NCBI GenBank assembly: GCA_022496805.1
Contig: CM040094.1
Span: forward strand, 9,633,501-9,697,500
DNA length: 64,000 nucleotides
Direction: 5' to 3'
DNA from: Pohlia nutans
Lineage: Eukaryota; Streptophyta; Bryopsida; Bryales; Mniaceae
A model generated the notes under the pieces. The model worked only from the letters and a program-made list of their open reading frames with translations. It searched no databases and had not been told where the DNA came from. Position numbers and translations under genes: made by a program. Of this stretch, positions 1-64,000 are shown one piece after another (the stretch's first letter is position 1; every line of letters begins with the position of its first letter).

Positions 1-752
1 TACAGTCGTTGCATACATTCATTGCATGTACATAGTGGCAGTTCAGGGTGCATATGTCATTGAAAATCAATGTTGGGTTGTGTTGCCATATTGTAGTGTA
101 ATTGGTTTCTCAGTAATTGTGGACACCCTGATGTGACAAGTTCTTTAAGCCGAATTGTTTTCAACGAACCATAGAAGTATTAGGCCTCACAGATTAGATT
201 AGGGAGCGTACTCAATACACGTGTTATATGTATGAAGTGCCAAGACTTCTACGGAATGAGCGTCCATACGGGAGGGCAGAAGCTTCAACTTCAGAGAGGC
301 CTTCACAGGTGCAAGACAGAGTACAAGCTGGCAGACCATCTGGCTCCAGAGCACAGTCTACAACGACCATACCTGCAGTGAACGCGGAACAAAATTCACG
401 GGGGAATCGTTCAGCTACGCAAGAAACCAGAACTGTTGAAATGAATGACGTGGAAGACAGCGAACAACAGGGTAATGCACGTCGACTGCACACTGTAATG
501 CCTCAGCGTGGCTCTGCTTCCGGGACAACAAGGATTCCGTCTGGACCAAGCCCTCCTCAAATCGCACGAAGTCCAAATACTGCAAGACAAAATGTTCAAG
601 TTCATTACTTCACCATTTCACCTGATAGAATACGGCAATGTATTGTGCTAGAAGTGTACATATTTGACATGTGTATGAACATTGGCTTTTAAAAAAGAAA
701 AGATGAATGCCTAATGTCATGATAGAAGCCACAATAGAATGATATCAGATGC
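1..752 (+). other. Left edge with possible upstream exon
   Basis: An open frame at 228-692 (154 aa) is rich in Ser, Arg, Gln and Thr and shows no domain I recognise. It lies on the same strand just upstream of the Transposase_24-like gene and may hold its 5' exon or exons; for example a CAG|GT donor near 308 would be in the same phase as the later introns. I cannot decide which part is spliced in. Bases 1-227 show nothing I can name. Confidence 0.3.
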
Positions 753-2924
753 TTGAAAAAACATCATGAACCGACATTCTCAGATGTTGCACTTGACTGT
801 GCACTACAGGGACGTGGCCACAGTTCTGAAGAACAAACAAGAAATCAGAAGCGTCATGGTACACGGGATAAGGAGCCACAAACTTACAGCTTTTACAACA
901 CAGAGAATGATGAAGGTAGCAGTGACGACAGCGAGGAGAGTTATGAGGAAGAAATCGGGGAAGAAGAGGAGCAGCAAAATGAAGAGGCCCCCGACCTGCT
1001 TGCGGACGATATCTACTGTGAAACGGAAGCAGAAAAACTCAAGGAGAGACGACGAGCGAGTGTGGCTCGAGAACGAGAAGGGGAGAGGCGTCGTCGGGAA
1101 GGATTGCCAAGAAATTACTTGCTCATTGATGAATATACCCACAAACCTTACGGCACAGGTGTGGGAATTTGGAGAAAAGAATTGATGCTACTGTCGAGGA
1201 AGCTGGACCCCGCAATAGGTCAAATAAATAATCAACCTCTTGATGTGGTTAAAGAAATAGCAGACTGGATTCAGCATACCTGGGAATACAGCTCACCAAT
1301 TAAGTTTGAGGCAGTCAAAGACGTCATAGCACGTGGAGTGAGCTTAAGGCGTGCGGAGTTGTGGAAGAAAATTCGGAACAAAGAACCGAAGCCTGAGGAT
1401 ATTTCTGACAGAACGTGGAGGTCCCTCGCGAGAGAGTTGGAGAACCCTGCAACCCAAAAGAAGGCTGAGAATTGCAGCAAGGCTAACGCCAGCCGAGTTA
1501 ATTTTGGACGAACAGGTCCATCAGGCGAGGTGGGGGTACGTGAGAAACTGCGAAAGCGCTTTAGAAGATCCCCTGAACCACATGAGGTGAATTTTGAAAT
1601 GGCGAGGGACAAAGGGTACGGGGGACGTTCAAAACGACCACGCATTGCAGAGACTATCATGCAGGGGAGTGAGCACGCATCACCAGTTTCCTTCGAAGTA
1701 GCGCAGATAAGTGATGTCTATGGGAATGTATATGTGGACGACAATGAAGATGTTGGTCACGTCGCAGTAAGATGTGCAACGGCAGTCAACATTCAAGAGG
1801 AATTCGGAACTGCAGCAAGACATGACACTAGAGTTGTTGGTTCTACGACAATAGACCCTATGTCAGAAGAACAACTTGCTCGTACTCCGTTTGTCATGAG
1901 ACTCTTGCAACGACTAGCAGAAGTTGAGAGCCGCCAAGGAATTGTATCCAATAATGGTGCTGCCGTGACAACGGAGCAGAGTGAATCAGAGGTCGCAGCA
2001 ACTGTCGTAGTACCAGGCAAGGTACCAATGTATACGCCAAGTATGCAGGTGAGTGATAAATGATGGAGTGCCATCGACTAGTATAAAAGAATATAGAAGG
2101 TGAAGTGTACGTAATTGGATGCAACTCCAGTATTTAAGAAGGAGTGGTTAGGGGAAGTAGCAAACCGGTGTAATGACATGTACTTCGTGTGAATTGCAGT
2201 GTCAAGCCGAGGACCCAGCGCAAGAGGGGCAGGAGATGCATGCCGTGCAGGTGAGCAAAAAATTGGGTCGTTAGTCACAGTGAAATTTTTTTGTCCTTGT
2301 TGTGAATGACAACGACAATACTATGTCAAAAAACGCATGCATGTGTAAATTATTTGCTAAACCATACTCCTTCTGAGTGTTGTAGTGTTGTCATACTACT
2401 GTAAGTATACTTCATGGTTGTCAACGACCCTAAAACCACAGTATGGAAAATGTTCATTGAATTCATGGGCTGCTAGTGCTAATTATTCAGAACACGTGTT
2501 TTGTGATGTCAGGGAAATTCCGTGGATGCGGGACCAGTTCATGCTCACTCTCTACCAAATCAGGTGTGTGAGTAGAGGACATAGTAATAGTATAATGATA
2601 TGTAGGAGTATGACAACTGCCTAACTTGCTCTTAAAATGTGTAGTACAGAATAGCAGCATTGTTATTAGAATCTATATGTTAAAAAGGGCCAAAATTGCA
2701 TCTATGAAATTCTGTGGAGTTGCAAATATTATGAGTACTATGCATTTCAATAACTATGAGTGACTGTGTGAGTGCTAAATTCCTTGTTTTTATAATGTTT
2801 TAAAGAAACTTGAATTTTAGGTAATGTACAGAATTGCAAGGACAGTAGTATGGTTAAGAATGCAGGCAATGGTTTTCGCAGTGTAAGGACGGTGTTGCAG
2901 AACCAAGGAGCATTGCAGCAATGA
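753..2924 (+). CDS. Transposase_24-like (En/Spm, CACTA-associated) protein, spliced
   Basis: The main exon is open from 753 to a CAG|GTGAGT donor at 2048/2049; it may begin at an internal acceptor such as 783/784 or 810/811. Three short exons follow in phase 0: 2200-2250 (51 bp), 2513-2563 (51 bp) and 2832-2924 (stop TGA). Each has AG before and, except the last, CAG|GT after. The protein has an acidic, low-complexity N-terminus, then a block with W...W..., KKAENCSKANASR, a Gly/Ser stretch and RKRFRRSPEPHEVNFEMARDKG. That order matches the plant Transposase_24 family (usually KK.EQNK.NR ... HTGGS ... GREPT..ELF..TH). This family travels with CACTA transposons, but domesticated copies exist. 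Cellular role unknown. The exon model is inferred from splice sites and reading phase. Confidence 0.6.
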
Positions 2925-4236
2925 AACACACTAGACGCATAAAGATGAAAGCAAAGAGAAATTGATGTGTGTCGTTATTACCTTTAGTAGTTCTTTATCA
3001 ACTACGAACGTCTCAGACACCAGCGGGGGAGAGGTCATGATCGGTGGATCATGGAAAGCAACAGACCTGGTGGTGAAAGAATTACAGGGCACCTGAGTAT
3101 GTGCATATATTGTTAACAAAACCGTAAACATGTGTGATTGTAGTTTAAAACAAAAGACATGAATATGGGTGCAGCGATTGTATAGTTATTACTGTCATAG
3201 AATGCATAATACATAAGCTATGTATGCGTTTTTTGTTGTTGAGGACACTGTAAGCTAGAATAGAAATCAGACACGCAATTACTGTCGTAGATGAACAAAA
3301 ACAAAATGTAGAAACAATTGACAGAATTTTGTAATAGTACCTCCAACGGTGAACCCTAGAACCGTAAAGGATGATGACAATGGATGAAAAACACTTACAT
3401 CCACTACACCAAACCACCAAATGCAGTATGGAATGGCACTTGTCAAATGTTCATATGTACACATGGAATCAGCGCATTCGACAACAGTAAAAAAGTGACG
3501 GCAACCACGGAAGTAAACTCGAAATCCCCCCCCCTAAACCAGCAGCTTTTCCAAATTTACATTCCGATGCTTTTGCGGATTTGTCCAGTTTAGGAACATT
3601 CCCAGCAATAAGTAAGCCATTAACCCTATTAAAAACGCCGACTTCACGTAAGTAGAAATGATGACATGGCTGGGTAGAACCAGCGTGGCAAAGAGAAATC
3701 ATGCTCGTGCATCCTACGTGTACTTCTGACCGAATTGACAGTATAATCAACAGAATTCTGTCAAAAAAGTGACCGAATCAAGGTCACCGAATTGACAGCA
3801 CAGTTGACAGAATTCTGTCAAATTTCTGTCAATTAGGACACCCAACCCGTTGTAGTGATGTGTGACAACCCTTAATGTGAAAAGGGTTTGAATATGCTAA
3901 TCTGTCCAGTTTCTAAGCGTTGTGATGTTTAGGGGTTAATAGGACGAAAGGTTCATAATTTTAAACCCAATGTTTTTTAGTAATTAGAAACAGTGATGTC
4001 ACATGAGGAGAGCTTCTAACAAACTCGCGCGAGAGAGGAGAGCTCCCAATAAACTTGTTTTAAAGAGGGATGGAATGATGTCATGTTAGGGTGTCATTTA
4101 AACGATGACATTGGAAGAACATTACATATGTTATCAAACAATAAATAATTTTGAATAAAAAGAAATCTAAATAGGACCACTTCAAACATGATGTAAAAAA
4201 CATGAGGCCCAATTTGGTCTTCTTTGTTCTTGAAGC
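2925..4236. other. Intergenic, no gene recognised
   Basis: Only short unsupported frames occur here. At 3733-3842 there is a cluster of TTGACAG/CTGTCAA motifs including the perfect 18-bp palindrome TTGACAGAATTCTGTCAA. A lone right end of a TTAA-type element (GTTTAGGGGTTAAT) lies near 3928-3940; its left partner is uncertain (possibly TTAACCC near 3619). A fragment at about 4080-4236 resembles, in inverted orientation, the family at 13263-13475 and 47458-47686. Confidence 0.5.
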
Positions 4237-4451
4237 ATTAAGAATAGGATTTATTATTTTAAAACGATAAATTCAATCAATTGTATTGTAGAAAGTATGA
4301 TTCAAATGAGACCAAAATTTATATCAGCAGAATCAATGAAGAACATTGCATGTGTTCATGAAAAAGAAAAAGAAATTAAAAAATGAAGGTAACATTCGAG
4401 CTAATCAAAACTGCTAATAAAAACATGAAGCATGATTTGAATTTCTTGCTC

Positions 4452-5135
4452 GATAGATAAGAACTCCGGACCCGGTAAAAGGCCGGCGTGAATAGAGTGT
4501 CTGTTCGTAAAGCAGATGACTAAATGTCCACTAGACAAAGAGACATTGTGACAGTACTATTCTCCCCTTTCGAAGATAAACACTATGGTAACCAGGTAGC
4601 GAAGAGACGATGAATAGCCGTGGGTTGGAGGTTTGATAAATGTTACTAGAATATGTATAGGGTCATCAAGCCATGCAATCTATGGTTGGTTGGTGTTTGG
4701 GACGTTGTATTATAATTATCTGGTCCAGGTTTGATTCCCGTTGGATTCGTTTGAGCAATCTTTGTGATACACATGACTTGGTGTTGCCGGTGAGTTATCA
4801 AGGCAGGAAATTTGTACCTTCCAACCAGCCCCTACCCAAAATTTGAGACAAGCAGTTAACTGCGAAAAAAGTGGTTTACCCACTGCCCCCCCCCCCCCCC
4901 CCTTTTTGAGACGGGTTATTTTTTTTGGGATGGTTTGGCGTTTCAAAGTGGGTCCAAGATGATGGGTATTATTTGGTTGTTTTCAATTTTTCTTTTGTGT
5001 AGTAACATGGATGCGGCATGTTGTATGGCTATAGTGTTGATTTTTCTAAATGTATTTTTTATAGCAGTTTCTGGTATTTTTAGTTTATTTTCTAGGGGTT
5101 TCATGGAGGGGGTGTGTATTGTTCCTCTGGCGCCC
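4452..5135 (-). mobile_element. 5'-truncated LINE (same family as 19401-23719)
   Basis: Flanked by a 12-bp direct repeat AATTTCTTGCTC (4440-4451 and 5136-5147), a target-site duplication. The minus strand reads the last codons of ORF2 (NTIAIQHAASMLLHKRKIEN near 4960-5020), matching NTIAIQYAGSILLHKRSIKN in the longer copy, then a 3' untranslated region with an 18-base C tract on the plus strand, ending in a short TATC microsatellite at 4452-4460. Truncation leaves only about the last 65 codons. Its 3' region contains the antisense tRNA-like boxes described separately. Confidence 0.85.
4683..4738 (+). other. tRNA-like A and B boxes within LINE 3' region (antisense)
   Basis: TGGTTGGTTGG (4683-4693) resembles a pol III A box and GGTTTGATTCC (4728-4738) matches the B box GGTTCRANNCC at all but one position. 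Their spacing (45 nt start to start) is that of a tRNA gene. The second LINE copy has the same pair at 19651-19661 and 19694-19704. They read opposite to the LINE coding strand. I see no credible acceptor stem, so this is not called a functional tRNA. Confidence 0.45.
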
Positions 5136-5167
5136 AATTTCTTGCTCCTTTAGTACCAAGGTTAAAT

Positions 5168-6705
5168 ACCAATCTATGTTAAGGCTCAATTCATATGAAA
5201 AAAATGATCAAGGGAATATTAGAATTTAGGGTTTTAACAATTCTTCATTTGCATGTAATTACAAAATTGAAACAACAAATACCTTTCAACTACTCCTAGA
5301 GCTACGAACTCCATTTGTAAAAAAATGGCATTAGAATTTTATGAATTACGATTTCACACATTTCTTTCTTTGATTGCCTTGTACTTCTTAAACATCTATG
5401 ATTGTGAAAAAAATAGATAAGAAAAGATGATGACAATGATTCCTTCTCTTTGAAGTATTTTCCAATCTTGTTGATTCTAGTCTAATTTATTTACTGCTAC
5501 TTGCAATGACTCATGTGCGTCATCTTTCTAAAGAACGGAAGAACAATATAGTTTGTGTAAAGTCATATCAAACATTGATATGACAAAATTAATTCCAACA
5601 TAATTGCATTTTTGGGTTGTAGAAAAAATTAACATAGTAAACCTGTCAATGAGGTCTTTGGGATTGAGAGAGTATTGTAGTACCAGAACTGGTTCTCCAC
5701 CCCACAAATGGATATTTAATAAAAATAAACTGGTTTGCTTTTCAAAAAATGAATTTTTTTATTTTTGTTTATGAGAAAAAAAAGAAGATTAAAAATGGCC
5801 CAAAATAACTTAGAAATAGCAAAATATAACTAGAATAGTTTATTCAATTTTTAATTTTTGTTTGATAATTTCCGATTTTTCTACATTTTTAATTATTTTA
5901 AGTATTTTTTCAAACCCATCTATCATGGTAGTATGGTAATTAGAACATGATAATTAGACCTGATAGAGGATTGGTTTGTTTGGACGCCACACAAGTATAG
6001 CGGGGAATCCAGTAATTTACATTGATGTGATAAATCGAGAACTCAAGTTCAACACAATCTTTCATTTATACAATCAATGATTTGCCTTAGAAATGGTGGT
6101 CGTATCGATCGGTGACTTTGAAGCTTGCATGCAACTGGGAGTTGCCACTGTGAGTAATTATTCTAAACTTTTAGTGATTACCACCTCTCCCTTCTTCACA
6201 CATAGCCTCAAGTTGAATTTAAAATACCTAAATAAGGATAAAACCTAAATTTCAAGAACCAACCACATCTTATGCCTGCACATGGACACACCGTCACACC
6301 GTACCTGGCCGTCAAGGTCGAAATTATATATTTATTTATAATTCCTTTTCAATAGGTGGTAAATTATGTGAATATTCTTTTTTTAATGGCTGATCCTAAC
6401 GACCGACCACTGTAGACACAAAGGTGAATTGGTGTTTAAAGAAGATTATTATATCACCCATAGCTTCAAACTCACAACTGTTATACCAAAGCATGAATTT
6501 GTGTGCAGCATGAATATATGTGCAACATGAATCTCTGTGCAACATGAATCTCTGTGCAACATGAAAAACATACAACATCAATCTCTATGCAGATGGTGGT
6601 ATTCTGGTGGTATTTGTCTTGGGGTTGGTTCACACTATGGCGAGAAATGGTCGCAGTCGCAGTCCAAACACAATTCGTGCCGAAAAGGCTTGGGCTGAAA
6701 ATACA
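5168..6705. other. AT-rich intergenic with a probable divergent MITE
   Basis: No coding region is supported. Around 5672-5935 the strand carries TATTGTAGTACCAGAAC ... CATGGTAGTATGGTA and an internal GGCCCAAAATAACTTAGAAAT stretch that appears in inverted orientation at about 6825-6860, so this is probably a divergent copy of the element at 6708-7548. At 6500-6590 short degenerate repeats of GTGCAACATGAATCTCT occur. Confidence 0.4.
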
Positions 6706-6707
6706 TA

Positions 6708-7548
6708 CCGTAGTACCATAGCAGGTTTGCCAAAAAAAAAAGTTCAAAAAATCAAAAATGTAAAAAATTATAATTTTATGGGGACAAAAGAATTAAAATA
6801 GAATAAATTATTTTAAAGGTATGTTTTGCTATTTCTAAGTTATTTTGGGCCATTTCTAAACATTGCTTTTCTCCAAAAACCAAAAACCAAGATTTTTTTT
6901 TAGGAACGAACTTTACCATTCAAAAAGTATTAACCCCTAACCGCCCAACCATGCATATTTTGCTTGATGTACAGATTTCATCCGCAGTTTCTCATCCGTC
7001 ATGCACTTTTTGTAGTGTGATTTTTTTACTGAATTTTTTATGGGAAGTTAGCTTCATGTATATGTGATCCGATTGAAAAGGAGACAATTTATGAAAAACT
7101 TATGCCTCATTTCGTGTTGCAGTGTTTCACCCAAAATTTTGAAGATTTTGGTCTAAAAGTGTTCTTGAAAAAAAAAACTCATAAAATCAAGCATCCAAAA
7201 AATCTCCAAAAATCACTATACCTAGAGTACTACATTATAAGCCATCACAACAAATTTCATTCCCATATTGTCAATATCTTATCCGTAATTGAATTACAAA
7301 ATAAGTTTTTATTTTATGTTTCAAAATTTATAGAAAAATATTAGTGATAGCAATCATAGATCTAACCGTATAGATTAAATCTAAATTTCAAAATGTATAA
7401 CTTTTATTCATACATCAAGTTTCAAATATTCATTTTAATTTCATTTTATAATGCATCTTTGCAAAACTGCCCAAATTGGACATAGGTGAGGACGCTTAGG
7501 GGTTAAATATTGTTTGTTTGGTGGCGACCCTGCTATTGTACTACGGTA
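6708..7548. mobile_element. TA-flanked MITE (CCGTAGTAC ends) carrying a nested TTAA element
   Basis: The left end reads TA-CCGTAGTACCATAGCAGG and the right end is its near inverted complement (CCTGCTATTGTACTACGG-TA), giving a TA duplication as in Tc1/mariner MITEs. After removal of the nested TTAA element (6930-7506) the remaining length is about 265 bp, nearly the same as the uninterrupted relative at 25530-25798 (269 bp). The interior is very AT-rich and non-coding. Confidence 0.7.
6930..7506. mobile_element. TTAA-flanked non-autonomous element, 577 bp
   Basis: Begins TTAACCCCTAACCGCCC and ends GACGCTTAGGGGTTAA: inverted termini of about 10 bp flanked by TTAA. The right half (phrases such as TAACCGTATAGATTAAATCTAAA followed by TTCAAAATGTATAAC) is related to the element at 59331-60099. 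No coding capacity. It lies inside another MITE (6708-7548), so it arrived later. Confidence 0.75.
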
Positions 7549-7665
7549 GTAAGATATACAAATCATTAAATTATAGTTATTTTATCAAAAAAGCCGAAGG
7601 TCTCTTGAGTTAGTATTGGGTTTTTATTTTTGGCCAATTCAATTCTCCCTTGAGAGTCCGTCGCA

Positions 7666-7996
7666 TTAACGCCAAAGATGTATGGATGTATGAGATTTTG
7701 GATCACGAACAAATTTGAAGCCTTGTAACTTTCTCATACAACCTCGTATGATTTTCATCCGTCTCCTTTGAAAGCCTATTAAATTCTTTACCAATTACGA
7801 TAAAATCTCTTGTGATGGAGAGCTTTGGATAATATTGGAGAGGCCTTCAACTGCAAGTATGTCAACTTTGTTGGGTAGATTTTATGCTTGCAATGGTCTT
7901 CTCATGTACACCTCACGTACATCTGAGCCATGCAAATATCTACTTTTGAGGCTAGAATCTACTTTTGTGCAAAGGGTTGGTACGTTTAGGGGTTAA
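7666..7996 (-). mobile_element. TTAA-flanked element, 331 bp, inverted copy of 58475-58804
   Basis: Flanked by TTAA at 7666-7669 and 7993-7996. The right terminus is GGTACGTTTAGGGGTTAA; the left is worn (TTAACGCCAAAG). Read in reverse it matches the TIM22-intron copy almost throughout, including phrases equivalent to CCATTGCAAGCATAAAATCTAC and GGCCTCTCCAATATTATC, and differs by only one base in length (331 vs 330 bp). Confidence 0.85.
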
Positions 7997-8065
7997 CATT
8001 ACAAACAAACACTTTATTCACGCCAGCCTTGAAAGAGGTCGGAGTTTCTATCTATCTATCTGCAC
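7997..8065 (+). mobile_element. Extremely 5'-truncated LINE end
   Basis: About 69 bp: the segment CACTTTATTCACGCCAGCC ... GGAGTTTCTATCTATCTATCT is the 3' terminus of the LINE family (the reverse complement of 4452-4500 and 19401-19470). It ends in the same TATC microsatellite and abuts the right TTAA of the preceding element. No target duplication could be confirmed. Confidence 0.65.
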
Positions 8066-8130
8066 CATGTAGAAACAATGTTGCAAAGTCTCACCTCACA
8101 AGCTGTAACACCCTTACGTTATGAATGCTT

Positions 8131-8284
8131 CATAGGAACCTTGTCCAATTTACTGAGAAGTAAACTTTATTGCCAAACTGCCGTTTATGGCAAGTTTTGC
8201 AAAGTGGTTATTCAATTTAGCAAGTAATTACCAAGAATTTACCATAGCCATTACTGCCTGGTAACATAGTCAGGGTTCCTAGTG
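8131..8284. mobile_element. CACTA-like MITE, 154 bp
   Basis: Inverted ends CATAGGAACC ... GGGTTCCTAGTG. The interior (GCCAAACTG, GCAAGTTTTGCAAAGTGGTT, TTCAATTTAGCAAGT, ACCAAGAATTTACCAT) is shared with the 163-bp element in the CLT-A intron (47230-47392), where a clean 3-bp duplication is seen. Here the flanks CTT/CTC are imperfect. Non-coding. Confidence 0.65.
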
Positions 8285-8289
8285 CTCAG

Positions 8290-10565
8290 GCACTTTACAC
8301 TTTGAAATACTGAAAAGCGTCCAGATGATTCAAAAAAGAATAAATAAGAAGAAGAATGCGCTGAGAGATACTGATGAGCAACCAGAGGAACCGTGGAGCA
8401 AAATTTTATTAACTGCGTTTGATGCAAAACTGACCGGATTGGCATCGCCGATCTCGCAGTTGAAGAACAAACTCATTCTCGATGTTTTCTCTTGAATACT
8501 GAAAAACGTCCAGATGATTCAAAAAAGAATAAAAAAAAGTGCGATGACAGATACTGACAAGCAACCACAGGAACGTACCGTTGAGCAAAATTTGATTAGC
8601 CACTAATTAAGCTTAAGTTTGATGCACTAAGCTTGTGTTTGATTCAATGAGATGGTGAAAGAAACGTAAGCAAACTGACCGGATTAGCATCGAAATTGAA
8701 GCGCTATTGAGAACAGACTCATTCTCGATGTCTTCTCTTGAATACTGAAAAGCGTCCGGATGATCCAAAAACGAATAAAAAAGGAATTTAAAAAGAGTGC
8801 GATGACAGATACTGACAAGCAACCACAGGAACCGTTGAGCAAAATGTTATTAGTCACTAATTAACCCCTAAAGGCCCTTAAAAGCCAAAATGGCTTTTTG
8901 CTGTTTCGGGCAGCCTAGATGACGGGTTTAACTTTAGTATTTTGGGTTAAAATTTGGTGTGGGTGTGGTAATACATACATACTATATGTGGTAAAATTTG
9001 GGCAGCCAAATTCAAGTTTTAGAATTTTATTATGCAAAATTTTGTTTTCAAGCCCAACTGGGGCAGCAAAAAAAAAAAAAAATAGTGTTTTTTTGAATTT
9101 TTTTTTGGAAATATGTTTATAATAATACTACTACACACATTTAAAAAAAATCCAAGTTGAAAGTTTTAACAATTTTACATGGGCAGCCTTCAAAATTTAC
9201 AAGAGCAAGCTTCAAAGTTTTTTGTAATTTTACATTTTTTTCTTTCAAAAATTGTCAAAATTTGAGATTTAGGAATTTTTCGATTTTTTTTTCTTCTAAA
9301 ATTCACAAACTCATAGATGTAACTTTTCACCGTTCACTTTTTTACTAAACCAAAAACCTTTAACGTTATTCAAGTTTTACCATATTGTGGTTTTTGAACC
9401 TTCTTCTGGAAAATATTTTGCATGAAGGCCAAAAAAGCATAATGAGTCTCTAAAATTTTGCATGGAGGTGCCTAACTTAGTTTCCTACATGGAAAAAAAT
9501 ATGAGCAAAATGTTTGGGGTAATAATCATCAAGTCCCCCTTTGCACCATTTAGACTATGCCTTTTGGGTAAAGCCCAAAAAAACTTTTGAATCAACTTTG
9601 AATGTTATAAACTCACAAATGGTAAAGATCCAACCGTTGAAATTTAACATGGTGTTAGTGCAAGTAGTTGGGTTGAAGATCTTACGGTTGGAAGTACAAA
9701 AAAAGTTAAAACATATTGAAACATACATCAACTTCCACAAGGTGCTCAAAAATCGCAGTTTTTGGTTTTGGAGGTCCCAAAACACCTTGGGCCTTTAGGG
9801 GTTAAGCTTGAGTTTGATGCACTAAGCTTGTGTTTGGTTCAATAAGATGGTGAGAGAAACGTAAGCAAACTGACCGGATTAGCATCGAAATTGAAGAGCA
9901 ATTGAGAACAGACTCATTCTCGATGTTTTCTCTTCAATACTGAAAAGCGTCCAGATGATCCAAAAACGAATAGAAAAGGAATTTAAAGAAGGTGCGATTA
10001 CAGAGACTGACGAGCAACCAGAGGAACCGATTAGCAAAATTTGATTAGCCACTAATTAAGCTTGAGTTTGATGCACTAAGCTTGTGTTTGATTCAATAAG
10101 ATGGTGAGAGAAACGTAAGCAAACTGACCGGATTGGCATCGAAATTGAAGTGCAATTGAGAACAAACTCATTCTCGATGTTTTCTCTTGAATACTAAAAA
10201 GCGTCCAGATGATTCAAAAAAGTGCGAGTGATGAGAAAAACCAGAGCTCGAACCGTTGAGCAAAATTTGATTAGCCACTAATTAAGTTAAGCTTGAGTTT
10301 GATGCAGTAAGCTTGAGATTGATTCAATAAGATGGTGAGAGAAACGTAAGCAAGCTGACCGGATTAGCATCGAAATCGAAGAGCAATTGAGAACAAACTC
10401 ATTCTCGATGTTTTCTCTTGAACACTGAAAAGTGTCCAGATAATTCAAAAAAGAATACAAAAAAATGAGAAAAACCGTTGAGCAAAATTTTGTTAGCCAC
10501 TGATTAAGTTAAGCTTGAGATTGATACAATAAAATGGTGAAAGAGACGTACACAAACTGACCGGA
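8290..10565. repeat. Degenerate tandem repeat, unit about 200-250 bp, six or more copies
   Basis: Recurring landmarks are ACTGAAAAGCGTCCAGATGAT, then AGCAACCAGAGGAACCG, TTAGCCACTAATTAAGCTTG, GTTTGATTCAATAAGATGG, ACGTAAGCAAACTGACCGGA and CATTCTCGATGTTTTCTCTT. They recur near 8315, 8505, 8750, 9945, 10200 and 10430. Copies differ by small indels. The block ends in the epsin upstream region, where ACAAACTGACCGGATGG merges into unique sequence. One unit is split by the TTAA element 8861-9805. Confidence 0.8.
8861..9805. mobile_element. TTAA-flanked element inserted in a tandem repeat (empty site visible)
   Basis: Termini TTAACCCCTAAAGGCCC and GGGCCTTTAGGGGTTAA are near-perfect inverted repeats. 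Host repeat units elsewhere in the array read ACTAATTAAGCTTGAG; here the sequence is ACTAA-TTAA-[element]-TTAA-GCTTGAG. The sister units are therefore empty sites, and the TTAA is present on both sides only in the filled unit. The 937-bp interior is AT-rich and non-coding. Confidence 0.9.
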
Positions 10566-11300
10566 TGGCAGGGCATCATTCCGTCACGGCGCAACTTCCG
10601 AGGCGCAAAGCGCATGTTCATCGCCGACCTCATTCCATGTGGCTCCACCCGCACACAGTGCGTGCCAAAGCCATGTAAATGAGCCGTGTTCACACGGAAA
10701 CCCTTGGTAGAGCCTCGTTAGTCAGACAGATTCTTATGCAACGAAGTCAATAAAAACCGTAATGAACGCTTTTTGTTAGTTCCGTTTCGCAACGATGAGT
10801 AAAAACCTGCTAGAGGAAAAAATAAGAATAAAAAAAACAGGCACAAACGCGTGAAAGAGAGGAGAAAAATGATTACCGGTAGCACCTAAAAGCAACCCGC
10901 GAACCGCGCAACAGTGACCTAGTCTTGCTGGACGGGCTTGGGGTCTGGAAAGAGCGGTGATAGGCAAACCGCGGCTATGATTAACCGCGAGAAACGCTCC
11001 TCCGAGGCGATGTAGCCAGCCAGACAGCCATCTAAGCGGAGCTCCGTCACCATCGCTAACTTACCTGGAATCGCCTTAGTTGTTGTTCTTCATTCCGGAA
11101 GATGATGGTGATGGACTGAGTGACTGATTGTTTTTCCTCATCATTAACTTATTGTTGTGGCTGTCCTTCATCGTCACTTTGTAAGTTTAGCGATGGTGGT
11201 TTTGGTTTGAATCCGTCTGGCCATCTGTGGCTAGCGCGACGACGACGACGACGGAGGGTTTGTTGTTTGGTGTGGTTGGGGTTGCGCGTGAGCTCCAGCT
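10566..11300 (+). promoter_or_regulatory. Epsin upstream region
   Basis: About 735 bp between the tandem repeats and the epsin start codon. It is GC-richer than the repeats. It should hold the promoter and 5' untranslated region, including a CGACGACGACGACGACGG run near 11237 just before the start. I see no convincing TATA box, so the transcription start is not assigned. Short frames here look like chance. Confidence 0.45.
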
Positions 11301-14300
11301 ATGGATCTGAAGAAGGTGTTCGATCAGACCATCCGGGAGCTGTGAGTTTCGGTTGCCTTCTTGTTTTTGCGGTGCATTGTCACGATCTGTGGTTAGTAGG
11401 GTAAGAGCTACGAAGCCGCTAGCTCTTCGGTGAGTTTAGGGCTTGTTGCTTTTCACTGAATCGCGACATGCATCCGGTTTTGTGTGCAGGAAACGGGAGG
11501 TTAATAAGAAGGTGCTGAAAGTGCCCGAGATTGAAGTGAAGGTAAGGATCTATGGCATTTGCGTACTGGAGTGCTCTTTCTTTTAGTTTAGTACCCGTTT
11601 TCTAAGTTGAAGATGGCGGATCTGGAAATGAGAACTGCAAAAACAGCGATGCCGCTCTTGTTTTGTTGGTTTCGAGCCGCCCTGGATGGATTTTTATGAA
11701 TTTGGACACCGCGAAACAGGAATTTCACTCAAGGGGGTTCTATTAGCACATGTGGAAACAATATGACGGATTCTCAAGAAATGTGCAATTATGGAGTTGA
11801 GTGTACGTGAGGCGGTTTGGCATGGAGCATTTTGCTTTTAGGTCTAGCTAGTGAGGAATTTTTCTCATTTTAGTGTTGCTCTACCCCCGGAAATGTAGAC
11901 AGACCTCTGGTACAGACTACTTTACCCCCTTTTTTGGTGGTTTTGGCGGAGATCTCAATTTTGGTGGTTTTGGTAGATATTGGAAGCGACCAGCAACGAG
12001 CCATGGGGTCCGCATGGAACAATTATGGGCGACATCGCTCAGGCCACTCGCAATTTGTACGTACCTCTGGATTGTGCTACCACACTATTATTGACTGTAA
12101 CACACTTTTCATACATTCCAACTCTCTCGTAGTTAATATGGCTAGTCAAATTAATGAGGTCTCAATATGTGTTATGTATTCACGCATATGTTTTACTTTG
12201 CTTCGAATTCACTTGAGTTTCTTGTCTGCATTGCGCAGCAACGACTATCAGATGATAATGACGGTCTTGTACAAGCGTCTGAACGACACGGGGAGCAAAT
12301 GGCGCCATGTCTACAAGGTAGTTCTAATTTCAACATCATGGAAACCACCTTGTCTGTATGAAAATGGCTTTCAGCTGTAAATGACCTTTTTCCCGTTTTC
12401 GAGAGGATTCAAAACATGTTATGAATTGCTGAAGTTCAAAGTAGTAGGGTCCCAATTACAAGCCTAGACTATACTTGAATCAAGAGTATTTTAACTTGAA
12501 GTCTGGAGCTGGTTATGGAAGTATTATTGACTGTGATAGAAACTAGATCATGTATTTGGATGACTTTTCAACACACGGGAAAGGGGGTTCTACTGGAGGA
12601 TCTGACTCTGTAGTGTCTTGCAGGCTTTGACAGTTTTGGAATATTTGGTCGCAAATGGCGCGGAGAGGGTCATTGATGAACTTCAAGAGCACACGTATCA
12701 GATTCAGGTATATATTGTGAACTGCACATTTAACTTCTTTTTGACAACATGAATATCAGAATATTTCTTACTTCAAATAACGGAGTGGTGAATATGCCTA
12801 GATTTATAACTTTACTTCACCTTTGCCTTGAAAAGAAAGGTATCTGAAAAGGATTCCGAAGTAGAGGTTACTTTTGACATGTGCGTCAGATTCCAAAAGG
12901 GACATGGATATTTATGTTCAATTTGGCTTTCCTTGTGTTAACACTGATTTCTTTTTTTTCCTTTCACGATCAGACATTGTGCGATTTCCAATATCTAGAG
13001 AGTAGTGGCAAGGACCAGGGAATCAATGTGCGGAAGAAAGCGCAGACTCTGGTCGCTTTGATCAAAGATAAAGACCGAATCCGTGAAGTGAGGAGCAAAG
13101 CTGCAGCCAATCGAGACAAGTAAACAATCTATAGATTTTGCTTTCCCTATTTGAATCTTCATAAACAATTAACAGGCTCAAATAACATGCATCTAAACCA
13201 AACATCTATCATCAAGCAGCTTTGGATCGAAAGACTTCCATTTGCCCAATTTTATTGATTTTTTAACCCGTAAAGGACCAAGACGCCCAAATGTTTCATA
13301 GCAGTTTTGAGAAGGTCCTATAAATAATCCCTTTGTTCAAATCTATTTAATTTTTTGACCAACTCATACAATGTTGTTCACTGATTGTAGTGATATAAAA
13401 CTTGGTCTCATTTAAATTATGATCACTTGAATTTGACATTTTAAAACCATGAATTTTAGGTCCTTTAGGGGTTAAACCAACACATGCAATGTTCTTTGGT
13501 GTTTCTGGTGCTATATAATTTGGCTCCATCTGAATGCTCTTTTTCACAACAAGAGCAATTGAATTAAAATCTTTTATAATCCCTAAAGGACTAAGACGCC
13601 CTAACTAGGCCTCATGTTTCATAGCAGTTTTGAGTAGGTCCTATGAAAAAATCCTTTTGCTCAAATCTATTTATTTTTTTGTCAATCTAACGTTGCGAGC
13701 TACCATTTCAGGTATCGTGGCGTGTCGAGCACTGGAATGACACACCGATCAAGCTCATACGCAAGCACTGGGGGAGGTTACGGTGACAGAGACAGAGATG
13801 ACGACCGATATGGGGGAAGCCGTGGAGGACGAGATGAATACGATTACGGCGGTGGGAGGAACAGTGGCCGAGATGGTGATCGGTACAGGGACGATGACTC
13901 ATATCGCAGGGACCGAGACAGCGGATCTCGTGACCGGGATGGATCGAAGGAACGTGAAGCTTATGGATCATCTAAGGGAGGTGATCGGTATGGCTCCAAG
14001 GGAGCTGATGAGTATGGCTCCAAGGGAGCTGAACGCTACGAGAAGTACGAGAGCAGTCCTTCGAGTAACCGTGACAGAGGCTACGATGATGATGACAGCT
14101 TTTCTTCCAGGTACTCCCTCCGTCCCAAAGTTAGTCATGTTTGAAATTCATGTTTGAAAGTGCTTATTTAAGTAGGTAAAAAAAAACTTCCTTGTGGCTA
14201 ATTTTATTTAGGTTGCAATGAACACATGCAATGTTCTTCAATCATTCTAGTGACATAATTTGGAACCTTTTTTAATCATGTTTCTTACAATATGATCAAT

Positions 14301-17300
14301 GAAATTGGCTCAAAGAAATACCGAGCAAACAAGTTGGACAATAACTTTGGGACGGAGGAAGTAATTGAAATACTTTCATTGAGTTATTCTACAGCCACCA
14401 GGGTTGAGTGCTGATCAGGAATCACCCAGTATATGTTCTATGTAGTGACTATTCCAGAGGTGTACATTTTAGGGTGTGGTGTCTCTTGAGCAGCACTTCT
14501 CGTATGCATAAATTAGCGTTTATAAAAAATTCAGCTTATGAAATTCATAGAAAAAAAGTAGTCTTATGAATCTCACGTCAAATAAACAAGAGAATATAGT
14601 TTAAAAGTTTTGAAGTATACATTGCCACGTTTCTCAGTGCTTGCATGTGGCAGTATATCTACTGGTGACTTGTAAATTGTAATGAAACTCAGTCTCTCAA
14701 ACTGTGATCATTGATGAATTTTTGTGTCCTACTTATGTAGCTTATCGATTCTGTTGTTACTTCAGGAATGGCAAGGCAAAGGGCGGATCTACGCCACCTC
14801 CTGCGTATGAGGAAGCTGTGCAGAGGGGTCCAGCTGATGAGGACAGGTGGGTTGGGATTCAAGCTACACAACCATCTGTTTGCAGTGTTCTTTCTGACTG
14901 CTTGCAAGGGTGCATTTTGACTCTGGTCTGTCGACAACTAATGGTGTTTACTTGTGTACAGGGATGAGGGTCAAGGGGTGGCTGCAGCGGTGGCCAGAGC
15001 TCAGAGCAGTCAGGTAGAGGCTCCTGTGGAGACCGCACCAGAGACCGTGACAAAAACCAACGGAGGTGGCTCATATTTTGCAAGCCACGCAGCAGATGAT
15101 GATTTTGACGATTTCGATCCTCGTGGGACTTTTACTGCTACTCCTGGTACAACCCGCACTTCTTTTTTTGACATGGCACATATACAGTCATTATCTACGA
15201 ATAATTCGGCCTGGTATTTAGGAAGCTAAGATGTTTCCATAGCTGGTTCTCTAGTATTTCTCTGCGAGAAGTTTTACCTCTTGTTTGAGATATATTGATG
15301 CATGGGATTCTTTACTTATCTGCTTTACTCTCGGGATGGTTGCAGCCCCTGCAGCAAGTCAGCCAAGTGAAAACATTTTTCCTGAATCGGGAGCTACATC
15401 TTTCTTCCCTGAGTCAACTCCTGCACCCGCTCCTGCCCCTGCACCCGCTGCACCCAAAGCCTTGGGTGGCCTCGAGGACCTTTTTGGTGATGTCAGTTTT
15501 GGTGCCGCTCCTGCTCCTGCCCCTGCCCAAGCTCCTCCTGCTCCCAGCAACTTCACGAATAGTCAGGTACATATGGTTAACCCCAAAGCGTCACAAACGC
15601 CTGAACTGGGCATCGTGCTTTCTTTTAGCATTTTCTGGGTGTGTCATATGGGGACTTTCTTCTGTTCAATTTTATTGTCTTTGCCCTTCCAGGGGAGAGA
15701 CTACGTAAACGCTTCGTTTTGAAGTAGTTATGTGGCTGAACAGTACAAACAAGGTGTTAAAGTAATTATAGGGTAAGTACTAAGGTAGAGACTACGCGAC
15801 TAGCCGCTTGTTTATATTCTAACCAACAGGAAATGACAAGAAGTCATAATTCTATGAAGTTTACTAGCAGTAATTTGATTGGGGTTTATGATATGGTGAT
15901 GCAGGTGCAATCAAATGATTTATTTGGAGACTCGTTCCTAGCAACCCCGTCAACTGCATCTGATGGATTTGGCGCGTCAGCATTCCAAGCTCCTCCAGCT
16001 CCAGCAGCGGCCCCTGCATACCAAGCTCCAGTAGCGGCCCCTGTATCAGACCCGTTCGGTGGCTCCTCGTTTGCACTGGCCCCTCCTCCCCCACCACCCC
16101 CTGCTTATAACCAGCCACCTGCTCCTCCTGCTAGCAACAATTCTTTTCCGAGTTACGGTGCGCCGAATGGCAATGGCATGAACGGAAACATGTTCGGCCA
16201 GTCGGCGACTCCATTCGACTCTGGATTCTCTGGGCAGGGCTTCAACAACAACAACACCCAGGCTCACACTCGTCACCAATCTTTCGGCGACCCCTTTGGA
16301 GCCCCACAGAACACCAGCTTGAATAGATCCGCCTCGGCTCCACTCCCGCCTCCACAGCAACCGGCAAAGAAAGAATTCGGCCCAGTGAAATCTGCCATTT
16401 GGGGAGACACTCTGAGCATGGGCCTCGTTGATCTCAACATTGCAGGACGTAAGGCTCTCAACTCCCTAAACTCGTTTCAGTTTTAGAATCCCCGGTTAAC
16501 TTGATAAAGTCATCAATGGCAAGTTCTAACAGGAAATTGGATCTACATTAAACTAACGGTGAGTTCATGCTGATTTGATGTAAACTGTCAATGACACTGA
16601 CATATGAATTCAACACCGTATAAATTACACTAACGTGAAAACTAATGTCTATTAACTTTGTAAATCTCATTGGGGAGTCTTTTGATATGATTGATGTTGA
16701 CTGTGATTAGGCCAGATAGGAACCACGAGGCTCTTCTGCACTTTCTCTTTTCTTTTTCGCTGTGTCTCTACTTTATCAAGTTCATGGTTTAACGCATGAA
16801 TAGACTTAACATATGAATTTAGCACCGTATGAATTACACTAACATCAACAGAACCTGAGGACTAAATGAATCTAATAACTTTGTAAATCTGATTGGTTGA
16901 GTCTTTTCTTTGACTGATTGGGCCAGACATGAGGATTCTTCTGCACTTTCGTTTTTTGATCTTTTTCTGGGACTCTTCTTCTTAATCAAGTTCGTGGTTT
17001 CCTCACTAGAAGTTCTTGTGTTGTGCAGCCAAAGTGAATCCACTCAACGACCTTGGAATCCAGTTGACAGATCCCACGTTGAAGAACGAGCTATGGGGAG
17101 CTGACAACCCAAAGCAGGCACAGAAGAAGACCACGTCCAGTTCCGGAATGGGAATGGGAATGAGCATGGGAAAGGCAATGGGATCAGGCTCCGGCCTGGG
17201 CAGAGCAGGCGCCAGCTCACTACCTCCTCCGATGCCTGCCATGAGACCACCTATGGCACCGGGCATGGGCTTCAACCCGGGTATGGGCATGGGTATGAAC

Positions 17301-17486
17301 CCTCAGATGGGCTTCAACATGGGAATGGGCCTCAACCCGGGTATGGGCGTTTCGCCCGGCATGGGCATGGGGATGGGCGTGGGCATGGGCCCTCAAATGG
17401 GCATGGGAATGAACCAGATGGCTCCCAACATGCAAATGGGTGGCTACCCCAACCAGCAGCAACAACAGTACAACGGCTATAGGTAG
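11301..17486 (+). CDS. Epsin-type clathrin adaptor (ENTH domain), 12 exons
   Basis: Exons by GT-AG sites and phase: 11301-11341, 11490-11541, 11977-12056, 12239-12317, 12624-12707, 12974-13119, 13712-14110, 14766-14846, 14962-15146, 15346-15566, 15905-16448, 17029-17486; they join without a stop to give 789 aa. Residues 1 to about 160 form an ENTH domain ([72 protein letters not shown]), which binds phosphoinositides and bends membranes. An Arg/Asp/Gly/Tyr-rich linker follows, then [12 protein letters not shown], repeated APAP stretches, and DLFGD and DPFG motifs expected to bind adaptors and clathrin. The segment [15 protein letters not shown] is conserved in plant epsins. The last about 110 residues are a Met/Gly repeat ending in a Gln run. 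Expected to act in post-Golgi or endocytic vesicle budding. Introns 6 and 7 carry MITEs. Confidence 0.93.
13263..13475 (+). mobile_element. TTAA-flanked MITE in epsin intron 6, 213 bp
   Basis: Ends TTAACCCGTAAAGGACC and GGTCCTTTAGGGGTTAA, flanked by TTAA. The first part (CATAGCAGTTTTGAGAAGGTCC) recurs in the partial copy at 13577-13690 and its termini match the elements in the CLT introns (47458-47686, 52306 onward). Non-coding and removed by splicing. Confidence 0.85.
13577..13690 (+). repeat. Partial copy of the 13263-13475 element
   Basis: Starts CCCTAAAGGACTAAGACGCCC and continues CATAGCAGTTTTGAGTAGGTCC and CTCAAATCTATTTATTTTTTTG, parallel to the first half of the element at 13263-13475. 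The right half is missing. It ends just before the acceptor of epsin intron 6 (AG at 13710-13711), so it supplies part of the pyrimidine tract region. Confidence 0.7.
14114..14361 (+). mobile_element. Stowaway MITE at the epsin intron 7 donor, 248 bp
   Basis: Classic Stowaway termini CTCCCTCCGTCCCAAAGTTA and TAACTTTGGGACGGAGGAAG, flanked by TA (14112-14113 and 14362-14363). Exon 7 ends at 14110 and the donor GT is 14111-14112, so the T of the donor is also the T of the left TA copy and the MITE begins at intron base 4. Related to the copy at 55457-56130. Confidence 0.93.
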
Positions 17487-18927
17487 AGTTTTTTGTCCAT
17501 TGAAATTTCCAATTGGTTATTGTGTATCTGAGGCAGGGAATAGTTTTGCCACAGCTGCTTATCAGCTGATGGTTAGTTAGTATTGAATGAATTAGGGTTC
17601 AGTAGTAGTAGCGCCCACTATGATGATGGGGCAATTCTTCATTGCAAGTTTGGTCTTGAGAGCAAGGTGACTGCCGATCTTTCTGTAGTCGTGCAATAAG
17701 GTTGGGTAAGCTTAATTAATTAATACTACTACCTCCCCATTCCATAGGCTATTGCGATGGAGATCAGTTTTTGTATCTAGAGAACAACTCGTGTTGGGTC
17801 CCTCGTGTTGGGTTCGCATTCCACATCTTTTCTTAAGATTGTTTTTATATCAATAAATTTTTATTAGTACCTTGTACCCCGTCTTGTTCTTGATGATGTG
17901 CGAATTTTCTGAAATCCTGTGTCTGTACAGGCTGTACCCATTGCACTCCCCCCTTGATAGCCCATGCTGTGTATGCTTCATTGTCTTTCAGACCTCGAGG
18001 AGGGGGTTGGTGAAAGAGAATGTTTTTTTCGTTTTTTTTCTTTTTCGTTAGTTTTTTTATTGTTATTAGTAATCACCATCAAAAACTTACAAGAACATGT
18101 GATGTTGAACAATGATGCAAAATATGAGAGATTATGCACAACATGCTGTTCAGTTGAATGCTCGGACATTAGTTAGTCAAGCGAGAGGTTGAAAACAAGT
18201 TTAATGTTCAAAATTTTAGTATCTACTTCCAAAATACTACTTTGATGTACACATTCACTATTACATTGCATCATATTCAACCGAGTCTAAAATCCCCAAA
18301 GGTAGTTGAGCCCAAAAGCAATGCTTCCCATAATTCTTCCAAAGCGACAGTGGAAGGGTAAGTTAATGACAGAAACAGGTAGAGGTTACTTTCCACTTCG
18401 GAGTTTTGTATGAAATTGACAAATGCAAATTAGGTGTTACAAATTTTTGCAATCCTCATCAAAACCTATTTAAATGCAGTCATAATTTTTTTTTTTCGAA
18501 TTTAGCACTGCCAAAAATACCGGTAGGCCACATTGCTTAAGTTGGGTGGTCTTAGGACAATCAACCTTAACTGAGAATGTACCTTACAGCAACACAATGC
18601 ACTTTTGGAATATGATTGAGTGATCCAGGATTTGCACAACATGAAGCTTCTCTTGGGCTTTCCTTGGGGCTCCTGAAGTCTTCATTATTTGGTCTTTTGC
18701 TACAGCAGTGGCCTGGCAACACCTGCTGGTCGGGTAGCATAACATTCAGTCAAGCATTCAGTAGTTTTTGAGGCTGCTATCCTCCCTTGGATGGAATGTT
18801 GTGGAATATCCTACATCATTTCATCTTCCCAATGAAATGTTGTGGAATATCCCATATCATTTCATTCTCCCAATGAAATGATGTGGGATATTTTACATTC
18901 CATCAGTAGCTATAGGGGTACGTGGCA
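17487..18927 (+). other. Epsin 3' region and intergenic DNA with MITE fragments
   Basis: The 3' untranslated region probably ends downstream of CAATAAATTTTTATTAG near 17850. At about 18380-18575 is a repeat found inverted at 60966-61155 (GCAATCCTCATCAAAACCTATTT, GGACAATCAACCTTAA). At 18790-18902 copies of AATGAAATGATGTGGGATATT and its complement form a hairpin of about 20-bp stem. No gene seen. Confidence 0.5.
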
Positions 18928-19873
18928 TTAACCCCTAAAATTCCTTGACTGTATTCTCACAAAAAACCATGAAAAACGCTGCATTTGAAAGTTGCAGAAG
19001 AAATCATATGTTTTTTTAGTTTTTTCATCATTTAACCGTAAGATCTAATACCCAACTTGAATTTTCATGTGAGCACAAAATTTGAGAGCAGAATGACCAT
19101 TAGATTCTTAGATTATAAGGATCAAAGTTGCAAAAGAAGATTTTTTTCAATCCGGTGACAAATTTGAACTTTAGAAATTAATATCAATTTTTTTGAATGG
19201 GTTAGGAATTCATTGAATGGCAAGGCCATGTTAACAATTGAGTCGGGAATTGAGTTAACCCCTAAGCGTCCCATGGGGATAGTAGATACGTGGTCGTATG
19301 AATGGCATTTGCTATCTACAAGAAGCTCTACATTGGGATCTCAATAACTCATTGAAACGGCATTGATGTAAATTTCAGCTTCTGTGTTGAATTCAAACCT
19401 AGATAGATAGATAGAAACACCAACCCAAAGAAATGGGCCGGTGTGAATAAAGTGTCCGTTCGTAATGTCAATGACCCGATGCCCACGGGACAAAGGGACA
19501 TTGGAACAATACTACTCTCCCTTTTCGAGGATGGACACTATAGTAACCAAAACAAAGTAACAGTAACAATAACAAAGAAATGATGGGTGATTACTAGTTT
19601 GTATAAAGGTATGCTTAGTGTTAAGTTTTATCGCCAAGTCATGAGTTCTTTGGTTGGTTGGTGAAGGGCGTTGTATCACGATTATGTGATCCGGGTTTGA
19701 AACCAGTTGGGCTCGTTGAGCAGTGGTGTGATACACATGGCTTGGTGCTGCTAGTGAATTATTATGGCAGGAAAGTTGTACCAACCAACCGGCCCCACCT
19801 ATCCCCTGAGACAAGCTGAGCTAGTGAATTTGAAGAGTGGCTAGCAGTGGTTTTCACCACTACCACCCCTCTT

Positions 19874-20602
19874 TTAATGTACTACGTCTGTTGGTATTGT
19901 TTGATTATTTTTTATACTTCTTTTATGTAAAAGGATAGATCCGGCATACTGTATGGCAATGGTATTTATTGCTTTGAATGTGTGTATTATGGAGGTTTCA
20001 CACATGTTGAATTTAGTTTCAAGTAGTTTCATTGAGGGGACGTGTGTGGTTCCTCTAGCACAAGTTGTAATGACTATAATGGGATCCACCTTCCAGCCTT
20101 GTTGTATGATATTGTTGATTAGAGGTTGGTATTTAAAAAAAATTCTGCCAATTGTTTCTGGTGGAAATCTGTCGTTTGTGTATGTGAATTCTATAAATTG
20201 TATGGTTAGGTTATCATCGGGGTTTAGAGGCAGTGGGCTTTGGTATGGTAGACCTTTAATGCATAATATATCTAGTTTGAATTTGGCATTACAATGACAT
20301 CTTTGTTGATTACAAGTACATGGTAATAACCATGGAGGAACTGTATTTTCTTGTGGGTTATTGTTGAATGTGCCTGCATTCATGAGAGTGTAGCATCTTG
20401 ATTTATTTGAGGATAATATTAATTTTCTTAATTCCCATACCGCTTTATTGTGTCTTTTGGTTCTTAGTGCGTGTATATGGTGTTGTTTGCATAGTAAAAG
20501 TACATGTAGCCATGTATCTGCATCTTGTGAATTACATATGGGACATGTTTTGGAGGGGAACCTTTGTATGCCGAAAATTAATTGTTTTTCGACATTACCC
20601 AT
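19874..20602 (-). pseudogene. LINE ORF2 C-terminal segment (zinc-binding region)
   Basis: 242 residues open on the minus strand. Near its start CPICNSQDADTWLHVLLLC gives the C-x2-C-x8-H-x4-C arrangement found after the RNase H or RT domain of many LINE ORF2 proteins (histidine in DTWLH). A second Cys-rich patch CTCNQQRCHCNAKF follows. The last 65 residues match the truncated copy at 4452-5135. It is an in-frame fragment of a broken ORF, not a free-standing gene. Confidence 0.8.
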
Positions 20603-20653
20603 GTATTGACCGGTTCTAAATTTTAATATGCTTGTTTTTTGTGCGTCTCTTAT

Positions 20654-22440
20654 TTATGGATTATTCCAAAAGTCATTGGACATTTCGTTGTCTATGATGG
20701 AGTTTGTTGTCCATTTGCTAATGTTGGGAAAGTCTTCTGCCAGTATTTCTAGGTTAGTTTCTCGGTCATGTTTCTTTATGTATTCTTCCGAACATCTAAC
20801 TGGTCCTTTGTCCGGTCTTTTGATACGACCGGGCCTTGTGTCTTTTTGGAAGTAGTACGGTGTGGTATGTGCAAATTCGTATGAACTTGCTCCTTTTTGA
20901 TAGCCTCTTTTCATGGTTCCTTCTTTTGCAAGTTGATCTGCGTGTTCATTCCCTGTAATTTTAGCGTGTGCTTTAACTTTGTATATTGTGGTTGGTTGTG
21001 TTCATTTTTTTAGCATTTTTACCATATCTTCTAATATGGTTTTGTCGGCGTGGTTGTTTTGTTGGGTTGGGTGTTTTAGTTGTGTGTTTAGAACATGTAT
21101 ACAATTGAGGCAATTAGTAAAAATGTGTGCAGGTTGATTTATGTATTTAGTGGTGATTATTGAGAGTGTTTCATGTATGGCCATTAGTTCTGCTCTGAAG
21201 CATGTTTGTAGTCCAGGCAATCTTTTTGATATTTGTACAGTGGGGTCCAACATGGAATGGCGTTTTTGGTTTCGCAGTGAGAAATGTTATAGTACTGCCA
21301 ACTTTGAAAGCCTCCCGAGAGCTCAGAAATTGGTATCTTACCACGAAATTTTTACCAAAGACTCATCTTTAAGTTAATTATATGTATGCCAAATTTCTAG
21401 GCCAAAAGATTCACCCAAATTTTTTTTCTTCAGAATCTACCAACATTGGTAGCTGTGGAAATTTTTTCACTGCTGCCAACTTTGACAGCCTCCCGAGAAT
21501 GGAAATTTTTTTCCTTACTTTGGTTTTTTTTTGGTAGAAACCAATTTGTGTTAGTAATATATGGTAAAAATCTCAAGTCTAAAATATTACTAAAAAGAAA
21601 GATATTAACAATCTACCAACACGTGTAGTTGTGGGATACAATGGGGAAACCATTTCATTCCTACCAACTTTGAATACTGCCAACTTTGAAAGCTTCGCGA
21701 GAGCTCAAAAATTGGTATTTTACCACGAAAGTTTTACCAAAGAAATATCTTTAAGTGAATTATATGTATGCCAATTTCTTTGAATTATATGAATTATATG
21801 AATTATATTTCTTTGGTAAAACTTTCGTGGTAAAATACCGATTTTTGAGCTCTCGCGAGGCTTTCAAAGTTGGCAGTATTCAAAGTTGGTAGCAATGAAA
21901 TGGTTTCCCCCATTGTTTCCCACAACTACACATGTTGGTAGATTGGGAATATCTTTGTTTTTAGTAATCTTTTAGACTTGAGATTTTTACCATATATTAC
22001 TAACACAAATTGGTTTCTACCAAAAAAAAACCAAAGTAAGGAAAAAAATTTCCATTCTCCGGAGGCTGTCAAAGTTGGCAGCAGTGAAAAACTTTCCACA
22101 GCTACCAATGTTGGTAGATTCTGAAAAAAAAAATTTGGGTGAATCTTTTGGCCTTGAAATTTGGCATACATATAATTAACTTAAAGATGAGTCTTCGGTA
22201 AAACTTTCGTGGTAAGATACCAATTTTTGAGCTCTCGGGAGGCTTTCAAAGTTGGCAGTACTAAAATATTTCTCACTGCGAAACCAAAAACGCCATTCCA
22301 TGTTGGATCCCACTGTACATCTGGTTTAGTTGAGTTGTAGATTCCATATCCAGCTTTTTCTTTTTTCTAATGGCCATCATCGGCTTCTTCAGGTGGTAAA
22401 AAGGATCCATCTGTGTTATAGCTGTATTGTGGTAGAAATT
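20654..22440 (-). pseudogene. LINE RNase H domain, split by a foldback element and stops
   Basis: Reading the minus strand: YSYNTDGSF (first Asp) near 22410, then AGYGIYNSTKPD, the 1,078-bp insertion, then VQISKRLPGLQTCFRAELMA (Glu), IFTNCLNCIHVL, and VKAHAKITGNEHADQLAKEG near 20920-20985 with the last catalytic region. Excising the insertion restores one frame across the join. The second catalytic Asp expected in the IFTD motif reads Asn, and in-frame stops occur between the first Asp and Glu and just before the last motif. Confidence 0.85.
21238..22315. mobile_element. 1,078-bp foldback element with TA duplication
   Basis: Two arms of about 510 bp (21238-21750 and 21804-22315) are near-perfect inverted complements around a spacer of about 50 bp containing repeated TGAATTATA. 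Ends are CAGTGGGGTCCAACATGG and CCATGTTGGATCCCACTG, flanked by TA (21236-21237, 22316-22317), as in Tc1/mariner MITEs. Each arm itself repeats GCCAACTTTGAAAGC and TTACCACGAAAGTTTTACC at its outer and inner ends. No coding capacity; a transcript would fold into a very long hairpin. Confidence 0.93.
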
Positions 22441-25400
22441 TTAGTGTAGTGTTTATTTCGAAATTTGGAAGGGGATCTATCCACATGTTTTATAAATTGT
22501 TGTAATGTGGGAATATTAGTTAGTTCCATTTTGTGCTTTTGTTAACTTTTGTGTTTAATGGTGTTGGTGGTGTTGTTTGTATATGGTATTGTGAAATTTG
22601 TAGATTTTCAATTGCTGTGTTTATGGTGTTTATTTGGTTTATTGTGCCAATGTTATTGTTTTGATGATGAATACACATATGTGTATTGCAAGTGGTTCGT
22701 TTCGGGTTTTGTTGGGTACTAGTGGAATTGTTGGTTCGTCATATGTAATGGTGTCCACGGCAAAATGGTTAATGGCGTGCGTATCCGGGAAGGGTCCATT
22801 GTACGGTGATAGATTTTGGTACCAGTTGGTGTCCGGGATTGCTAAAATGGTGACGGTTTCTGGGTCTTGTTTTGCTGCTAGTCTAGCCCAATGTATTGCT
22901 TGTTGTGCTGTTTCGGCATCATTTGGGTGAGCATATCCAATACCTTTCCATTTGTATTGAAAGGCTGTCCCTAGTTAGCCAAAAATCCTGTCTCTAGCGA
23001 ATGTTGAGAAGAATTGGGTAGATTTCATGGAACATGTAATTGGTGAGGAAAAGTATGAGTGTGTTGTATTAAATGTTGTTATTAGTGTGTCTAGAATGTT
23101 GGATGGAATGGTATGGTGTGGTGTTTTTATTGTATTTTTTTTGTGGTTTTTGTGTTCGTATCTTTGGTATAACCAGACTACTTCCGTTTCAAATGATTGT
23201 ATAGCAGGTATTAGTCTGTGGCTGTTGTATTTATTGTTGTTATATTGTTGCCATAACCATTTTATTCTTGTAGTTGGAATTGTGGTGATATATTTACCGA
23301 TGTCATTATATATGTGGGTTTTATCATTTTGTGTTTGAATGGTGCACTTATTTGTGTCTATGTCTCTTTCTGGGTTGCATTCAATTGTGGATGTTTTGAT
23401 GTAGGGAATTATTGTTGGGGGTGGGATGTGTCTAGTGTCTCTATTTTGTTCGAGTGTAAATTGTGTATTTATAATATTTTGATAGTGTTAGTTTTTAAGA
23501 TCTGTATAGTATTTTGTAAGTAGGTTTATATTATGATGTATTACTGTTGGTAGATTTAGTGGGAATAGTTCGCGTTGTACTAACCATTTATTGTATGTTA
23601 TGTGGTTTGAGTCTATCCATTGACATAGATAGGTGTTGTATTCTTTTGGTATTTTATATTTGTCTTTAGTTGTAATTGTTTTGTGGTTTAATATTGTGTG
23701 GATGGGGAATCTAATGGGATGAATTCAAACCTATATAAGGTCTGGATCCATTTCAAATACTAAAAAACTACACCGTATTCTACTGGCCGCAAAGGCACTT
23801 TCAGACGTTTAGGGGTTAAGTTTTCAAACATAAAATCTTATAAGAAAAAAACTTATATTAATTTTTTTATAAAACAATTACTAGAAGTGGGCACAAAGTG
23901 AAAGGAAAAAAAAATCATTAATAAGTTTGACATGGAATCAAAAAAGATCAGCCAATCATGAATCAAAAAAGAAATTTTGAAAAAGAGTAAAAAATTATAA
24001 AATTCTTGCTGCCCAATCTCGCTTCAAAAACTTCAAATGCTTATAACTTTTGCAATTCTTATTGGAATGACATGAAACGAAGTGCAACATGTAGAGTGTA
24101 GTTTTTGGAAGCTACACTGAAATTTTCATTGAAAATTTTAAAAGTATGAGGTCCCTGGAAGCTGCCCAAAAAGTGGAACGACCAAAATATAGTCGCTCAG
24201 AATTTTAGGAGTTAAGTAGGAGCAACTAACTAGGAGTTGAATAAATGGCATGTGAGAATTTAATGCAGACTACAATACCTTGTTAAATCAATAATTGTTT
24301 GATTCAGAAAACAACTCAAGGCTCACTACTAGCAACCTTGATTTAAATGGCATGCTAGTATGTAACTTAGCTTAATTCATGCATGAGGAACCTGCATTGG
24401 TTTTAATATTAACTAGCATTGGTAGGAACTAATGAGAAATGTGCATTGGTTTTAATATTATGGGTAACATACAAAAAAAATCAATGAGCCACCTTTTTAC
24501 ATGTACATCCACTGTAGTTAATTATTTGCCTTGTTCCTTGTTCCAATGAACTAAAGAAAGGCTCATCAAGTGGTTATGTGGGCCAGAGTGGCCATTGAGA
24601 ACGAGAAGATGTGCTTTAGATGAAGTTGAATGAACCCAAACTCAAGTCAAGAGGCAGCCTCAACGAAGGCTACTGAATGTTATGTAGATAGGCCCATTGT
24701 TTTATTTTTGCACTTATTTATGGAATATAATTTTGGACATAATTGAGTTATCGGTAAAGTTAAGCAAAAAAATTTTCATAAAAGACATGACAAGGCAAAA
24801 TTGGTTTTTAGTTTGAAAGGCAGCAAAAATGAGTTTCAACCCCTTTTTTGGATCAATCACAACGCACTGCGTTATCAGAGTAATTCAAACCTTGAACCTC
24901 CTCAATGCAAGAGAAGCTCCTCCATACCACACTAGCGTTTCATAGTAGAATCTCTAGGTCTGTTCACACTAACCTCATGCTCTCTCAAATCAAATGGCTT
25001 GAAACTTCGGGGGGTGCAATTAAAGTTAGGATTAGGAATACACGTGAATGCGTTTTAATAGCATACCCCTCTACAATACTTGGCCTTAAAATAGTTTTCC
25101 AATTATGATTTTTTAGGTGTTGAATCATTACATATATATCTATCATTTGGTATAAATTTCAAACCCAAATGTTTTTAGATCTTATCAAATAAATGATAGA
25201 AGTTTACACTTAAATGTGTTGTTTCTCGCTTCAAAAATCAATTTAAAATATCTACAAGTGATTATTTTTTGAAATTCATACAACATGAACTTTAGATTGT
25301 GTTCAACAACTTCCTATTTTTTTTTACAATTTTCAGATGATTTTTTAGTACATACATAGGGGGGTCAAAAGTACGCACTCACGTGATTTATAGTCTTAAC

Positions 25401-25529
25401 TTTAGTGCACTCCCCGAGCTTGAAACCTTGTCACAAAACCTATGTGACAATATGAAGATGAAAATCGTAGGGTAGCAGACATGGTAACCCGTGTTTTCTT
25501 TATGGATAATTCAAACATAGATCAAAATA

Positions 25530-25798
25530 CTGTAGTACTATAGCAAGGTCGCCAAAAAATAATTCAAAAGAGAAAAATTGTAAGAAACGAGAAATTATGA
25601 AGACAAAAAAAATTTTAAAATTTTAAAATTATTGTGAGCTATATTTGGCTATTCCTAAGCCATTTTTTGTCATTTTCAATCAAGTTTTTTTGTTCAAAGA
25701 CAAAAATCAAGAAATTTATTTGTTGAGGGATGAACCCTCTTTTTCAAAAATTAATAAAGTTTTGTTCAAAGGGTGGTGATCATGCAATGGTACTACAG
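25530..25798. mobile_element. TA-flanked MITE, 269 bp, relative of 6708-7548
   Basis: Left end TA-CTGTAGTACTATAGCAAGG, right end inverted (ATGCAATGGTACTACAG-TA). The interior shares order and short phrases with 6708-7548 (CTATTTCTAAG-like TTGGCTATTCCTAAG, CAAAAATCAAGAAATTT, GGGATGAACC-like). Non-coding, 80% or more A/T by eye. Confidence 0.7.
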
Positions 25799-25902
25799 TA
25801 GAGTTAAACAAACAAATTTTCTTCAAGAGGAAACTGTACTTGAACTGCTTATAGACTCAACTTTTAGTTGAGAATAGAAAATATTAGTCTATAACATACT
25901 TA

Positions 25903-26318
25903 AGGCCCGTTCGCACTTGGCCTTTGCAAAGACCGTGGATAAGAATTTAACACCCCCACAATTTTGGGAAAAATACCTTCTTTGTAGGAAATGTGTCATC
26001 AATGAGGTTTGAAATGGTGTTAGCAATAGTAGGGGATTACATAATGGCCCCTCAAGTGCCACATTAGCTAAGACCATTCTTTAGTGTTCAAAACTAGGGA
26101 ATATTTCCTATTTTGGTGCTCCCTTAACAATTGCCTACTATTGCTCAAATATTTTTTGTCCTCCTAAATGTTAGCTAATACCCATTCTTAAAAGTGTGCC
26201 ATATGTACATCCATGTAGGATTGGTAATTACTAAAGAATATAGGTGGGAACACACACTTTTTTAATGATGTAAGACCCCCTTGTAAGACCACCTCTAAGG
26301 CCAGGTGTGAACATACCT
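25903..26318. mobile_element. PIF/Harbinger-like MITE, 416 bp
   Basis: Ends AGGCCCGTTCGCACTTGGCC and, at the right, GGCCAGGTGTGAACATACCT, inverted with about 16 of 22 matches. Flanked by TTA (25900-25902 and 26319-26321), the usual Harbinger/Tourist duplication. Resembles the termini of the element at 50183-50544. The 62-aa minus-strand frame inside is not coding. Confidence 0.6.
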
Positions 26319-27521
26319 TTACACTTGCAGCTGTTAGGGGTCCTCGAACCACGTACTTTCCCAAACTAAGAGAAGATCCACCGACGCACCGTATCGCTCG
26401 CCCGTGGTTTGCATGCGTTCTTACTCCTCATCACTTGCTCGCACAAGCTAAGCTTCACGTCTTCATTGCTTTGTCCCTTGTTAGAATGATTATATTAGTA
26501 AACAAACTAGGGGCATAGTACAACATAGAAGTTGTGGACTTCATGGTTAACTCAAATGCCAAATAATGTTAGGTTGTCATGGTTTGAGAGCATACAGTTA
26601 AAGTTTAAGACCACATAAGGTAGGTGGACTCACAATTGATCACTAAAATGTATTCACTTTGTTCATTTTGGAAGTGATTTTAGATGCATATACTATCAGT
26701 AGTCAAAACCAAACTGATTTTTGGGGAGCACGCATATACATGTTGCATTATATAATTGTAGATAATGTTACTAACAAAAGGAATAATTCCTATAAAAACA
26801 CATAAAGGAATGTAGAAATTGGACTAATGTATTCTTTAGGGACCTTATTTTTATAAATATCAATATAAAATGTTACAGCTCATTAGCATAAGCTTACACT
26901 CCAAAGCTCTTGAAACTGATAGTAAACAACCTATGAAGGCCAAGTGGTTCAACTTCGTGACTAATTACATAGAAAATTAAAATATTATGCGTTTGCTTTT
27001 GACATTTCTAATCCTCCTTGAGACATTGATAGTGGTAGCAAGTTTGCTAATGAGTAGAAGTCTATCAACATAAGAGCTATAATTTCAGAATGTAGTTGTC
27101 ACTTTCTTGCACTTTTGGATATTAAACAAGAAACACACGCATGATGATGAACATATTGAATTAACAACTCCTATTTTGTTTTGAGCAATCTACTTGTGGA
27201 ATACTCTGTATTTTCTTTGGGAAATGCTATTACGTGAGCAGTGAGCAGTGAGCAGAAATTTTTGGAAATTTTTTGGGCTGTTGGATTTTAACGGACCTCC
27301 TATTACCGCGGATTTAGGTTGTAATTAGTGAGTATTTATGAAATATTGTTTTATGAAAAGTACCTATAGCCGTGGAATTTAGTGTGTATGTTTAGAGTTA
27401 TTAGTGGAATTTATTAGCTTCAAACAACAGTAGCTCGTTGCTGAATCTAACAGAAATGCATTCAAACTCGTTATAGAATCAAGAAATGATGTGGAATTAA
27501 ATAAATACTCAAACCGTACAA

Positions 27522-29880
27522 TCAAAGGGAATCTGTATCAGATTCGATAGCACTCACATCGGCATATGCCAGCACACATGTAACTGCTGGACCAACTGAT
27601 TTAGATTTGAATTGGTGACTCTGCTCAGGTCTCCTGGAGCCACTTGTTCTGGCCTTCTTGACTCCTGTGTTGTCGTTGCCTCTATATTTGATTTGTGGAT
27701 ATTTCCAAAACCGGCTCCTCCAGCGCCTCCTCAACCTGCCCGTCCTGTTGCTCCATCGGGCCTTGCTCTTGCTAATTATCCACTGGGATCCGTTCATGTT
27801 GTCGATCCGCCAAGACTGCATTTTCTAAATGGTGGGCACCTCCAAGGCTGAACATTGCTTAATCCTGCGGTTCAAGGGAAGGCAAGATTGTCTTGTCCTT
27901 GTTCTTACATACCTCTGGGTAGGCCGAACCATACGCTTCACGTTCAATAGTAATGCGTCTTGCTGGTGCGCTCAAAAACGCTAGAGTAGCCCCGAGATTA
28001 TCCCCCTGGCCATACCTACCAACTTGCCCCCTGATTGGTCACCCTTCCACTGGACCTCCCTCCTCCATATCACACCCAATACATGAAGTAGGTTGAGAAG
28101 CCGTGCAAGAAACTCTAACTACGTCCAGAGACTATCGGACGTCTGGCATCACCTGGTCCTCTTCCCTCTATACTCATTATCCGACCAATAGACAAAATAC
28201 AGATAGGCTTTAGCAAACCGTATCAGGTACTTGGAGTACTTATCCTGGTCTTCAGCATAGGCCCAATTCTCCTCCGCAACTTGGTTTTTGGAGGTGGTCT
28301 AAAGGTGCCTAGTTAGTCCCCGAGATGCTGGAGTGGAACTGGGCTCAGCTAACTCCACCCGCTCTCGAAGCTGTCAAGCTGCTGGTTCTCCACAGCTAGC
28401 TTGTCAAAATCTTTGAATTTGGTGCTCATCCTGGCCTCCAACTCCATCTGCCGTGTCCGAACTTCCTCAGCATGTACCCCCTTCTGAGCCCATTCCTTCC
28501 ACTCCTACTGCGACTCTTCTTTCAGTGTCGCCAGCTGCTGCATCATCTCGGACCAAGACCCCTCCAGCGTGGCGTACTCTTGCGGGCCGTGCTAGAGTTG
28601 AGTAGTCAACTCTTTGATCTTCTCCTCCAGATCCAACTTGGTGCTGATCAACTCCCCATAGCTCGGTCCAAATCTGTCCTCCTGCTCTTGTAGCTCCTTC
28701 ATTCGCGAAGCGTCCCCCAGTACGACCTGTAACTGCTAAACCAAGTGATATAGCCCCTTGATGACTCTACCATGGTCCCCTGGAGCCACTTGACCTGCCC
28801 CTCCCAACTCCCGTGGAGTCCTTGCGTCTACATGGTATGAGGGTAATTCCATAACCGACTTCTCCAGCGCCTCCGCAACCTGCTCCTCCTATTGCTCCAT
28901 CAAGCCCTGTCTTGCAGATGATCCACTAGGATCCGCTCATGTTGACGATCCACTAAGATTGGAGCTTCCAAATGGTGGGCACTTCCAGGGTTGGACATTG
29001 CTGGATCCTGCGGCTCACTGGGAGACTGATATGGTCTTGTCCCCATTTTAACCTGCCCATGACCAATTTTCTTGCTGGTCGTACTAGTCTCACATTTGAC
29101 GGTCCCTCATTGCCATCTTGCTCCTCACCTTACCTTGCCTGCTCTGGCTTTGGATCTACGTATTCCTCCTCATCTGGAAACCTGTTCTTCAACAAGGCAT
29201 CTATCAGCTCTGCCCCCTTGATTACTTCGGTCTGGCTGGTATGCACCCGGATGAGCATCCTTTTGAGGCTAAACAAAATAAGAGGTGCCTAGTTGTGGCC
29301 CCCCTTCCTCACCGCCTGATACATGTTCTCCAGCAGCTCAGTGCTTGTAAGGAGGGACTTCTTCTTCACACACATGATCTCCACCAACGTCCTTACTCTG
29401 TCCTATTACTCTGTCCTATTACTCTTCCATAAAGCCCTTGATCCTGTTCTTGTCAGTGATGTGGTCTGCCTTGCTCAAGCAAGACAATGTCATATACTTC
29501 TGGTCCAAGTCCTTGCTGGCTTTAGAAACAGTAGGTGTCCAGGTCTCTTTTATACCCAAAGCCTGCTGGATGGTCTAAGCTGTAATTTTTACTGGTATAC
29601 CTCGCATTGTGGACCAAATTGGCATGGGATACTCTATTTTTCTTTCCCTTGGTGTATTGAAACCACTCCACCAAGTTTGACACCAGCTCTCAGCAAGGCA
29701 CTGGCCAAGTATACTCATAAAATGCCCCTAGACTCACCCTTTCTACCCATGCATTATCCTTGAGATCCCTCGATGCCTGCCAATGCTCTAAGGGAAAGAA
29801 GGCCAGTGTCTTCTACTTTGCTCGCTTACATGCTTGGCCTATTCTCCCTGCATCTCTAGAAAGTGAAGCCGAGGTCTTGG
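27522..29880 (-). pseudogene. Decayed coding relic, partly coiled-coil, minus strand
   Basis: The minus strand has islands that look coding but are interrupted by stops and shifts: near 29170-29260 KRMLIRVHTSQTEVIKGAEL and IDALLKNRFPDEEEYVDPKP; near 28380-28520 EWKEWAQKGVHAEEVRTRQM and ELEARMSTKFKDFDKLAVEN, which looks coiled-coil. Segment 27625-27880 is repeated directly at 28775-29030 (shared CTCCAGCGCCTCC, GATCCRCTCATGTTG, CAAATGGTGGGCAC). Family not recognised; transposon origin is likely from context only. Confidence 0.4.
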
Positions 29881-29889
29881 ATTTGGCTG

Positions 29890-30990
29890 AGTATGTGAGC
29901 CTGGGATGCAATCATCACCCTTGTCGTCGTGTTCGCCCTGTTCCTTGTCATGGCCCTAGTTCTTGGCACCATGACCGGTACCGGCCACCCTCTCCATGGC
30001 CTTGGTGTTCACCCTTGTTTTTATGTTCGCCTTGGTCCTCGTGATGGCCTTAGCCCTAGTCGTGGTGATCACCCTCATTGTCGTCATAGCCCTAGCCTTT
30101 GGCATCATGGCCACCCTTTCTTTGACTCAAGTGTTCACCCTCGTCATCGTAGCCATGCCCATTGTCGTAGAGATCACCCTTGACCTCGTGTTTGCCCACG
30201 CCCTTGTCATAAACTCATAGCCCTGGTCCTCAACGTGGTGATCACCGTCGTTGTCGTGATGGCCGTGGCCCTAACCATGGCCCTGGCCCTTGGCACCATG
30301 ATCGGTGTCGGTCACCCTCTCCATGGCTCTAGTGTTCACCCTCGTCATCGTGGCTGTAGCCCTCATCTTCGTGATCACCCTCGTTTTCATATTCGCCCTG
30401 GCGCTCGTGATGGCCCTGGCCCTGGTCGTGATGATCTCCCTCATCGTTGTGGTGTTCCTGGCACTCATGTAGTGATCACCCTCGACATCGTGATCGCCGT
30501 GGTTGTTGTCGTCGCCCTAGGACTTGTCACCATTGTCGGTGCCGGCCACCCCCTTCCTGGCATGGTGTTCACCCTCGTCATCGTACCTGTGGCCCTTCAC
30601 ACCATGGTGAATACCCTCGTCATCGTGCTCGCCCAGGCCCTCCTGATGGCCCTAGCCCTGGTTGTAGTGATCTCCCTTGTCATCGTGGTCTTCCAGGTCT
30701 TCAAATGGTAATCACCCTCGAGGTCGTGATGGTTGTAGCTATCGTCATGGTCCTAGCACTTGTCACCATGGCTAGTGCCGGCCACCCACTTCTTGGCATA
30801 GGGTTCACCCTCATCACCGTGCCCGTGGCCCTTTACACTATGGTGATCACCCACGTCAGCATACCCGTGGCCCTTTACACCATAGTGATCACCCTTGTCA
30901 TCGTGTTTGCCCTAGTCCTCCCGATGGCCTTGGCACTTAGCACCATCGCCGACCCCGGCCACCGAATTCTGGGAGAGGGTGACCACCGGT
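29890..30990 (+). repeat. Left satellite arm (inverted relative to 33240-34170)
   Basis: A degenerate higher-order repeat of about 280 bp. Landmarks are GGTGCCGGCCACCC, TGGTGTTCACCCTCGTCATCGT and TGGCCCTGGCCCT, with GTGATCACCCTCG. Within the unit a 6-9 bp subrepeat of GTC/ATC/CTC/GCC steps gives frames of Val, Ile, Leu and Ala on this strand. These frames mirror the repeat, with no start or conserved protein, so no gene is called. Confidence 0.75.
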
Positions 30991-31059
30991 GCCATGGAAA
31001 GCGTGGCCAGCGCCGGCTGGGGTTCCAAAGGTGCCATGACAAGTTTGAGAATTTTTAAC

Positions 31060-31760
31060 TTTGACCCTACTAGAGTTTCAGTGTGGTGTAGTAACTTCAA
31101 TTTTTGGAATCTCGGAGCATATAATATACCGTTGGAAAGGTCTCGAAATTACCTTTCCAATGGTATATTATGAGCCCTCAAAATTGTTGCGGGGGGTCGG
31201 CCGGCACCGGCTGGGGTCCTGAAGCTGCCATGACAGGTTTGACAATTTTCAAGTTTGGCGCTGCTGAAGTTTCATCGAGGTGTAACAACTGCAATTTTTG
31301 GAATCTCGGAGTGCGTAATATACCGTTGGAAAGGTCTCGAAATTACCTTTCCAATGATATATTATGAGCCCTCAAAATTGTTGCGGGGGGTCGGCCGGCA
31401 CCGGCTGGGGTCCTGAAGCTGCCATGACAAGTTTGACAATTTTCAAGTTTGGCGCTGCTGAAGTTTCATCGAGGTGCAACAACTGCAATTTTTGGAATCT
31501 CGGAGTGCGTAATATACCGTTGGAAAGGTCTCGAAATTACCTTTCCAATGGTATATTATGAGCCCTCAAAATTGTTGCGGGGGGTCGGCCGGCACCGGCT
31601 GGGGTCCTGAAGCTGCCATGACAAGTTTGACAATTTTCAAGTTTGGCGCTGCTGGAGTTTCATCGAGGTGTAACAACTGCAATTTTTGGAATCTCGGAGT
31701 GCGTAATATACCGTTGGAAAGGTCTCGAAATTACCTTTCCAATGGTATATTTTGAGCCCT
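31060..31760 (+). repeat. 194-bp tandem repeat with an internal hairpin, about 3.5 copies
   Basis: Copies start at intervals of exactly 194 bp (for example 31170, 31364, 31558) and are nearly identical. Each holds ATATACCGTTGGAAAGGT, a 9-base loop, and ACCTTTCCAATGGTATAT: a hairpin with one mismatch or wobble. Each also carries GGGGTCGGCCGGCACCGGC, the core of the minisatellite that follows. The 65-aa frame in every unit is a by-product. Confidence 0.9.
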
Positions 31761-33235
31761 TAAAAGTGTTGTAGGGGGTCGGCCGGCACCGGCTGGTGTC
31801 CTTTTGAGCCCTTAAAATTCTTGTAGGGGGTCGGCCAGCACCGGCTGGGGTCCATATGAGCCCTTAAAAGTGTTGTACGGGGTCGGGTGGCACTGCCCGG
31901 GTCCTTGTGAGCCCTTAAAAGTGTTGTAGGGGGTCGGCCGGCACCAGCTGGGGTCCTTATGGGCATTTAAATTTGTTATAAGGGGGTCGGCCGGCACCGG
32001 CTGGGGTCTTCATGAGCCCTTAGAGTTATTATAAGGAGATCGGCCGGCATCGGCTGGGGTCCTTAGGAGCCCTTAAAATTATTGTAAAGGAGTCGGCCGG
32101 CACCGGCTGGGGTCTGGAAGGTGCCTTAAAATTATTGTAAGGGGGTCGGCCGGCACCAGCTGGGGTCCTTATGGGCATTTAAATTTGTTATAAGGGGGTC
32201 GGCCGGCACCGGCTGGGGTCTTCATGAGCCCTTAGAGTTATTGTAAGGAGATCGGCCGGCATCGGCTGGGGTCCTTAGGAGCCCTTAAAATTATTGTAAA
32301 GGAGTCGGCCGGCACCGGCTGGGGTCTGGAAGGTGCCTTAAAGTTATTGTAAGGGGGTCGGCCCGCACCGGCTGGGGACTGGAAGGTGCCGTTAAAATTA
32401 TTGTAAGGGGGTCGGCCCGCACCGGCTGGGGTCTGGAAGGTGTCTTTAAAATTATTGTAAGGGGGTCGGCCGGCACCGGCTGGGGTCCTTATGAGCCCTT
32501 CAAATTATTGTAAGGGGTTGGCCGGCACCGACTGAGGTCTGGAAGGAGCCCTTAAAATTATTGTAAGGGGGTCGGCCGGCACCGGCTGGGGTCCTTATGA
32601 GCCCTTCAAATTATTGTAAAGGGTTGGCCAGCACTGACTGAGGTCTGGAAGGAGCCCTTAAAATTATTGTAAGGGGTTCGGCCGGCACCGGCTGGGGTCT
32701 GGAAGGTGCCTTAAAGTTATTGTAAGGGGGTCGGCCCGCACCGGCTGGGGTTTGGAAGGTGCTGTTAAAATTATTGTAAGGGGTTGGTCGGCACCGACTG
32801 AGGTCTGGAAGGAGCCCTTAAAATTATTGTAAGGGGTTCGGCCGGCACCGGCTGGGGTCTGGAAGGTGCCGTTAAAATTATTGTAAGGGGGTCGGCCGGC
32901 ACCGGCTGGGGTCCTTATGAGCCCTTCAAATTATTGTAAGGGGTTGGCCGGCACCGACTGAGGTCTGGAAGGAGCCCTTAAAATTATTATAAGGGGTTCG
33001 GCCGGCACCGGCTGGGGTCTGGAAGGTGCCCTTAAAATCATTATAAAGGGGTCAGCCGGCACCGGCTGGGGTCCTTATGAGCCCTTAAAATTATTGTAAG
33101 GGGATCGGCCGGCACCGGTTGGGGTCCTTATGAGCCCTTACAATTATTGTAAAGGGGTCGGCCGGCACCGACTGGGGTCTGGAAGGTGCCCTTAATTTTA
33201 TTGTAAGAGGGTCGGCCGGCACCGGCTGGGTTCCT
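31760..33235 (+). repeat. Minisatellite, unit about 52 bp, roughly 28 copies
   Basis: Consensus parts: GGGGTCGGCCGGCACCGGCT, then GGGGTCCTTATGAGCC (or GGGGTCTGGAAGGTGCC), then CTTAAAATTATTGTAAG. Two alternating unit types make a longer period in places; 31930-32110 is repeated almost exactly at about 32135-32310. GC-rich half-units alternate with AT-rich half-units. Confidence 0.9.
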
Positions 33236-33239
33236 GAAG

Positions 33240-34170
33240 CTAGTCTCGAGAGAGGGTGGCCAGTGCAAGGGAGAGGGTGGCCGGTTAGCCGGTAGCGGTC
33301 AGGGCCATGACGAGAGCCACAACCATCACGACGACAAGGATAATCACCACAAGGACATGAAGAGGGTGGTTGGCACCGGCCGTGGTACGAAGGGCCTCGG
33401 CTATGATAAGGGCCACGACCATCACGTCAACGAGGATGATCATCAGAAGGGGCATGGAGAGGGTAGTTTGTGCCGATCATGGTGCCAAGTGCTAGGGCGA
33501 CGACGATAGCCACGGCCATCATGACCTTCAAGGTGATCACTACACAAGGACTATGAACACCACGACGACGTAGATCACCACGACGAGGGCCAAGGCGATC
33601 AGGAGGGCCGAGGCGAACACGATGACGAGCATGATTACGATGGTGTCAAGGGCCATGGGCACGATGACGAGAATGAACACCATGCCAAGAAAGGGGTGGC
33701 CGGCACCGGCTATGGTGAGTACTGCTAGGGCTACGACGATAGCTACAGCCATCACGACCTCGAGGGTGTTCACCACACGAGGACCAGGAACACTACATCG
33801 ACGAGGGAGATTATCACGATCAGGGCCAGGGCTATCACGAGGGCCGGGGCAAACACGATGACGAGGCTGATGACCATGGTATAGAGGGCCATGGGCACGC
33901 TGACGAAGGTGAATACCATACCAGGAAGTGGGTGGCCCGCACCGGCCATGGTGCAATGTGCCAAGGCCAGGACGAGGGCCACGGCCATCACAACATCGAG
34001 GGTGATTACTACACGAGTGCCAGGCACACTACAACAACGAGGGAGATCATCACGACTAGGGCTAGGGCTATCACGAGGGCCAAGGCGAACATGATGACGA
34101 GGGTGATGACGATGGTGTCAAGGACCAAGGGCACAATGACGAGGGAGATTTCCAAAACCACGAAGTAGGT
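33240..34170 (-). repeat. Right satellite arm (inverted copy of 29890-30990)
   Basis: This carries the reverse complement of the left arm landmarks: GGGTGGCCGGCACCGGC, ACGATGACGAGRRTGAACACC, AGGGCCAKGGC and CGAGGGTGATCAC. Together with the left arm it makes an inverted repeat of about 1 kb per arm around 2.2 kb of tandem repeats. A weaker relative continues at 34560-34870. Confidence 0.75.
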
Positions 34171-35434
34171 GGCCGGCACAACAAATATTTCAAAATTTCT
34201 TGCGCATGAGTTAGTGTGCAAGAAATTTAGGATTGTACCTTGTTGCACATTGTCCTCTACCTACACCACAACGTTAAGCACCACCACAGAATCCTACGTC
34301 GTCTCATTTTCTACTTGCACGCTTTGTACCTCTTCTACTCTTCCCTCCTTATTTGCCTCAACGTCCAGGACCTCTGTCTGATGAAATCTCCATTTGGGAC
34401 ATTCAAGGCACAACCTAGTAATACCTTAATTCATGCATTTGCACAATCAAGATCCCATTTGATAGCAAGAAATTGCTCTAGAGCATGCAATTGAAAATGC
34501 AAACCCTAAACCCTGATAATATCACGAGATTAGAGTCTAGGAAAGACTAGACGGAAAGAGCACAGCCAAGGCAATGAAGAGGACGAGGGCTACTACAAAG
34601 ACATCAAGAGCAAAGGTGTCGGTCAGGGCATGGTGAAGACGACAGTCAAGGTCACGGCAAAGACGACGGTCAGGACCACGGCGAACAAGACGCTTAGGCG
34701 TCGGCCAGGGCAAAAACGGCGAGGACAAGGACGGCCAAGGCGAAAACGGCAAGGGCGAAGACAACTAGGCCGATGAGGACGGACACAGCCAGGACAAAGA
34801 CGGTTTAGAGTTTAGGCGACATTGCCCGACGGGGTCACCTCAAACACTACAACCTAGGTGAGGACGACGAGGATAGGAGGTAGAGGGCCAAGACAATAGC
34901 CTGAACAAAGGGTTGGATTTAGATCAGGGTTGAGGTATGAGTGATACGAGAAATTAAAAATGATACTCAGGATTGTGAAATAAGGCTGACAGAATTCACC
35001 TCGATATCTTGCTTCTCTTCCTCGAAATCGCTTTCCCCGTCTTCACTAATAGAGGGTTGATTGCTCTGTTGTGAAGTCCTGTATGTCGGCGTCTCCTCCA
35101 TGGTCTCTGGAATTGTCTGCAATCCTTGCTCAGTGACAACGTTGCCATACTCCAAGTCCCTGGCAGTGTACATAGACCCTTCCAATTGCAGTCTATCTCT
35201 GAAGACAACAAAGGCACTATAATATTATCCATTTCTACATACCCTACATCTAACAGTACTATAACACGGGCTCTTCCAGAAAGGCAGAACTAGATTTTAG
35301 CGCTCTTCTCTGAATATAGTTTAAGTGGGCACTACCTCTCAATTATTTTGCATTTAAGCAAATTTTCTCAAATGCTCGATTTCAATCGATATTGCATAGA
35401 ATGTTTTGAGTTTGTATTGCTCCGGGAGTAGATC
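34171..35434. other. Composite-element interior, no secure gene
   Basis: 34560-34870 is a degraded satellite-like tract of RGG/GACGA/AAGGC steps. A minus-strand frame at 34967-35185 (72 aa, acidic: SEDGESDFEEEKQDIEVN) could be part of an exon but has no recognised domain or splice partner. The remainder shows nothing I can name. Confidence 0.3.
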
Positions 35435-35743
35435 ATGGCATTCATTCGAGTCGAAGGTGCAGGCGTTCCTACATCCTTCCCAATAGGAGACGATGGATTT
35501 GCATATGTCTCTGCGTTCAGTTTAAGTTTGACCTTTCAATTTCTCGCAACAACGGTGCATGTAGATGAAGAGGTCTTTGATTCTGAGTCTGGTCAACTTA
35601 CGCACACCGTTAGGCAGCTCTCAACAGTTACAGAAGATGGAAAAGTCTGGTTACTTAGGCCGGGTAGATATAGAGCTTACGGTCTCATGGATTGCTTTAT
35701 GGGCACATCCACCGAACTTTTGACTCCAAGAGAGTCATCCTAA
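35435..35743 (+). CDS. Hypothetical 102-aa protein in the composite element
   Basis: A clean frame from ATG with sequence of ordinary composition (MAFIRVEGAGVPTSFPIGDD; VRQLSTVTEDGKVWLLRPGR). No domain recognised. It is followed after about 10 bp by the Cys/His relic on the same strand and may be its upstream part or an independent element gene. Confidence 0.35.
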   Translation: MAFIRVEGAGVPTSFPIGDDGFAYVSAFSLSLTFQFLATTVHVDEEVFDSESGQLTHTVRQLSTVTEDGKVWLLRPGRYRAYGLMDCFMGTSTELLTPRESS

Positions 35744-35753
35744 ACCCTAAACT

Positions 35754-36541
35754 ATGCAAACAACTATCTTAGCTTGCATGAAAATTGAGCCAGGCTTAGA
35801 GATAATTTATGAACTCAGCGACGATGAAGTCCCAGAGAATGTAGATCACGATCTTATTCTTCATCCTCAGCCTAATCCTCAATCTTCTGCACGCAGCTGT
35901 CCGTCCACCAGTGAGCTGCCCACGCCACTTTCTCTGCTTGCAAATCATAATGTCGTAGAGTGCCTGAAATTGCTATTGGATAGAAAGGGCTCTAGGAATA
36001 TGTTTAAGAAGTTTGACTACAACTCTACATCTATCAAGCGAGTTGAGTTCTTCCCGCCCCAGTACAATGGAGATATCATCTTCGAGTTCCCTTTGATGGG
36101 TTCTTCTTCAAAACCCAGCAGACCAGGCAACTCCGTGCCATGGACAAATACTATGACGGGCATGCATGGACCCGTACTCACACGTCCAACATAGTCAACA
36201 ATTTAGGTTTGATTTTCCGTACCTCCACTAGTTGTGGTCATTTGCGATGTGAAAATGTCCATTGCAATTTTCTAACCGGAGTGCACCGCACGGCAACGGT
36301 TAATGAAACTAAGTGGGATGGAGTATCATCCTCTATTTTTGACGTGGGATCTATTCCTCTCAAATGATCCATTCTGGTTTGCAAATGTTGTAAGGTTCTT
36401 CCTTCATGTCTTGCAACTTGCGATGCCAAAATTTATTACATGCTTGGTAAAGATAGCATGACTAGAGCTTGTGTTCATCTTGGAACTCACGACCACCATT
36501 TCAAGATTGGAGCTTACCGAGACGATATTGCGAGAGGCGAA
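35754..36541 (+). pseudogene. Cys/His-rich (zinc-finger-like) relic, frameshifted
   Basis: Three segments continue one protein. Segment 35754-36110 contains VDHDLILHPQPNPQSSA and NMFKKFDYNSTSIKRVEFFP. After a shift of frame near 36110, 36125-36364 reads MDKYYDGHAWTRTHTSNIVN and TSCGHLRCENVHCNF, a C-x4-C-x4-C cluster with interspersed His. After a TGA at 36365 the frame continues as VCKCCKVLPSCLATCDAKIY and RACVHLGTHDHHFKIG up to a TAG near 36540. The spaced Cys/His pairs suggest a metal-binding N-terminal domain of a transposon-type protein. Family not named; dead as read. Confidence 0.5.
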
Positions 36542-39459
36542 AATTTGGTGGAGAAGCACGTGTAGTGAACTCCTTCTGTCGACTTCCACATCGAGAGGTC
36601 ATATCGCCGCGAAGGCTCTTCCAAGACCACCCTCTCCCCGTCGACTTGTCAACATATATAACCCCAGCTTTCCCAGCTGAAGTTCCCAAGCGACTTCATG
36701 GCAAGAATGTCCGCCGCAACAAGAAGAGCCCATCCATCAAGCAAGCCAACAACTGTGCGACCGCTGCAGCATTCAAAGGTTGCATAAGGAAGGTAGACAT
36801 GGTTCCAATCCGTGCCCTGGGTTGCATCGTCACGTTGGATTCCCGGGCACGCCTTCGACAACTCAGCAGTACCTTTTCACAATTTCCCAATTTCCAGACT
36901 GCTCCTGTCCTTATTTCAAGGAGATACTGACTAAGGCAAAGGAAGGACGCATCCAATAGGCTCACTGCAAACATCTCTATTTTGTCTTCACGGTCGTTTG
37001 TGGGTTTGATGTTGATGTAGATGCCTTCATACATGCACCCACTCTTAGCTTCAACGAAGTTAAGCTAGTTCTTGAGAGCGGATTGTTGACTCATCCAACA
37101 TCCTAGGATACAAAAATGTTGTTGGTTCCATTGTTGACATGTTCACTCTCCAAATCAATGAAATTGTAGTGAGACTAAAAGGGCCACTACTGCAGTTTTG
37201 AAAATCATGTTATATTATTTACGAAACCCTAAACCCTAAACTCTGGTTTTTTTTCTATCTTGTACCCAAACTGGTCTAAACGCTAAAATTGCTATGCATT
37301 TCAAATAATTATGCTGAAACAAGTGGATTGTCCCCTAATAAGACGCTGAAATAACAATCTCTTTTTACCTAAAACCGCGGATTTGGGTCTAATTACAACG
37401 GTTATAGAAACAGCGTGTGCCTTTAATGTGCCTTTATCCCTGAACCACTGACCCTAAACCACGGTAATAGGTACTAAATATTCCACGGTCATAGGTCCAA
37501 AATTTTACTAAAAATATCCGAATATTCGAATATTTACTAATTATAGTGTCGTTGACCACGGTTGACCTGAAATTCTTGCTCGTAATCCCACATTTCTCCG
37601 CTCACTGCTCACCGCTCCCCGCTCCCCGCGCGCACACTATCCTCGTCCTATTTTCTTTTATACCAAATGAAGGTGTGAAGTGGCATTAGGTCCATTTCAC
37701 ACAACCAAAAAGGAGCAACATCCTAGAAAAATCACTTAGCATTATTTCTTGCATACACGTGTAATAACAAGGTATTCAATAGGGAGGTTATTTACTCAAG
37801 TCAAGGATTTTAGGGGATCTATATTTATTAAAAAAATTACTTTCGTACATTTTCAAGCCCCCTTTGAGTAATTATAAATTTATGAGGGATAAATAAATTT
37901 CACCCTATATTACTTATAGTTTTGAATTGTGCCTTTAAATCAATGAAGTTGCAATTAGGGCTCCTCTTGCTATGGTATTTTATTGCTACCTCGCACCATT
38001 GCAAGATAATATAACATTGAGGAGCCACGGCCACCAAGAACAGCAGGGACGACATGCGGTGGCACTGGAAGTGCCCACTCATAGTTAGGGTAGCGTAGTA
38101 TAAGAAAGGCAGGGAGATAGAAACATGGTCAATCTTTTATTCACTCAAACTGGGTCGTAGTCTAGCTTGGACATTGTGTTGCCACTAATGCTTAGAGTGG
38201 TGTACATGTATTTTTTACTCCCTTTGGCACCAAGGAATGAATAATTGCCTATTTTCTCTCTCGCTCTCTCACTCTCATTCAATATTGCTTGTTTCTCTTA
38301 TCATATGAATCTTGTCTTATTCTTTGTGTTATTCCAAGAAACCTCCTCTCTCTTGCCAAGCGAGGAACTGTCTTTAACTACCATGTGATTACTTTGCAAC
38401 GGACACCAAATTTTTTAAGTCATCTCTCTTTCTTTGTAGAATGTACAATGTGTGCACCTGATGTCCTTCGTTATCATAGTTGAACTTGTGGCTACGCACC
38501 CTCCCCTCCTAGAAAAAATAAAAAAATAAAAAAATTAATAATGAGTAAAATAAAGTAAGGGCCTTGGTTGGGCCTGACGTGCTGGCTAGTTTGAAGTTGT
38601 ATGTCGCAACTTGGAAGTCACATTTCGTCACTGTTGGTAGTGGACTTCACCTAGATAGAATAGACGAAGATGATTTTCAACCGGATTTAAGTGCCACACA
38701 AGAAACAAGCATACAACCAAGCATGAGAAATATTATTTTTCCCATGCCTAGTAAATAGGGCTTAAGATTTGTCATACAATCCATAATTTGGAGCACCAAA
38801 ACAAGGACGATCAGGAGAACAAGGAAGGGCAATTCATGCAATAGGATGATGGACACGGGGACGAGGAGGGGCAACAAGACAAGAAGGGATAACATGGGCA
38901 GCCGGATGAGAAGGGACAATGGAGGCAACATGAAAAGAAGCACCAAGAGAAGACATGATGAGTGAGAGGTGCTCACTCACAAGGACTGTCTACTTTATAC
39001 CAAAAAATACTTTGTGGATTGACAAGACATGGGTGGTGATTTCATTTCTACAGTCTTTGCAGGCAGATTCTCCCAGTATACTTGTAACCCTGCCTAGTAG
39101 AACAAAGTGGGGAGGCTTAGTACATCCATTTTAAACAGATTCAGTGGAACACGGTATTGCAAGGGCATTTGCAAGAACTAAAGTTAAAACTTAACTAAAG
39201 TTAGAACTTGTTAGAACTAAAGTTAAACTTAAACATGATGCATGTAGTTTAGATATGTTAGCCATTATGGTTGAGACTTTGAGCACATTGGTTTCTTGTT
39301 TTTGTATTTGGGGTCATTGTTTTTTACGTTTTAATTTTTTTTTTACTATCTTTTGAGGATTTGGAGTTCTGTTTGTTCTTCGAGGATGATTGGGATAATG
39401 AGGTATTCGGGTTTCTGCTAGTGTGGGTGTGAGTTTGGGAGTATGTCCTCAAACACACT
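36542..39459. other. Element right flank and intergenic DNA
   Basis: A frame at 36469-36930 continues past the relic but shows no conserved domain; it may be more of the same decayed ORF. The inverted end of the composite element is at about 37380-37630. From 37631 to 39459 only short frames occur, with no family recognised. Confidence 0.35.
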
Positions 39460-40604
39460 GTAGGCAACCATGTTGTCGATGCACTAGGATGCGTACTAAC
39501 CTTCCCCGAGGATGTAATTCGTTTAAAACAAATGCTACTCCTCAGAGAGCTTTCTAATTTGCACGATGATAGCAATTGTACGCTAATTGATGTCAAACTA
39601 ACCCTCCCCTATTTGGACAGTTTTGAAAGTTCTTTGGTAGAGGATGCTTAGATGCTAGAGCTCACATGCAAGAGTCCAAGTGGGGTAAAGGGCTAAGACA
39701 GTATCCATTAGAGGTCAAAGCACTACACCAACCCATCGTAGAGCTAAAAGGGAAGCTCTATAAGTTAGAGGCAGAGCAGCCACCCAGTATTCATAGAACC
39801 CACAATATTCAAAATGTGTTGTCTGCATTCACAAAGACTGCTTGGTCTATGTTTGGGGTGATGACCTTGGAAAAGTGTGCTTCGGTTGTTGTGGCAGGAA
39901 ATTACAACACACGAGGACTCGAGCCACCACCAAGTTTGTTTGCTGCTTGTGAAGGAACCCTCTCGAGCAAAGGTCATCATTGTGACTAGTCCCGAAAGAT
40001 CTTGGAGGGGCGCATTGTGAAGTTAGAGACCGCTATTTCTGCTCTGCAAGAAGAGAACCGGGTACTAATGGAGGAGGTGAAGGAACAACGTGAGGCGTGT
40101 AAGGCTTATGTGCTACCGAGTCAAAGTCGCATGTCCGGTCTTGGACATCAATTCTTGAACCCTCTACCATCTGGCTCGGGGGTGCCACAACCACATGGAA
40201 CCACTCCAGAGCCAAGTGTTGAAGGGTTTAGGGTTTTGCCTAGATCAAGATTAGAATCGACACAACATGAGGGTAGTAGGAAGAGGTTGCTCGAGTTTTA
40301 CGATGATGACGTCGAGAGTGTTCCGTCTAGTCCTGATGAACCCGAGGTCCGTATTAACGTAATTCCTACTCAATCTCATTCTCTCGCTGTTGGTTCGGGA
40401 GCAGTCCCTGGATCAGGGCAAAGACGGGCAAAGAAAATGTACACTGATAAGGAGGTTGAATGTTTGACACGGGGAGTTGCTACACATGGAAGGCATTGGA
40501 AGAAAATCCTACACGAATATGAGGACGTGTTTAAAGATCGCTCTGAGGTTGACCTAAATGACAAATGGAGAAACCTATGTAGTAAGGATTCAGTTCACGG
40601 TTAA
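39460..40604 (+). pseudogene. Coiled-coil plus telobox-type Myb protein, broken
   Basis: Segment 39460-39651 reads GNHVVDALGCVLTFPEDVIR, acceptor-like TGTAG in front, and ends at TAG. A second frame runs 39666-40604 with one in-frame TAG at 39987. After it comes a predicted coiled coil (ILEGRIVKLETAISALQEEN, then EEVKEQREA), a disordered acidic stretch, and a Myb/SANT domain: YTDKEVECLTRGVATHGRHW, KKILHEYEDVF, and EVDLNDKWRNL. The VDLxDKWRNL signature is typical of telomere-repeat-binding (TRF/TRB-like) Myb domains. If intact it would be nuclear and DNA-binding. The TAG could be avoided by unseen splicing, but I see no good site, so pseudogene is preferred. Confidence 0.55.
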
Positions 40605-41900
40605 CGGTAGAGTGCAGTCATCTATAAACACTTTTGTTTTGGCTATAACTTCAAGTTTTGAGATTTTCTGGAGTTGCACAGTTTGTAGGGTATTATGTAT
40701 GGTTTATGAATACCAAGTGAAACTCCTCTTGCGGGTTGTACACCTTTTTTTTAATTTAATTATAATGTTCTACGATTTTGTTCTATCTAAGTTTTATTTT
40801 TTAATTAGATGATTTGATCGGTTCTTATCAAGCTGTCCAAGAATTCTCATTTTCATTTTTTTTTCCATTTCTCAAGAATTGATAACTGAAGGTCTTCTAT
40901 CAAAGTAATGAGAAATGAAGAAAGGAATAAGAAGGGTGTAAAAATAATCCCTGGTTCAGAATTGAGCAAGGCGGTCAGTTTAGATATGGAAGTCAATGTC
41001 CCGAGAGCCTGCAAACATCTACGAGAACTGAGGAGATGTTTCATCAACTACATCAAACTACACAAGACTTTTCTACAAGGGGACCAAGAAACGGGAAAAT
41101 GCGGAAATGGTTCTAGATTTTTGTTGGATCCCTATTTTTGATCTAAAGGAGCCCCCTTTGGATCATTGCCACCAAAAACTAATCAAGACTATTGTCTAGA
41201 TCCTACTCTTCTACCACAAGCTGGAGTGGATTCTTACCACAAGAGAGTAGCAACATGACCCCCTCCGCCCGCCGCTATACCATAGAATTTATCAGTTTCT
41301 AATCCAGCATTTGCTAAACAATCTAGGTAATACATTTGTTATTTTTATACAAGTTTTTGGAATCATTCCAATGTCCTTAGAATAATTTTTAGGGTCTCCA
41401 GAATCATTTCAATGTGAATGGTCTTTCTTGAATATCAATTGAATTCATCAAAAACATCACATTTACAATTAAGTATTGTTATGAATTCAAAAAATTTAAC
41501 AAATTTGAAGACATTTATGCAAATTCTGAAACAAACATTTGCTTACAACTTCAATTTAGCTACAGCACAAATGCATGCAATTCACGCCTAGCTCTCCCAA
41601 CTCCTACACAAAGAGGAATTACACCAGCTGTTCAAGAGAGAACGTAAGAGTTCCACCAGCTACTTCTATTAAATACTTAATTTATTTGTATATGTCTTTA
41701 AGATCATAAGACAAATTCATTCAAGAGACTCAATATAATCTAACCTTTATGCTTCAAACAATGATGCTGGAATTGCAAGTTCATGGACTGCTCCTCCACC
41801 CACACTTGCCACACCTGGAAGCACATTAACATTTATTGACATTATAGGATAGGAAGACATCAACAGCAAGAATCATTTAGACTATCTATGAGAAGTATGG
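40605..41900. other. Region with possible small exons
   Basis: Islands with coding appearance but no complete gene: PESLQTSTRTEEMFHQLHQT near 41000-41060, and 41555-41647 (CNSRLALPTPTQRGITPAVQ) ending at a GT donor-like GAGAAC|GTAAGAG, then 41750-41870 (YASNNDAGIASSWTAPPPT). They could be exons of the broken gene upstream or of the relic downstream. No family recognised. Confidence 0.3.
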
Positions 41901-42540
41901 GTGGAAGCGAAGAAAGCGTACCACACAGCTCTAGAGAGAAGAAAGTACAATACTCTCCAAGTTGCTGAAAATAATCCACATGGTTGTTTGTTTTGGCAAG
42001 CCATTCAAGAATTGGAGACAACAAGGTTACAGGGAGCTAAAAAGAAACAGGTAGAGATTGAGACCATTACAAATCAACTCATTAACTACAAAAACAATCG
42101 CATCGGATTAACATGTCCAAAGAGTGATTCGGTGAAATTCACTGAAGAAGAGACTGTGCGGGATATAGGAATGTATACGGCTGCACACATCAGGATTCAG
42201 GAGAGAAGTTGAGCCGAATGCTAAACCGTTTTGGAGAGAATGAGAAGAATTGGGACGGTTAGTTCACTCTCTTCCGAGTGATGCACTATGCAAGGAGCAT
42301 GCCCATTTAATTCTGCAGAACTATAATGAACAAGGAACAGTGCACATCACCAACTTAGATGAAGTATTCAACTCTCCTTTTAATAAGAGAATCAGCAAGA
42401 GTTTGTTGAGGTTGATGTGTGAATCAAACAATAAAAAAATGGGCAAAGATCTTATGGAGAAAGACTTTATTCAAAAGAGAGAACCGGTGGAGACAACATC
42501 TCTTGCAGGAGCCCTGCACAGATTTCAAATGCGGCAATAG
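41901..42540 (+). pseudogene. Frameshifted coding relic, unrecognised
   Basis: Frame 41901-42212 (103 aa; KKAYHTALERRKYNTLQVAE, NNPHGCLFWQAIQELE) passes into a second frame, 42207-42540, reading EVEPNAKPFWRE, a TGA, then LGRLVHSLPSDALCKEHAHL and VHITNLDEVFNSPFNKRISK. One shift and one stop break it. Composition is charged and helical. It sits about 1.3 kb after the Myb relic on the same strand. Function unknown. Confidence 0.35.
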
Positions 42541-42852
42541 TACAAGCCTACATGACTTCAAAGGAAATGAATAGCTATTGTCCTCTTGTGAAAAAAATGA
42601 AAAGCTCTTAAAAAGTGAACTAAGGAAACAACAACAGATCTTTCAAATCTAGCTCCACCACTGATCCAACTTTTCCATGCATTGAAGCAAAACTCGCACA
42701 AAGAGAGAGAAGACATAGACTGTACACCCCAATACATGGCGTTTTCTATCATCTCAAGATACTAGTTAGATCATGTAAAGAAAGTTATTGTAATTTCCAG
42801 GCTGCAATCTTCTTAAAGCCACGGTGACAATAAATAACAATATAAATATATC

Positions 42853-43284
42853 ACGGGGAGGTCACTCCATTGTCAAGTAGAACACCACGTGCGAGACAAA
42901 AAAATCTACTTTTTCTAAGTTGCATCACAAAAATGGATCAAAATTTCATCAATTTTTTTTGATGAATAGATATGCACAATATCTATTACATACTAAAATT
43001 TCATAACCAAATCTTATGATCTGTTTTTTTAATAAAACATACCGTTTCTAACTAGAATGACGCAAAATTGAACTAAAACAATTACTATAAAAAAACAATA
43101 TGGCTAAAAATTTCAAAAAAATATACAAAAGATGTTATCAATGGTTATGTATATGTAGAAAAAATATCATAAAATTAAAGCTATCTATGCCATATAATAT
43201 AGGGGTAGCAAACTTGTCTCGCACGTGGTGTTCAACTTGACTCACATGTGGTGTTCAACTTGACTATGGAGTGACCCCCCCTTG
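42853..43284. mobile_element. Mutator-like MITE, 432 bp, 9-bp duplication
   Basis: Inverted termini of about 45 bp share GGTCACTCCAT, GTCAAGT, GAACACCACGTGCGAGACAA. Perfect 9-bp direct repeats AAATATATC flank it (42844-42852 and 43285-43293), as expected for Mutator-like elements. At the right end the phrase GTGGTGTTCAACTTGACT is duplicated in tandem. AT-rich non-coding interior. Confidence 0.8.
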
Positions 43285-45838
43285 AAATATATCTATGTAT
43301 ATCGGCAGTGACTTATCTAGAGAGGAAGAACGACATGCAATGTATGGCTTGCATTATGAATCTTGCATGCTATTCAGAATATCAAGGTCAAAAGCCTGAT
43401 AATATTACTTGGTCGGGAGGAAGGGATTCATAAAAATCCCATAGCGTATTAGCGTCCTCCAACTATGCAACAACTCGTATACTAAGCCCAAGAAAATTAA
43501 AAAGAATAGAACGATCAGAGGCAAGAAGCCACTTGCAATATCCTTATGCATGAGCAAATAGCTTTGAGATATTGCAAATCAACATGCATTGCTTATATTT
43601 GAAATCAATGAAATCCTACGTTGTACAAGGGTCTTACCAATCTTTATATAGATAGTGCTAATTCTTGCTCGTAAATCAAGAGATGAAATGGCAAGAAATT
43701 CATAAAGTGTAGAGGGAAGGGTTCAAGAAACATGGAGTGTTGATGTAGTAAAATTATGTTCAAATCTTGAGAGAGCGAGCCTCACATGTGCCATGCACAC
43801 CACAAACAAGAGTGAGTGTTAGTTGGACGTGCAATAGGTGTCTTCAGCTTGCTCACACTTTGTTATCAGAGCGAAAGATTAAAGCAAATCTACTACACAC
43901 AACAACATCATGTTTGCACGACCGTTCCAGCTATATAAGTATGAGTGCACCTTAGACATTCACAAGCATCAAGAATATCAAGAAAAGCCCGCTTATGAAA
44001 TTATAAAGGAAGAATATAAAACCGAGCAAGTAAGCGAACGAGTCCAGAGGCAGAACCTGGGACATATCGGAGTTCATCAATACAGAACACAAGCATGCTG
44101 GAAATCTACACGTAAATGCTCCGGGCGTATCGAGTAGGTACGGAGCTTGTAGACACAGTAAGTCGACAGACAAAATGACAGGGGGAAGTACAGTGGAGAT
44201 GCATGGGCGTCTGTGCCTCAAGGCAGAAATTCCAAGGTGCATGGATGGCACGTATGGGCTGCCACATCCTCAATATCCGCATAGGGTCTGATGCATTGAA
44301 GCTCGTCATACCCGGTGCTTGAATGACACGTTCGACCATGTCCTTGATATCCGTATAGGGCCTGCTGCCGTGAAACTCGACATGCCCATGTACAAAGCCG
44401 AGTACTGGAGGCATATCAGAGTTAATTTTATAGTATTGTTCATGCTTGATGTTACTGACCATATTATTTTATGGTTGAGAGGGAGGGATACATAAGCTAG
44501 AAGCTCGTCATACCTGGGTACAAAGCCGGGTACTGGAGACATACCATGGTCTTGTATGGTACTGCTCAAGCTTGACTTTACTGTGCTTAGCTAGGTGCAT
44601 GATACCCGTGTGTCAGGGTATTATGGTTGTGTGAGGGTATAGTATCTGAGTACAAATACGGAGTATAGCTACTCGTAGGTAGTTTTGTACTTTGTAAGGG
44701 TATGTGTTGACATTCGCCATAGCACTATAACCCCCTGAGATGGACTAACTGAGTGAGAGAATAGTAAATCAATAAATATTTCTTTTTATATCACAACTCT
44801 AATTAAGGTAGTGTTACACTAAGACTAGAGAGAGAGAGAAAGATAGCACGCTAGGGTTAAGATTGATAACAACAAAAACGCATCCAACACAAAAAGACGG
44901 AAGTGGAAACATAACTGATGTCTTCTGCCGCAGCTTGCAACTTAGAGAGTGAAGAGTGCGGCAAGAGAGGGAATAATGTGGCCAAAACTTAGGATTTGGA
45001 GTGCTGCCTTCACAAGACCCACGACAACAAAAACGCATCCAACACAAAAAGATGGAGGTGGAGACACAACTGATGTCTTGTGCCCCAACCTGCAACTCAG
45101 AGAGTGAGGAGTGTCGGGCAAATGGGATGGATTGTCGGGCATATGGGATGTATTTTGGTTCAAATTTAAAATGTGTACGTATACAAATACAAGCCGATAC
45201 CTCGTTGAAATATACTAACCACCCGAAATCCGTTTGTAGGGTAGAATCTTTCCATGGTTCATCGAATCTTTTCCGGAGTACATAGCATCTTCCCATGATA
45301 CATACAATCTTCCCCGAGGTATAAAGCATCTTTTCCAGGGTATAAAGAACGTTACCCGACGTGTAGAGCATCTTAACCCTCAAACGACATATGCTTTGTT
45401 AATACCACTTCCAAAATTTCTTTTAAATTCCATTTTAAGCATGATTATGTTTTTAATTTACTTTGGCTCTATTCTAAAAAAGTATAGATCTCTCTAAGGT
45501 GCTCGGTTTGGCATTTTAAAAACCCCATTTGGTGCAATGAAGTAGAAGCTACCCCGTCTCTAAATCCCCCGCTGGTCTTGAATGCGGGGTACTATTCATC
45601 CATCCCTCCTTTTTTCGAAATTTCCATTTTGAACACCTTCGGTGCTTTTTTTGGTAATTTGTACGCTACGGCCCCAAATTACCCTAGGAAGACCTACTTG
45701 GGAATAAAAAACCATTGAAGGAGGGGGTTGTTTTTTAAGGTGAGCCCTGAACCTAACAAAAATAAGGAGCACTTTTGTCCCCATTGCCACCAGAGATTTA
45801 GAGAAATCCTAAAAGTTATGAGCAAGATTCTCCCAAAA
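43285..45838. repeat. Intergenic DNA with local duplications
   Basis: No gene supported. At 44220-44580 phrases such as GTACAAAGCCGRGTACTGGAG and ATCCGYATAGGG recur in a degenerate tandem pattern. At 44872-44945 and 45025-45110 a block (AACAAAAACGCATCCAACAC, ACTGATGTCTTSTGCC) is duplicated directly. At 45285-45375 a minisatellite of about 20-22 bp repeats RTAWAGCATCTTCCC; a further unit lies at 46300-46325, on the other side of the MITE 45841-46262. Confidence 0.5.
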
Positions 45839-45840
45839 TA

Positions 45841-46262
45841 AGGTAGACGATCTGTTTCCGATCACCTTAAGCAATTCAGCATACTTCCGGTGGAGTAACG
45901 AATAGGCAAATAATTTTGCAGTGTAGGGAAATAGATTTGAAGAAGGTCACATATTTTTGAACAAAATTTCGGGCAATATTGAATTTACTACGAATTTCCA
46001 AAGTGAAGATTCTCTCCAACCCGTTCTCGCAATATAGGCTGACCTATTTCCAAGAACTGTAAAACTAAATTTCAAGAACACATGATATCATACTAACTCG
46101 GTAACAAATTTCTATTCTCGGCGCCAACCATTCCATATTAAGAAGAAACATGTTTCCGTCACCGTTTACGAATGAATTCGAAAATAATGCAGGCTGCTTC
46201 ACGGAAATAGGTCGCCCTATATTGCGTGATTGGGGGCCTGATCGGAAACAGGTCGTCTACCT
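45841..46262 (-). mobile_element. TA-flanked MITE with AGGTAGACGACC ends, 422 bp
   Basis: Inverted ends AGGTAGACGATCTGTTTCCG and CGGAAACAGGTCGTCTACCT, flanked by TA (45839-45840, 46263-46264). Same length and nearly the same sequence, in opposite orientation, as the copy at 55609-56030. Non-coding. It lies about 280 bp before the CLT-A start codon. Confidence 0.92.
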
Positions 46263-46544
46263 TATAACCAAGTCCTTTTAAGCGTCAAGCATTTTTTCCA
46301 AAGTGCAGAGCATCTTCCCCGGGGTACCAATAAACGTCAATTCCTAGCCCTTTTGGCCTTGTCCCCTGCCGCGACTCACGAGTGCCCGCCCGTCCGGCGC
46401 CAGCTCGGATGTTGCAAGCCCTTGGATGGCGCTGACATGGCTGAACCGCCCAGATTCGCCGTGAACACTCACGCTCCTTCGCATTCAAGTGAGCCAGGCG
46501 CCCACGATTCCAAACAGGAGAACCTTTGCCGGCATTCATTCATG

Positions 46545-49070
46545 ATGTCTGTGTTTGCACCTCCCCAATTGACAGGATTCTCGCGATGCGTGGCCCCCCG
46601 TTCTAGCCACAACTGGTCACAGCTTTGCGCGCTTCGACCCCAGCCATGGCGATCGCAGTCGCTCCGGAACAGAACGATCATCAAGCGGATCGTTGCAGCA
46701 GCATCGAGTGACAAGCATGAATCGAACAACAAGAGGATCGAGCATCATGCGTCGATATTGGGGAAGGAGGTGTCGAAGGAGCAATTGGGCGTGGGCGCCA
46801 CAGCAATGGCCACCATTCTGTTCTCCGTCACCAACCGGGTGATGTACAAGATGGCGCTGGTGCCGTTGAAGGATTACCCGTTTTTCCTCGCGCAGGCGCT
46901 CACGTTCGGCTACGTGGTCGTGTACGGCGCGTTTCTGGCGGTGCGGTACCGGCAGGGCATTGTGACGAGGGAGATGCTGGAGCTGCCGAAGATGCCGTTC
47001 GTGGCGCTCGGGGGCTTGGAAGCGCTGGGGCTTGCTGCGGGTATGGCTGCTGTGGCTAATTTGCCGGGTGCCAGTATTCCTCTCTTGACTCAGGTTTGTG
47101 AGGAAACCCTAATCTGATTCAAGTGCGGTTTTGCTTACGATCGTTGCGACGTTCTTCTTTGAAATTCTGTTTTTCTTCAGATGAATTTTTTTTGATGTAC
47201 ACTCTAGGGAAAAAAAGGGAATGCTCTGACACAGGGAACCTTGACCGATTCACTGCCAAGTAAATATTACTGCCAAACTGTAGATTATAGCAAGTTTTGC
47301 AAGTGGTTGTTCAATTTAGCAAGTGTTCACCAAGAATTCACCATCATTCTTGTACCATTTACTACCTGGTGAATGTGCCAAGGTGCCCTGTGTGATGAGC
47401 TAGAACTTGAAATTTGTTGAAAAAATGACGTTCAATTCATTGGTGAGCTAGAAAACTTTCTAAAGGACCAAGGATTCATGGTTTAATAATGACAAATTCC
47501 ATTGCTCACATTGCGAGAAGTAGAATTCAGATGAGACCAAATTTTATATCACCGGAATCACGGAAGAACATTGTGTTTATTGGTCAAGAAACAAAGGAAA
47601 GTCCACAAATGACCTAACCAAAACTGCTAAGATTTTAAAAAAACAACATGATGCCAATTTGGGCTTCTCGGTCCTTCACGGGTTAACCCATAACCTTGAT
47701 CTCCCGAACGATGTGGTACTTAAATGTGGCTTTAGAAAAAAGCTTTGTAGAGTTGGTCCATTCAGTTCCAAGCAGTATTATTCATTAAATGGTTTTTGAT
47801 CTTTAAGTGTGCGGGAAACCACCGTATAGGACACATAGGCTGGCACAAATAGGGTGGGTTACCTTAATGGCAACTCAGACTAGGTGTAAATTGGTGGACT
47901 GGTGAGAAATTCTTAATAAAATTGTGGAAATGGTGAGAAGCTTTGGTAGATTGTCACTGTCCAATAATCCCACTATCGACATGAATTGTCAAGCTGAGTT
48001 CTTGGCTCTAGTCATCATCACATGGGTGCCCTACACTATCTACCAAGTTAAGAGATGGAAATCAAGCTTAACTCACTTCAAAAGTTGCTCCAATTGTCCT
48101 TGCTGTAGTTGGCCATCATTTTGGTAGGAAAAACAGAGCTAACTTACCAGTGATGTTAGTATCCCTATTCCAAGCCTGTTATACCAATCTAGACCTAATT
48201 TTTTTTCAGACAAGAAGCAAGATACTAACCTCAAACGCTCTGGGTGGCAAAAAGTCTTGAACCCAAGTCAAATCAGGACCTCAAGTTTTAGCAAGAAATT
48301 TGCGGATACCGAAATTTCAATTTGGAATCATAGCAAGTTCTGATGTTGTGAAAAATGGAGCCTTTTTGCAGACATTCATGGTATGGCAACTGCTCCTGTT
48401 GACGACGATACTGAAGAGGAAATACACAATGGGACAAATCTTTGGATGCATTCTAGTGATAGCAGGAGTAGTAGTAGTGGTATCCAGCGGCTCCGGAGGC
48501 GACGTAACGTCGCTGGGAGAATCCGGGCTCTTCTGGCCGCTCGTCATGATCGGCTCCACAGCCTTCTCAGCAAGCGCATCGATCATCAAAGAGTTCGTGT
48601 TCCGCGACTCCGCGACGCGCCTCAAAGGGGGCGGCTCAGTGGACATTTTCGTTGTCAACACGTTCGGATCGACAGCGCAGGCGCTTTTCGTGCTCCTCTT
48701 ACTCCCACTCCTGTCCAGCTTGAAGGGCATTTCGTTCCAGCAACTGCCGAAGTATTTCCGGGAGGGCGCGAGCCGCTTCGTCACCGCCGAGGGGGCTCCC
48801 CTGGTTCCTCTCATTTTTGTCGCGATGAACCTGGCCTACAACATCTCCAGCCTCAGTTTGTTGAAGCAATCTTCGGCCGTTGTTACTTCTCTTTCTACGA
48901 CGCTCGCGGTGCCGCTTTCCATCTGGGCTTTCACTTTCAACTTGCCGTTGCTTGGAACTCCTTCCAGTTTGCCTCCAGGTCTGTTTCTCGGCGCCGGAAT
49001 TCTTGTCGCTGGACTCGCTTTCTACAATTTCTCGGGAGAGAAACAACAGGAAGAATCAGTGAAGGATTGA
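46545..49070 (+). CDS. CRT-like plastid transporter, copy A (CLT family)
   Basis: Two exons, 46545-47093 and 48372-49070, join in phase 0 (LLTQ|TFMVWQ) to give 415 aa. Residues 1 to about 60 are Ser/Arg-rich like a chloroplast transit peptide. About ten hydrophobic helices follow, with SVTNRVMYKMALVPLKDYPF, GASIPLLTQ, GCILVIAGVVVVVSSGSGG, EFVFRDSATRLKGGGSVDIF and AMNLAYNISSLSLLKQSSAV, the pattern of plant CLT proteins (relatives of the Plasmodium chloroquine-resistance transporter, drug/metabolite superfamily). Arabidopsis CLTs move glutathione and gamma-glutamylcysteine across the plastid envelope; the same role is inferred. The start was chosen because homology with copy B begins there; an ATG one codon upstream and an open frame back to 46353 exist. 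The intron (47094-48371) holds two MITEs. Arabidopsis CLT genes have more introns than this. Confidence 0.9.
47230..47392. mobile_element. CACTA-like MITE in CLT-A intron, 163 bp
   Basis: Inverted ends CACAGGGAACCTTG and CAAGGTGCCCTGTG. TGA flanks it on both sides (47227-47229 and 47393-47395), while the CLT-B intron has a single TGA at the matching place (CACTGATGAGCT). A 3-bp duplication and CAC... ends fit CACTA elements. Related to 8131-8284. Confidence 0.85.
47458..47686 (-). mobile_element. TTAA-type element in CLT-A intron
   Basis: The right end GGTCCTTCACGGGTTAA matches the termini of the 13263-13475 family; the left starts AAAGGACCAAGGATTCATGG but has lost its TTAA. Internal phrases match the LINE-bearing copy at 4240-5167. 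The CLT-B intron has the same left end, with TTAA retained, at 52306. Confidence 0.75.
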
Positions 49071-49532
49071 TTCACTTTTGTTACTCTCATTGACCAGTCG
49101 AGATTGTTCTCTTTGTACATATGTTTGTACGATATATTTTATGAATTTTTGTTGAATTGGAACGAAGTGTGGTGCCCGCTCTAGTCATGATGAGAGTGCC
49201 AGAATTTGAGAGTGCCAGAATTTTTGCAACTTTTCCCTTTTTCTTCTTAAAGTTAGTAATTCCTATGTGCACAGAAAGAATTGAAGGATTGATCATGTGG
49301 CTCTGATTGGAATTCCATTTTGGTTACTCTCCTTGATCAGTCAAGATTGTTCTCATTGTAAAGTAGGAGCACCTAATTCCGACAGTTTACCGACAGTTTA
49401 TCCAATGCTGATAATTTCTAGACACGGCATTCATTTTTGAATGCAAATCTATGCACATCATTGAGCCTTTATTGTTTGTTGATAAAAATAACAAGTTATC
49501 TATGGTCTACCTAAATTTACGTTCTAGAACAA

Positions 49533-49864
49533 GGGTTGTCACACATCCTACGAGAATGGAACCCTCCAAAGAATGAGAGAAAAGAGGAACTAATAGGACA
49601 CCTTCTTCATGAAGAAAGTGTGACACCCCTTTTGTGGTTTGTGGGGATTGAGAATGGAGAATGGCTCGGTTGTCAGTTGGTCACTCATCCTCCGAGCATG
49701 GGCCATTGTCCATTCTCCATTCTTCAGGCCCATTCTTCACCCTTGGAGGAGAAGAATGAAATTTCTCAATCTTCAGAGAATGGGACCTCCACCATTCAAG
49801 GAGAGCGTGCCACATCCTCATTCTCTGAAGATTGAGAATGGAGTGGAGGATGTGTGACAACCTC
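49533..49864. mobile_element. Inverted-repeat MITE (GTTGTCACACATCC ends), about 332 bp
   Basis: Ends GGGTTGTCACACATCCT and AGGATGTGTGACAACCTC are inverted complements, and inner copies of TTCTCAATCTTCAGAGAATG and its complement give further pairing. A similar right end (GATGTGTGACAACCCTTAA) appears alone near 3857. Target duplication not clear. The 99-aa frame inside is not considered coding. Confidence 0.6.
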
Positions 49865-50182
49865 TAATGACTACCGTGTGTAGAAATTATTGGGATTGGG
49901 TACATTGTTGGAATTGGGTAGTCCTACCTTACATATGTTTGTACAATATGTTTTGTGAAACGGGAAGAAGTGTCGTGCCCCCGCTCGAGTCATGATCTTG
50001 AGATTTCTTAAGCTTTTGAAATTTTTGAATAAAATTCTTGCAACTTTTCCCTTTTACATGTTATAGTTAGTTGTTCCTAATATGTGCACAACTTAAAGTG
50101 CACTTGGAAGCCAATAGTTGAATGTAGTAGTTTCCAAAAGAATTGAAGGATTTATTATGCGTCTCTGGAGAATTGTATTTTA

Positions 50183-50544
50183 GGCCGCTTCACACTATGG
50201 CCGTCCAAGTCGAGAGGCCGTGGGATTGAGAGTCCAAACTTTGTTGAGAGTCCAAAGAAATCTACTGAAAATAGGCATAAAATCTAGTTTTCATTTTTTA
50301 TGAAAAGAAATCGACGGCCTCTCGACCATGGTGACGGGTCTTGCAAAATGTAGGACCCAAACTTCCTCTCGAGAGGCCGTCACCTTGGTCAAAAAGTGTT
50401 GCCAAATAAGCATTTTGAAGGTCCACGGCCTTTGGACTTTGGCCTCTAGTGTGAAGGGTCGAGAGGCCGAAACCATGGTTTCTTGCAATTTGATTGGTGG
50501 AAACCAACGGCCTCTCGACCTTTGGCCATAGTGTGAAGTGGCCC
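50183..50544. mobile_element. PIF/Harbinger (Tourist)-like MITE, 362 bp
   Basis: Ends GGCCGCTTCACACTATGGCC and GGCCATAGTGTGAAGTGGCCC, flanked by TTA (50180-50182 and 50545-50547). GAGAGGCCGT and its complement are repeated several times inside, making a multi-stem foldback. Confidence 0.8.
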
Positions 50545-51550
50545 TTAGTACTCTCATTGACCAACCAAACTTGGTCAAATTGTATATTTTTTGATTCTAA
50601 ATAGAATGATATCTTTATTATTTTCGGATTTTATGAAATTAAACATTTATTGTTGAAATGGAAAGAAGTGTCTAGCCCATTCTAGTCATGATCTTGAGAT
50701 TTTTCATTACTCTCATTGATTAGCCAAACTTGGGCAAGATTGTTCTCATTGTATTGTACATTGTTTGATTTTGAATAGAATGATGATTTTATGAAATTAA
50801 ACGTTTGTTGTTGAAACCAAAAAAGGTGTCTTACCCATTCTAGTCATGATCTTGACATTGCCACAAGCTTTTGAAATTTTGGACAAATTTTTTGCAACTT
50901 TTACCTTTTACATCTTGTACTTAGTTGTTCCTATGTGCACAAACTGAAACTAGAAACTGCATTTTGGAACCTAACAGTTGATTGTAGTAGTTTCCAAAAT
51001 ATATTTTTATTGTTTGAAAATATAATATAGTATTTTTTTTGGCACTGTAGCAGTGCTCCATGCATGCAATGGAAGGTGGTCCCTCCAGATTTAAACCACT
51101 CTGACTATGCCATGACATTGGAGTCTGGCTCCAAGAAGCCACAAAAACTAGCCCTACACTCAAGCAATACCGAACCTCCAAAAAGTGAAGAGTGACTGAT
51201 CTTCCATGTTACATGCAACCAATTCCAGTAAAGGACCAATAGAGTGTTGTAGCTATTTCTTTGGATTGCCAGTGGTCGCAATGAAACCTGCCACCACAAA
51301 AGTTGCCATTTCCCTCAACCAATTCTCTTCTGCCAATTGTCTTCTTCCACCTCACTCTCACTCCTTCAACATGCCCTCTCTCTCACTCCGATTCCTGCAT
51401 CTCCTTCGCTCTCCCACATCACTCACCCAGCTCGCAATTCCACGAGGCAGTTTGCAATTCACACACTCAGCTAACCAACGATTCATCACTGCTCCAACAC
51501 TGCATTGCACACCACCATTCCAACCTGGCGCAACTTTGCCGCAATTCACG

Positions 51551-53967
51551 ATGTCTGTGTTTGCGCTTCCACAAGTGACAGGATTCTCACGATGCGTGGC
51601 CCATTCTAGCCACTGGTCACAACTTTACGCGCTTCGACCACAGCCGTGGCAATCTCAAGCGCTCCAGAACAGAACGAACATCAAGCGGATCGTTGCCGCA
51701 TCGAGTGACAAGCATGAAACGAACGACAAGAGGATTGTTGCGGATGCGGATCATGTGTCGATACTGGGGAAGGAGGTGCCGAAGGAGCAATTGGGCGTGG
51801 GCGCCACAGCAACAGCCACCATTCTGTTCTCCGTCACCAACCGGGTGATGTACAAGTTGGCGCTGGTGCCGTTGAAGGATTACCCGTTTTTCCTCGCGCA
51901 GGCGCTGACGTTCGGCTACGTGGTCGTGTACGGCGCGTTTCTGGCGGTGCGGTATCGGCAGGGCATTGTGACGAGGGAGATGCTGGAGTTGCCGAAGATG
52001 CCGTTCGTGGCGCTCGGGGGCTTGGAAGCGCTGGGGCTTGCTGCGGGTATGGCTGCTGCGGCGAATTTGCCGGGTGCGAGTATTCCTATCTTGACTCAGG
52101 TTTGTGAGGAAACCCTAATCTGATTCAACTGCGTTTTTGCTTACAAATCGTTGCGATGTTCTTCTTTGAAACTCCGTTTTCTTCAGATGAAAATTCTGTG
52201 ATGTACATTCTAGAAAAAAAACAGGGAATGCACTGATGAGCTAGAACTTGAGAATTTGTAGAAAAACTGACGTTCAATTCACTGGTGAGCTAGAAAGCTT
52301 TCTTCTTAACTCGTAAAGAACCAAGGATTCATGGTTAAAATGACAAGTTTAACCTGTAAACGTACCAACCCTTTGAACAAAATTAATGCTAGCCTCAAAT
52401 CTAGTTCAAATGTTCATGAGCTATACACGAGAGGACCATAAAATCTATTGAGAGGACCATTGCAAGCATAAAATCTATTCAACAAATTTGACAGAGATAG
52501 ATAAAAACTCCGGTCCTGAAATGGGGCCGACATGAATGAAGTGTCTGTTCGCGATGACAATGACCTGGTGAATGAAGTGTCCACCGAACAAAAGGCCATT
52601 GGAACACAACTACTCAGCCCTATCGGGAATAGACACTCTAGTGACCAATAACCAAAAGAAGTAGCCGATATCAAAGTAACCATGAGCTCATAGTTTGGAT
52701 AGTTTGTTTTGGTATACCACTAAATTTGACATACTTGTAGTTGGAGGCCTCTCCAATATTATCAACCGCTCTCCATGACAAGAGATTTATTGTACTTGGT
52801 AGAGAATTTAATAACCTTACAAAGGTGGCTTGGATGAAAGTCATCTGAGGTTGTATGAGAAAGTTGCAAGGTTTTGAATCTGTTCGTATCTAGTTTCATG
52901 AATCTATCCAACTTTAGACATGAGCTCCAAGTTACCATAGCCAACTATTGCAATCAAACCAATCACCTAAAATTATATCTCAAGTTCACCACATGCCTTG
53001 CCACTATCTCAAAATGGATGTGGGCTATCGCCTCCAAGCCTTGGCTCTATGTGAACTCATCTTAGTCTTAGTTTTGCCTCTTTTGTGACGGCAAAACTAG
53101 TTCACACTCCTTTCTATTTTAGATTCTTTGGAAACCATGCTAGTCTGCTTGGCTACTTTAGTTACGGGTCAGACTCACCTCACCTAACATGTATTCTCTC
53201 TTCTTTTCAGTTAACTCTAATATTTCAGTTTGGGATTATAGCAAGTTATGAAAAATGGAGCCTTTTTGTTGCAGACATACTTGGTATGGCAACTCCTCCT
53301 GTCAACAACAATACTGAAGAAGAAATACACAATGGGACAAATCATTGGATGCATTCTAGTGACAGCAGGAGTAGTAGTGGTGGTCTCCAGCGGCTCCGGA
53401 GGCGACGTAAAGTCGCTGGGAGAATCCGGGCTCTTCTGGCCGCTCGTCATGATCGGCTCCACAGCGTTCTCAGCAGGCGCATCAATCATCAAGGAATTCG
53501 TGTTCCGCGACTCCGCGACGCGCCTCAAGGGAGGCTCAGTGGACATTTTCGTCGTCAACACGTTCGGATCGACAGCGCAGGCGCTTTTCGTGCTCCTCTT
53601 GCTCCCGCTCCTGTCCAGCTTGAAAGGCATTCCGTTCCAGCAACTGCCGAGTTACTTCCGGGAGGGCGCCAATTGCTTCTTCAGCGCCGAGGGGGCTCCC
53701 CTCGTGCCTTTCATTTACGTGGCCATGAACCTCGCCTTCAACATCTCCAGCCTCAGTTTGTTGAAGCAATCTTCCGCCGTTGTTTCTTCTCTTTCCACGA
53801 CGCTCGCGGTGCCGCTGTCCATCTGGGCTTTCACTTTCAATTTGCCGTTGCTTGGAACTCCTTCCAGTTTGCCTCCAGGTCTGTTTCTCGGCGCCGGAAT
53901 TCTTGTCGCTGGACTGGCTTTCTACAATTTCTCGGGAGAGAAGCAACAGAAAGAACTGAAGGATTGA
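51551..53967 (+). CDS. CRT-like plastid transporter, copy B (CLT family)
   Basis: Exons 51551-52099 and 53275-53967 join in phase 0 (ILTQ|TYLVWQ) to give 413 aa. The mature part is about 90% or more identical by eye to copy A; differences include GGS for GGGS and a C-terminus EKQQKELKD. The ATG used is the one where similarity to copy A starts; an upstream in-frame ATG at 51281 would add 90 Ser/Pro/His-rich residues, which could be an alternative longer transit peptide. Predicted plastid-envelope thiol transporter, by family. The intron (52100-53274) carries a broken TTAA element holding a LINE fragment. The 5' exon is GC-rich at the third codon position compared with the AT-rich introns. Confidence 0.9.
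52349..52885 (+). mobile_element. TTAA-type element in CLT-B intron, interrupted and right-truncated
   Basis: The left end TTAACCTGTAAACGTACCAACC matches the 58475-58804 family; segments 52349-52493 and 52722-52885 follow that family in order (CCATTGCAAGCATAAAATCTA; GGAGGCCTCTCCAATATTATC; GGTTGTATGAGAAAGTTGCAA). The interval is a LINE fragment. The right terminus is lost after CTGTTCGTA. It lies within a copy of the other TTAA family whose left end is at 52306. Confidence 0.85.
52494..52721 (-). mobile_element. 5'-truncated LINE end, 228 bp
   Basis: Flanked by AAATTTGACA on both sides (52484-52493 and 52722-52731); the intact relative at 58475-58804 has it once (AAATTTGACATACTTG). The sequence is the LINE 3' end: GAGATAGATAAAAACTCCGG, then TGAATGAAGTGTCTGTTCG, and AGACACTCTAGTGACCA. 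Confidence 0.9.
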
Positions 53968-55456
53968 TTCATTAGAATTTCATTTTTGTTAAGATTGTTC
54001 TCTTTGTACAGATGTTTGTACGATATATTTTATGAATTTGTTGTTGAATTGGAAAGAAGTGTCGTGCCCATTGGGGGTAAAATTCTTGCAGCTTTTCCCT
54101 TAGTTTTACATCTTATAGTTTGTTGTTCGTTGGAGTTTTGGTAAAGAATAACCCTCATCATTCAATCTTTCTTACATGATTATCATTTGGAAGCGTCTTA
54201 TTAACGTGTCATATTGGTCAGCATGTAGATAACGTCTAGGTGCTTTGTTGGAATTAAATTATTCATGTGGTAATTAAGTTACTCATGAGGGAACTGATAG
54301 ACCGGGTCTATGCCTAAGTTACTCATATGGTAATTAAGTTACTTATGAGGGAACTGATAGATCAAGAGTCTATGACTCCAAGTTAGTTAGAACACCAAAG
54401 TAACAATCAAGTTAGTCTGTACATATTTTAAGTATGTAAACAGAGGGTACTAGGACTATAAGTGTGGCTTGGTGGGTGAAGGAGATACAATTGTATATTG
54501 TACAAGATCTCACTTCTATGGTTGGGTGGTAAGTCACATAATAAACATTGTTTACCTTTTGTGCATATTATTTATCTTTCTTAATTTAACATGCTTTACC
54601 TTATTTAAGTTGTTAAGGTTCTTAAACAAATTGTTTTCTTCATACCCCTTGCGGATATAAGATTTATATCTATTTACCCACTACATATGGAAATATTCTT
54701 CCATATATTGATACAAGAACACGAAAACATTGTTGATTGAGAAAAGAGATATGAGTCATCTCAAGACTTCAAGAGCAATGATTATATCTGGCGAGTAATG
54801 TTTAATACAAGATTACCAAAAAAAATCTAACTGCTTTGTTGCTCAATTGTTCGCGGTAATCCTATGCAAATACTAGTCATTTATTCTATAATCAAATAGC
54901 ACATATGTAAAGATTCTATGGCTGCTTAACATAAATTTTTATTTACCCTCTATGAGAACATGAAGGAAGAGCCGAATGTAGAAGTGAAGCTTTTATTGCA
55001 AAATAAAATTTGGCTTGACAACAAAAAATCTTGATCCTCACAATATTGCTTTTTCTTCCCATCGCAATACAAACTTATAATAAACCCTTACACAGAAATC
55101 AATATTTAGTGACCAAACCAATCACATCACTAAAGAGTAAACAAAACCCGCATGTTCAACATACTCCCTCTATTTGGAAATAATTGACTTAGTAATTGTC
55201 CTATGTTTGATACTCCAAATGTAGGACCTGTCCACTTTAAACAAGACAAACGATGAGAGTGACACAAAAACTATATACTACTATTGAAGATATATCATTT
55301 TTTGACAAAAAGTGCATTAAGTAGGAAAAATTCCAAAAATTGATACACTTGTTTTCAGACAGAGGGAATATTTGAAAAAGCGCCTAGTCAGGAAAAAAAT
55401 TCTTTAATATTTACCCCAAATTTACTTTTATGACTTTTTTATTGCCCAGCCATATA
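53968..55456. other. CLT-B 3' flank and intergenic DNA
   Basis: 53968-54120 repeats the CLT-A 3' flank. At 54240-54370 a unit of about 67 bp (GTAATTAAGTTACTCATGAGG then GAACTGATAGA) is duplicated in tandem. The rest is AT-rich with no gene seen. Confidence 0.5.
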
Positions 55457-56130
55457 TTCCCTCCGTCCCAAAGTTATTGACATGTTCGAAAGTCATGTTT
55501 GAAAGTGCTTTTTTAAGTAGGTCATATTGTAAGAAACATGATTAAAAAAAGTTCCAAATTATGTCACTAGAATGATTGAAGAACATTGCATGTGTTCATT
55601 GCAATCTAAGGTAGACGACCTGTTTCCAATCAGGCCCCCAATCACGCAATATAGGGCAACCTATTTCCGTGAAGCAGCCTGCATTATTTTTGAGTTCATT
55701 CGTAAACGGTGATGGAAACATGTTTCTTCTTAATATAGAATGGTTGGCGCCAAGAATAGAAATTTGTTACCAAGTTAGTATGATATCATGTGTTCTTGAA
55801 ATTTAGTTTTACAGTTCTTGGAAATAGATCAGCCTATATTGCGAGAACGGGTTGGAGAGAATCTTCACTTTGAAAATTTGTAGTAAATTCAATATTGCCC
55901 GAAAATTTGTTCAAAAATATGTGACCTTCTTCAAATCTATTTCCCTACATTGCAAAATTATTTGCCTATTCGTTACTCCACCGGAAGTATGCTGAATTGC
56001 TTAAGGTGATCGGAAACAGGTCGTCTACCTTAAATAAAATTAGCCACAAGGAAGTATTTTTTTGACCTACTTTAAAAAGCACTTTCAAACATGACTTTCA
56101 AACATGACAATAACTTTGGGACGGAGGGAG
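55457..56130 (-). mobile_element. Stowaway MITE carrying a nested MITE
   Basis: Ends TTCCCTCCGTCCCAAAG and CTTTGGGACGGAGGGAG, flanked by TA (55455-55456, 56131-56132). Without the nested element (55609-56030 plus one TA) it is about 250 bp and matches, in reverse, the 248-bp epsin copy. Confidence 0.92.
55609..56030 (+). mobile_element. AGGTAGACGACC MITE nested in Stowaway, 422 bp
   Basis: TA lies on both sides (55607-55608 and 56031-56032). The epsin Stowaway copy, read in reverse, shows the empty site ATTGCAACCTAAATAAAATTAG, whereas here the sequence is ATTGCAATC-TA-[element]-TA-AATAAAATTAG. This demonstrates TA duplication and shows the element moved after the Stowaway burst. Confidence 0.93.
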
Positions 56131-56431
56131 TAACTTCTAAGAATGAATCGTTTTTTGGTCTTTCCCTTTGTGGGAGTCCCGGCATCTGGATGATAAGCGA
56201 GAAGGATGAATATCTATCCATCCAAGGATACTCACATTCATCCATCCCTGGATAGTAATATTCATTCATCCGAGGATAATACTCTTCATCCATCCAAGTC
56301 TCCAGCCCCGGATTTGCTGTGACTCATCTCCAGTTGCGGGTGAGACCTTCTTCACAGACGGATTTCCTCGATATTTATTGATCACGGTTGCTGCTGTCGT
56401 AGAAGAAATTATTTAGGGTTTAGCAGCAAAG

Positions 56432-59226
56432 ATGGCGATGGCGCCCAGCGGAGGAGGAGACGATGAATTCAACGCTTCATCTGCTGCAGTAGTGCCACAG
56501 CCACAGGCGGAGGAGCTTAACCCCTGGAGTGTTGGCGGACCCAATCACCCCACCTTCTGCTTCTTCAAAGGCGCTGCGGATGGACTGTCGGGCGGCCTCA
56601 TGGGCTCCGTCTTCGGATTCGGTAATAAATTAATTCATCGTCAAATTCTCTTTCCTCTGGTGCCGTTCATGTCACCATTTCCTTATCAATTGAAGAGTTA
56701 CTTTAGGTTTTAGGGTTTACTTGTGGCGAGAGGATGTGATTGAGGCTCCGAGAAAGTTTGCCTATTGATAAGAATTCTTTCGTTTTGGTCTCTCTGGTGG
56801 TCGTGCCGCTCATGTCAGCCATTTCTTCTTCGGCTTATCAATTGAGGGTTTACTTTAGGTTTTTCAGTTTACATCTTCGAGGTTTTGGTGAAGGAAGTAG
56901 GTTAGTCAATGGCAAGAGAATGTAATTGAGGCTGAGAAAGATTTCCTATTGATAAGAATTCTTTCGTTTTGGTCTCTCTTGTGGTTGTGCCGCTCATGTC
57001 AGCCATTTCTTCTTCGGCTTATCAATTGCGGGTTTACTTTTAAGTTTTTAGTTTAGGTTTTGGTGAAGGAAGTAGGTTAGTCAATGGCAAGAGAATTATT
57101 GAGAATGTAATTGAAGATTTCCTATTGATAAGAATTCTTTCGGTTTTTGGTCTCTCTGGTGGTTGTGTCGGTCATGTTAGCCATTTCTTCAATTGCGGGT
57201 TTACTTAAAGTGTTTTAGTTTAGGTTTTGGTGAAGGAATTAGATTAGTCAATGGCAAGAGAATTATAATTAAGTTTGAGAAAGTTTGCCTATTGATAAGA
57301 ATTCGTTTTGGTCTCGTGCCGCTCATGTCAGCCATTTCTTCTTTGGCTTATGAATTCAGGGTTTACTTTAGGTTTTCAGTTTACGTTTGGTGAAGGAAGT
57401 ACATTAGTCAATGGCAAGAATGTAATTGAGGCTGAGGAAGTTTTGAGTTCTTTCGTTTTGGTCTTTCTTGTGGTGGTAGCATTTTCTTTTGGCGTTTGAG
57501 GGTTTAGGTTTGGAAGTAGTTGTTCAAGATTTTGGCGATCTTTTCCATGCAGTCGAATGTAAATGAGGCCCTTTATAATGCTGAGATTCTGTCTTGATAA
57601 GAATTTTTTCCCCATTGATAAGATATTTTTCCCCTAGGGTTAAGCTTTAAGCAACTGGACTATGAAATGTTCAAAATTTTATATGTGGATACTCGGCGGT
57701 CATTTGTTGAATTTTCAGTTAACCAAATTTGTGTTGCCAATGATGCAGGGTCAGGACTGTTTAAGAAGCAAGGATTCAAAGGAGCATTGAGGGAGGGGGG
57801 CTCGTCTGCCAAGGTTTAACTCCATAGAATTATGCAGTATCTGGAAATTTACCTTCACGTTTGTTCTGTGTTATCTTGACCAGCTTGTACAAGAGCATCA
57901 TCCAATATAGCATATACACTGGCCATAGCTTGAGCGTCTTTTTTTTTCCTTATTCTACACCAGAGGCGATAATGGGGTTTACTTAAGCAATTTTTTGAGT
58001 CACTTTGGGTTTGTGTTGGTCGTGCAGACGTTTGCAATATTGTCCGGTGTACACAGCATTGTTACTTGCGTTTTGAAAAAGGTTCGAGGCAAAGAAGATG
58101 GTAAGCATTTCTTGTTCTAATGCTGCATTTTTGAATTCGATTCGTTAGAATGATTTATTTTTTCAGATTTTGTGCTTACAATGTATATTGGTTGTGCACA
58201 GCTTGGAATGCAGGAATCGCTGGTTGCGCAACTGGTTTAGCACTAAGCACTCCTGGTATGTATTCCTTCATTCCCACTCTTATTTTACCGAAATCGATAA
58301 GCCATGATGCATGTGCATGAACCAGTTGCCAGTTTTGGCGACATGTCGCCAGTTTGGCTGCAAAATTATTTCTCATACTACAAACAGTACGTAATTTGAA
58401 ATAATTTCTTGGATGAAAAAGCCAAATTTCAATCATTTTTTTAAATAAATAAATGAAGTCGCCATATTTAGTACTTAACCCCTAAACGTACCAACCCTTT
58501 GAACAGAAGTAGATTCTAGTGTCAAAAGTAGATATTAGCATGGCTTAGATGTACATGAGGTGTACATGAGAAGACCATTGCAAGCATAAAATCTACCCAA
58601 AAAATTTGACATACTTGTACTTGGAGGCCTCTCCAATATTATCAATAGTTCCCCATTACAAGAGATTCATTGTGATTGGTAGAGAATTTAATAGGCTTTC
58701 AAAGGTGACTTGGATGAAAATCATCCAAGGTTGTATGAGAAAGTTACAAGGCTTCAAATCTGTTCATGATCCAGTTTTTGGACGCTGGGACGTTTAGGGG
58801 TTAAGACAGATGAATAGTGATTTTTAGGTCCAAGATATGGATGAATGAGTGAATATTTGGTTTCAACATAATACTTTAAGTCGCCAGTTGAGCATTTGTG
58901 GAAAAATGAAAAAAATGAGAAAATGACAATGAAAACAGATACTGCAAAAGAAATGACAAGATGATTTCTGAGTAATTGTTCCAGGAACACCTCAAGCGTT
59001 GGCGCAGGGCTGTCTTAGTTTTGGAGCCTTTTCCTTCATCTTGGAGTACATGAATCATTCGCGGCCAGCTCTAGCAGCAACAACTTCACAGTCTAGCAGT
59101 CAATCTCGTACCAACATCAATAATCATCTTCACTTGCATCTTAGTTTACCAGTTCTTGCACCTTTCACACTGCCCCCTATCTCAGGTGGGTTGTCTTTCC
59201 TGAACCTGGGGACAAAGCCCTTGTAG
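56432..59226 (+). CDS. Tim17/Tim22/Tim23-family protein (TIM22-2/-3-like), five exons
   Basis: Exons 56432-56621, 57749-57813, 58028-58100, 58202-58255 and 58985-59226 join without stops to give 207 aa. The core reads [80 protein letters not shown] and [20 protein letters not shown]. This follows Arabidopsis At4g26670/At5g55510 through all four hydrophobic segments with their Gly-rich packing motifs. Those proteins belong to the organelle inner-membrane translocase/PRAT family; mitochondrial or plastid location is unsettled here. The N-terminus (60 aa) is acidic and Ala/Pro-rich, and a Ser/Thr/His-rich C-terminal tail of about 55 residues is longer than I expect for the family. Intron 1 has tandem repeats and intron 4 a TTAA MITE. 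Confidence 0.92.
56622..57500 (+). repeat. Intronic tandem repeat, unit about 150-180 bp, four to five copies
   Basis: Recurring order: TTTGCCTATTGATAAGAATTC, TTTCGTTTTGGTCTCTCTGG, GCCGCTCATGTCAGCCATTTC, TATCAATTGMGGGTTTACTTT, TTTTGGTGAAGGAAGTAGGT, TAGTCAATGGCAAGAGAATG. Starts near 56630, 56750, 56940, 57120 and 57280 with indels. The first copy begins immediately after the exon 1 donor. Confidence 0.85.
58475..58804 (+). mobile_element. TTAA-flanked MITE in TIM22-like intron 4, 330 bp
   Basis: Termini TTAACCCCTAAACGTACC and GGGACGTTTAGGGGTTAA, with TTAA on both sides. The most complete member of the family that includes 7666-7996 and 52349-52885. Non-coding. Confidence 0.92.
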
Positions 59227-59330
59227 TTCTTGTAGGATTAGCTTGTGGTGTGTTTTAACAGGAGCCTTGTTCACTATAAATGGAATGTTTTTGCCTACAT
59301 CCGTTTCTGCTTGTGGAATTTTCTTCTTGT

Positions 59331-60099
59331 TTAACCCCTAAATGTCAGAGCGTCCAGAAAGTGGATGACTAAGGCCCTCCTTCCATGTATGGGTGGCCGG
59401 TCCTCAAAAGGAGGAAGCTCTACCGAAATGGGTGAAACCAAGAGAAGTCGAGAGTATATATTTCAGTTGTACCGAAATGGGTGGAGCATGGGTGGTTCTT
59501 GAGACCTCAATTCTTGTCTTCTAGTGCCTTTCACCCAACTGATCCCCACATGGAAGCCTGCCCTAACAGATTCAAACCCCTCTCACGTTCTCATCAATGC
59601 TTCGATGAAAGTCATCCATTTTTTTGGAGATTCTTCACCAAGTTGTCCTATCTAACGGTTGGAATTAGGCATTATTGACTACATATTTTTCTAAAATTAC
59701 AAATGTAGAAGTATGTCAAGTTGTTGACCAAGCCAAAATTGTATTGATTGTAGTTCAAAAGTGGCCTTGCAAAAATGAGGTCATAGATTCAAAAAACACA
59801 AAAATTTCAAAGAATCACCTCGTTAATAGTATTTGATTTCAAATTCATTCCATCAAATTTTATTCAAAAAATATTAAAATTTTGTTTGTAATCGAATTTA
59901 GAAGGAATTTTTAATTTTAACTTTCAAATCATATAATTAAATATTGGTGATTGTATTAGTGAATCGGACCGTACAGATGAAATCTAAAATTCAAAATCTA
60001 CAACATTCATTTGTATATCAATTCCAAAATATTCTTCTAAATAGTAATTTATGATGTTTTTTTTCAAATTGTCAATTCCCTAATACGTTTAGGGGTTAA
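59331..60099. mobile_element. TTAA-flanked element with nested Tourist MITE
   Basis: Left end TTAACCCCTAAATGTCAGAG, right end ATACGTTTAGGGGTTAA. It contains the complete Tourist-like element 59373-59563, leaving about 575 bp of its own, close to the 577-bp relative at 6930-7506. Confidence 0.85.
59373..59563. mobile_element. PIF/Harbinger (Tourist)-like MITE, 191 bp
   Basis: Ends GGCCCTCCTTCCATGTATGG and CCACATGGAAGCCTGCCC, flanked by TAA (59370-59372, 59564-59566). Shares TGTACCGAAATGGGTGGAG, GAGACCT and TTGTCTTCTAGTGCC with the copy at 61380-61580. Confidence 0.85.
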
Positions 60100-60265
60100 G
60101 AAAGATGTAAAGAAATTGAACCAAACATGTAACCCAATTGTGTGTCATATGTACAAGCTTTTCTAGACTTTGATCTTACAAATTTGAAGTGAAATCAAAT
60201 TTATATATTACATACATTTAATTTCATTTGAGTAATTATCAGTATTTAACATGGCATAATGTACG

Positions 60266-60499
60266 TTAACCCCTAAACGTCTGAACATGCTCTGGCGACC
60301 AACAGAATACAGTGTATTTTGGTTGTATTTGGAACGGATCCACACCTTCAATGGATTTGAGTTCAAAAGAGAAGTTGAAATTTAAATTGATGCGGTTCTA
60401 ATGATTGAGCTATTAAGATCCCAATTTAGAGTTTCTTGTTGATAGCAAATCTCAATTATACAACGTATATACTATCTCCATGGGACATTTAAAGGTTAA
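60266..60499 (+). mobile_element. TTAA-flanked MITE, 234 bp (uninterrupted copy)
   Basis: Termini TTAACCCCTAAACGTCTGAA and CCATGGGACATTTAAAGGTTAA. This is the reference for the LINE-split element at 19255-23819, to which it aligns in reverse. Another piece of the family lies at about 62760-62900. Confidence 0.88.
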
Positions 60500-60965
60500 G
60501 GTCAATTTCAACACTTGTGTGGTAAAATAGTTATATTTAGAATTCAGGGTGGACAAAATGCCATTTCTAAATTTTCTAAATTTTGGAAATTTACAAATTC
60601 TAGTGTTTTAGATTTCACAAAGAACCAAAGACATCCAAATAATTTTTTCTAAGATTTTTAGAAATAGTTGTAGAAATTTTTCACATTTTAGACATACTCC
60701 GATTTTTGTCTAATTATTTTAGAACTAACCTTAACGAAGGATACTTCCTGGGTTTGGAATTAACTGTCCTAGTTTCTGGTGTGTTTTGACTTAACGCTTT
60801 TTCTTTTCTTTTTATCCCCAAAAATGCCATCTCAGTACTTGAAAAATGGTCTATCTTTAATATTGGTACGTAGCTTCTTGTTGTCCACCCCATTTCAAGT
60901 AGATAGGGCTCACATTTGAAATATAAAACATAGAACAAATATTGCAAAAGAAAAAATGCCAAAAC

Positions 60966-61379
60966 TAAGACATTTAAGGTTGATTGTCCTAAAACCACCA
61001 ACTTAAGCAATCTGGCCTATTTTTGGCAGTGCTAGATTCGAGAAAAAAATATGTCCGCATTTGAAATAGGTTTTGATGAGGATTGCAAAAATTTGCAACA
61101 TCTAATTCGCATTTGTCAATTTTATACAAAATTCCAAAGTGGAAAGTAACTTGTGACCCAAATCAAACCTCTAGATTTCCCCATGTTCACACCATGTGAT
61201 ACTAACTTTCACTCATAATGATACCCAAAACCACCAACTATTTCTTCGCAATACTTGGTGTGCCATTAGTCTGCTTAAATAGTGAAATTGGTGGTTTTGG
61301 GTCTCAATTGTGGTGGCCCCAAGAAAAGTCTACATGTCATAATTTGGGGGAGGTGGTGGTTTTAGAACATCCTACCTTA
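60966..61379. mobile_element. Inverted-repeat MITE (AAGGT...TAAAACCACC ends), about 410 bp
   Basis: Left AAGGTTGATTGTCCTAAAACC and right GGTTTTAGAACATCCTACCTT are inverted with a few mismatches. The left half recurs, inverted, at 18380-18575. The flank may be TTA but overlaps that of the next Tourist element, so it is uncertain. Confidence 0.55.
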
Positions 61380-61580
61380 GGGCCGACTTCCATGTGGGGT
61401 GGGTGATCGGTGATCAGGCCGTAGAAGAGGGGAGCTCCACCGAATCGGTGAAAATAGGTGAAACTCAGGAGTATAATTTTCCCTTGCACCGAACTGGGTG
61501 GAGTATCGGTGAGTGTTGAGACCTTGTTTCTTGTCTTCTACTGCCTTCAACCGGACCGATCCTCACATGGAAGCTCGCCC
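61380..61580. mobile_element. PIF/Harbinger (Tourist)-like MITE, 201 bp
   Basis: Ends GGGCCGACTTCCATGTGGGG and CCTCACATGGAAGCTCGCCC, flanked by TTA (61377-61379, 61581-61583). Contains direct repeats of a CACCGAAYYGGGTGGAG type motif, as in 59373-59563. Confidence 0.85.
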
Positions 61581-61583
61581 TTA

Positions 61584-62900
61584 TTCCTAGATAGAGGGCG
61601 TATTGGGTGTCTCTACCTTAATGGATAGAAAAGAACCGGACCACCCGCTGGGGGAATCGAACTCCTAACATCGGCAAAAGCGTTGTAGTGATCGAAGCAA
61701 AAGATTATAAGGCAGTTCGAAGAGGTGCCGTCCAGTGCAACATTTACTGCAACCCTGGCCAACATCTCTTCTACTGCCACCTAATTTGTCCCTATTCCAG
61801 TTCATTATTAATATGATACCGTTCGGTGGATTCTCCAAGCTCACAGCATTTCGTACGATCGGTTACAGCTTCCGACACTAAGCGATTAAGTCAAGGAAAT
61901 GTGAGCATTTCCTTGCCCTGTAAGAATTACAAACTAATTAACCACCCACACTGTCAGAATGACTATTCCCTGACCTGGCCCAATCTCAGAATCAATAGAG
62001 TTAACCGAAAAGTCAGCTCAAAGAGGAAATTTTTAGCAAATTCCTCTTGAACTCCTCTTGAACTCCTCTTGAACTCATATTGAAATATAAATAGACCGAA
62101 AACTAGTTCAAGGGTGAGTTGGGAGACAATCTAAAGCAAGCCAGTGTCATTATTCTCCACACCTCGCAATGACTTCCACACCTACCTAAGCTCCAAGCCC
62201 ATGGCCCACAAGGGGACAAGTTATGACACGACACTATTCAACCCAAACATAGCTCAAGGGAGCTCAAAAGAGTGCTTGAAAGAAGGTTGAAAAGGCATAT
62301 TCCAAGGCCTTCTTTTCGGTTAACTCTAATGTATCATCACTCTAATGTATCATCACTCCAGTCGCCCGTTCAATCTCACCGACAACAAATCAATCCACCT
62401 CGGGAAATATCAACACTAGTAGCAGATTTGTCGTTTTTCATTCCCCACTTCGTGAAAACAATGAACAATGGCGGAATATTGTGATTATATTTTTGTCTTC
62501 TTGTGACCAAAAGCACTCACCAACACTAACACAACCCATGTGCCAGGCGTGGTTTCATTCCTATTTTATTTATAGTAAGTGAAAAATGACACATTTCCTA
62601 CTAGTGCAAAGCTGAATGAATAAGCCGGAATTCAACCACAGATAGACAGAGACACACCCCTTCTCGATCTGGTCTACGTGCCCTACCTCAAACAGCGTCT
62701 CACTGGGTTTTGAACTTTATTAATTTAATTAAATGCTGCTTTCATGCAATGCATGCGGTCTTATGGGATGAATTCAATCAACGGGGATAGTAGATACGGT
62801 GGCATATATTTGACATTTGTTGTAAATAAAAAGTTCCAAATTGAGACCCCAATAGCTCATTAAAATCATGTCAATATGAACTTTAATTTCACTTTTGATC
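61584..62900. other. Intergenic, mostly no recognised feature
   Basis: Near 62045-62080 CTCTTGAACTC is repeated three to four times in tandem. At 62760-62900 a partial copy of the 60266-60499 element appears (GGGGATAGTAGATACGG, CCAAATTGAGACCCCAATAGC). Short frames at 61826-62050 and 62272-62484 show no domain. Confidence 0.45.
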
Positions 62901-63464
62901 TTAACCCTTAAACGTACCACTCCTTTGTAGGAAAGTCAAACTACACAATTTACTGAATTTAGCCTTCAAGATTTATCAAAATATATTTTGTAATATTTTC
63001 AATGCATGGAATTGAATGTTTCCTATTAGTCTTGAAATTTTCAGATTTTTTTGATTTAATACGGCGTTTTTAACAAATTTTTAAGTCAAATACTTCAAAA
63101 AAAAATTATTATTAAAAAAAGCTTTAAATTTTAATATATTTTTTGGGAGCAAGTACAAATTTCAATGGAGAATCACATGATATGTTTTCCATAGAAATTT
63201 TTTATTTCAATTTTGAAATTTGAAAGATGAAAATTCTATCATTCCTATGAAGTGTAATTCAAACCTTGACCTACAAAGCTTGCACAAGCAATGAAATACT
63301 CAATAATTGGAATTTTTAAGATTTGAAAAGTGGAGTACAAACTAGACTTTATAAAATTCATTTTCTTAGTTGGGTGTATTAGCAACAAAAGCCAACTTCA
63401 AGATCAAATTTGGGTTTGACCAACAAACATCCAGAAACTGGATGCGTGGACGTTTAGGGGTTAA
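62901..63464. mobile_element. TTAA-flanked element, 564 bp
   Basis: Left TTAACCCTTAAACGTACCAC, right GTGGACGTTTAGGGGTTAA. AT-rich, non-coding. A further right-end-like TTTAAGGGTTAA at about 63545-63556 may be the remnant of another. Confidence 0.8.
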
Positions 63465-63579
63465 ACCCATAAGAGGTTTGGAACCATGCCAAATACAATG
63501 AAATATTGATGTATAATACTGGTCGGAAAGGGCTCTTTGGAACCTTTAAGGGTTAAAGTGATGGAAATGGGTGGTAAAG

Positions 63580-63911
63580 TTATGACTTATTTTTGACACT
63601 TCCTGCCTTTGCTTTAGCAAGAATGGACTCCCGAACAGGATCCGGAGCCGTGGAGGCCTTCTTTGCATCTGCTGCAATGGTGCTCTTCTTTGCGAGTTGC
63701 GCAGGTGATGGCTCTTTCGGGGGCGCCTCGGGAGGGGGTGGTTCCTTTTTTTTGAAACGGTCGCAGCCACAAGGGTCATACTCATCATCCACTTCAGATA
63801 TTGGCTCCTCTATGATTTTCTTAGGCTTTGGTTCGTCTTCGGGATACGTGTCTTTGAGTGGATTATACTTGATGAGATGAGCTGCCAGAAACTCGCAAGG
63901 ATTACTCGGCC
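63580..63911 (-). CDS. Last exon of a DPY30-motif protein (gene continues beyond right edge)
   Basis: On the minus strand a TGTGCAG acceptor at about 63912 precedes an exon of about 110 codons ending in TAA (63580-63582). It begins RPSNPCEFLAAHLIKYNP, which fits the DPY30 helix pattern (RPxDPxEFLAxYLLKNNP) used for dimerisation. Then come an acidic stretch (EEPISEVDDEYDPCGCDRF) and a Pro/Lys/Ala-rich tail. DPY30 motifs occur in COMPASS subunits and in several axonemal proteins (radial spoke, NDK5-like, adenylate kinase). A motif this close to a long C-terminal tail is more like the latter, but the missing exons decide. The last exon is intact. Confidence 0.55.
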
Positions 63912-64000
63912 TGCACATGCAACACATCACAATTTATCCATTCGTTTAAATTGGTGAATGAAATTAAACCACCCTATTTGTGCCATGTGACTATTTGTGC

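Follow-up and report, generated by a model that had tools for sequence, protein, structure and literature searches.

Short TTAA-inserting elements with common ends in the Antarctic moss Pohlia nutans and their relation to piggyBac transposons

In animals, piggyBac is well studied as a transposon and serves as a standard tool. Passages of two published descriptions give piggyBac TIRs a length of 12-19 bp and a start of CC[C/T]T (PMC2872659, PMC10175614), and one coral family, as excerpted, starts with CCCCT. In rice, insect piggyBac has been employed for marker excision (PMC5505980, available portion). In the accessible parts of the literature found, native plant cases appear as single lines of repeat or survey tables: the repeat table of the fern Ceratopteris lists 1,230 PiggyBac copies amounting to 122 kb (PMC6890710, excerpt), and a survey table, in the portion available, counts PiggyBac among the superfamilies that occur in every group surveyed, land plants being one of them. 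The reported DNA-transposon share of the Pohlia nutans genome is 23.68%, in a main text that does not mention piggyBac by name.

Here it is confirmed that the window, i.e. the whole stretch of 64,000 nucleotides of P. nutans DNA that was analysed, harbors short TTAA-inserting elements with common ends. Very probably these are non-autonomous MITEs of the piggyBac type, moved by piggyBac transposases encoded elsewhere in the genome, and movement by a piggyBac-type transposase through a short shared end is supported by the comparisons described below.

Common ends and TTAA duplication in the window

Both strands of the window together contain 16 matches to TTAACCCCTAAACG with at most one mismatch, seven of them exact, compared with an expected count of 0.03 (mean of 100 dinucleotide shuffles, maximum 1); none of 200 permutations of the 10-base tail gave end matches. 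TTAA directly precedes 16 of the 17 CCCCTAAACG sites found in the window with at most one mismatch. The lone site without it, at 3531, lies within a C run. A core TTAA-CCCCTAAA-n-G-T-C-C-n-A is common to 23 window ends, 22 of which retain the outer T of TTAA. The window ends have the CCC of the CC[C/T]T start, followed in 19 of the 23 by a fourth C in place of T (start CCCC).

A match at 15577 is located inside an ORF and is probably due to chance. In viral and bacterial contigs TTAACCCCTAAACGTCC matched two and five times, respectively, with no inward partner (at most two mismatches) in the stretch examined, and these matches are taken as chance. A telomere origin of CCCTAAA is improbable; the shared unit is TTAA-CCCCTAAAnGTCC, which differs from a telomere repeat.

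The ends face inward in pairs and bound about ten elements (Table 1). Of the ten listed in the initial annotation, nine have two recognizable ends, some with two or three mismatches (13263 left, 24215 and 60499), while the left end of 7666-7996 is decayed. The damaged copies reported at 47458-47686, 52306 and 52349 are indeed MITEs or remnants with lost ends, but the borders of 4240-5167 lack such ends; family-C-like sequence is found at ~4.1-4.4 kb. The interiors form about six groups, although describing these as unrelated was somewhat overstated, since 336 bp are common to the interiors of 6930 and 59331 at 68%, and 167 bp to 8861 and the outer 18928 element at 63%. No Pfam match above the cut-off was obtained for 8861-9805 (six frames) or 59331-60099 (four frames). 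For one protein the best hit bearing a species name is from a liverwort, Calypogeia fissa (69%).

Table 1. Positions of MITEs, remnants and inserted elements in the window
Feature	Position	Strand	Remarks
Single end, family A type	3926..3939	-	3874-3939 matches 58740-58804 at 71%
MITE, family D	6930..7506	+	TTAA on both sides; both ends match bounded piggyBac element L023
Family A MITE with one decayed end	7666..7996	-	90% to 58475-58773 over 300 bp; left end TTAACGCCAAAG
MITE, family E, within tandem-array unit	8861..9805	.	Empty-site test, junctions 8601 and 10050
MITE, family C	13263..13475	.	Both ends; relatives at 13576-, 47458-47686 and ~4.1-4.4 kb
Outer MITE, ~723 bp own sequence	18928..24215	.	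Split by 19255-23819
Inner MITE, family B, ~233 bp own sequence	19255..23819	.	Interrupted by LINE
5'-truncated LINE with (CTAT)n tail	19402..23719	-	PCIF1_WW-like domain, RNase H, zinc finger
Foldback inside LINE	21234-22319		
Family C MITE, left end lost	47458..47686	.	
Family C MITE remnant	52306..52348	.	Beside CRT-like gene exon
Family A MITE, right end lost	52349..52896	+	52349-52493 and 52717-52896 match 58475-58611 and 58597-58777
MITE, family A, reference copy	58475..58804	+	Right end matches piggyBac element L023/L033
Mosaic	59331..60099	.	Left, family A end with ~198-bp insert 59367-59564; right, 59733-60068, family D
MITE, family B, uninterrupted copy	60266..60499	.	
MITE, family B copy, left end decayed	62763..63556	.	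Split by 62901-63464
MITE, family F, nested	62901..63464	.	Second empty-site test

Duplication of TTAA on insertion, as initially proposed, is seen at two paralogous empty sites, which carry one TTAA or a variant of it where the occupied sites carry two; the counter-evidence named in the initial annotation turned up at neither. The 8861-9805 element interrupts a ~254-bp tandem array; at 8601 and 10050, two junctions of this array without an insertion read CACTAATTAAGCTT, with one TTAA; a third junction at 10276 has five extra bases (TTAAGTTAAG), either a footprint or a 5-bp duplication. The MITE nested within a further copy of the 60266 family allows the second comparison, in which this copy aligns to two relatives without a gap at the insertion point if a single TTAA is kept, the relatives reading TCAA, a TTAA variant, at this point. 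Furthermore, TTAA flanks all eight family A copies that were inspected (seven plus the one in the window) in differing surroundings, and the homology boundaries of the paralogous piggyBac pairs L017/L026, L016/L019, L022/L025 and L023/L033 lie at TTAA as well.

Full-length piggyBac elements and their links to the MITEs

A profile search of the genome with PF13843 (DDE_Tnp_1_7) placed all 116 scored matches, the best-scoring of 1305 first-look candidates, above the cut-off (best E 1.6e-81). No internal stop is present in 78 of the 116, a proportion that is not representative of intactness as it derives from the best-scoring subset. The profile gave no match in 14 control genomes, a comparison that says nothing about plants. 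Twenty loci were fetched, and both ends were placed in 14 but not in the remaining six. Nine placements come from paralogue comparison and five from end pairing alone, even though ends of this kind are frequent in the genome. In the case of L021, L027 and L029 the chosen pair is not the single best-scoring one and was picked for the mutual agreement of the three loci. Exact TTAACCCCTAAACG is found on at least one end of eight of the 14 bounded elements. The fetched transposases fall into groups with between-group identities of up to ~77% (among values over 60%), and the ends differ between lineages (CCCCTAAACGTCC, CCCTTAACTGCC, CCCCTCAAGGCC), with a CCCT start in L016, L018 and at one end of L017.

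Near-identical copies occur. L017 and L026 agree at 99.4% of 5,038 aligned bases, and their homology stops at TTAA on both sides. L023 (9,103 bp, C17) and L033 (9,770 bp, C3) are located on different scaffolds and show 98.2-98.6% identity from TTAA to TTAA, and both carry the window consensus end TTAACCCCTAAACGTCC on either side. The TIR of L023 agrees at 17 of 17 positions including TTAA, with 13 bp perfect. This element encodes an uninterrupted transposase of 547 residues (P0124, PF13843 E 8e-82), and the PF13843 match of L033 is stop-free; a long member with the same ends and a transposase, for which a search had been suggested at the outset, is thus present. P0124 matches the solved T. ni piggyBac structure (6x67) with an E of 5e-35, its TIDE, DNFFTS and GVDVSDQ aligning opposite TIDE, DNWFTS and GVDTLDQ, which we take to be the catalytic acidic motifs of piggyBac. 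It possesses a Cys/His-rich C-terminal tail (CKYCHGNTRTTLICPQCGDVSLHLGECFYKSH) and a weak Zn_ribbon_6 match (E 0.0069). Similar Cys-rich tails are found in many of the 20 fetched ORFs, L016 and L035 excepted.

Sequence past the TIR is shared with an autonomous element at both ends of 6930 and at one end of 58475. The left end of 6930 agrees with L023_L at 30 of 41 bases (positions 20-60) and with L029_R at 44 of 49, and its right end with L023_R at 21 of the first 22, TTAA included, where the best of 347 other TTAA sites reaches 16. Copies of this MITE elsewhere in the genome lie within L034 and L035. At its right end 58475 matches L023/L033 in 29 of 41 bases (positions 20-60), a value reached by 0 of 6228 null comparisons; the other end of family A matches no fetched piggyBac end beyond the TIR. 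Families B, C, E and F are securely tied to piggyBac via their terminal 13-15 bp only, and no parent of theirs was found among the 20 fetched loci. Lower agreement is seen for 62901 and 59331 with the L023 end (20 of 41 each, null fraction 0.0018) and for 13263 with L022 (22 of 41, null fraction 0.00016 among 360 comparisons), while the match of 8861 to L018 is weak (score 28 against 27 for the 99.9% null, the highest among 20 x 22 comparisons excluding 6930). From such agreement we infer which transposases may pair with which MITEs.

A subterminal palindrome at positions 21-37 scores 6/6 in L023_L, 7/7 in 62901_R and 5/6 in 59331_L and 6930_L, is weak in 58475_R and is absent in L029_R. It is only suggestive because shuffles occasionally score as high.

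The number of family A candidate copies is very large, with 40 scored genome copies of 58475-58804 (itself included, 94-100%) and 4676 first-look candidates. The end density of the window (at most one mismatch) recurs in 60,041 bases taken from 18 other loci outside the fetched elements, with 14 such ends, one of them exact; this sample adjoins piggyBac loci and family A copies, and if its density were typical, a rough extrapolation would give on the order of 100,000 ends genome-wide. Transposition may be recent or ongoing. Piecing this together, transposases from other loci would bind the ~13-bp terminal repeat CCCCTAAACGTCC together with subterminal sequence, excise the element and join it into TTAA, which would be duplicated in the process. 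The larger "elements" of the window are MITEs into which other insertions (LINE, foldback, other MITEs) have entered.

Alternative explanations

The long elements initially listed at 19255-23819 (4.6 kb) and 18928-24215 (5.3 kb) do possess MITE ends but are not autonomous, as a LINE is located inside. That the 4.6-kb element moves autonomously by means of its PCIF1/RNase H protein is extremely improbable: the gene occupies most of the element and belongs to a conserved protein family, but the ~4.3-kb insert is flanked by 14-bp repeats (TGAATTCAAACCTA, 19388-19401 and 23720-23733) and ends in (CTAT)n, and the flanks joined at this repeat align to the uninterrupted relative 60266-60499 (80% of 230). 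The LINE protein matches PF12237 and its relatives carry RNase_H and RVT_1; a relative's upstream part retrieved 19 proteins, 15 of which contain RVT_1, one of these together with PCIF1_WW. The gene therefore belongs to the LINE, which is separate from the TTAA system, and the autonomous candidate was rejected. Because TTAA is palindromic, the empty sites taken alone fit equally well a duplication of TA with fixed outer T and A, as would be produced by a Tc1/mariner-like transposase with a strong TTAA preference. Such an enzyme is nevertheless very unlikely, given the retention of the outer T noted above and the piggyBac transposases encoded by full-length elements with identical ends. An origin from Kolobok- or Sola-type elements, other users of TTAA, is just as unlikely; the TTAA duplication is the sole likeness, known for Kolobok from the passages available (PMC9587614) and for Sola from the initial annotation. 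Kolobok termini are described in those passages as 5'-RR..YY-3', in contrast to the CC..GG of the moss elements, on which ground this type was rejected, and against Sola stands the fact that ends of the window type are carried by piggyBac elements.

Within the piggyBac reading, it is rather plausible that several lineages each maintain their own MITE families, with CCCCTAAACG as an ancestral terminus and little cross-mobilisation. The divergence of transposase groups and lineage ends is in line with this, as are the links of 8861 and 13263 to lineages other than L023. On the other hand, one and the same end of L023 is matched by both A and D, families whose interiors differ, which suggests sharing within that lineage, and the agreement of 62901 and 59331 with that end points in the same direction. 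As several piggyBac lineages have related ends, a single mover of all MITE families is unproven. Only tentatively do we propose that P. nutans has a native piggyBac lineage, active now or until very recently and perhaps the first well-defined case in land plants, whose transposase mobilises several MITE families of unlike interiors by way of a common end of ~48 bp (TIR and subterminal motif); lineage and MITEs together would make up a large part of the DNA-transposon share.

Comparison with known systems

With 116 scored loci, near-identical copies and many MITEs, the moss offers a natural plant system for the entry and spread of piggyBac. It is suited for asking how MITE families share a transposase, and raises the question whether a plant-adapted tool for seamless excision exists. 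Bryophyte transposon libraries may under-report piggyBac.

The moss elements resemble the piggyBac superfamily (T. ni, PDB 6x67; PF13843) in TTAA duplication, CCC start, short TIR, catalytic-domain homology, aligned acidic motifs and a Cys/His-rich C-terminal segment. They differ in their land-plant host, their length of 5.0-9.8 kb (n=14) and their usual fourth terminal base C; unlike T. ni piggyBac, the 1,002-residue ORF of L017 has ~500 residues ahead of the transposase domain. Coral CMITEs and Acropora AmiPB1-6, as far as described in the accessible part of PMC2872659, likewise comprise MITE families with different ends and TTAA duplication, the outermost bases matching best; the published piggyBac-type ends CCCTTTAACGCCC and CCCCTCAGTGTCC agree with CCCCTAAACGTCC at 10 of 13 positions. 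The CMITEs described there are ~100 bp long with one conserved interior, whereas the moss MITEs have several interiors and measure 213-945 bp, and the coral piggyBac elements are shorter (2.2-3.7 kb). Ceratopteris shares the land-plant host, but its repeat-table passage is silent on structure, on ends and MITEs, and on any intact transposase. In the available portions of these sources nothing speaks against the initial view that no such abundant family had been described in land plants, although piggyBac itself had already been recorded there in the fern and survey tables. The superfamily is a known one; what is new is an abundant, seemingly recently active case in a land plant. A transposon family familiar chiefly from animals seems to have proliferated in a moss.

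Shared ends, MITE families and the TTAA target

The ends of the short TTAA-flanked MITEs are written as TTAA-CCCCTAAA, and the 14-mer TTAACCCCTAAACG is found 16 times in the window if up to one mismatch is allowed, as compared to a mean of 0.03 across 100 dinucleotide shuffles, while 200 permutations of its tail gave no match in the window. TTAA directly precedes 16 out of 17 sites of CCCCTAAACG (at most one mismatch). A matrix derived from 19 ends yields 27 to 28 sites in the window, the 19 training ends themselves included, where between 0.65 and 3.2 would be expected according to the threshold chosen; of the additional sites, at least 15577, which falls in an ORF, is probably due to chance. 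Paired inward-facing ends enclose elements of 213 to 945 bp, insertions discounted, and the ten elements listed in the initial annotation cover 4,919 bases (7.7%) of the window with the LINE left out.

Low-stringency comparison of the interiors leads to about six groups, denoted families A to F. The long elements of the window are composites. Element 19255-23819 does possess the MITE ends, but instead of the single long element originally listed it represents a ~233-bp MITE, related to 60266-60499, which is split by an inserted LINE at the 14-bp repeat TGAATTCAAACCTA. Likewise, 59331-60099 is pieced together from family A and family D sequence plus one more insert.

Features of the window (MITEs denoted by their start or by start and end)
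Feature	Position	Strand	Remarks
Family A	7666, 58475, 52349, left part of 59331
Family B	inner 19255, 60266, 62763-63556
Family C	13263, 13576, 47458, 52306, ~4.1-4.4 kb
Family D	6930, right part of 59331
Family E	8861, outer 18928
Family F	62901		weak matches to 59331 and 8861
LINE	19402-23719	minus	5'-truncated, (CTAT)n tail, bounded by 14-bp repeat
Foldback	21234-22319		~1.1 kb, near-perfect, 94% arms; splits LINE; TGTACA at both edges (21234, 22314)
15-nt identity ATGGGATGAATTCAA	62763-62777, 23714-23728		left end (decayed) of MITE 62763; LINE 5' junction
~200-bp repeat	59367-59564, 61376-61581		72%; first copy is an insert in 59331
CRT-like transporter gene	46242-49177, 51200-54069		tandem duplicate
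Family C MITE remnants	47458-47686, 52306-52348		one retained in each CRT-like duplicate, corresponding positions
Inverted minisatellite arrays	29900-34150		arms ~495 bp, 80%; around 194-bp and 53-bp tandem arrays
Array junction	10276-10290		CACTAATTAAGTTAAGCTT

TTAA is the target duplicated on insertion, and the empty sites of two elements agree with this claim of the initial annotation. Element 8861-9805 is inserted in a tandem array, two empty junctions of which read CACTAATTAAGCTT with a single TTAA; a third empty junction contains five additional bases (TTAAGTTAAG). Element 62901-63464 interrupts a 60266-family copy; once its flanks are joined with one TTAA kept, they align gap-free at this point with both 60266-60499 and the inner 19255 MITE, which show TCAA at the matching site. 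In the genome copies of the 58475 family, TTAA is found on both sides in all eight inspected (the window's own and seven others) within differing surroundings, a 301-bp repeat being common to one pair of flanks. The third array junction, at 10276-10290, may be the footprint of an excision (TTAA-G-TTAA) or result from a duplication of 5 bp.

piggyBac elements of the host genome and their relation to the MITEs

The host genome (697,796,988 bases, 332 contigs) was searched with the piggyBac transposase domain PF13843. The best 116 of 1305 first-look candidates were scored, all 116 lying above the curated cut-off and 78 of them being stop-free. Among 20 fetched loci both ends were placed in 14, namely by paralogue comparison in nine (L016, L017, L018, L019, L022, L023, L025, L026, L033) and by pairing alone in five (L021, L024, L027, L029, L032), where for L021, L027 and L029 the pair chosen is the one all three agree on and not the single top-scoring pair. 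Both ends were sought but not placed in L020, L028, L030, L031, L034 and L035.

Eight of the 14 elements with placed ends carry an exact TTAACCCCTAAACG at one end or both. Across 5,038 aligned bases L017 and L026 share 99.4% identity, and they diverge from the TTAA onwards on both sides. L023 and L033, located on different scaffolds, both start and end with TTAACCCCTAAACGTCC, and their similarity of 98.2 to 98.6% is confined to the segment between these ends. L023 thereby provides the long transposase-encoding member with the same ends that the initial annotation had envisaged: its product P0124 (547 residues) matches PF13843 with an E-value of 8e-82 and T. ni piggyBac (PDB code 6x67) with 5e-35, the TIDE, DN and GVDxxDQ motifs being aligned. 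Several piggyBac lineages with related ends are present in the genome. The piggyBac ORF of L017 (2426-5434) comprises 1,002 residues, ~500 of them ahead of the transposase domain, and is 98.6% identical to that of L026.

MITEs and piggyBac elements were compared gap-free at positions 20 to 60, past the terminal repeat. Here the left end of 6930 agrees with ends of L023 and L029 in 30/41 positions and the right end of 58475 with L023 in 29/41, scores reached by none of 6,228 null comparisons. Furthermore, the right ends of 6930 and L023 share 21 of their 22 outermost bases, TTAA counted, the best other TTAA site in the window (347 sites) reaching 16/22. The left end of 58475 has no comparable match past the terminal repeat to the fetched piggyBac ends. 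Matches of 62901 and 59331 to L023 (20/41 each), of 13263 to L022 (22/41) and of 8861 to L018 (borderline score) are only hints of such links, since they were drawn from hundreds of comparisons. These subterminal matches suggest that families A and D share a transposase within the L023 group; one transposase shared across all families, in extension of the initial idea, is conceivable.

The RR..YY ends of Kolobok, as described in the accessible text of PMC9587614, do not fit, and Kolobok identity was therefore rejected. Mobilisation of the MITEs most likely proceeds as in piggyBac: judging from homology, the transposase made by an autonomous copy would bind the terminal repeat together with subterminal sequence, and would then cut the element out and join it into TTAA.

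The LINE inside 19255-23819

The LINE gene contains PCIF1_WW (E-value 6.5e-8). Among its 26 homologues eight were scanned, with PCIF1_WW in all eight and RNase_H in five. The upstream part of one homologue as query retrieved 19 proteins, the query's own included, 15 of which contain RVT_1 and one of these (P0115) PCIF1_WW as well. Altogether, RVT_1, a PCIF1_WW-like (methyltransferase-family) domain, RNase H and a zinc finger are found among the relatives, which are present in ENA and JGI contigs. A PCIF1-like domain within a non-LTR retrotransposon looks unusual and is not described by the titles from a limited literature search.

Abundance and comparison with known systems

A first look at family A gave 4,676 candidate copies; 40 copies were scored (94 to 100%, the window's own counted), and the eight top-scoring ones reach 95.2 to 98.2% against their own consensus. 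In sixty kilobases from 18 other loci, taken outside the fetched elements, 14 ends (at most one mismatch) including one exact are found, whereas 60 permuted patterns average 0.02. DNA transposons constitute 23.68% of the P. nutans genome according to the genome paper (PMC9247546), in whose main text the word piggyBac is absent.

PiggyBac is already listed for land plants in the accessible part of the literature, and a P. patens paper, in its available text, names insect piggyBac merely as a tool. The literature searched, most subscription papers excepted, yielded no account of either native piggyBac elements or TTAA MITEs in a bryophyte, so their novelty is tentative. Judging from the available text, the nearest published parallel is that of the coral CMITEs and their Acropora piggyBac elements (PMC2872659). 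At 10 of 13 positions CCCCTAAACGTCC agrees with each of the coral ends CCCTTTAACGCCC and CCCCTCAGTGTCC, and nine such published ends show a higher mean match than permuted tails (p 0.018, a weak test). Common to the coral and the moss elements are TTAA, the CCC starts and a MITE match which fades inward.
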